Positions 1-64,000 of a stretch of DNA of 64,000 nt are shown piece by piece. A program made the translations under genes and the position numbers. The stretch lies in assembly GCF_002775205.1 (NCBI RefSeq), contig NC_036456.1, positions 6,463,463 to 6,527,462 on the forward strand, in the 5' to 3' direction. Under the pieces are notes generated by a model. That model searched no databases. It was given only the letters and a program-made list of their open reading frames with translations, and was not told the origin of the DNA. Source of the stretch: Xiphophorus maculatus. Its lineage: Eukaryota > Chordata > Actinopteri > Cyprinodontiformes > Poeciliidae. The number at the start of each line of letters is the position of its first letter. Within the stretch, counting starts at the first letter, position 1.

Positions 1-3000
1 GGCGTCGCAGCTCTGCTGCCAGCAGACTCAGGCTCTGGAGCTCATCAAGAACAAAAAACGGAAAGATCCACGCTTCGCCCAAATCATCCAGGTCCGCACG
101 CTCACCGACTCCAGAACAACTGAAAAAAAAAAAAATAAGAATAAAATGTCTACCTTGTCTTTTTAACATACTTGGTCACATTCATATTTAACATCAGTTT
201 TAACATTTAGATTTAAGTGATTTAATATCCTAAAACTGGAAAAATAACCTGGCTATAGATAAGATTTCTGTTGAGGAATAAATTTCGACATCCCTTCCTA
301 TTTTTTATTCTCATTTAAAATGGCTGATTGCTACATCACTATTGGATGCGCTGCTCATGATTAGAGCGTAATTGCTGAGCATTTGTATGGAGGTTTGACC
401 TTTTATAAAACTAAATAAACCTTTAGCATGGTGTCCTTGTGACTTTTAAGGTGGCGATACAAAGAGTTGCTGTTTTACAAATCTCCTCTTGTCGGACCTG
501 TCTTTCTCCCCAAACATAATTTAATTCTTTAAGAAAACATAAAAAAGACAAAGGTTCCGCTGACGTTTTGCTGACATGTCTCCGGCTCAGGAGTGTGAGG
601 CGAGTCCTCAGTGTCGGAGGCTGCAGCTCAAGGACCTGCTGGTGTCCGAGATGCTGAGACTCACCAAGTATCCTCTGCTGCTCGACAAGATCATCAAATA
701 CACAGAGGGTGAGAGAGCAGGAAACGATCTCTAAAAGGAAGTCGAAAACAGTCGTACTAGCATTTAATTTCCTGATATAAATACTTAATTTTCTTGTGAT
801 AAAGAGTTATCTTACCTGTGGTTTTATGAAGATAACGACTTCATTTACCTACGGTTTTCTCGAGATAAGTTGATTTGATTTAAAAACGAGTTACATTTTT
901 GGGAAAACGTCGATGCGAGCACATTCGCTCTCAGCTTCCATTGAAACCTGCTCATATCTGTTTTGGGGTTTTTTTTTTGGTTGTTTGTTGTTTTTTTTTC
1001 TTCAGGCGGGTCATCGGACCTCCCGTCGCTGCAGCGTGCCCAGGCTTGTTGCCGAGGCATTCTGAAGGCGGTCAACGAGGACGTGAGGGAGACGGAGCAC
1101 CGGCAGCGCCTCAGTCAGTACCAGCGCCGGCTGGACGCCGCGCCTCAGTTCAAGGTGGGGCCAAACGTTTTTAACTTGCCGCCCTCGTAGCTGTCCTCTA
1201 TTCATCAAACACCGTTTAAAGCTTGTTCTTTCCTCACAGAGTCTGGACCTCACCACGAAGAGAATGATTCACGAAGGTCCTCTAGTCTGGAAGATCGGCA
1301 AAGACAAGCAGATAGGTCGGTATTCCTCCCGCCGATCGGCTGACGTCGGCCGTGGCGTCCGTCTCATCTCGCGTCCGCGCTCGTTCCTCAGAGATCCAAG
1401 CGCTGCTGCTGTCGGACTGCATGGTCCTCCTCCAGAAAGGCCCCGACGACCGGCTGCTGCTTCGTTATCCGTCCCGCTGGATGGGCGGAGGAGGAGGGGT
1501 CATCACGGACACCAAGACCTCCTTCAGTCCCCTGGTGAAGCTGGACTCGCTGCTCGTCCGCTCCGTAGCTACAGGTACGGTCTTTGCTAAAGTTTGGACG
1601 TCCTTTTCTTTTCTCTCTCTCTGTTTTTTCTTTCCCAATAAAATGACAACGTTTGGGTACCTTTTTTTTTTCTAGACAAAAAAGCTCTCTACATCATCAG
1701 CACCAAAGAGACGCAGATTTACGAGCTGGCGGCGGGGTCGCCGTCTGAGAAAGACACGTAAGCGGATTTCTTCTGCTCAAGAAGACGCGACGGGCAGACG
1801 GACATTCTGCTTCTGTTCACCTTCAGAAGTCACGTTTTGTCAGGATGGTTCGCTAACTTTTTTTTTTTGCTATTTGATTTACAGCTGGAAGGATTTACTT
1901 GAAAAGACCATTAAAGCTTCAGCTCCACAGAGCAATCACGGATCACTTCCTGCATCGTGAGTATATATGTCGAGAATAAGAAACAAGGGGAAAAAACAGT
2001 CCCTTCATGTTCCCAGTTTTTAGCTACATCGCATGTACATGTATTCATTCGGTATGTGTATTGTTTTTTCCAGTTCTCCCAGCCTCCGCAGCATTTCACC
2101 TGCCTTAACTGAAGGTAAAATATCTTGACGGAGAAGGGGGAAAAAACTTTTAATATAGTGTTTTCCGGCTATTCTTACGATCTCAGATATACAGCAACAC
2201 TTACAACACATTAGTGTCGCTGTTATAAAAAAAAAAACTAAACTAAAATTCAGAAGCTGTGTCCAAAACTTAATTAGTAGCTCGTATATTCAACCTTCAG
2301 CTGCAGGAACTCAAGGTTTCTATTTTTTTTTTACCCAATACCCTGCTATAGTTCCACAAAAAAAACTATTTTCCTGCCAAAACAAATATGCGAGTTTCTT
2401 GCAAATTTTCCCAAAAGAATGTTCAAAAGCATCAGGCCTAACTGATGCTAACTCCCACCTGCAGGTGGCAGTATTTCATACTTCTACATTTACTTGATGT
2501 CCAGTTAGCTGTGAGCTATATGACCAATAATAAAAAGTCACATTTACCGTCATAAATAAGCTTAAAAATCACAAAATGTCTTGCAAATATTTCTAAATTA
2601 GCGCCACAAATTCTGTGATTTTAATTGCAAAGGATCCCAGAAGGAATTCTGAAATCCTGCAGGGACTGATAAATGTGAAAAGAAGTTCAGCATTAATTCA
2701 TTTTCAGAAATAAGTATTGAATGCAGAGACAGAGGTTTATTAGTATTTGAAAAATGTAATACGTCTAATCTATGCATTCTGGCACAACTGGCCCTTGAGA
2801 ACAGTCCTGACCTTGCTAGGACCCAAAACTGAAAATGAATATGACCGCAACACTATACGGACACTTTGTCAGCACTAATGAAGGATAACTCACCTCAGCT
2901 TGCCAAATGCATGAAGTGGCTCTTACAGGAGGACTGGCTGGCCTATTTTCTGGCTGTTTCAGCTAATAACAATTGACCATTTGGGGTCACTCAGAGACTC

Positions 3001-5103
3001 TGTATCGGGTATGAACCTTTCAACCCAACATGGTCAGTCGCCTATTAAGTTTGAACGATTCAAACTGGTTGGCAGCTAGAGTTCCGACTACGTTTGTTTC
3101 TAGGGACAAAAACCGCAGAAAAAATTAACATTAAAACGCAAAATTCTTACATTTCTTTTATTTGTTTCTAATCCACCAGTCCATCCTGAGGAGGAGCAGT
3201 CGGAGTTTATCGGGAGCCACGTCTCCGCTGACGACGGCATGCTGGGTGACCGTCCCACCGACCAACCTGAAGCCAACAGCAGCGATGAGGACCGGGCAGT
3301 GGGCGTGGCCGAAGCGGCTCTGCACGACGGTGGGGAGAAATCGGAACGCAACGGAGTCAGAAAGCAGCATTTTGGGTTGATGTTGGACTTACTGTTGTTT
3401 CGCCTCCAGTGGAAACGCTGCGGAGGCTCCTATTGCCGGACACGGACGAGGACCGGAGGAGCCACGATACGGACAGCACCCCCACCAACACCATGAGCAA
3501 CGGGAACGCCGACGGACGACAGCAGGACTCCCTGGAGACCGTCCTGGACCTCTGCCTGAGCGAGCCGGAGCCCGGGCAGCCAGAGGCCCCGCCCCCAGAA
3601 AGCAGGCAGCCCAGCGCCAAGGTGGTGCGGAGAGGTAAACGGATTGCAGGGAAGACGGACGTCGACTCCGATCTCTTAATCCTCACCTGCTGATGATGAT
3701 CAAACCGAAGGCGACGTTTTGTCTTTGGAATCTGGGTGTCTTTGCATGTTTCCTTTCAACTTGTGATTATAATTTTCTTTCTCTCTCTTTTTTTTTTATC
3801 TCATTTGCTTGCAACAACAAAAAAAACCCACAAAACATGCTTCTTCTTCCTCCCCCTTCTTTCACCCTTCCACACACTTTTCCTTCACACACACACATCT
3901 ATCCTCTGCGTAGCTATGGTTGCGGGTGCTCCTCCTCCTCCTTCTTCTCCTTTTGCCCCTGACGGCACCGCCGGCGATGTTAGCCTCCCCTCCGATCTGT
4001 CGTCGCATTCTAGAGGCGAGGCCGACACGCAGGGTAATGGAGACCGAACCTGCTGCAGTTGTCACGAGACCACTCTCAAATATAACCAAATATAACCTTT
4101 GATTCGGGCGACGGCGGTCGAGCTAAAGTCGCTTTTCCACTCTCTTAGGGAACTTCTTCTACCTGGTGATGCCGTTAGACCAAGGAGAGAGCGTCACCGA
4201 CGACCTCCCCGACCCTCCTACACCCACCGCCAGCCACTTCCCTCAACCTCCACAGGAAGTGTCGTCACCACAGACTCAACTGGAGGAGAAAGAAGAAGAA
4301 GAAGTAGTAGCGGCCTGCTGCACAGAGTTCATCCAATCAGATTCAGAAACTATGCAAATGGAAGTAGAGTTAGAGAAAGACGATAATGACAATGACGGTG
4401 AGGGTGTTGAAACGGACCCGCCTCCAGCTACACAACAGAGTCACGTGATCAGAAACGCGGATGAGATTTTTCTCACCATCGAGGGCCTGATGAGCAAGTT
4501 GCACAAGCTGAAGGTGAGTTTCGTTTCTTTCGTTGCCCCTGTGTAGGAGCCGAGACGATCCGGTTCAAACGGCAGCGTTCAGAAGTATTAAAAACGCTCC
4601 AACTTTTCCAGTTTTTCTCAAGTTACGACCAAAACATGGAGAATTCAACTGGTTGGGTTGGATTTTATTTAGGTGAGGTTGAACACGTTCACCGATTAAG
4701 CTTTTGGTTGATGAAACATTGTTTTTCTGCCTCTGCCTTAATTTAGAATTGGTCCAAATTTTGTAATTTGCAAATAATAAACAATGCAGTCTGAAAGCTC
4801 TTTAATTCCAACTTCCACCCGCCATGTTGAATTCCTTCTTCTCTGCGTAACGGATGAATGTGATTCTGTTTAGAGCGTTCTATTTAGATTTTGGGTTCGT
4901 TTACAGAAGTGCACTTAAGAACAGTTCCCAATGTTTGCGTTGACGTTTCGATTCCTTTGCAGGAAATCGAGAAGGCCCACCACAAGCTGCTAGAATCTCT
5001 CAGAGATCCCTCCCTCAGCCAGGAGTCGGAGGACCAGCCGTGTCGCTCAGCAACCGTCTCCAGGACGCCGTCCATGGACCGCAGCTCAGGAGACGGTTTG
5101 TGA
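1..5103 (+). CDS. arhgef11: ARHGEF11 (PDZ-RhoGEF) 3' half: end of DH domain, PH domain, C-terminal tail (5' part outside window)
   Basis: Rho guanine-nucleotide exchange factor of the RGS-RhoGEF group, which links G12/13-coupled receptors to RhoA. Phase-consistent exons: 1-91 (partial), 591-708, 1006-1154, 1240-1315, 1392-1574, 1676-1757, 1885-1956, 2074-2114, 3180-3329, 3410-3634, 4149-4513, 4963-5103. The first three give the end of the DH domain, with CRRLQLKDLL and LRLTKYPLLLDKI as the family hallmark. Exons 1240-1956 give the PH domain (MIHEGPLVWKIGKDK, FSPLVKLDSLLVRSVATDKKALYII, QIYELAAG, TWKDLLEKT). The later exons encode an acidic, Pro/Ser-rich tail starting GNFFYLVMPLD and ending in a helical stretch (DEIFLTIEGLMSKLHKLKEIEKAHHKLLESL). 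ARHGEF11 is preferred over ARHGEF12/ARHGEF1 because the RSVATDK wording fits and ARHGEF11 and VANGL2 share human 1q23. The PDZ and RGS domains would lie upstream of the window. I see no frameshift. An extra cassette exon between 3634 and 4149 is not excluded. Confidence 0.9.
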
Positions 5104-5787
5104 GCGCCGTTATTTAGATGTTTGGCCTTTTTTTCTTTTTTTTTTTTCTTTAAAGCTTATTGCTTTGCATATCTAAGCATCTCTTTTTTTCTTTTTTTTT
5201 TCTTGTGGTTGCGTTTGCACCTAAACAGGTAAGGAGGGAAACCCGGGAGATCCCAGAATCCTCTCAACCGGATTCTGAGTGGGTGGGTTCGCTCGCTGTC
5301 GGCTGATCTCCACACGCGTCTGTAGGTTGAACACTAAGACGTCCGGCGGATCTAAACGCACATCTCGTTTTACGATGGGAGACGGCACGATGGAGATAGA
5401 TTATTGTTTTTCAAGGACGGAAGTCTGGAGAGAGAGAGACAGAGTGAGCTAGGGAAAAAAAAACAGGTAGCAGAAGAAGGGTGAAGAAGGAAGTTTGAAG
5501 AACTTGAAGTTTTTGGGGGAGAAAAAAATGACCAAGTTGGATTCTTGTGAAGGAAAAAAAAACAACAAGACTTGACGTGTTTTGTAGAGCTGGTTGAAGA
5601 AGCGGAGCAGAGAAGTGTTGAAATGTTAATGTAAGGAAATGTTCCTAGGGACCCGTCACCCCAGCACTTTACCCATAATGCATCTCTCCCCCCAAACCCA
5701 GCGCTCCCCAGTCGCGTTCGGACCCGACCGGGGAGCAGACGACAGTACGTTTCACGGCCGAAGGACTGTGTCTGATTAATTCAGGTC

Positions 5788-5818
<31 letters not shown>

Positions 5819-8800
5819 GCACTGCGTAAGGAAAACCATAAGTCACACGAACACAAGCACCACTAAACTCACTAAATCACTGTGGAAAACTCTACTTTTT
5901 TAAAAATTCTTTTCACGTTTGGTTTCAGCTTTCATTGAAGCTGCAGGAAGGTGGAAGTGTTGCATTATTTCACTTTTTTGTTTTTGCTTTGCTTTGGGGA
6001 AACACTACTGCTCTATTTACTACTGAAGAAAAAAAGAAGCAGGTAGGTTTAATTTCCTTGCTTCCACGGCGTAAAGGGATCTCCGGAGATTCACACAGCT
6101 GCTCACGTCATGCCAGGTTGGATCATTTGGGGAGGTTTATGTTCACGTGAAATAACCAAATTTTTGGCACCGGCGGTGCTGTATCCCACGTCTGGTGTTC
6201 GGTCTGAACATGAGGGAAAACTGTAAGTTGTTCGTCCTGCGGTTAAGTCAAGTGTAAAGTTTTTAGGGAGAAGTTCGGAAAAAGCTCTGGGAGAAAAAAA
6301 ACGTATTTTTTTATCGTTAGTAAATACACTTGGTTTTGTGCATGTTAGCCTGTTAGCTTAGCATAAAACCGGAAGAAGTCACGTGTAAAAGACATTTTTA
6401 AAAATAACAAAGCACACCCGTGAGTACCTCAGAAGCTCGCTTGTTTATTTTATACAGATAATAACCCGACGAGTCATAATGTAATAGTTACTAGTAGCTG
6501 TGAATTTCAGTACATTTTCAGCAGAACTTGCTCAACGTTTTGCGTTGGTTCTGGTTTTGCGAAGTAGGGTTCTGTGCAGTCGGTACTTGATGCAGACTGA
6601 AAACAGAAGCATTTTAGGTTTTACATGTCCACATTTTTGATAAAACATTGGTAGCAGACCAACTCTTGCAAATGTCAAACGCAAAAGTAGCAGCTGTTTA
6701 GGTGCTAGCAGGGACCGCTACATTTTTGAGATTCTGGTTATTATATATTATGGCGGGAATTTACTTTAGTCTACACCCATCTTTGATTAGTGTTTGGATT
6801 GTATATGATCCAGCTGCAGGTCGGATACTGACCACTCGTAACGGCTTCACAGAACCCCACTAACAAGGAAATAAAGGTTGACATTTTCCTACACAGTCAT
6901 ACAAATATCGAGCTTAAAGCAATGACAATTACCAGCATATTTTTTTTTTTTTTTTAATAATTTTTCTGTTTGTTGGTGTGTAACTAATCAAAGTTTGAGC
7001 AACCTCCTGGTAAAACGTTTCCTCACATTAGCTTTTCAAATCAATTTACACTTTCGCCATTTTCACCCATTTTGCTCTGTCCCATTTCCTGGATTGAAAA
7101 AAAAAAACCATTTCATACCCATACAACTGAAAATACCTATCGTTTTATTTATACATAATCTTAAAAATGCTCAAGTCTAATATATCTATAAATTATTTCC
7201 TTAATATTTGTTATCGCACCCTACTTCCATTAACAGTAGTTCTAATGTTGACTCTTATGAAATGTTGACGCCTGATTGAGCCACCAGAATAACTGACGGC
7301 TCTCCTGCCACGCTAGTTTTAGACGCATAACTTGCGCATTGTTAGCGGGGTTTAGTTAACAGCCATGGTTCTCAAAGAGGGTACGAGCTGACACAGTCAG
7401 TAAAAAAATGGAAGTAGGGTACATAACTACTAAAATTAAAAACTTAAGAAATGGCGAAGAGGCCAAGTGAGAAGCACACGCTAGCATGTAGCATCAAGCT
7501 ACATCAAAGCAAAACCCGACGTTAGCATGTAGCATCAAGCTAACGGTTTTCCGTCTTGAGCTTGCGGTAGATTTATGTTGTTTTTCTTTCTTTATATGCC
7601 TGGTGTAAAAACAAAAAAACTATTCCTGGAGCGCCCGTTGGGAGTTTTTTATTTTTTATTTTATTTAATATATGTATTGAAATGAGATTGATCCTGGGTG
7701 AGACCTGAACGCAACATCAAGAGACGCTAAAAACCAAGTGCTTTTCTCCTCTTCTTTTTTTTTAACCGAATCTCCACTAATACATGCTACATATTTTTTC
7801 TTACTAATTTATATTTTTCTTTACATTTCTCACAGAAACGTATCCGAAACACACGGGAGGGGTTTATTTCCGAGCTGTTATCATTATTATTATTGGAAAT
7901 GATTTCCATCTTCCAAAACCGACGCTGTCACACTACAGCATCCTCTCCAATGTGTTGTCAGAACCTGGTTTCCTTTCTGGTGGTGTTCACACTCTCTGAA
8001 GGGGGAAACAGGACTACAGTAGCATGTGTATAGATGTATGAAATGGAGCTGAAATGGGAAGAAAAAAAAAACTGAGAGAGAGACAGATTTTTATCGCAGC
8101 TGATCCTGAAAAAACTTGCAAACTGGATCGTAAAGTTGGAAAGTGATCTACCAAAGTGAGGCGTTGAAGGGAACATTTTTTGTTTTGTTTTATTTACCAT
8201 TTTGGCTGCTGGGAGTGTTTTTTTTCTCCCAGCACTACAGACCAGCAAAGGGATGTTTTTGTCAGTACTCAGTTTTGAAAATTCAGCACAAAAACGGCCC
8301 CCGCTCTCCCAAAAGAAAACCCACGACCCCCGCTGGTCTGCATCAGCTGAAGTCAGGATCAGTTTCCATCTAAATATCTTTCATCTCGTCTTTTCTCCTC
8401 TCCGTCTCTACTACTCAACTACAGTGGTTGTACTTTCTGTTTCTACCTCTACACTTTTGAATCTTTCTTTTCGTTGTATTAACTTGTACATTGGCATCAA
8501 TGTTGTGACCCTAACTGGCTGAATTAAAAACGGCTCAAACTGAGGACCCTTTTTTTAAAAAAATAAACAAAACATACATACATATATGTCGTATTGCACA
8601 AATAAATTTCCCTGCACAGTGCAAACTACTGTATGCATAAACAAATCTTTAATTCCCATCTCATTGTCTTTTTATTTGGTCTCGTCGGTCATGTGTAATA
8701 TAGAGAAATCCAACCCACTTGTTTTATAATGTTAATTTTTTTTTCTGTTCTGTAAAGCCTTAGTTCTTGTATTTGATTTTTATTTTTGTAGACATGATTT

Positions 8801-8825
8801 TAATAAAAGGATGCATAAATTATTT
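5104..8825 (+). other. arhgef11: ARHGEF11 3' UTR (with possible terminal intron 5100-5228)
   Basis: About 3.7 kb without supported coding exons follows the stop. It is AT-rich with homopolymer runs and an ATT trinucleotide run near 5797-5818. Several poly(A) signals are present. The most distal good one is AATAAA at 8802-8807, and earlier ones lie around 8560 and 8600. A strong donor (gtgagc at 5100) and an acceptor (acag at 5225-5228) suggest an optional intron around the stop. The extent of the UTR is inferred. Confidence 0.55.
8802..8807 (+). terminator. Likely polyadenylation signal of ARHGEF11
   Basis: A consensus AATAAA hexamer is followed by T/G-rich sequence (tgttttgttttgttgt). It is the last good signal before the region upstream of VANGL2. 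Confidence 0.5.
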
Positions 8826-10239
8826 TCTGTTTTGTTTTGTTGTAAAAGATGGATGAGTTTGTTAGCTGCACAGAAGGCAAACAGATCTTTGTTTCTGGTG
8901 TTTGTGTTTTTGTGAGATTAAAACGATGAAACTGGAAAAGAAAATACCTTGTGTGGACTTTCATTGGTAAAAGAAAAAAAAAGGTTTATTAATAAAAAAA
9001 TATTCCTTATGTTTTTAGTCAGTGCTGGATAAACGGTGTGCGGTTGGCACGTAAAGGAGCTGGGGATGAACTGCGCGATGTGCTCAGCAAAGCAGAAGAG
9101 CGTCACCTTCAACCAACAGTGCAGACAAAACCGGATATGCGCCTTCAAAATAAAACCGAAACGTTTGCGAAGGACACAAGTGAATAACTTCCCTACGAAA
9201 ACCACTAGGACCCTGGATGAGTCTGATTGTGACGTAATTACGCACAGATTTAAACCAGCGCGCGTTTTGCCAATAATTCGATCGACTTGCATGTAAGTGA
9301 TTTATACCGAATGGCCACCAGAGGGCGGACGTAAAAATTATTTTTGAGTCGATGTGGTATCTACCAGGGTATTTGACAGTAATTCAATATATTGTCTATA
9401 ATATTATCTTGCATTTAAGCTGCCGTGGTTTTGCTGAAGCGCCATCACAACATGGCGCTGCCACCGCCATGTTTCACCATGGGAATAGCGTATTCAGTGG
9501 TTCTTCAGCACATTTAAAGTATTTTGCGTACCACAACGTTCTGATCAGAGCCCGCATATTCGCTGGGTGATTTGTGGGAAAACTGCGAACAGGACTTCGT
9601 CTGACTTCCTTTGGACGGTATTTTGTCGAGTTCACAAGTAACATATTGTGACGGCCATGCTTTGTTGGGTTACCAGTGGAATACTCTCATACAGCAAGTT
9701 TCACATTTCAGTTTTGAAAAATACCAGCATTGGGTTGTCGTTTTCGGTCTACACTCACTAAACTTCTACATTTAGCTGCATAAGTTAATCACAAAAATCT
9801 TGATAAAATAAAAGTAAAATAAATGAGTCGAAATGTGAACAACCACTGTACCGTATTGACGGAGTGACTAAGAAAGAAAGATAAAGGAAGTACAAAATTT
9901 TTTTTTGTCTCAATGAAACCGTAACGTGCAGGACTTGTCATAAATTTCCAAAACGGCTTTTAATTCCAAAACCCCTGACCGGAAGTTGCACGTGAACCCA
10001 GTTTTGCCTGGACGCCTCTCAGCCCGGCGTTGTGTCGTCCACCCATCCCAACTCAGCGGGACTCCGGGACACAACAGATGCGCGAAGCCCCGCGATGAGG
10101 TGCTGGTAGCAGCCTGTTGAGGCGACGCTTTTGTGGGAGGGAAAACGTCCCACAAAACATTTCCCTTGGAAAAAATAATAAAAAAAACAACCGGTTGTTG
10201 CACTGCGAGCTTTGTGGTCGATTTGTAATTTTCGCCTTA
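8826..10239. other. Intergenic spacer between ARHGEF11 and VANGL2
   Basis: No supported gene. The sequence is unique-looking. Its right third (about 9950-10240) becomes richer in CpG, which fits promoter-proximal DNA of VANGL2. Short open frames here have no recognisable domain. Confidence 0.5.
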
Positions 10240-10386
10240 ATGGCCGTTGGAAACTGCGCGGACTGATGAGAAAGGACGTAAAGTGAAAGAGAAAAGGTGG
10301 ACTTTTTGGTGAGGGACGCCGCTGCTAACTAGCTCTTTGTGTCGGAGGCGTCTTTCTTCTTCTTCTTTTTTCTTTTGAGCAATAAG
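10240..10386 (+). promoter_or_regulatory. vangl2: Putative non-coding first exon / promoter end of VANGL2
   Basis: A CpG-enriched stretch ends in a consensus splice donor (aataag|gtaaga at 10386/10387). No ATG-initiated frame in it joins to the VANGL2 coding exon, so it would be 5' UTR. The transcription start is not visible and the left boundary is a guess. The link to VANGL2 rests on orientation and on the next coding exon having an acceptor upstream of its ATG at 14755/14756. Confidence 0.4.
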
Positions 10387-13300
10387 GTAAGACCACCCTG
10401 CGGGGTTTAGAGGCATGTCTTCTACATTTAGGCTGCTTGCTCACACAAGTTGCAATATGAAAACTTCCCACGAGTTTAGTTGTCACGCGTTTATATCTTT
10501 TTTCCAATTAATTATTATTATTATTATTATTGCCTTGATCTTCCAGTCGAGGACTGAGGAGACGGCAAACATCTCTGCGGCTGGACTAGAAAATGTTTGC
10601 ACGCTTACTGGTGGCGCTCACTGACGCGCACTCTCCGGCTTTAAGTCGCGCAAATTCGTGTGCGCGACTTTAGGCACCGCGCAGTTTTAAGCAGGCAGCT
10701 TTTGACTTTGCATTTGTGGGGGTTTGGTTTCACGGCGGTTGCATGCGCCTTTCCGGCTTGGGCTTGTTTAGCGAGTGGCTGCAACCAAACGCATCACTGC
10801 ACGATGGGTGTGTTTGCTTTGTCTCAAAAGGCAACTCTGCCAGTGCAAGCCGGGGCGGGGCGCGGTTGGCCCCTAGTAGGATGGTACTTTTTCTAAATAT
10901 ACAAACCTTAAGCAGGGAAGAGTTAGCATGTTTGAATAAGTTACATAATGTTTGTGTCACTAGGATTCCAGAGAAAGCTCCTTAAAGGACTAAAGCGGCT
11001 AAATAATTCTTTATCTTGTCTTTATTTAACCAGGAAGAAAACTCTTTGAGGTTAAAAATCTAATTTATAAAAGTGTCCTGGGCTATGCAGGACCAAAACA
11101 TGATGAAAACAAGACAGTTTCTATAATATAACATAATATAATATAATATAATAAATATAATGTTTTTGTGCTCTTGTTTCTAATGCCGCCCTGGGCGACT
11201 GCCCAGAGGACCCATTTCAAAAACCGGAGGTGAATGATTAGAGCTGCACAGCTATACCCTGGCAAAAAAGCAAATAATTATTTAACAATGATTTTATTTT
11301 AAATTTTTTTTCAAATCTTTCTTCTTTTTAAATCTTTGATTATCGTTATTATTTCTCTGTTTGTCGGGACTTTCTTTTAAGGTTTGACTCAACTGTATAC
11401 ACGAGTATAACAGACAGTCACAGACTTCCTCCAAGTCACTACAGCGTAAAATTGTACACATGCCTTCGTGAGATAAATCAAAACCTTTCTTTTTGCCATT
11501 CATAGAGCTAATTTTGAACAACAAACCTCCCACCTTTGAATGTACGGCAACGACATAACAGTGACAACTTTCTGGTAGTCAAATGAATAAAGTAAACACT
11601 ACTTTTATCCACAAAAGTTTGCTGTGAACTTTTAATTCTTGTTCTTGACGAACTTGCATTTCGTCAGGAACGCCAGAACGCAAAAACGACTGGTTTCCGA
11701 CTGATAACGGGCCAGTCAAATGGAAAGTCATGATCGCTGGACAGTTTCTGTGTACATCTGTAAACAGCTACGTTCGATACGTAGCTTCCGCGTTGCCAGT
11801 GAGGGGATCGCATTGTATGTGGAGCTGGTCTTGGTATCCAATGGGAATCAATATGTTTTGAATGAATTAGGAGAGGAGAAAGCTTGTTGCGCCAATCGAT
11901 AGGATTGACTCCATCGTGACTCGAGTGCCAGAGAGAGAGAGAGAGACACAGCTGGTTTTGTTTACATTCGCTCAGCAAGACGGTTGTGCTGAACTCAAGA
12001 AACACTCAGAGATATTTTCTCGCTCACGAGTACCTAACATGTCTTACTGTCATGTCCTTGACCTTAAAATACAAGTCGTTTTGTACCAGGCGATAAACAT
12101 CTAGATTTATTGTAGCAACTAAACACACTTCTTGACAGTCTGATTGAACCAGTACTCCAATATATGAGCATTTTCCTGAACTGCAGCGAAGCTCTAAATA
12201 TAATTTCCGTGTCATTCTTGGGAAACTAGGTTCTTAGGTCAATGGCATTTCTATTTTTAGCCACAAAATTATAGAAGCACTCTGATTTGTGTGACACTGT
12301 GTAATGGTGGAGCTATTTTTATCCTTTGTTTTCACCAGGAAGGCCTTAATTTATCATTTTTGTCCAATTGCAGCATGAAAATACACAAGCAACCATGAGA
12401 ACTAGCTCCTAAGTTTTCTTTAACTGTCATTTAGGTTATTATAAATGTCAGCAAAGGGAGTCTTGCAGGTTTACATTGAGAAACTTGTTTGTCGATATGA
12501 AACATCCTGCATTTCAAGGCCTCCTTCAAATATCACATTGCTTTTTAAAAAAATATCACTTAAAATGGAAAGCCCTCCAATTGTTGTAGATTCTCTATCA
12601 TCCTCAGTAATTCTTGTTCCTTTCACAGAAGGCAGCTGAGCTTCCTTTTCGTTTTTTTGTAGACATTCCATCGATCATTCGGAAAAAAATTTATTTTTGT
12701 AATTTCTGAACATAAGTCAGAAGTTTCAAGCTTAGAAGTCACAGTCAGAACTATAATCGCACTGATAGGGTGGCTAAAGTCACTAATTGGACTGTAAAGT
12801 TCATGACTCATGGACCCCACCTTCTAATCCGGTCAACGTCTGGGACATTGCCACTTGATTACGCCAACACCTGAGTTGTTTGGGTCACATGTCTCGAAGT
12901 GTGAATGGCTGTAAAACAGACGAGTCCTTAAAGGAACCTATTAGTGCGATTGTTCCTACTGCAGCAAATGAACCCCATACTTTCAACCCATGTTCAAATC
13001 TGACAAAGCACTTTGCATGAGAGATAAAATGTCTTCAGGAACTGAGAGGAGTCCATTTGGCTTCTCAACAGACACAGACCTTTTATGAAGAGGTCTAAAT
13101 CATTCGTTCCATAAACTTTTTGAAGGTCTTCCAAGACTTTTCTTGAACTGTAGCTGCTTTTACTCTCATTTTCTGTCCAGTACTTGTATCTGATTGTTTT
13201 AAGGGGAACTCATTAGATTTTTTAAGCCCTCAGGCCTAACCAGTCTGCTTAATTTGAACTAAGAGGCATCTATGAAAACCATTAGACAAAAATGAAACAA

Positions 13301-14755
13301 GAGGAAAACATAACCAAGCCGAGCATAAAATGGCATCATCAAGGGAATCTCAAAAGAGCTACTGATCCCGTTTCACTAGTTAAATTTTTATTTTTTGCTT
13401 CGCCTGGTGACATAATCAGAGGTCAGCTACCAGAATTATGTCACAAGATGTACTAAAAATGTGATTGAGCGTAGAAATTCGTACCCATCTTCCTGTCTGT
13501 GGAGTTTTTCAAAAGGTGGAAAAATGTGTCCAATCTTTGTCATTTGAAGTGGCTTATTTGTTTGTTTGATTCTAAGAACTGAGAATAGATTCTGTAATAT
13601 TTGCCCTGAGAAGGAATATCCGGGTGAATTGAGCATATTATAGCCCAATTCACCTGAGATGCTTTCCGCTGTGCGCCTCTCTGCTTTGCCGAACGTCCCT
13701 CCGTAGAATTCCACGTGGGAATCACATGAAATCCCTCAGCGCAAATTGAAGTGTCCAATATAGAAAGCAGAAACAGGAGGTTAGGGCACAAATGAGAAAG
13801 CACGAGGACGTTGGTTATTAGATTTAAGGTTGGCTTGTAAAGTATCAAGAAGACAACACGAGTCCCTTCCTGACAAAGACTGAACATTAAAAAACAGAAA
13901 CTGGATCAGATTTTGAAGACGAAGTCAAACGCGTCCTTGAACTGGAGTCAGATTCACAGCTTTGGTGAAAGGATTGTCTGTTTTTGTTTTCTGGGGGGTG
14001 TGTATAGCCGAGGGGGTCGAGGAGATGGAGCACTGAGTTGTTGTTCTGGTCTCCATGACGACACCCCACCACCTCCTCCCTCCTTTGTCTTTTCTCACCC
14101 CTAGATTCCCATTCATCCCCATTGTAGTAGCTGAGCTGTGTTGCCCTGAGAAACCACAGGGGACTCTTGGGAATGTGGCGCCTGTGTGCGGACATCAACT
14201 CGACATTGCAAGGAGCAAGAAAATATTCAGCATGTTGCATTTTTATGAATCATTTCCTCTTTAGCATTAATGTAAAACTAGCATGTTGTGGATCTGTGCA
14301 AATGCTTGGCCTCCTCTTTGATGTTTCCTGAATGCTGGAGACTCGAGGCCTGGTGTGGAAGGTGGCGTAGTTGCCCTTTATCAGGCTGAGAACACACTCT
14401 GGGCCAATACGCTTATGGATTCTCATGAAAAAGTCTCCCATAAGGCGGAAGAATGGGCTCAGCTATGTCCTGTGCTGCCGACAGCACACAGCCTTTCAAC
14501 AGAGCGCACAGTGCCAGCATTTTAACAATGCTGTCTCTCTTCTTTCCATGGCTGCTTGGTATGTGCCCCTTTCGAGACAGTTTTACTTGTCTCACATGAC
14601 AAATTATCCTCTTCCTTTGCACTCTCTCCTCACTCCTAATCTCTCCTCTGTCCCCTGGCTCACACGGGCAGTGCGCACTACTCGGTTGCAGATGCTGCAA
14701 CCCTTCTCTCACGTTGCCTTCCTCTCTCATCCTTCCTCCTTTTTTCCCCCCTCAG
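10387..14755 (+). other. vangl2: VANGL2 intron 1 (inferred)
   Basis: About 4.4 kb without supported coding exons. It contains AT-rich runs (imperfect TAATA repeats near 11125-11160), a short GA run (11934-11946) and otherwise unique-looking DNA. Confidence 0.4.
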
Positions 14756-14926
14756 GCTTCCAAGATAGATTCCCTCAGGAGTAAAGTGGACTTGTTGCGT
14801 CTTCCGTTGGTCCTTTCCACAAAGTCCATCAGCAACCGCAAGAGCCAATTGGGCGTGGTGTGGGAGAAGGGCGGCGGCTCGGGGACGGGAGTGGCACGGA
14901 AACTCCGCCCACCGCCGGCCTCCGAC

Positions 14927-17900
14927 ATGGACAACGAGTCAACGTATTCGGGCTATTCCTACAAGTCGTCCCACTCGCGTACCTCCCGCAAAAACAGGTA
15001 GGGAATGGTGTTTGTTTCTCGCTGTCTCTAGAGTGAGATCTTTATTGTGTCTTGCAAATGTATTTGCTGCGAGCGCAAATGCAGGACAATATGGATGAAA
15101 GCCTGTTTGATACTGCTGGGGTGGAGGTTCACCTTCCAGTGGGATGTTGATCCAACGCACACACCACCAGACCTACAATGAAATTAGTCAGATCAAAGAG
15201 TATTGCATTATTATGATCCAACAGACTCCAGACTTGAAACTAATTTAGAACGTGAGGCAAGGCTTAAAATTCAATGTTCAAAGACTTTCTCTAGCCAATC
15301 TGACTGAGATTTTTGTATCTTGCAAAAACAAAATCAGACATTTGGTACAGACCTTTAACCACAGTGCAAAAAAAATATGCACTTTATGTTATTTGACTGT
15401 TCTAAATTGATATTTGATGTGAGTTTAAGTGCTTACGGATAGATCTCCCGTGTGAGTGCCTTGCTCTTGCCATTGATATCCCGGTCAGACTTCTGGGCCC
15501 TCTTTATGAACAGCAGGTTTAGCGAATGGATTGGTGGACTGTTTTGGGGTTTTCTACAGCAGTATAAGTGGAAGATGAAGTCAGACATTAATATTAATGC
15601 TTGCAATCTCCAGCATTTCCACTAGATGTCACCAAATAACGCAGAGTTGAATTCACACTTTTGCAGCACTTTTGTTAAGCCTTAACTTGTTGCAAAGGCC
15701 TTCTTATTTTAAAGTCGCAAGTAATTAGCTTTGGGGGTCAATAGCCTCTCGTGTCTTGTCCCAGGAAGTTTCTAGATGGACTACTAAATTGCAAATCTTT
15801 CAAAATGAACGTGACCAAAACACCCTTTTAAAACTTTTGTATTTCACAGAAGGTAATGAATAGAGAAGGGACTCAAGGAGTTGAAGTAATGTTCAAAAAG
15901 CAACTGAAAATTACCCAATGTTTGAAATAAAAGTAATACAAAAAAAGATTGTATTACTTTTTTGTTTGGCTTCAGTATCTCCTTTAGATTTGAATCCACC
16001 TGCCTTATAGCAGCACAGCCTGTTGATAACTTAAACCCTCTTTAAGTGTTTTAAGCTTAAAGTTATCATGGATTGTATTATTTGGGAAACAATCATTGTT
16101 TTAAATGTATGTATATTTAAACTTTGATGCTGTGGCTCATTGAGGTTAAAGTTTGCAACTTCAAGGCTAACGCTGTATATGGCTTGGCCTGATCTATAAC
16201 CTATATCAGTTGTTGCAGGCATTTCCTGAATACCAAAATAGATGAACATTTTTTTCTCAGTAGAAATGTAACCTTGATTTTGAATCGTTTATTTTGCTCT
16301 GTTGCCTTTTAACCATTGATTTGTTTCATGTTTTTTTCCAGTCTATTACAAGTTATGTTATCATGACCTACTTTTCTGTACTTCCACAATCTGACAGTCC
16401 TTTTCCAAAAATGTCTTTCTGGGCAACAAGTCAATGAGTAGAAAAACATTATTTTATTCCAAACAATAAAGTTTGTCATTAAAGATGAACTTATATACTG
16501 TATATAAAAAAAACAAGTCATTGTTTAATGAGGTCAATGGCTATGAATGAAAGTGCATCGTCATCTCAGATGACTTAATCCGGTCAAGATTAAATTCTTA
16601 AATTAATTGGTGAAACTGCAACCAGCTGATTCTGGGTCAGCAAGTTCATCTTTCTGGGAAATTGGATAACATAAGCTGTATCACACAATCTCAAATTTGA
16701 ATAGCATGATTATAATTATAGTGAGACATACTGTCTTTCGATCAATGTTAGCCATTAAGTATATTACATATCATGTGTATTGTTCTATGTAAATGATGCA
16801 ATGTGACCCCTCCAAAAGTATCTCAAAGCCACAAACAGTGAGGAATTTCTCCAAAAAAAATGCTTATTGTCCCTGAACGACTACTTATTCCCGACATTTA
16901 CACAGTTTTCCATTGTTTCTTCAGGGAGAGAAGGGACAGGCATCGCTTGAAGAATCGGGATGGCTCAATCCGTGGAGATAAGTCTGTGATGATCCAGGCT
17001 CCGGGGGAGCCGCTACTGGATCCTGAGTCCACCATACCAGATGACCGGGTCAGATTTTCATTTAGTAACTCATCTGTCTTTATGTGGGATCTATGTGAAC
17101 ACATGATCACCAACACCCACAGTTCTTGTGTTCCCACAGGACGACAACTGGGGTGAGACCACCACCGTGGTCACTGGGACTTCTGTGGACAGTATCTCCA
17201 ATGAGGATCTGACTCGAATCTCTAAGGACTTGGAGGACTCTTTGCCTCCTGACTGTCGCCGTTACATCAGCCCCGTTCTAGGAGCCATTCTGGGGCTCAT
17301 CTCTGCAATCACTCCCTTGGCTTTCCTTGCCCTTCCACAGCTCCTTTGGCGGGACACATTGGACCATTGTGGAACGCCATGTGAGGGCCTTTACATCTCT
17401 CTGGCTTTCAAACTCCTTATCCTCCTCATGTCCACGTGGGCGTTGTTCCTCCGGCCGTCCAGGGCCACTCTGCCACGCTTCTTCGTCTTCCGCTGTCTGC
17501 TCCTGGCGCTGGTCTTTCTCTTCGTTGCGTCTTATTGGCTCTTCTACGGCGTCCGGGTCCTGGAGCCCCGCGAGACGGACTACAGGGGTATCGTGGGATA
17601 TGCCGCATCTCTGGTGGACGCACTGCTGTTCATTCAGTATCTGGCTCTAGTTCTGCTGGAGGTCCGACACCTGCGGCCCGCTTTCTGTTTGAAGGTCATC
17701 AGGACCGCTGACGGAGTCAGTAGGTTCTACAACGTGGGGCATCTTAGGTCAGTATAAATGCATTCAATTAATGGGTCAGTCGGTGATTAAAAGCACAAAT
17801 TTTGGTCAAATTCCTTAGAAATCCCTCAAATTCATTGCTTATCTGACATACCTGTGCATAATAATGATCTGACAGACTGGAGTATGAAACTTGGTTAAGA

Positions 17901-20617
17901 CTTTCTTGGCTTGTGATTCGTGAACTACATAATTCACCTGCCATAATTCTTCAAACTGCATCTTTCATGCGGTTTGAAAGATGCTGTTATATGAACGCTT
18001 GCAGTGACATTTACATTCTCTTTGAAGCAGCAGGGAAAAGAAGCCGCAAACACTTGAAGTAGTTCAGTGGAGCAACTGCAACCTGTTTCTGAACTGTTCT
18101 GCTTTAGCCACATTAGGGTAGAGAGGAATACATTAAGAGATCTGGTCCGATCAAAGCACTCACTACAAATCGGCGATTTAGTTTATATGCCTTAATATAA
18201 CATAAAAGTAGATTGTCATTTGTGCTTTGCATGAAGCTGTTTATCCTCTTGGCCCCTTATCATCGCCCCCCAGTCATGGCTCATTTTAGCTCACCACTTC
18301 CTTTAGTGATGTTTCGCTAGTGTGTGGCTGCCAAAAGTGACACATCCTGACAACAACTTTCCCTTTATAAAATGCAGTAAATTAGTCATGTCCTCCTGTT
18401 TCTGGTGCAATGCAGCATCCAGAGGGCAGGAGTGTGGGTTCTGGACCAGTACTACAGCGACTTCCCAGTCTATAACCCGGCATTGCTTAACCTCCCCAAG
18501 TCCATCCTTACCAAGAAGATGTCCTCCTTCAAAGTCTACAACCTGGAAGAAGGTACATTTTCTCTCCTTTATATTACAGGAAGCCATCACTGTTCTAAAT
18601 GTAGTGCATATATTGTATGAGTTTTTTCGTATCGAATGTGATACATAGAGTACAAAGATCATTACCTTTGTTGAAAAGGCCTTATTGGTGCCTCACCTGT
18701 CTGAACTGGCACTTTCCTTATTTTGTGTAATCAAAAGATGAAACGGATGATCATGTCCTTCCTTTAGAAGGAACAATTTAAAGGCATGTTTCTGCCCACA
18801 GAGAACACCAACAACTCCACAGGCCAGTCCAGAGCCATGATAGCAGCCGCCGCTCGGAGAAGAGACAACTCCCATAACGAGTACTACTACGAGGAGGCAG
18901 AGGTGGAGAGGAGGCTCCGCAAACGCAGGGCCAGGTAGCAATACAGGGAAAAGTACCAGACGTTGCTCTTAGATACTTGATAGACCTCACAAAGTAACTC
19001 CTCTGGACCAGTCTAGTTAAAGCAGCAGCTCGTATTCATCAAGTTGGTGACTTTGGTTGATGTTCTAGTAAAAACATTCCACCTCTCGTACATCTTGTTT
19101 TCTGTCCTTGTAGACTGGTAGTGGCAGTAGAAGAAGCTTTCACCCACATCAAGCGTCACCAGGATGACGACACGCCCACATCGTCTCCCAAACACCCACG
19201 GGAGGTGATGGACCCCAGGGAGGCCGCCCAGGCTATCTTCGCCCCCATGGCCCGGGCCATGCAGAAGTACCTGCGGGCCACCAGGCAGCAGTCCTATCAC
19301 ACCATGGAGAGCATCATCAACCATCTGCAGTTCTGCATCACACACAACATGACACCTAAGGTTAGAAGGTGTTCCTTTTGAAATTTTAATGTAGTGCCGT
19401 TTACGGCACGATCAAGTAACGAAGCTTATATCAAATACAACTTAATAGAAATATCTGTATGTGATGCCTTGAAATTGGCCTCTGTCTCTTTAAGGGTGTT
19501 TTAATAACTGGTAGTCTCATAGACTTGATTTGACTGAGGGCCAAAATTTCAACATTTGTTAAATGTTTTCATTGTCACACTTCATTGCATCAACAATCCA
19601 AACCTACTGAAAAAACTGTTCCCCTCCTCACCTGCGGTGGTGCTGTTCCAAGAACCACTGAAGGAAACGACACAAAAGGAGAAGATACTGAGAGCAACTT
19701 CCTTCTTCAAAAAATGTAAACAGATATGGAGTTGCATCAGATTTTAGCAGTTGTGGAATTTCTCTTTTGTCTTTGGTAAAAGATCACAAGACATTTCTCC
19801 CACTACTGTTAGTCATGCATTTCTTATGGTTGCATTTACCCAGAATGCCCTGCGCTATAGCCTGCACCCTGCTTTTAGAGCGGCCTCCAGTCCGCTTGGC
19901 ATGCATTCAAAACGCGCCAGATTTCACTTAAACCAAACCGAAATCTGGGGATTTCTTTTTAGGGTGACCAGAGTTCCTCGTCAGAGTTCAACTGCGCATT
20001 CACGCCTCCCCAAACAAACTGGACTTTCTAGGCAAACGGACTAAAGTTCGATTAAAACCGACTAAACGGGGCTGGTGTGAACGCACCCTGAGGAGCTCCT
20101 TACCTTTCAGACTCTCCCTCTTAAGCACATCATAATAACAACGCTTCTCCGTGCCGTCCATCGATGCCCTTTATAACCGTTCTCAGGAGCGTTAAAGTTC
20201 CTATAATAAGCTCAGCAGATGAAACATCCATCATTGGATGGATTTCAACATCCATGAATGAGTCAAAAGCTCTGTGTTTGGTTGGGTAATGACATGACCT
20301 CAAATAAAGCTCAAAAAAGTTGACTCCCCGTGACCCACTTTTTCTTCCTCTCCTTAAAGGCCTTCTTAGAGCGCTACCTCAGTCCTGGTCCCACCCTCCA
20401 GTATCTGGACAACAACAGGGGGCGCCAGTGGACACTAGTGAGCGAGGAGGCGGTGACGGCCTCCTTGCGCCAAGGCCAGGTCTTCTGCCTGAAGCGCCTC
20501 GACTTCGCCCTGGTCGTGAAGGTGATGCCCCTCCCTTTCCTGCGCCTGGCCGAGGAGTTCATCGACCCAAAAAGTCACAAGTTTGTCATGAAGCTCCAGT
20601 CAGAGACGTCTGTGTAG
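14927..20617 (+). CDS. vangl2: VANGL2, Van Gogh-like planar cell polarity protein 2, complete
   Basis: Four-pass membrane core component of planar cell polarity. It binds Prickle and Dishevelled and is needed for convergent extension. Coding exons: 14927-14997, 16925-17048, 17140-17747, 18416-18552, 18802-18934, 19114-19360, 20360-20617. Phases agree throughout, giving 525 aa (human VANGL2 is about 521). The start ATG gives [18 protein letters not shown], the conserved Ser/Tyr-rich N-terminus phosphorylated by CK1. Next come [15 protein letters not shown] and [17 protein letters not shown] segments lie near residues 109-131, 148-169, 180-201 and 217-238, followed by [53 protein letters not shown] and [13 protein letters not shown]. 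The C-terminus LQSETSV is the class I PDZ ligand. NNSTGQSR and NEYYYEEAE favour VANGL2 over VANGL1. The exon with the ATG starts at 14756, so 171 nt of it is 5' UTR. No damage is seen. Confidence 0.97.
19800..20095. repeat. Interspersed repeat in VANGL2 intron 6 (probable non-autonomous DNA transposon)
   Basis: The segment ends with ggtgtgaacgcaccctgag, a terminus type common in fish non-autonomous DNA transposons, and starts near a CCAGAATGCCCTGCGC motif. The left boundary is not certain. It lies between the coding exons ending at 19360 and starting at 20360. Confidence 0.35.
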
Positions 20618-22680
20618 CAGAACGGATTCAGCTGGACAGAAGGAAAGGGGAAGTTGAAAGATGCTTCTTATCGAGGGCATGTTTTTTTTTGTTTTATATA
20701 CCTTGTAGTATTACAGTGTTATTATACATGTTTTTTTTTATTATTATTATTATTTGTCCAAATACAAAGCCATAAAATATATGGCCAAGATAAAGAAAGA
20801 TGAAGTCATAGTCATATATTAGTTAAAGAAAGTAAGATAAAGACACTTCCCTGTCCGACTGCTGCTGGGGAAGTATCAGTCTAACATTTTGTTCTTCTCT
20901 AAACAAATGTCATACACAACAAAAGCTGATCTTTAGACTTTGCTCCAAATCCAGATGTGCTTTTTGCTTCTCTTATGTTTTTTTTTTTTATGTTACTATT
21001 TAACATGACCCTTCATACCACCACAGCACTCTGCTAAAAAATATTTTATTTTATCCCAGGCTTTTAGATAAGAGTATTTTCTGAACAAATCTTGGTTTAT
21101 ATTTCTTCAGTAGTTTTTTTTTTTTTGTTGTTGTTTTTTTTGGTACAACTCAAATTGTAACCTTATAAAGCAGAATCAAACATCACAAAACCCAACTGAA
21201 ATGACATTCTAGCCTTTCCTGAGCCTTACAGCAAAATGATACAATCCGAAACAAGACGGCAGATTTTTTTTTTTTTTTTTATATCGCCTTTGCATTTCTG
21301 CTTTCTTTAAATGGCAGACGAAGACAGAAATACTTAACTTCTGCAGGAAGTGTATCAACTTTCTTTCATGTGACAGACAAGAGGAACAATTTTGATCGTT
21401 GTGAAAAATGTATTAATTGCTTTGCTTGGAACGCGGTGTTTTCGCGGTGTCATTTTTTTCCTCCCGCATTGTTTGCAATGTGTACCCCTGTTGCATCTAC
21501 AAGCTCCCATGTGAAACTTTTCTTTTTGAAGGAACGTTGCAGCTTTACTTGTATATGAGGGTACAAAAATTCTGGTCTCCATCTTTTAAAGGGCTTTGGG
21601 TTAATGGTACAGATTTTTTTTTGTTTGTTTGTTTGTTTTGTGGAGCATGCTGTATCAGACAGCTTCCGTTACCGTGTATGGAAATCAGCTGACGGAACTT
21701 CACCTGACAGTGAAGCTAACCACATGGCGTCTCTGTTTGAAAAATGTGGTTATAGGGTTCACGGTACGCTGAGCAGTTTGTTTATTTACTGGCACGTAGG
21801 AACTTTTCTCAGATTTTCTACACTGACTGTTGTTAACTGAAGGCAATACTTGCAAGTATTCCGCACAAATATTTTTAAAAAGTACATTTTAGCGATAAGC
21901 CGAGTCGCTCTGGAGAGCGTGTCGTGTCGGTGGAAAGTCCTTTCAAAGACGCAAGGTTATGTGTATCTGCCTGGTTGACCGTAGCTGCCAACCACAAATC
22001 TCTGTTGGGTTAGCTTGATCATGCCGTGATTTGATGTATTTTTGTTTTCTGGAACACAACAGCTAAACCTCTGAAGAGCTGAGAAATTCCCAAAATGTAC
22101 TTTGAAGTTGCCCTTTTGACGCATTTTGCTAAATGTATGCTAAACAGAGGCACCGTGGCATCCACGCGTTGTGAGCTCACTAACTGCGTTCGCTACATTG
22201 TTATACCGTACACTTCGTTACGCTTTGTTTGATTTTTCTTTCTGAAGTTAACACGTAGACCTGTGCATCTCTGAAAGGTCAGGGATTGACTAATCGCGCT
22301 GCTAGTTGCAGTACAAGACAATAGTGTATTTCTCTCTGTTTTGTGCGTTCAAACACTAAAAGCCTTAACAAACACTTTGGCATACGTCAAAGACAAACCT
22401 CCTGCTCATACTATTTTCTACTCAACTGAGCCACAGCGATCAACTTGGGGAAAATCTGTTTTCGCTAGTCATTACAGCCTACTAGAGAAGACGAAAATAA
22501 CCAAAAACGAAAGAAGAAAATGAATTTTCACTAGAATATCTATGTAGTTTTTTAATCTTTGTTGATCCTAACTACATGACAAACCAATGGGACAGGGAAA
22601 ATGGCACATCACCCCACCCTGTGAATGCAAGGAGTGCTTTATGAAAATTACAGAACTGTTACTTGTCGCCTGCTTCTCTT

Positions 22681-22786
22681 GTATGCAGACGCCCATCACA
22701 TGGGCGTCTTGTATGCAGACGCCCATCACATGGGCGTCTTGTATGCAGACGCCCATCACATGGGCGTCTTGTATGCAGACGCCCAT
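22681..22786. repeat. Palindromic 30-bp minisatellite (3 full units + partial)
   Basis: Three identical 30-bp units (22681-22710, 22711-22740, 22741-22770) and a 16-bp partial copy. Each unit contains a perfect inverted repeat, GACGCCCAT / ATGGGCGTC, around a 3-nt CAC loop. It is open on both strands but that is a by-product of a 30-bp period; no gene is claimed. Confidence 0.95.
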
Positions 22787-23090
22787 GTCTGTGAATTATG
22801 CAAATGGACTTAAAAAAGGAGAAATGGTTCAGAACTATAATCTCAAAATATCTTTTGAAGTGTGAAATTGAACTCCAAGAGCACTTGTTAGATCCCCTAC
22901 TCATTCTGCTGCAAGTTGGCTCAATTTTGACCCACAAGTAAAATCCGGTTTAGGATTTTCAAAATAAAAGATCCGGAAGTAGTTCATTATTTCTTGCGCG
23001 GCCAGGTACCAAATGGTCCGCAGACCGGTGGTTGGGCACCACTGCCCTGGTGAATTAAACTACATTCTAATTTGTAGATATGTTCTAGAT

Positions 23091-23311
23091 CAGGGGTCTC
23101 AAACTCCAGTCCTCGAGGGCCGCAGTCCTGCAACTTTTAGATGTGCCTCTGCTGCACCACCTGAACAGAATAATTAGGTCATTAAGGCTCTGGAGAACTG
23201 ATCTACACAAGGAGGAGGTCATTAAGCCATTTCATTCCAGTGTTTTGTACCTGTGGCACATCTAAAAACTGCAGGACTGCGGCCCTCGAGGACTGGAGTT
23301 TGAGACGCCTG
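23091..23311. mobile_element. hAT-like MITE, 221 bp, long terminal inverted repeats
   Basis: It begins caggggtctcaaactccagt and ends with the near-perfect inverse (actggagtttgagacgcctg). The inverted arms extend about 55 bp (CCTCGAGGGCCGCAGTCCTGC against GCAGGACTGCGGCCCTCGAGG). An imperfect 8-bp target duplication flanks it (ttctagat / ttctaggg), as expected for hAT elements. It has no coding capacity. Confidence 0.85.
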
Positions 23312-24376
23312 TTCTAGGGTTAAAATTGAACCCAAAGACAAAAGCAGAAGTATAATTGGTACTGCAGGGGAATCATTTTGAGTTGTTCAAAAAAAAAAAA
23401 GATACTTACAAAAATTACGCATTGGAACAAAAAGTTGCATTTTCATTTTGACTTCCTGACAGACTAGTTATTTTCAAGCTATTGAGAAATAATGACTTTC
23501 TTACTCGGTAGAAGTCGAGGTATGACGAAAGCAATTGGAGTGGGCTGAGAGAAGAGGAAGTGTGTGGGTGCTGTTGGTTTCATGACAGCAGTTTAAACTC
23601 AACATGTCAAGACTTCAGTATTGCGACTTGCTTTCTAGTATTACTTTGGTATTTGGATAACAAAGCCAAGCTCTCTCAAATTCAAATATGGATTACACTT
23701 AGGGTGCTTAAACCTTATAAAAGCCTCTGAAAGATTTGTTTTAATAAGCTAACTGATCAATAAATAGTTGATTCAGTGTTTCGTAGTCAGGAGTAATAAG
23801 CTGTTGGATATTACTTTAGGTCACTGCAGGCCTCTCACACATCTGTCCATACATGGAAATAGTGAAATATGTGTAGTTACATTACTGTACATCTTGAAAG
23901 TGTATAATGCCACCTGCCTTCAACTTTTTTTAGCCTCTTTTACATCTGCTAAAAATGCTAATATCTTCGAAGGACATTGTTATCAGAAACTATTTTTTGT
24001 ACTTGTTATGCTTCCAGTTGATGCCAACGGTTTATAATAAATGATCACATTTTTAAATGTCACCTGTTTTTTTTGTTGTTGCTTTTTTTAAAAAAAAAAA
24101 AAAGAAGACATGTGACATGTGACGTGGTGACGAGCCTGTGACTGATGTGTGAGAATTTCCAACATCACCTGAACGTGTCATGAGGAATCCTGACAAAACA
24201 GCAGCGTGAACTCAACAACATGTCTGGATGGGTGTATGACATGTGAAGTGTTGGATTAACACACTTAATTTCAGTGGGTTATAGCACGTGGGCGTTGATG
24301 CGTCCTCACGCGCCGTTAAGGAAGTTGCCTTCATTCTACTCCTAGTCGTCAATGTCAATTGTCTGGCGCTGCAGCA

Positions 24377-35557
<11,181 letters not shown>

Positions 35558-36331
35558 AAGTCCTAACTTTGACATGGTGGTTTTAAAAGGAGTTCATCTG
35601 TTAAGAAAAAAAATACAAAAAAACTGGGTCTGTTTCAATGTTTCTTTGCAAAGAAACAATGATTGAGATAAACAACAGGGTAAAACTTTTACCAGGATCA
35701 CTGAGACTCTATCGGTCCATTTAATTTAATTTAGTTTAAAATATTCATTTCACATGTCTGGTCTACATTATGCCTGATTTTTTCATGGTTTTTTTTGTCT
35801 TTCTTCTTTTATGTTGAGCTTTTTTGAATTGAGATAGTGCCGCCACTTGATCAAATTAAACATTGACCGCACCCAAATGATCCAGTATGGACAAATCCCA
35901 TATTACTTTGCATATTAAATTAGCAATGATTTAACTTACATATGGCCCAAAGCTGTAAGAGCACATAAGCAGTATTTGATGTGGGGCCCCCAATTCCTCG
36001 TAATATCCCGCAGCACTAGCTGTGTTTCAGTGCAGATTTGCTGGAATCTGGCAGAGAGGGCCTAGTTTAATTGGTTGACTGTATAGGCAATCCCTGGTTG
36101 TTTTTTATATTTGCTCAGATGGATTTGAACACGCACAAAAAAATGTAATTTATCAGATTGTAACTTGAATACATCAGAAAGACGACGCTGGTTCTTTGCA
36201 CTTTGACTCAGGTTGAGGTAGATCCATCCAGATTTCTCTTATTGTCCCATTTCTATACAAGAATCTGGTTTTAGATCTCTTATTTCCATTGAAAGTGTTT
36301 ATAATAATAATAATGATGTGTGTGTATATAG

Positions 36332-36721
36332 AGTACAGACCAAAAGTTTGGACACACCTTCTAATTCAATGGGTTTTCTTTATTTTCATGACTATTTATA
36401 AGGCAAGAAATCCCACTTATTAACCTGACAGGGCAGGTTGACCTATGAAGTGAAAACCATTTCAGGTGACGACCTCTTGAAGCTCATCAAGAAAATGCAG
36501 AGTGTGTGCAAAGCAGTAATCACAGCAAAAGGTTGCTACTTTGAAGAAACTAGAATATAAGGGGTATTTTCAGTTGTTTTACACTTTTTTGTTTAGTGCA
36601 TATTTCCACATGTGTTATTCACAGTTTTGATGCCTTCAGTGTGAATCTACAATGTCAATAGTCATGAAAATAAAGGAAACTCATTGAACTAAAAGGTGTG
36701 TCCAAACTTTTGGTCTGTACT
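36332..36721. mobile_element. Internally deleted Tc1/mariner element
   Basis: The left end AGTACAGACCAAAAGTTTGG and the right end CCAAACTTTTGGTCTGTACT are perfect inverses. Just inside the right half is what remains of the transposase 3' end (AAAACCATTTCAGGTGACGACCTCTTGAAGC). About 390 bp remains of an element that should be about 1.5 kb or more, so the transposase is gone. Confidence 0.85.
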
Positions 36722-36760
36722 GTATATATATATATATATATGTATATATACAGTATATAT
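36722..36760. repeat. (TA)n microsatellite at the edge of the Tc1 remnant
   Basis: An interrupted TA run directly follows the right inverted repeat, in line with Tc1 insertion at TA. Confidence 0.85.
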
Positions 36761-37763
36761 TGCACTAAACGTTAGCAGCCTGCTGAGGATGGCGCTGTGC
36801 AGCTTCAAATGCGGTTTCCTTTTTTTAAGCAGTCATTCATTTGTGATTTTTAAACATTTATTTTCAAAATATTTTTTTGATTCTATCCCAACATCTGCTT
36901 TTTGTAACTTTATGAGAACACCATAATGGTACTTAAATGTGTGATTGAATTTCAAAGATTGGATGGGTTTTTTGTTTGTTCCATCTTATTGTGTATCTGT
37001 TGTTCTGGCTGTTTTGGTTTTTTTTCCAGGTGAAAGTCAAACGCTGTTTTGTATTTGTTAAATAAATGTTATTTTTTATAACTCTGTTTGCTTCTTTTTG
37101 ATGTTGAAACATAAACATTTAAAAGAAAGTAGTCTCGTTAAACATTTAGTTTTATTTATTCCAACCAGCCAAGTTGGAAAGAAAACCGACTTCAACTTTT
37201 ATTCTGTAACTTGACAGGTTTATGCTTTGATCGATCAAAATATGCCAATGATTAGCGTCCACTTCATATTTTATTTATATCATACCAAACTTGGACAATT
37301 GAAACCAGAAATTAAGACACACCAAATAAAACAGCAAGCTTTCTTTTTCCCCCCTCACTGTCTGTAATTAAATCAGACCAAGCTTCTTTGTCTTTTCTTT
37401 CTACTTTTTTTTTTTTTTGCCAAATTCCACAATATGTCAGATTTATTCATGTCTTCAACGTCGGAAATTTAAATACAGAATGATTACTGTCTCTTTAAGG
37501 GAACCCCCAGATGGCGATGTCATGGTAACGTTGGAAACCTCTGATTGGTTGGCTGACACGTTTGAGTTAACTAGGCAGGTCAGGAACACGCCGCGTTCTG
37601 GTTTGACACAGTTAAAAAGTCAAAGAAAATCAGACAAAATGTTAGTTTTTATTATGGTACAGATGGTTTATAAAAAAATAAATAAATAAAAAGCAGACGT
37701 ACAGCCGGCTGAACGGCAACACAAGTGAACCTCAACAAGACAAACATTTGCATAATATACATT

Positions 37764-37769
37764 TTTATT
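37764..37769 (-). terminator. Likely polyadenylation signal of gene A
   Basis: The plus-strand TTTATT is AATAAA on the minus strand, 315 bp after the gene A stop at 38084-38086. It implies a short 3' UTR. Confidence 0.5.
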
Positions 37770-38083
37770 TATATAATCTATATATTTACAAGATATACAA
37801 ATATATATAAGTTACAGAGCCCAGTTGCACATTTCAAAAACAGACAGTTATGCACCACCCAGCTTTAGAATTAGGAAAAAACATGGACAAATTTTAAATG
37901 AACAATAAACATATGCATTTTGCAGATCACCGTCCCTAAATTAGGTTTTATCAAATCAAATGTTTCTTATTAATGTGCATATCGTCCACTTCCAAGTTAT
38001 ACACAACTGGGACCGTTACAAGCCACTGGGTGTTTTCTGACTGTTTTTCCTGAGGTGCACCAAAACGTGAAGGTTCAAATCGT

Positions 38084-41000
38084 CTAGGAAACCTCCTGGT
38101 ACGGAGACACCGAAGCCTTCCTCATCCGATCAATCTGGATCTGGTCGTAGACCGTCTGAGGCTAAATGATTGGGAGAAAATAAAAAAAATAAAAATCATC
38201 TTTAGGGTTTCTCAGCGGTGGATTAAGAGAATCTTTTCCTGCAAGTTCCAATGGTTAAACAATTCACTGAAGGTGCTGTGAAGGATAATTTGTTCTTACA
38301 GTTCTCAACACACTGAAGCACAAACAGAGAACAATTCAGAACTAAGACACCTACAACAGTCACCAATAAAGTGGATAGTGAATATGTGATGTTTTGCTGT
38401 TTACTTAAATCGCATATAGAGCTGGACAATATGGCTGACAAACACATCACAATACAAGCAATTCATATCAGTCAATATTGGTAAATATTGATTAGTTTTT
38501 TTGTTTTATATATCTGAAATGTATCCAAACTGGTGACGTGACCTTCACTGCTTTATCCACAAGTTCCTCTTGAACTGTTGACTCCATCTTTGCAAATTTA
38601 TTATTATTATTATTATATAAAAATGTAGAGATGTTATACAGAGATGTTAAATGCTCCCATTTGCTTCTGTCTACCCTGTGTGTGTTTTTTTAAAATATTA
38701 TTTTAGTGATTGGCATCATTTGACGGTTGACCGGTGGGGGGCGCCATACAGCTAGCCTAAGCTTTTACGCACCGGAAGCGTGCGTGGAGCTGCTGCAGCA
38801 GATCCGTTTTGTTAGAGAAAAAACAAAACAGAAGGAAGCGCGCTAAGGCTTCTACAGTGATAAAAGGGAGACTTTACCTTGGGACGGATCATCCCACAGG
38901 GGAGAGTCGGAGTTTTGGCTGAAGTTTTTTTGATTGTTTGGAAAGAGCCGACTGGACGCTAAAGGATTGTTGGACTGGGGAGTTCACGCGCCTCCTGCTA
39001 CTAGCCACCGATAAAGTCACATTTGGTGTGTTTTTAGGAAAAGACAGGAAAAAAACTATATATCTAAAGAAAAATAATAATAATACGAATGGAAAAAAGC
39101 TATTGAACTGAGGGACTGACGGACGAAAAGACTCTGCGGATGACCCTTCTCCACGGGAGGTCAGCTCGATGAGGAACTCTGAACCGACGTTGAAGGTAGG
39201 ACCCCTCCTTGCGGTGTGTTCCGCCAGGTGCCTGTTTTGTGAATAATTTTTTTCTCCATACGGGAGTAGGGCCTATTGTTGCGGCTGTACTCCCGTAACC
39301 AGTCAAAGAATTTACATTTGTGAATAAGACAATAAAAAAAACTTTGCTAAAAATACAATCAAATTAATTAAAAAAAAATATTTTCTTAGTTGTAAAAGCC
39401 AAGGACAATATTATCTCAATGTAAACCGACAGACATCTCCCCCCTCCTCTCTCCATTCTTGAAAATGTTTGTATAAAACAATCCATTTTCCCGTTGTGCT
39501 GCTTTCAATTGTTTACCGGAAGTGAAAATAGGCGTACAAGTTCATTTCCTGTCGCGAGATGGAATTTATTTTTACTCATTGGTTGTTTTTGTTTTTTTCA
39601 ATTAGTTGTGTTTTGCGAGGAAAATATCACACAACAACCACATATTAAATAAGATGAAATGGAAAGTAATAAACTGATATTTTCTCGATATCCTCCAGGG
39701 GGAGCTACTGCACCACCTGGCGCCCTCCTGGGCCTCCGCTGGAAGTTTAGCTCTCTTACCATTTGGCGATCCGGGCTGTTTCTGCTCTCGATAGTGTCGT
39801 ACAGAGAGCAGGGTTTATCAGAGGGCCCCTGGAGGTTCGCATTCACATGTATTAAGGAGAAAATAAACCTCAGTTAGGAAACTCTAAATCACTGTAAACA
39901 TTTGCTCATTGTAGGACTTGAGTGCACTTACCACTTCAGATGAAAAATCGGAGATATCGGCATAAACTGTGAGTTCGGTTGAATCGCTTCCTGCGTAAAG
40001 AAAATAAAATGACAGAAATGACTCAGTGGCTGGTAAAAAAAAAAAAAAAGCCACAACAATGTGGTGAGAGAGAAAACATGGCACATCAAAGAGTTTCTTA
40101 CCAGACCATCTTCTTTTGCAGAGACATACGCTCACCACTGTGATTATAATAATGATCAGTAAACCTCCTCCTACTGCAACGATAATCCAGACTGGGATTG
40201 GTATTCCTGCAACTGACAGCAGATTAACAATATGTCATGTTTAAAAAGAAGCAAATGAAAACAAGCAGGAAAAATAATTTGTCCAGCAAAGTGTGCCTGG
40301 AATACACAGTGCCTTGTATTCACATCTTGTCACGTTATAACCGCAAAACTCAACGTAGTTAAAAATGGAACAGAAACAACATTTAATTCAGGAATACCAG
40401 CAGCAAAGCAACAGGAGAAACGAGGCAACTAACAGATCTGAAACTCAGGAGGAAGAAAATATTAGAAAACATAAACAGACTTTATGTTATTAGCAAAATG
40501 ATTTGAAACAATATATCTGTTTATTTATCTTACCATTTTTATGCAGTGTGACGTGTTTGGTCAATTGTGTAAAATTCTGATTAAGATGCAGTGAAATTTG
40601 TGGTTATAACGTGTCAGAGTGAAAAAAAAATGTCAAAAGGTTTCGATATGTTTTAAAGGCAATGCATTTTTAGCATGAATGTGCTGTTTTTGTTTTTTTA
40701 TTAGTTTTAACCAGCTGTGACTTCAGTCAAACAAATAACAGACAAAAAACACTATAAATTAATAAAAAAAAAACAGGGATGCAAAACTTTAGTCAAGAAA
40801 GTAGTTTAAAAAAAAATCGGGTGTTATCATCAAGGTATAATTGTGTTTTAGCAAATTATATTTGATCGTTTAATTGTAGAGGATGTATAGTGTATACTGA
40901 CTCTTTAGATAATTTAATTATTAAATTAAATTATAATTGAATAATAATTCAATTATTTACATGTGGTGACGTTCATCATCTACGCATGTTGGATAAACCA

Positions 41001-44000
41001 TAAAGTATATCTCTAACTCTTCTATGATTTTTGTCTGTATTATTACCAAATATGGAAAAACATCATTACTTTGCGATTCAGAAAATTTTCCTAAGAACTG
41101 CAAGAAAATTAATTTCTAGGCTCTGGATCAGAGATTTTCTGTGTTTTGTGTACCTGTACCTTTAATAGAACAATACAGCCAACAGATTTATAAAATAATC
41201 GGACTTGTTCTCGTTGTTTTCTTCAAACCTCTCATTTCTGAACATACCTTTATTAGAACTGGGTCCTGTGGTGTTGCTACATCTCAGTGTTGTGGATTCT
41301 AACATCTCACTGATAACGTTGGAGGCTTTGCAGGTGAATGTGGTTTCGCCATCTTGTGGTCTAATGCTGTATTGCAGTGTGGAGCCGTTTCTGGTTTGGG
41401 TTCCCACAGTCCAGCTGTAGGTGACGTTACTGTGAGGATTTGCTTTGCACTCCAGAAAAACTGTACAAAATCCATCTGATCCAGCCTCAGTGACGTTGGA
41501 AAACACAATGGAATTTGTGGATATTGGTTCTAATGTGAGAACAGAGGAAGAAGTGTAACAGATCAGTAACGTTACACCTATGTGTATTTTATTTGCACAA
41601 TTCACACGGTATTTCCCTTTTTAATCTTAGAAAATTCACAAAGCTGTCATCAAATGATCAATTTCTCATAATTGATGCAACCATGAAATTTGCTTTCTAT
41701 CAGTAAATCCTAGGAGAATTTCCTGCGATCATTGTTTGGCCTTAAAGCTCGAGCACTTGTAGGTTCCTCAGCAGGACTGTGGCCCCCGTAGACATGATAT
41801 AAAAATTCGCATAAGCTCTTTTTTTTTTTTTTTTTCTTCAAATTTTCTCTAACAATTATTGTGTTCTTCACTTTGAAAATAGTGTATTAATCAATCTGTT
41901 CTTTAAAAATTTTACACACGTTTTGTTTCTTGAAAAGGTTGTTTTTGATTGACTGGATTGAAAGAGCAGCATCTTACCGTGAACTTGCAGAGTGATGAAG
42001 ACTGAAACTTGTTCACCTTTGACCTCTGCGATCAAACTGAATTCACCAGAATCTTGAAGAGTCAGGTCTCTTATTGTTAAACTAAAACTTGTGTCATTGA
42101 ACTCCAATCTGCCCTTAAATGGATTGGTTGGAGTAAGACCTGAATGTTTGTCTGCTACATTTGAGTCTCCATATCTCCATGTTGCCCTTTGGACCCCTTC
42201 AGCTGGTAAATTTGATGAAAGCACCACAGAGTCTCCAACTTTTTTATGAATGACTTGTTTTCCTTCTGAAGCCTCCACATCTGAAACACAAAACAAAGAG
42301 CATAACATTATTATTTAAACTGAGACGTTTAGATGTTCTGTTACATACAGTTTAAGGTTTACAGTTTTTTTTGAATGTCTATAAGCATTAGGGGACATGT
42401 CATAATTTGCTATCAGAGCTCAAACTCTTAATAATTAGATTTGTTGAGGAACCACAGAGTACAGGATTTGGTCAAATCACCTAAAACCACCTGAATTCAT
42501 GGGACATGTGAACGCAACAGTTTGATGGAACAAACATACCAACAGGTGGCGCTAATTCTCTGAAGCTATTCTCTGATTTCTGTCTCACCACTGCAGAGTG
42601 AGAGCTTACAACACGCTTATGTGAAGTGCTTAGTGTTATTTATTTATTTGTTTTAAAGAAATTTCGATGTTGGCTTTATGTGAATGGACCACAAGATGAA
42701 GTTCAGACTTTATTCAAAAATTTGGAGTTTATAACTTAATAACTTAATTCTAAAAAAATAAAATAAAAATCAGAAATTACAGTTTTGAAAATCAAGCAAA
42801 ATTAAACCATGTTAATAATTGACAGTTAATAATGTCAAAGCCTTTTAAAACATTATGATTAAAATTTGAAATGATTCGTTTAGGGCTCTTTGTCATTTGT
42901 TACGGTTTTGTCGCCTCTCTTTTGTGTCATTTTTTTAAAATTAATGTGTGATTATTTGTTAGTTTGTATTATGTCAAAAGTAATATTTTTCCATATTCAT
43001 ATAACTGATCTTTTGTCTTTTGTCCATTGGCTCCCATCATGTCCAATTGTGCTTGTGCTCAGTTCATATTATCCAATCAATCTGGATTCTGCAAAATTAA
43101 AAACAAAACAAAAAAGAAACATGTTTGTTTGGTCGAGTTGGTTCTGTTCGCCTCACACACTTGCAGACTCTGGTCTTCGTCTCTCTCCTCTCACACCAAG
43201 AGATTTTTACTCAAACTTGCCCTGCTGACTGATTTTCCCTGATTGGAAATCTGTGGTAAAATTGAGCAAATAAAATGAGTAGTTGAGTTCCTGCTTATGG
43301 ATTTTTACTTAGATGGAGAGGAGATTTATTGCTGTAGTTGAGGAAATCAGTTTATGGCTGTGAGTTCAAACACTTTACTGACCTTTACGTCCAGATTTAA
43401 GGTGTTTAAGCAATGACTTAGAATCAGCTTATGCATTTCCCATAAAAATCTAAAGAGGACTCAAGAAAATAAAGTAAATGAATTATGACCCAGAAACAGT
43501 CAAATTTTACTATTGAAGTAAACATGAAAGTGGCACAGCTTAATTTTTCCGTGAGACACTGATTGTAATCAGGCATGTCAGTGAACCAACAAGATTATTC
43601 TTTTTAAACTTCCTATAAAGCAAAATGCAGATACTAACTGCATCTTCTTTTTTTTTTTACTACATTGTTTTTTTTCATAACCAACTTTTTCTGATACCAA
43701 AAATAACCATTTGCTTGGGGGGGTTTTACAAACAGAGCAAAATTGTGATTGTCTGACTTAAATTGTTTGCATGCATCTTCAAAACATAGTTATATTCATG
43801 TTGGTTTGATCAGGGGTCGTAATCGCTCATATTTCATAATAATTTACCGCCTTTCTGTAAGAACAGAGAGGTGGATGTTTTCTCTCTGGTCGGGTGTCAA
43901 GAAGGGCACCAACCCGTAGAAAACTTTTATATGTCCCCTCTCGTTGAAAAGAGTTGTCTCACAAACAGTGTTTCCTGAAAACATTGCCACAAATATAGAG

Positions 44001-47000
44001 TGACGTTAAACACCATCCAGGCGCAGTGTTGCTGATTGATTGAGGAGCAACTTGCTGATGAACAGATTTCTTCCAGCAAAAGTGGAGCAAACGTTGATCA
44101 GAGTTTAAAATCTGGAGAACCAAAGAACGAGTAAATTACTTTAATTTAGTTCATCTGTCCACTGTGTGTTGGAACAAACCAAAGAAGATGGTTGTAGATT
44201 TCAGAAGAAGCAGGAATATGTCAACCATTGGTATGACTTGAAAGAAAATTGACTTCCTAATTTAACACCATGAAATTGGGCCTCTGTCTCTTTAAGAAAC
44301 CCCTGCTCTTTCTGAAACTCAGCCCTCAGGAAGCCGCCACCACATCGCTCCTCTGTTAACCCTTTAACAACGTTTCTACCAGTGCTGCAGCTCAGCAGCT
44401 GTGCAGTTCCACCGGGTTTTTGCTAATTGCTGCCGGCTAGTCTGTAGGAGCCGAGTGGGGTCGTGTGAGACGGAAGCTTGGAAACTGGAGGAACTGCTTT
44501 GTCCTGGAAGGCGGAGCTAGGTCCCCCCAGGCGTTTTGCACAGCTGAATGGTTGCCACGGGAGATTAAAGGATTTCTCAAACACGCATGAAGGAATCAAA
44601 GTAACACTCTCCAGGTCTGTTTTTGATGAGGGAGTAACATTCTAACATGATTACTGTCCATAAGACTGCTCCTTTAAACAAGTGCATAATTATTAGACTA
44701 GCCACTCTTGTGAAAGGAAATTCTAGTTTATTTTCTGTACAGCAGGTCGTGTGTCTAATCAGTATGCAAACAGAACAAAGTACTTCTCCATTTAAAAGGA
44801 TCAAATTTATATCTGTCTGCTCTGTGAATTTCTGCTGCTACAATTAGAAACAGGGCTGATCTCCGTGAGCTGCAGGTATGACACCGCATCTCGTGAACGT
44901 TTATTTCCAAAAAATAAAAATGATCAACTAAAGTTTTACCAGAAGAAATCTCTTAACTATGGTTTGTATCTGTTTTAAGAACCAGCCTTTTGGCCTTGGG
45001 CTTTTTCATTTTTAACTGTTTGCAAAAACCTCGGCAGCTACAACAAGGAAGTGTAATCAAACACTTGAAAACACTCCGAGGTGTTTTTTATCACACAAAA
45101 GCGGCAGCTACGTGACTTACTGGTGAGTTCCTGTTGTTGGACAAACAGGAAAATGGTTTAATGAAGTGATTAAACTTCTTATAACGCGCATCATCAGATA
45201 CAGAATAATTAAAGCCGCCCCGCGCTGACAGACATTTTAAAACTGTAGACAAGCGGGACTTCACTTGACATGTTTTATGTCTTAAAAAATGAAGAGAAAA
45301 CAATAAAAAAAACATTAGTACTATCTATTGGAATGGCTTCTCTGTCTGAAAACTCAGAATCTTAGATTTAAAAGCTTTAAGTAAGAAAGAAATATTGAAA
45401 GATGCAATTACTTGAATTACTTTGCTGTAGTTGGACAGTTGTAGGTTTTTATTACATCCCCAACCCGCAAAATCCAATATATTTACCTTTCATGTAAATT
45501 TCTGTAAGTCAGAAATAAACTGTTTGCCCTCTTTGCTTTTTCAGTTCAACCTTTCTTGGTGAACATGTAAGTTAAATGCTTGAAAACATGCAAATACGAG
45601 TTAATACACGTTATTCACTTGTATTGCTAGCAGCTGTTGACCTGGTGATTTAGCATATTAATTAGCTAATCCTTCGGGTTTTTGTACTTTTGTACACTTT
45701 TAAGTTGGGCTTGAAATCTCGACGTCCGAAATCTCGACGTTTGTTTCTGGTTCATCGTTGCCTGCTTTACTTTCTGCACGGAGACCTCAGAAGATCTTAA
45801 AGTTCTCAAAGATCTTTAAGATCTTTGTTTACTTGAACAAGCCGCCTACTGGGCTTCCGGTGCTCAGTGGCCCTGCAGCGCTGTTGACTCAATAACCTGG
45901 CAAACATCAACGCTAATGTTTTTTTTTCCGAGTACCGCTAAAGACTCGCCAAGTACCACCTGTGATACCTGAGCCTCAGCTTGAGCACCACGTTTTTACT
46001 CTCTTTGTAGTCAGTGGAAAAACCTTTATTACTATTACAGCCATGAAGAGCTTCTCCTGGCTGCTAAACAGTTTTAGTTTTTCATCTTTGGCAATGAGCT
46101 CCAACTCTTTGAGGATGGACAAACTCTTCGCCATCACCCTAATCTTTATCAAAGATCATCAAACTTAAATAAGAAGCCAGCTGGGGCCTTGCAGGGGAGG
46201 TCAGATGTCAAGGACTGTATCCTGAAAACTGTCAGGTCAGCAGTTATATCCGTGATTGTCGGGATCATTTCTTCTTTTATTGGTTAATGTAATATTAAAA
46301 GTTGCGCCGAAAGTGAAATTTGAAAGTGGATCTGCACATTCTTAATAATTACACTTAGCCGAATTAAATATATCACTCAACGTGTTCAATGAATCTATTT
46401 GAATTGCTGTTGTTTTGAACTGAAGCAGAACAATCTTTCGGTGTCAAACTAACTTTCACTGAAAAACGGGAGCAGTCGCTCCAACTTGAATATGTCGCGT
46501 TGATTAGACACACACAGTCAAATGAAGTCTGTCCAAGTTCATTTATGAAATTGCCAAGTTAAATAAACGTAAATAAATTTAGCCTGACGCTTCATTCAGT
46601 TACTTGTGACATTTTTCTTTTTCTTTTTTACTTGGAGCTCCGTTCTCCCCGTATTTTTTCCAACGAGGGAAAGTTTTCAGTGAAGAAAACTAAAGAACAA
46701 AACGGATGTGTCAGAGTTCGATCATTAGCTCGCACTTTTTGAATAAAGGTCATTTGCATGTTCGCGTGACGGCCAACTTTGCATCATTTCCCTGGAAAAC
46801 GGAGACGAACCGCAAACCGTTCAAGGTTCAAATAAAAAAAGTCTGTATCCGTGTCGCTACTTTCGGTCAGCGTCACTGCTTTTGGTGGAGAACACGCAGG
46901 AAATGCCACCGTTGCTTTTGGTCATGTTTCTGTCTCACACTTTTACAACACACACAAAAAATCAGAAAACAGCCGACGACTGAAGAGCTACAGATAGCAG

Positions 47001-47642
47001 CTAGAGCTCTGAAGTGCGGCCTGACAGAGTGAATGGTATTTCGCTGTGACCTACAATTCGAAGAGCAGAGCAGGAAGTGACAAAAAGAGAAAGGATGATC
47101 TGTCTTCCAAGTTGCAAAAGTTTCCATGAATATGTAGCAGGAAATCTGCCAACACAGCAAAACAGAAACATGCAAAACCCGACTCTTAATGTTCAACCAC
47201 AAGATGCCCGAAGGTTATAGACAAGGAGGATAAACTCAGATCTTGGTGAGAACATTCATTTTCATCGGGATGTTCCAGTTCCCAAATTTTTATGCAACTT
47301 CAGCTTCAAATGTAGACAGGAAAACTTCCTCAATGACAACATCGTATATTTGAACAAATCAATTCCGAAAAACACTACGAGGAAAGAATAATAATATAAA
47401 TAAAATAAAAAAACATCTAAGAAACGACGCCTCCTTTCCCAAGGAAGTGCGCAAACATTCCGTTCCAAGGAACCGAATGGTAATTCTCTGTCAAAGCCAC
47501 AACTACAGAAAAGCGGGAGGTCGATGGCCCTCCGTGGCAGCAAACGTGAAGGGCAGAACCGTGACAACGTACCGTGGCGGGAGACCCCGAGCAGCAGCGC
47601 GGCCGCGTACGCCAGGAGGCAGCTCAGGCGACCACCAGCCAT
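38084..47642 (-). CDS. SLAM-family receptor (gene A): V + C2 + TM + tail with two ITSMs and one ITSM-like motif
   Basis: Putative leukocyte adhesion/signalling receptor that would recruit SAP/SH2D1A-type SH2 adaptors or phosphatases. Exons, 5' to 3' on the minus strand: 47642-47573 (signal MAGGRLSCLLAYAAALLLG), 42280-41978 (V), 41529-41248 (C2), 40206-40102 (TM), 39990-39932 and 38161-38084 (tail, stop 38084). Phases are 1,1,1,1,0 and the product is 298 aa. The V domain (24-124) lacks cysteines as in the CD2 family, with VGDSVVLSSNLP, ATWRYGD, FKGRLEFNDTSFSLTI and DSGEFSLIAEV. C2 has Cys146, 152, 191 and 208, the four-cysteine pattern of SLAM D2, with Trp164. TM is about residues 224-248, uncharged, then KRRW. 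The tail has TVYADI (261-266), TVYDQI (276-281) and SPYQEV (292-297). The first two match TxYxxI/V exactly; the last is ITSM-like with Ser. Individual human orthology is not assignable. Confidence 0.9.
38162..39931 (-). other. Gene A intron 5, with an unexplained GC-richer block
   Basis: No coding exon is supported. Roughly 38740-39250 is noticeably richer in G+C than its surroundings and reads like a non-coding transcript leader or an old element, ending in a donor-like aag|gtagga on the + strand near 39195. A short inverted repeat lies at 39258-39297. Confidence 0.4.
39258..39297. repeat. Short inverted repeat, 10-bp arms
   Basis: TACGGGAGTA (39258-39267) and TACTCCCGTA (39288-39297) are perfect inverses around a 20-nt loop. 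It could be a weak hairpin or a transposon footprint. Confidence 0.7.
42281..47572 (-). other. Gene A intron 1
   Basis: About 5.3 kb between signal and V exons. No coding exon is recognised. It includes a dispersed repeat at about 44265-44660 and AT-rich unique-looking sequence. Confidence 0.6.
44265..44660. repeat. Dispersed fish repeat starting with the CTGTCTCTTTAAGAA motif
   Basis: It starts GAAATTGGGCCTCTGTCTCT, the same terminus as the MITE at 34995-35177, but has a different, GC-richer interior (tgctgccggctagtctgtagg..., ggcggagctagg...). It is probably an independent, longer family member. The right boundary is uncertain. Confidence 0.45.
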
Positions 47643-48132
47643 CTCTGTGGGGAGCGGAGCAGTGTCTGTTTCCTCTTCTGCTCGCTGCACAATGTCAGCA
47701 AAGTTTAAAAAAAAAAAAAAAAAACAGAAGGAGGAAGGGGTGGAGGAAGCTTCTGTAAATGTAGAGCATGAAGCAGGTTGAGAATGCAGAGAAATAAGAG
47801 TATCTGCTAACATGTTTTTTTTTTTTTTTTTTGTACTGTTTTGTTCACTATAGCTCCATGCAAATTTTGAATTTGGTTACCCGGGTCAGTTCCAAGGCGA
47901 GATTTCATCCGTTGAGGAAGAAAGACGACAAACAACAAACCGACCGTACACTGCAATAAATGCTAACAAGCCGTTGACATCGCTCTGGAGGAAACATCTC
48001 AATCAGATCCCAGACCTTCACTTTGTTTTAATTATTATTATTTGGAGGCAGACTTGCTGGTCTACCTGCATGGGTTATGCAGACCCATGCAACCAAAGGT
48101 CACAAACTGAATGGGGGACGTTCTCCTTCCTG

Positions 48133-48163
<31 letters not shown>

Positions 48164-48784
48164 GTAAGCAAAATTATAACACCGTGAGGTATAGTATAGT
48201 GCAGCAAAGAGGGCAGCCACAGACCAACGCACCACGTTACACTTTCTGTACGTTGCTTCTTTTTTTTTTTTCTTCTGAAAAGCTATGTTTTTGTTTTACA
48301 GCAGATATAATATTACACACAGCTTCCAAAAAGTTCCACTTTTGTCCCATGAGTTCAACAAGAGGATTTATGGAGACGGGGTTTCAGGTCCTGTTGGGGT
48401 GAGCGGTGGGCTCCAGCCTCCGTACCTCTCCGATGGAGGTCGTTCTGGCCCAGTTTCTATGCTGCTGCTGAATCATGATCAGTGAGCTGAACAGAGACAG
48501 CCGGGGTCTGCAGTGCGTCAGACGTTTTTTTGCGTCAGATGTTTTTTTTGTTTTTTTTTCTGAATTAATTCGCGACCTCTCTGCAGGAGTCTTCGTTGCA
48601 CTCTCGGCGTGATCGTCAGCCACTCCCGAGAAGGTTCCTTCCAGGTATTTCCTGTTTGTGGCTAATGGTTTCTCACCGGGGTTTTGTAGAGTCCCGAAGC
48701 TTTAGAAAGGGCCGTTCCTTTGTTAAGATCAGGAAATGGCATGTCGTTTTCAGACTCTGTTTCATGACCATGAATCAGTCAATC

Positions 48785-48814
48785 AATCAATCAAATTTTA
48801 TTGATTGATTATAG

Positions 48815-48857
<43 letters not shown>

Positions 48858-49030
48858 ATAGCACATTTCAGCAGCAAGGCATTTCAAAGTGCTTTACATC
48901 ATATCAAACACAGAAATACAATGCAACATAGAATCAACAATCAAAACACGACATTAAGTCAGGTTCCATCAATACATTTGTAATTGATTACGTTTCAAAT
49001 ACAGTCCTAAACAGGTGGGTTTTTAGTCGA
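48785..49030. repeat. Fish interspersed repeat with internal (TA)n
   Basis: A (TCAA)n-like start and a TA microsatellite (48818-48852) are followed by TTTGTATAGCACATTTCAGC and AAGTGCTTTACATC. This wording recurs in many teleost dispersed repeats. Confidence 0.55.
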
Positions 49031-49824
49031 GTTTGCATCCATAGAAGGTTTACCTGTTACACTCCTACTGTGTTATATGGAACAAAATACCTGTTGCTAT
49101 TTTTATTCCCACTCACGCTCACAATCACACAGTTTAAAACGACGCAGACAGCATTTTAATGGGCTTCTGTTACGAGGCTCCGTACACCTCGTTCACTGGA
49201 TGTCGAGCTGGGACTAAGCAGGGATGAAGAGCCTTTGGATCGTGAAACAAAGCCAGCATCCATGTCCTGTTCTGACATAACAACAGCATTTAAAAAAAAT
49301 TTTTTGGGCTCCTTTCGTTTGAAAGTGCTAAGAGAGAAAATTAGGTAAAGAGATAGAAGATTTTACTGCCATAATTTTAGTTGACATGTTTTATTTTGTG
49401 TTATGCACATTTTTTTGTTATTACGACTCTTATTTGGAAAGGTTAAAGTAGGAAGTGGAATCCAGCATATTGCTAGGGAACCAGAAAAAGAAGATGCATG
49501 CGATATGAAAGCATAGCTTGAGCAAGTGACTGTAAAAGGGTCATTTAAGTTAAAGAATTTATTTAATAACCTCATTTCTACCTTAAAAGGAAGGGTCAGC
49601 CAGCGAGGTATGTTTATGTGTAATTATATCATTTTATGTCGTTATCGTACTCATGACACCGTCTCGCTTAAGTTTATGTTGTATTTTAGTTCGACGGTGG
49701 TGTTGGTGTCAGTGGGTCAAAGTGAAATTGTAACAAGGGCAACTTTAAAGATTGACATTAAAGCTGACTTCACACCAGCAGTTCAACGAACTCTTTATTG
49801 CCAAGAAGAGGTGGAAGTGATAGA

Positions 49825-49927
49825 AGATATGCGCCAAAGTTCACTAGACCGGAAATCAAACCTGCGATGGCCGCATCGGGCACTATGGCCTCCTTATGTG
49901 GGCGGTGCTTAACCTCTGCGCCACCAC
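49825..49927 (-). mobile_element. Diverged tRNA-derived SINE
   Basis: The minus strand reads GTGGTGGCGCAGAGGTTAAG, then ...GGTTTGATTTCCGG and ...GGCGCATATCTTC. It has the same layout as the SINE at 25112-25227 but the B box is decayed. Confidence 0.55.
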
Positions 49928-49929
49928 AC

Positions 49930-50700
49930 ACAGCAGCATTTTGTATGGCCTGCAAGCAATGAAGGGAAGACTGATCTAGATCCTTATATAAAGAATATAA
50001 GTTATTCATCTTGATAAAGGCGGGAATTAGTTTGTTTAAAGTCCTTAGGGAAGGAGGCAAACAAATGTAGCTTGATTGAACCACTCAACTGGTGCGCTCA
50101 TCGAATCCGAGGGAGGAGTCAAACATCACTCTAACACTTTTAGCAGAACACTGAACTGTGCTGAAGGGCCCAGAGAGCCAACAGGATATGTTGAATAGGG
50201 TGACTTCTGTTTTGTTAGTTTAAATGCAGAAAACCTGAATGTATGTCATCCAAACAGGCCGATAAGGGCCTCGACGAATAACTTTTAAAGGAAGAGAAAG
50301 CTGAACCACAGGGGAACCGGATGTTATGCTCTGGAAGGACAGATCCTAACGCAAAATGTACCATGAGAACAAAAGAGGGGCCAGAATGTGGAACCCCACG
50401 TCGAGGGAATACTGGTTTATTTTAACCGAGAGAGCTCTATTTGTCGAACAGGACCTAAGCAGCTGCAAAGCGAGTTCCTTTAATATCTAGATAACATGAG
50501 ACTAGATAAGAGGATGCTATTATCTGCGGGTCGAAAGCGGCACTCGAGCGTACGAGGAGGAAAGCGGCAGATTTCCCCGAATCGGCAAACAAACGAAGGT
50601 CAGTCAAAACCCTGAAGAGTGCGGATCTGATCTGAGGTGGACTACATTTTGCAGGACCTTAGACAGAATCAACAGTTTCAGGATAGGTCAGGTGTTTGCT
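49930..50700. repeat. Probable old, decayed fish repeat
   Basis: Stretches such as GGAACCCCACGTCGAGGG and GAACAGGACCTAAGCAGCTG resemble, from memory, a long teleost dispersed repeat. There is no open frame of note. It may continue the repeat at 48785-49030. Confidence 0.35.
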
Positions 50701-53700
50701 AGATGTGAACAGTGTAACTTTTTGTTTCTGAGAGGTTGGAAAGCAGGAGAGAAAGTCATTCCAAAGCAAGTTTTGTTTTCATGGCGACAACAAACATAAG
50801 AGACCATTAGCTCTCAACCGGTGTGAGCACTGAACTTTCACACATTGTAAAAAAAAAAAAAAAAAAGCTGTTCTGTAGCTAAGAGCTAAGCTAGTTCGTC
50901 AGTGCAAGCAGCCTAGTGAGCTCTACATGTTTTAGTAAGATACGAAGACCTAATCTAACAGTTTACATCAACAACAGCTCCGGAGCTAGACCACATCCTG
51001 CCATCAGTTATTGATGGGGAGATACTGATGTGACAACTGCTCAATGTGGTAAATAAACTGTGTGTGAGCATGCCACAATTAGGCAGGTTGGTCACAAGAG
51101 CAGAGCAGAGCAGAGGGGAGCCTTTATTTGTCCAACCAAGAAGGTTTCAAGGCCAAAAAGAAAGAAGGCGTGCTAACGTTTTCTGCCTTTCACGCACAGG
51201 TACATAGCAGGAAGCATCGACTCTGGCTCAAGTGGGCATTTGTGATCCTACGCAGTGCACTCTACCTGAACCTGGAAGTTTAAAAAGTGACACTGGATAT
51301 GAATGACGTAGGTGTATTGTGAAACAAGCCCCCAGTTTGGGCTTGAGAGGAAGCGATGCTGTCGACCTCTGAGATAAGCCCAAAGTGTTTCCGGTTTGAA
51401 AAGACATACAGTTAGCTCGAGTGTTGTGCAGTAAGTTAAGTGGCGAGCAGTCCGAACACATCAACCACTGGGCTGACCATTTTTTTCCTCGTGAGAAAGT
51501 TCTCTTGAGTGTGAACCGCTGGTTAAAAAAAGGTTATGCATGTTGGGTGGAACTTTGACCCGAATCCGGCCTCCTGGGTTGATTTTGCAAACAGGGTTTG
51601 CTTCCGTCTTTGACCCGGAACAATGAGTTTGGTTTTTAACCTCAGAAAAATGGGTTAAAGTGACCAATTGAACCAGAGAGTCGAATGAAAATGATGAAAC
51701 TTCATAAGAGTTATTTGTAATTGATATTAAATAGGGATTTTATTGTTCTGAGCTTTTTAAAAATTCTTTGGAAAATAAACATGTAATAAAGAGGCTATGA
51801 TTTTCTCAAATGCATTTATTTCAAAACGTATCACAAGGTGGAATAATGTGCATGTTTCACATGTCGCTTTCATTCACATATTGCTCATCAAAAGGTCTGA
51901 CACATCAGCTGTGCAATACTAAATGCTTAATACAGTTAATACAATATGCATGAAATTGTTCAAAGTACAAGGTGGAGAAAGTAAAGCAAGCAGTTCATGT
52001 GAAATGATAAGAGTAAATATTATTTTAATAGGTAGATTGCCGGATATTGCAGAACATAACAGACCAACCTAATATTCAGATCCATCACTTCTTACCCAGT
52101 TTATGTTTCTGTTGATAAGAGACTGGGCCTCTATGTCCACTCACTAACAGGTTGTTGGGCTGTTGGTGAAGTTTGGCCCCAGACATCACCGTGTTCCTCC
52201 ACTGCACTGGACAGGCTTCAGTCTCCGAGTACGACAGCCATGGTCGGCCTCTGGATCATAACTAACAAAAAAAACTTAACAATGACAGCCGCTGTAGGAG
52301 TTCAGAGTTAAGAAGTTACTGATTCCATTGTAACACCTCTGGATTTGATACGGAAACACTTTAACCCTGGATTTTATCTGCTGATAATATAATAACTGGT
52401 AATAACACCTCAGAGTTTCATGTTTTGGTGTTAGTAGACTTTATGCAAAAGCAGAGTTAATTTTACTCTAATAGAGTCACATTCTGTTTATGTAACACTT
52501 TTGAATTTGCTGTGCAGTTGCCTTCTACTGCCTAATAAGACTTTTATCGGCGAACTCTTGAATTTGGATAACAAAATCCAAATCCACTTTGTTGAAAGAT
52601 TGCCAATGTGTAATGGCTTTATGAGAATGCTAAAGGCTAATGCTATCTCAAGAGAACAAAGTTGTCCTCAAATCTTCAGCGCACACTGAGCGATTACCAT
52701 TTTAATGAAACATTATTGTCCTGAGAGCAGCTTTTATTAATAGCCAGCCTCTAGAAAGCTGGTTATTAGTTCTGGGTTTGGTTGTTTACTTTTTCATCAT
52801 CTAAAAACTATAATCTTGGATTGGCATTATCCCCCCCCAAAATCTATGTTTATCAATGCCAAATGAATCTAACATAAAGTAAAGGGGAAAAAAGTGAAGT
52901 CTTTCAAATCAGATTTGCCCTTTCAATGATCTATTCACACCTATGCCACATTAAAATGATGAAAGCCATTTTATATTGCTAGATGCCAATGTTGTTATTG
53001 ACGCAATGCACAAGAAGCACTGCTCCAATAAGAGTTTTGTTTCTTCATTATGGTTTACAAAGCTTCACCGAGACAAACTACAGAACTTCTGGGTTTGTGG
53101 TGAAGGTGGGTTCAGTTTCACCTTCTGGTGAAATTGAAGAGCAAAGCTGTGATGTTTTCCATCCCACAATGCATTGCGCCTTGTTTGACAAAAGCTAAAC
53201 ATGGTATACCAGTAGAAATACCTCACACCAATTCTCAAGCATGATGTTCACATGGAGCAGTGATGGTTTGGGTTTTTTTGGGGGGGAGGATCTTAAGAAG
53301 CAATATTTCTATTTTGGCCATATGTTGGTTTAAGAAATAATGCTAAATAGAAAGGTGGTGTACAGTTCCCTGAAGTGACTTTATTGGAAACAGAAAGCAA
53401 ATTTCTGCGTATTTGGTATGTGTGAAAATATTTTTAGGCAACTGTGAACACACCTCGTTACTGAAGTGCCATTAATACTTCTTATGTCATGGTTTTGTTG
53501 GTGTTACTACTACATAAAGGAGAGAAACCCCCTCCACCCACCCGCAATATTATTGTTATTTACTGACCAAAGTATTTTCTTTACACTTCCAGTTAAGTCG
53601 TTCTCACGGTCTTCCTGTTATTGGATTTGGACGGGACCTTGAGTCTCATAAAACAATAGGTAACTGACTTCAAAGCAAGGAGATGAACTCTCCATTACCT

Positions 53701-55227
53701 CGTTAAAGTTACACAGTGCCAGTTATAGTACAGCTGGACATTCCCTGCATCCGGGGGACCGTACTGAATAACTTTTAGCTCTGTTGGATTTTGAGTCTTC
53801 TTTTCGAAATGGCCTTGCTCAGCCCAACACTTTGAACACCGGAAGGGTCCTTCGCATATAACGAAAGGTCACCGTGCGACTCGTTTCCTCTATTGCGCAG
53901 ACAGTGGCCCTTGCAAGACAGGATCTGTAAGCAGAACGAACTAACGGGTTAAGCACTTGTATACTTGTTAACCGTTGAGGAAGCAAACCCACACACGGAT
54001 AAAGCCTACATTAGAATACAAGCGAAAGAGTACAAGAATACACCTTAAGCCAGAGGGTTATTCTTATTCTAACAGAACAGGAGGAGTTGAGTCAGTCATA
54101 GGATTACTAATCTGAGCTGCAGTGCCTCCCCAGATGATCACATAGATGTTATGAGCTTTAAATAACAACGGCGGATTTTACCGTGTTATTCATGGAAACA
54201 AAAACACGTCATACTTCCATGGGAAAACTGGCTTATTATCTGGTAAAAACCCTCACTACGTTCTCCCAAGAGCGAAACTAACCTCCAGCTTGTAACCATG
54301 GTGATTACAGTTCCTACGTAGACGCTGCGTTTGACACCAAGGTGAGAGTAGTTGGCATGAACCCATTAATAATGACCTCACCTTGGTTCTAACACTGAAG
54401 GATGGAGGTGGGAGTGTGTTTAGGGTCTATTAAAATCTCACCCACAATAAAGTTAAAATAAGCAAAACAATGTTGAAGCTTGGTTACCATCTCATCAGAG
54501 TGGGATCAGACCAAAATAACAAACAAAGCAAACCAAAGTGTAACATTTTTTTTATCACTAACTGTAACACAAAAAAAATAATTAAAAAGAGGCTGCTCAA
54601 CCCTTAATCTTTTCAATATTAACAAACCGGTTTGATGTGCAGAAAACAAAAACTTAAGAATGTTTTTTTTTTTTCTTTTCTCTTAGTTTCTTAAAAAAAA
54701 ATAAAAAATTCAGGTTTTACAAAACAAATTGAAGACAGAGAGAATATCATGCTGCTTCTGGGCTCTGGAATTTCATTTGATTTTAAAACAGCCAGATGTT
54801 TGGTTGGGCAGGGAACCAATCAACAGCCAAGAAGTCTTTAGGCCACATTGGAAGAACCACAAAGACCATCAGGTGAACCAAAACATTTTCTTTGAGTGAA
54901 ACGATCTTGACAGAAAGCAAACAGCTGGAGTGAAAACCCTATCCAATCAAACAACTGGACTTTCTGTTGGTTTCCTATGTCAGATAAACAGACCCACCTG
55001 ACCTAAGGGTTTATGTAACTGATTGGAAATATATTTGAGGCTGAATTGATTTATGTTGAGTTGTTACACAGATGACGTACGTGAGGATGGTATAAAAGTA
55101 AAGCAGTAGATGTTAAATTTTCAACTATTCCAAAATGTCTAAATTAAAATCTTCATGTTTAGCCTACATCAGTTTCACTTTGAGGATGCATTTAAACCCT
55201 TAATTTCCCCCTTTTGAATAATCTGTG
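50700..55227. other. Intergenic region between genes A and B, left half
   Basis: No gene is supported. AT-rich unique-looking DNA and homopolymer runs. One exon-like segment on the minus strand (52186-52261) is described separately. Confidence 0.5.
52186..52261 (-). other. Candidate alternative last exon for gene B (speculative)
   Basis: A T-rich acceptor (ttttttttgttag) precedes 76 nt that would read YDPEADHGCRTRRLKPVQCS... to a stop. A minus-strand AATAAA lies about 360 bp further on. It is in phase with a weak donor inside the last gene B exon (59692). It has no ITSM and no recognised domain. Confidence 0.2.
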
Positions 55228-55352
55228 TTGCCCTGCGACAGACCGGCGACCTGTCCAGGGTTTAACCCGCCTCTCGCCCGAAACGTTTGCTGGAGAAGCA
55301 CCAGCAGCTCCTGACCACACTGGGGACCAGGGTGTTAGAAAATGGATGGATG
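55228..55352 (+). repeat. TGGATGG-tailed fish repeat, third region
   Basis: It contains GCCCTGCGACAGACCGGCGACC, CGCCTCTCGCCCGAAACG and AAAATGGATGGATG, matching the copies at 27153-27411. Confidence 0.75.
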
Positions 55353-58300
55353 AATAATCTCAAATGCACATGAACATCACAAAACAAACATCAGGATATA
55401 CAGTACAAGATGATGTCATTTTTCTGTAAAGTACTGAAAGACGTAGGAGACGGCAACGTCCGTTCTTGGAAATCAAGGCAGCGAACTGGGATTTGTTCCC
55501 AGTCCCCAGAACAGAACCAGTTCCTCTTCTCACCTCTTCTGTTTTGTTGGCATGGACCACGTTTCTGCTTTCAGTTGCAGTTTGATCATATCAAGGAATC
55601 AAAAACTGTGAGTTTCTGCGTTGTGTGTGTCACATACTCCTTAGTTACGTTTGTTAAAATAAATAGACTTATGACTTGGTGAAGAAACCAACAGTCATAC
55701 ATTTTTCTATATAAGACCCGACAGGCCTTGGTAACTTCCAACGCTTTCTTTTCATAAAACTGTGATGGGAATATATATACATATATGTTATTTTATTTTT
55801 TTTATTTTTATTTTTTGAAGCAACAGCTCCACAAACTAAAATCTCTGAACAGCTCAAGGAGTTTCTCATAACATTTCAAAGCTTACTTTATTTGTTCAGT
55901 TCAGTTTAGAGAGAAAACATAACGGTTATTTGTATCAGTGACAAAAATAAGTTTAAAGAAATGTTTTCGACCTTCAACCTTATTCATTCTGGCGCGTCCA
56001 GGTTGCATTCCTACAGTTCTTAATACATTTAAAAAAAAAGGACACATTTAACCTGCCTTCCACAAACTCTTAACTGCTTTTCCAATTAAACACACGTGAA
56101 CTTTAGGGTGTGTTTTGAAAACGCAGCGGTTATGCAGGATTCCTCTAGAGGTTTTTGTGGACTCCCTTCCTGAAGCACCAAAACACATTTACTGGCATTT
56201 TGAAAGAAGAAGTGACACAATACCAGTAAAACAATTCCAACCCAGTGAGTCATTAGAAAACCAGAACCAAGAGGGAAGAGAAAGGACATCCAGAAATAAA
56301 ACGATTATCAAGGAGGCTAATTCACGTTAGCATTGCAGAAATATCTCATTTCTTTAGTGAAATGACACTCGCATGTCCTAACTAGATGTAGAAACGTTAG
56401 ACGTGAATAGCAAAAAAAAAAAAAAAAGAGGACTGTGCTACGGTCGGGCTAAAAGGCCGAGAACACGCCGCTTAAAGGAACAAATTCTCATGAGTCATGT
56501 CCAGTAAATATCTTATCTTTTCAATTTAAACATCATCTTAGCTCATGCAGATGTTGCGCAGCTCACTCAGATCAGATAACTCTTCTGGTAGACGAATGCA
56601 ACCCAGCAGCCATTTGCATTTATTAGCTGTGCTGCCCGCCGGACCAGAACTCTCACAGCTCGCAGAAACACATTTGAAATGCCCTGGTGGGTTGTTGATG
56701 TGTGTGCATGGAGGTAGAAGAGCACAAGATGTGTGAGTTTCACTCTGAATGTTGAGCACTGCAGTCGGACTGAAATATCACCCCACGTAAGCTCTAGCGC
56801 ATCACCCCCCCTGCAGACCCCAAGACAGTGTAACTGGAAGAAAACCCACAGGGCTCCATCATGTGGTCAGAAGTGTAGCTCTGACTTCGGCAGAACGCCG
56901 AGCGCTCTGAATACCACCGGTTTCGTTCAAGTGCCTCCCACTTCCCCAAAGCTTTGCAAAAAATAAAAAAGGTAAAAGCTGCGGAAGAGATGACGCCCAC
57001 ACATCTGTGTAGAGCTTAGCTGGACTGAAGACAGAAGGTACTTCGCCCTGGCAACTTTCAAGTTTTATGAGAAAGAAGCTTCCTTGCTCTCTCTCAGTAA
57101 CGCATTTCGAAAAAGAACAACAATGAGACGGCTAAGACTGCGTAAAACTTTTTGTTCGTGGACACAAATATCACAGGATTAAAAAATAATAACTAAAGAA
57201 GACATGTTGTGAAACAATACCAATATGAATCAGTAAAAAATGCTAAATGTATTAAAATCCTGCTAACAAAGTCAACATTAAGAAAAGAAGAAAAAGTTGA
57301 TTTTCTTTTTTTTGTTGTTTTTTGCATCTCCAATCGTGGTTATTCTGGGTCGAGTAGAGGTCATTTAATGATATTTAATGAGAATCAAGTGGCTAAAACC
57401 AGACTCAGAACCACAATGAAACATATATGAGGTGGCAATTGGTAAGAGAGAATAATATACAATTGATATTAAGTAACATATCCAACAAGTCTTGGAACAA
57501 ACGCTTCACAAATCTATCTGACATAAGAGAAAACATACAGTATGTACAAACGTTAAGACTGTTTAACATAATGAAAATAAAGTGTGGCAGAGAGAGACGG
57601 TGATCAGAGGAAATGTGAAGAAGAAAAAAACCCCAGAAGGCCCCTGGTCAGCACAGGCGAGAGATTTGCACTTCCTCTTGTAGAGAAGTGTCAATGTGAT
57701 TGATGGCAATGTGCTAAAACCGCAGTGAGAGAGTCGAAGCCGTTGAACTGTACGGCTGTCTGTCAGCTGCACTTTAGAGCATAAATAAAAGCTACGAGTT
57801 TTTAGCTTTCAGTAGTTCTGACGCTCTTCTGGTTTAATGATCACAGCTTAGACATTAATAATGAAGATTTGGGGAAAAGATTCTGTTTGTACTTGAAAAT
57901 GGTTTCACATCGTTAGGATCATCCTGCACAATGCTCCCTCTGGACACCATTGGATGGGTTGATGGTTCCAGGACAGGGAAGCAACAGTGACACCTGCTGC
58001 CAATCTCTCGGTACTACTGACTTATAATAGTGATATTTGTAATAATTACAATAATAGCAAAACATTACAGTTGTATGATGAACTAGAAAGTTGAATGAAT
58101 TGTTACAATGAAATAGTTGAGTTCCTATTTCCTACCAGATCCAAAGTTTTCATTCTAATTCTTCTTATAATATTATTGTTTGTCACTCAGTAGTTCTGTG
58201 TGAACTCACTGATCCATGTTCCCATTTCATGCACTGTTACTACCATTTCATTTTCAGAATGAACTTTCACTTTGTAAACAACCCAGTTTCTACTCATGTA

Positions 58301-59651
58301 CTTTAACAGGTGATAAACGTCCAAGTTACAAGCAAACGCAGCATAAATCTCCACTGTACCTTCACTTGGTTGCTTTTCTTTCCCACCAAGTGTGTCAGGC
58401 GCCGGTCATCTTCGCCTTTTCATAAATTTGCAGTTTTGGTTCCTTTGAGTAAGAAAGTGAAAAGTCTGCCATTGTTTTTCAGCTACTTCAGCATATTTTT
58501 GTAAGGACTGGTTCAGCTTCACAAAACCAAAAGGACAGAAAGCGAAACTCAATGACTTCAGGATCCGGACACAATCTGAGCATTTCTGAGATCGCATACC
58601 TGAAATATTAAGTCAAGATTTTTAAAATGTTTTTTTAGGTTTCTTTTTTTTTTTTTTTTGTCTTTGTCCAATGTTAGAATGTAATTATTCGTTGTAAATT
58701 TCCCCTTGTAAATTCAGATACACTTTTAGATTTTTGCTAATGTTTTTTATTTTTTTTCTCAGTCATTAGCAAAACAGAAGCAAAAAAAAAAAAAAAACAA
58801 CAGAAGAACCTTTAAACCAGAGGTGAAGAAAATAATCATTCATTTCATATTAATGTGCCAACAAGTATTTAATGCAGCAATATACAAATCCTATTCATCA
58901 TAAAACCCGAGACAGATATTAAATATGCAAATTGTCTAAACGGTCTGTTCTTCTTCTCATTTCAAAAACACAAAACACCAACGTGTGACTAAATGCAACA
59001 AGCAGGCAAAATACTAAGAATGACTCACAATTATGCGAGATACTGCAGTTTACATTTACAGTTCAGTTTTTTATATTTCACCATCTCAACTGACTTTAGG
59101 TAAAACAAGACAATTCGATCCAATCCTACTTTCTGTTTGTTCCTCGTTATCAAGTCAAGTTTGGTTTACTATTTGAATTTGTTCAAATGTTTTACGTCTA
59201 AGGAAACCCAGCAGATTGCGGGCCGTCGTTGCACTGTGTTGTTTCATTTCCCGTCATTCCAAGCTCATGTATGCAGCGACAGTGGAGAGGAAAAAAAAAA
59301 AAACAAACCCTGAACCAGAACCGGGCTCAGTGTGAGAGACCGTCCTCCACAGCCGGCTGTGGTTTTGAGAAGACAGCAGAGGCACAAAAATACAACTTTT
59401 CTAAAACTTGTCCACTCGTTCTCAATCGATTGTCCTGGTCGTTGATGGGAACTTATAGAGGTGGGATGTTTTCGTCTGAAGAAACAAACAAACAGCATCT
59501 TTCCTCGTCCCTGACAAACAACGTTTTGAGTGTATCAGCAGTTTGTACCGTCTTGTGCATCTGCAGCGCCTCCTGAGTTTTCATACACCAAAGCATCACC
59601 TGTCGGTAATTAAAGCGAATTGCTGCATGAAAGTCTGACGGCGCGTGGGTT
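55353..59651. other. Intergenic region between genes A and B, right half
   Basis: No coding exon is supported on either strand. A-rich and T-rich runs (56410-56426, 58648-58660, 58777-58800) and unique-looking sequence. The 3' UTR of gene B must lie in its right part, but no clear poly(A) signal is singled out. Confidence 0.5.
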
Positions 59652-62600
59652 TTAATTTTCTTCTAATTTGATCACAAAATAGAAAACTGACCCGGAAGAG
59701 GTGAGAGGTTGAGATCCAGCTGACTCGGGTCCCGGTCGACTACTGCCGCCTGTTCAAACCTGGAATGAATAAACAAATAGTTACATTTTATCTGGTGAAG
59801 GAATCGTGTTTGACTTGGAAAAGTTGCAAGACTTTAATACGAAAAAAGAGAAAGAGTCCTACACACCTGGAACAAAACACTTCTGTGGAAACGACAAACA
59901 AACCAAATGGGTTCATCAGATCAACTGTTGGTGAAAGACAAGGCTTCAAATAGCATATCTTACCCTTCAACCTTTGGTCGTAAAGCAGCCAGACCAGCAC
60001 TAGGATAACAAGAAGCCCGACAACCAACCTAAACCAAAACATGACGGGAGAAAAACCACCTCCTGCAACAATATGGAGGCAGACAGAAGAGCCGTCAGGG
60101 GACAGGACAGCAACCTGTGGCTCTGTAAACAAAATACTAAAACCATATTTATTTTTGTGCGCTATTAAAAAAGTTTCAAATATCTTTTCGATGGCGGTTA
60201 ATGGCTGCCTACAAGCACTCTCTCGTGATTGCTTTGCTAAAACCCAGTTTTAAAATCGGTACATTTTAAACTTTAGCGTGTGATTAAAATACTTGTCTTC
60301 GTTTGGGACATTGATAACTCTGAAGGCTTATTTCCATTTCCTGTAACGTGCGTCCCAGGAAATCAGGATATCGAAACCACCACGGTGCGTTCACAAGGAT
60401 GATTGACAGCACTAAGACCCTCCGCCTGGCTCTGATTGGTTGTCTCTGGTTGGGATCGGTGCATTTCTTCAGACGTCAATAGCAGCTCAGGGAGCAGGTG
60501 AAAGAGATTAATATTTTCCCTGATCATCTGTCTCATAACAAACTGTCTCAGCAAAAATGACTAAGAGTGGGAGATTTTCAGAAGATGGAAAAATAAACTG
60601 CACAATCGACAGGTTTTGAAATCTCTCTCTTTTTCACCTTTGACCCCAATATGTCTGAAAACCTCTTCTGTATGCATCTTCATTGTTGTACTGCTGCATA
60701 AGCGAAGATGGGTGTTCTTACTTCAGATGAGTGCAGAGTGTCACATTGTTGTTACAAGTCGGGTCAGAAGAAGCATAAAAATCTCCCATAAATGGGAAAG
60801 TATTTATCAAACTCAATACCTTCATCTGGAATCACATGTTCACATTTAACCCAACATGTATCACAGCCTTTATGTAAACTGTCTCTTGTTAAGATTAAAG
60901 AAACTGTGACAACATCCCCTTTTCTCATAACTTAATAGCCTGCTAACTTCCTTCTTTATTTGGAATCGTGTCTAACAATTCATATCTCATTCTTGATAAA
61001 ACTGGTCTATATTTTCTTTACAAATGTGAACTTGATGCACAAACAGGTCAAACAGAAGAATCCATATTTCTGAACATACCTTCATTAGAACCGGGTCCTG
61101 TGGTTTCGCTACATCTCAGTGTTGTGGATTCTAACATCTCACTGATAACATTGGAGGCTTTGCAGGTGAATGTAGTGTTGCCATCTTGTGGTGTAATTCT
61201 GTATTGCAGTGTGGAGCCGTTTCTGGTTTGGGTTCCCACGGTCCAGCTGTAGGTGACGTCACTGTGAGGATTTGCTTTGCACTCCAGAAAAACTGTACAA
61301 AATCCATCTGATCCAGCCTCAGTGACGTTGGAAAACACAATGGAATTTGTAGATATTGGTTCTAATGTGAGAACAGAGGAAGAAGGAGAATAGCTTATTA
61401 ATAATGGCAATATATCTATAGTTAATGTATTTATAGTGTGTGTGTATGTGTAAGATATTCCTTCTACTTCTTCTGTTGTGTTTATCACTATTTTCTTTAA
61501 GGTCACAGAAAACTCAAACCAAAGGTTAATAATTTAGCTCTTTTGGTCAAATTTTGCCACATTAAACGGCTGTTATATGTAAGATGCTTTAGGACTGGAC
61601 AGACTGGTGCTGTTATTGAATTCAGGTAGTTTATGAAAAGTTGTAAATGGATTAAAAGGATTCAGTTTTTCACATTTCTTTGAAAGGTTGTGAACAAAAC
61701 CAGCATCTTACCGTGAACTTGCAGAGTGATGAAGACTGAAACTTGTTTATCGTTGACCTCTGCGATCAAACTGAATTCACCAGAATCTTCAATAGTCAGG
61801 TCTCTTATTGTTAAACTAAAACTTGTGTCATTGAACTCCAATCTGCCCTTAAATGGATTGGTTGGAGTAGGACCTGAACCTTGGAATGCTACATTTGAGT
61901 CTCCATATCTCCATGTTGCCCTTTTGACCCCTTCAGCTGGTAAATTTGATGAAAGCACCACAGAGTCTCCAACTCTTTTATGAATGACTTGTTTTCCTTC
62001 TGAAGCCTCCACATCTGAAACACATTATAAACAACATCATGATTCATTATAAAGAATCATTCTTCATTTGTCTTTTAATAAATCTCTAGCTGGTGTAAAG
62101 GAAAATGATTATTTGTTGGCGTTTAATACAGCTAATATACGACACGTGTAAAGGTATAGCCAACACTTTTATTTGGAACGGTTTTCTGTTGAGCATGTGG
62201 GAACTGGGAATGGCAGACAGGCAGGCAGGGCCCTTTTTTCCTCCCCCTTTTGACAGACACAGCAATAAAATTTACAAGTCCGATAGAGCAGAAGAGACTT
62301 CTTGGCGCCAGGGATCTTCCGTATCAGGCAGAGATGACCACGGGGTAGTCCGCCCTTTGCTTAGATAAAAAACAGACACCTTTGCTATAAATCAGGAAGT
62401 CCCAACTTTCTTTGGGGGCCTGAGGGAGTTCTAATTGGTCGAAGAGCAGAACGCCTTCTTTGCATATATTAAATAGGGAAACACCCTTTTGGTTTATAGT
62501 TTCAGGTCATCACCGGAGAGTGAAGAGTTTTTTCATCTTTTCTCCACGTGGGCGCCTTTGTCTGTCTCTGTGTTTGTCTGTCTACCCCTTGTGTGTGTTT

Positions 62601-63220
62601 TTATTTTTATGAGAAAATGCATATCTCTGTTCCTCTGCAGCTTTGTTGTCGATTGCTCTGTATGAGATTAAACTCTGTGATCTGTGACGTCAACACGCTT
62701 TGTTGTTGTTTCGTTTTAGCAGCACGCGGTCGCTGCACGTCGCTGCACGGAGAGCGTCACTCGCCAAGGACTCGAGGAGAAAAGAGGAAAAGAGCAAAAC
62801 GTTTTGTCCAAAGCTAGCATTGAATGATCCTCTTCTTTTTTAATACTGGACTAAGAACTAACGAAAAAGCAAATGCAGAAATACGATCCTCTAGTTCCTA
62901 TCAGCAAAACTTTGTTTAGTAAGAACATTTGTCATAGATATTAGTGCAGATCACAGCTGATGTTTCTGATCTCATTTCTGCTATGAGACTCTTACAGACG
63001 CTCAGGTAGAAAAATAGACGTATACAAACTTTTTCCTTTCTAATTTCGTTAGTTGTCATCGTGCGTGTTAATGACATGTGCTTGAAATACTTCACTCACC
63101 ACCGAGCCAGATAAAATGTATTATCATTTGATGTAAGCAGATGTCAAACATACCATGATGGCCTAGTCCAAGAAGAACAAGGAGCAACGTAGACTGAAGG
63201 CCTCTGGGAGAAAACAACAT
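59652..63220 (-). CDS. SLAM-family-like receptor (gene B): ectodomain like gene A, TM with arginine, tail without ITSM
   Basis: Putative leukocyte receptor, likely dependent on an adaptor. Exons on the minus strand: 63220-63154 (signal MLFSPRGLQSTLLLVLLGLG), 62014-61712 (V), 61361-61080 (C2), 60122-59964 (stalk and TM), 59749-59652 (tail, stop 59652-59654). All junctions are phase 1 and the product is 302 aa. V and C2 exons have the same lengths as in gene A (303 and 282 nt) and differ by 11 of 101 and 7 of 94 residues. C2 keeps all four cysteines. The TM region (about 244-265) reads VMFWFRLVVGLLVILVLVWLLY, placing Arg249 inside the membrane near its outer side. The tail (GGSSRPGPESAGSQ...) has one Tyr but no TxYxxI/V motif. 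The signal, V, C2 and TM exons are well supported. The last exon rests only on an acceptor plus an open frame and is less certain. Confidence 0.85.
62194..62725 (+). mobile_element. Possible solo LTR in gene B intron 1 (weak)
   Basis: It starts TGTGGGAACTGGGAATGGCA, has a TATA-like ctataaatc near 62380 and an ATTAAA near 62667 followed by a TG-rich stretch, and may end in ..TTTTAGCA. No target duplication is visible and no internal region is present. It could be another promoter-bearing repeat. Confidence 0.3.
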
Positions 63221-64000
63221 CTTTATTCTCTGCAGTTTGGTCAGACGGAATCTGGATGAGGCAAAGGGAAGTGTTAATGATACAATTAGGTCACAAAAAT
63301 GTTCCTGATCTAGCAGATATACTTCCTAAAATAAAAAAAAGAAGAGCGTCACACCCTGCAACAACATGCAGCTAATATAAACTCCTAGACGTGAGAACAG
63401 TTTCAAACGTAAAAATATTCTAAGGTTTTTCAAACATTGTTTCGCCAGAGTCAAAAACTCATTAAACATTGACGTTTTGTGTCACTCTTTCCAAACAATC
63501 CCAGAATTAGACACTTTACCTGTAAATGAAGACAATATCAGTGATGTATAAACCTTTCATCACAGGTATCAGCTCAGTAATTCTTGTTTTTTTTAGCTCA
63601 AGACGACTTTTCAAGACGTTTAAGAAACTCAGCCGCTGCAACCGATTTAACAAAGCTTTCAATTTTCCCTCAGATGTTCGAAATTTCCGGTTTCAAGTAA
63701 GAGAAACTAGCAAAAGAGTCAAACCCACCAACTTTGACCTCAAAGTCACAAATCGTTTTTTATGCTTGGAAATGTAACGATAGCCACAGCCAACATGTGA
63801 GCTGTGAAACTCCAACATAAATTAAACTGTTTCTAGTTTAACGACTGACAGGACTTTTAATTTGACATTCAACTAGTAGAGATGACATTGACATTGTCTT
63901 TTGTAATTTGTAATCCTATGGTAGTGATTGATTTTCCTACTTTGTTTCTGTTGTCTGGCCCTGCGCTGAGCTGAAACTACTAACACCTCTCCCTGTACTG
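63221..64000. other. Upstream flank of gene B
   Basis: Presumed promoter side of gene B. No coding exon, clear TATA box or repeat is recognised. Confidence 0.4.

Follow-up and report, generated by a model that had tools for sequence, protein, structure and literature searches.

We analysed a 64,000-nt stretch of Xiphophorus maculatus DNA, referred to as the window (C14:6463463-6527462), in a genome of 704.3 Mb and 101 contigs. The window carries vangl2 at 17-20.6 kb of the plus strand (Strabismus matches with E 3e-104 and 1e-33) and two genes, A and B, which lie in tandem and in the same orientation on the minus strand, with B upstream of A. A third, distant relative, gene C, was located on the plus strand (Table 1). 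The V domain of gene C showed 27% identity to that of gene A in a within-window search (E 3e-4), and its best PDB matches were CEACAM1 (E 0.0011), CD2 (0.022) and CD48 (0.11) amid antibodies, which did not settle the family placement of this putative receptor. No signal exon for gene C was found in 21-30.3 kb at the thresholds used. The 40 kb to the right of the window contained histone genes and C-type-lectin exons (identified by eye in the reading frames), and the search of these 40 kb for further A/B-like exons gave chance-level matches only.

Table 1 Features of the locus, with positions numbered within the window, and adaptor-type exons found in the genome.
Feature	Position	Strand	Basis
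vangl2 Strabismus exons	17.1-17.8 and 20.3-20.6 kb	+	Strabismus match
Gene C V1	30348-30575	+	exon model
Gene C V2	30653-30763	+	exon model
Gene C C2	30954-31226	+	exon model
Gene C TM	33428-33532	+	exon model
Gene A terminal exon (T3), ITSM TVYDQI, stop codon	38084..38161	-	exon model; AATAAA on minus strand at 37764
Gene A tail exon 2 (T2), ITIM-like SLYDTI, weak acceptor (-1.7)	39760..39828	-	exon model, splice score
Gene A tail exon 1, ITSM TVYADI	39932..39990	-	exon model
Gene A TM exon, 105 nt, hydrophobic core uncharged	40102..40206	-	exon model, hydrophobic window
Gene A C2-like exon, 282 nt, phase 1-1, with four cysteines	41248..41529	-	exon model
Gene A V-like exon, 303 nt, phase 1-1, without cysteine	41978..42280	-	exon model; with C2 matches SLAMF6
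Gene A signal-peptide exon (MAGGRLSCLLAYAAALLLGVSRH)	47573..47642	-	ATG and phase-1 donor; one place in window by tblastn
Gene B last exon, with stop codon (predicted)	59453..59475	-	exon model; AATAAA on minus strand at 58746
Gene B tail exon 2 (T2), sole tail tyrosine ALVYENS, weak donor (-1.9) (predicted)	59549..59599	-	exon model, splice score
Gene B tail exon 1 (predicted)	59692..59759	-	exon model
Gene B 16-nt microexon, restores tail frame (predicted)	59867..59882	-	exon model, shuffle test
Gene B TM exon with Arg (FWFRLVVGLLVILVLVWLLY), 99 nt; alternative in-frame acceptor gives start 60122	59964..60062	-	exon model, splice scores
Gene B C2-like exon, 282 nt	61080..61361	-	exon model
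Gene B V-like exon, 303 nt	61712..62014	-	exon model
Gene B signal-peptide exon (MLFSPRGLQSTLLLVLLGLGHH)	63154..63220	-	exon model
Homology island 1, gene A (V exon plus 34 and 37 nt)	41944..42317	-	BLASTN 91%, 377 columns, E 1e-124
Homology island 1, gene B copy	61675..62049	-	matches 41944-42317
Homology island 2, gene A (C2 exon plus 14 and 40 nt)	41234..41569	-	BLASTN 94%, 336 columns, E 8e-121
Homology island 2, gene B copy	61066..61401	-	matches 41234-41569
PF11628-type TM exons (ICYVLDGILFLYGIILTALYC, LCYVLDGFLGLYGLIITGMF, VCYILDGVLILYGIILTVLYC, ICYFLDAFLMVYCIAATALFF)			genome search

Exon models for A and B were drawn on the minus strand from sequence and gave proteins of 321 aa for A and, with the long TM form, 322 aa for B. 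The models agreed with an earlier sequence-only reading of this DNA in giving both genes V and C2 exons of equal length, and they reproduced exactly its count of 18 differences in the 195 ectodomain residues (11/101 in V and 7/94 in C2). Also as in that reading, the TM segments and tails of the two genes were unrelated, with no alignable similarity and no BLASTP match at E<=100. A PDB search with the TM and tail of A and B returned nothing useful. Two faint resemblances were taken as hydrophobic chance, that of the gene A TM to Orthoreo_P10 (Pfam, 21.3 bits against a cut-off of 21.4) and that of the gene B TM to Adipogenin (below the Pfam cut-off; PDB E 0.14).

The best solved relative of both ectodomains was SLAMF6 (NTB-A), which matched over both domains (E 5.4e-8 for A and 2.7e-7 for B). 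The next PDB matches were other Ig proteins, far weaker and varied: for gene A, Siglec-8 (0.0094), CD80 and others, including CD58 (0.058) and CD48 (1.3); for gene B, NEGR1 (0.0016), CEACAM1, a CD48/CD2 chimera (0.011) and CD58 (0.014). In Pfam, Ig_3 and I-set scored over the cut-off and V-set just under it. Both genes encode a V domain without cysteine and a C2 domain with four, at positions 22, 28, 67 and 84; a V domain lacking the usual disulphide and a C2 domain with four cysteines define the CD2/SLAM family. VANGL2 adjoins SLAMF6 in the human gene order. An interval table for the horse places VANGL2 together with SLAMF genes, their order not being given there (PMC8532986). On the SLAMF6 match, the cysteine pattern of V and C2 and the VANGL2 linkage, we assign the predicted ectodomains of both genes to the CD2/SLAM family. 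The ITSM of this family, TxYxxI/V, is found in gene A and not in gene B, whose assignment is drawn solely from its predicted ectodomain; the motif is not obligatory, as mammalian SLAMF2, 8 and 9 are without it (PMC10213746).

The signalling parts matched their earlier description as an uncharged TM with ITSMs in gene A and a TM arginine without ITSM in gene B. No charged residue was present in the best 19-residue hydrophobic window of gene A, and its tail, found at one place in the 704-Mb genome, combined two motifs of the form TxYxxI (TVYADI and TVYDQI) with SLYDTI. In gene B the best window (FWFRLVVGLLVILVLVWLL) contained one Arg, in the outer part of the TM, and none of the four splice variants tried carried an ITSM (0/4). 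Joining of gene B to an ITSM exon had been named as one case that would speak against a paired set. A minus-strand scan of 38-64 kb for TxYxxV/I exons, covering internal exons of <=200 nt with both splice scores >=1 and thus neither the weak T2 nor the terminal T3 of gene A, returned only the first tail exon of A itself, and a hidden ITSM exon for gene B was rejected.

The gene B TM exon had been placed at 59964-60122; its end at 59964 held, and its start was served equally well by the acceptor at 60062, both acceptors being in frame and both scoring 3.6. Since the second acceptor at equal score gives an exon of similar length to that of gene A, we prefer 59964-60062, with 60063-60122 as intron, and the long form may also be used. 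The gene B tail stays in frame to its end only with the 16-nt microexon, or with tail exons skipped. Among 2000 mononucleotide-shuffled intervals, 2 gave a 6-60 nt microexon that corrected the frame and scored no lower than 4.0 and 5.0. Details of both tails are uncertain given the weak T2 donor in B, the weak T2 acceptor in A and the rough splice score tables used.

How these parts would signal was considered for each gene. ITSM receptors are described as switches that activate when SAP-family adaptors are present and inhibit when they are absent (PMC10213746), and since this is so the label "inhibitory" given earlier to gene A was over-committed and is unproven. The "activating" label of gene B is a prediction from one TM Arg. 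In FcRgamma partners, as in B, the TM arginine lies towards the outer side. Both halves of a possible ITAM-adaptor pairing, a basic TM residue in B and adaptors with an acidic TM in the genome, are present, the pairing itself being predicted: TM exons of the PF11628 (FcRgamma/zeta) type were found at four genomic places, each with Asp in a ..L-D.. core. FcRgamma and DAP12 homologues have been reported from fish, and catfish LITR 2.6b is described as not requiring a charged TM residue to recruit adaptors (PMC4810170). The arginine of B therefore says less about adaptor use than it would in a mammalian receptor. FcRgamma-binding receptors carry an NxxR motif at the N-terminal side of the TM (PMC2413239); the gene B TM reads FWFR, with no N at -3 and thus no NxxR of this TM1 type, and the predicted tail that follows has about 50 residues and a single YxN motif.

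From these features, A and B would both present a near-identical V-C2 ectodomain, presumably to the same ligand. Gene A would signal through the tyrosine switches of its own tail, by SAP/EAT-2-type adaptors if present and by phosphatases if absent, as knowledge of the family suggests. For gene B, surface expression and signalling most likely depend on an FcRgamma/CD3zeta-type ITAM adaptor, whose Asp would pair with the TM Arg of B. In an alternative that we judge unlikely, B is expressed but its Arg recruits no ITAM adaptor, and it competes for the ligand of A, or serves as an adhesion partner or decoy for that ligand, or signals through the tyrosine of its tail motif VYENS, which is Grb2-like. 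Such a receptor would bear the cost that an outer-TM arginine in a long hydrophobic TM incurs without an acidic partner, and acidic partners are present in this genome; its predicted single-YxN tail, the missing NxxR and the ITSM-less mammalian SLAMF2, 8 and 9 (PMC10213746) are all compatible with it.

The relationship between the two genes was investigated at the DNA level. Comparison of the A region (37.0-48.5 kb) with the B region (56-64 kb) revealed two common segments only (BLASTN E<=1e-3), comprising the V and C2 exons with 14-40 flanking bases, and chance is excluded as a source of the ectodomain match (E 1e-124 and 8e-121). Unbroken identity ran from the exon edges into the introns for 10, 11, 24 and 14 nt and then dropped, the 24-nt run adjoining the C2 exon and runs of 10-14 nt lying at the other edges. 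Identity in the intron cores was 0.465 between V and C2, against 0.449 +/- 0.029 in 60 shuffles, and 0.417 between C2 and TM, against 0.433 +/- 0.017 in 20 shuffles. Introns, signal exons, TM and tails showed no detectable DNA similarity. Near-identical exons within introns at shuffle level indicate that the exons parted recently, and the surrounding introns long ago or were never homologous.

Between the V exons there were 13 nonsynonymous differences (in 11 codons) and none at 69.3 synonymous sites, and between the C2 exons nine nonsynonymous (in seven codons) and four synonymous differences (65.0 synonymous sites). Together, the four synonymous differences in about 134 sites gave a 95% interval of 0.8-7.5%. 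The nonsynonymous excess was marginally significant in V (Fisher p = 0.045) and not significant in C2 alone or in V+C2 (Fisher p = 0.51 and 0.48). Eight of the 11 V differences fell on the presumed CC'C''FG face, against 49 of the 101 residues (p = 0.083, not significant), with the borders of strands C, C', C'', F and G drawn by eye from the SLAMF6 alignment; those on the face included runs at 44-46/49 and 88-90. The V differences suggest, without proving, a change of a binding face. An old duplication under purifying selection was rejected, as synonymous sites are nearly unchanged and nonsynonymous sites changed.

The pattern is that of gene conversion bounded by unrelated introns, and we infer conversion as its cause; exon-confined conversion accounts for it, and neither a recent whole-gene duplication nor old purifying selection does. 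A and B would be old neighbours in which a recent conversion copied V and C2 exon sequence from one gene over its counterpart in the next, up to the non-homologous introns, after which amino-acid changes would have accumulated, in V without any synonymous change. The authors of a Xenopus study hold that intrachromosomal conversion needs opposite orientation (PMC5112662), and by this rule the shared orientation of A and B counts against it; exchange between sister chromatids or homologues would escape the limit.

Copy number was assessed by exon searches of the 704-Mb genome in which the best candidates were scored. The V exon was found at two places, along with one weak V relative (30% identity, E 0.002), the C2 exon at two places and the gene B TM exon at one, and a larger close family in this genome was rejected on these best candidates. 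The two copies found are compatible with one conversion per exon as well as with many, and with either direction. That exon-by-exon conversion repeatedly copies the whole V-C2 unit between an ITSM receptor and one with a TM-Arg and an ITAM adaptor, with the binding face altered by selection, is put forward tentatively, as a possibility short of an even chance. A single copying of exon cassettes, by ectopic duplication or cDNA-templated conversion, in place of repeated conversion of old paralogues, seems to us improbable. One event per exon would suffice for the two copies found, and conversion from spliced cDNA likewise leaves introns intact; the intronic identity at the exon edges, part of which is splice signals, favours a DNA template, and the equal exon phases and order suggest that V and C2 exons pre-existed in both genes.

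We regard it as very unlikely that B is a pseudogene or that it stems from an assembly artefact. The weak T2 donor would fit such a reading, but all modelled exons are open with splice dinucleotides present, the frame is kept through five consecutive predicted exons after C2, and all 13 V nucleotide differences alter the protein, none to a stop; the distinct introns oppose a duplicated assembly segment. A scenario in which a whole SLAM gene was recently duplicated in tandem and its TM, tail and introns were replaced afterwards, which the neighbouring same-strand position and the two copies in the genome would fit, was rejected as having hardly any probability, since about 3% synonymous divergence predicts about 97% intron identity and the introns are unalignable, with no other A/B homology.

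The two genes have near-identical binding domains and unrelated signalling parts, as paired receptors do, together with the conversion signature that is frequent, not obligatory, in such sets. The earlier proposal of a paired activating/inhibitory SLAM-like set thus stands in its paired architecture, more strongly than first put since similarity is confined to the binding exons, and not in the fixed inhibitory role of A. We consider it probable that A and B are a two-gene CD2/SLAM paired set with ectodomains homogenised by conversion, A signalling through ITSMs and B through an ITAM adaptor.

Like SLAM receptors, the genes have a V-C2 ectodomain, no cysteine in V, four in C2, linkage to VANGL2 and, in A only, an ITSM tail; unlike them, B combines a TM arginine with the lack of an ITSM, and the V and C2 exons of A and B are near-identical. 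To our knowledge, the earlier remark that such a design is not standard for the SLAM family fits the nine mammalian receptors. Xenopus CEACAM pairs are described as sharing conversion confined to the binding exon and splice sites, virtually absent synonymous changes, poorly conserved introns and opposite signalling motifs; there, one N exon is converted between genes in opposite orientation, whereas A and B lie in tandem and resemble each other in two exons (V and C2), and the CEACAM activating partner, in another family, has its own ITAM or ITAM-like tail, unlike B (PMC5112662). In Siglec-11 and Siglec-16, the ectodomains of an inhibitory receptor and its activating partner are likewise reported to be kept alike by gene conversion, in another family and over a region that includes the sialic-acid-binding exon (PMC5701461). 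Xenopus XFL receptors have two comparable TM types, one with Arg (activating and FcRgamma-associated) and one uncharged with a tyrosine-motif tail, but they belong to the FcR family, number at least 75 genes in X. tropicalis against two here, and in their activating type have NxxR and an absent or very short tail, from which B differs (PMC2413239).

Among the papers listed by a literature search that covered few subscription journals, judged by title and abstract opening, there were neither teleost or amphibian SLAM pairs nor an ITSM and TM-Arg SLAM-like pair with exon-confined similarity, which is no proof of absence in print. A 2011 work by Guselnikov reportedly deals, by its title, with a CD2/SLAM family expansion with changed signalling in Xenopodinae, and the idea of TM-Arg pairing among SLAM receptors may have a precedent in that work. 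Paired receptors, conversion of their binding exons and SLAM receptors are already known; new is their combination here.

In mammals, the ligands of SLAM receptors are mostly the same receptor or another of the family, and SAP adaptors relay the signal. Should the paired reading be true, the arms race of paired receptors seen in KIR, Siglec and CEACAM would have involved the SLAM family as well. Repeated conversion with selection on the binding face would, beyond this, mean that a pathogen-decoy pair arose from an adhesion family of self-recognising receptors. Because the proposed conversion tracts end at unrelated introns, the V and C2 exons offer a clean natural example in which both conversion and later selection would be directly readable by sequencing related fish.

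The V domain of gene C, a distant V-C2 relative of the SLAM-like paired receptor genes A and B, is predicted to be encoded by two exons, V1 and V2, each in phase 1-1. The receptor has a short tail and lacks an ITSM. The genome search placed V1 and C2 of gene C at a single genomic location each. Gene C might encode a CD48-like ligand of A and B, although this role is a guess. The intron between its C2 and TM exons holds a retroelement reverse-transcriptase reading frame.

Predicted features of the receptor genes and a V-like exon elsewhere in the genome
Feature	Location	Strand	Basis
Gene C, third V-C2 receptor gene	window 30348-33532, with a tail at either 35420 or 37030	+	predicted exons
Retroelement RT reading frame	window 31572-32417	+	RVT_1
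Gene B TM exon extension, in-frame, 60 nt	window 60063-60122	-	
Further V-like exon	L011, C13:9403412-9403627		

The V-like exon at L011 on contig C13 showed 30% identity to the A/B V domain and, as judged by eye, lacked Cys at the usual positions; it adjoins a V-set exon array around 9.35-9.40 Mb. Large V-set exon arrays were also located at C13:10.71-10.84 Mb and on contig C6 (29.6-29.8 Mb), with many exons open and some containing a stop among the 150 of 1632 candidates scored.

About 14-40 kb to the right of the window on the same contig (C14; L021-L023) lies an inverted duplication with histone genes. Its arms share 99.2% identity over at least 6.5 kb, the second being truncated by the end of the analysed sequence, and a 1.4-kb inverted pair sits between them.

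The extension of the gene B TM exon would encode a 20-residue stalk containing one cysteine and may permit two isoforms.
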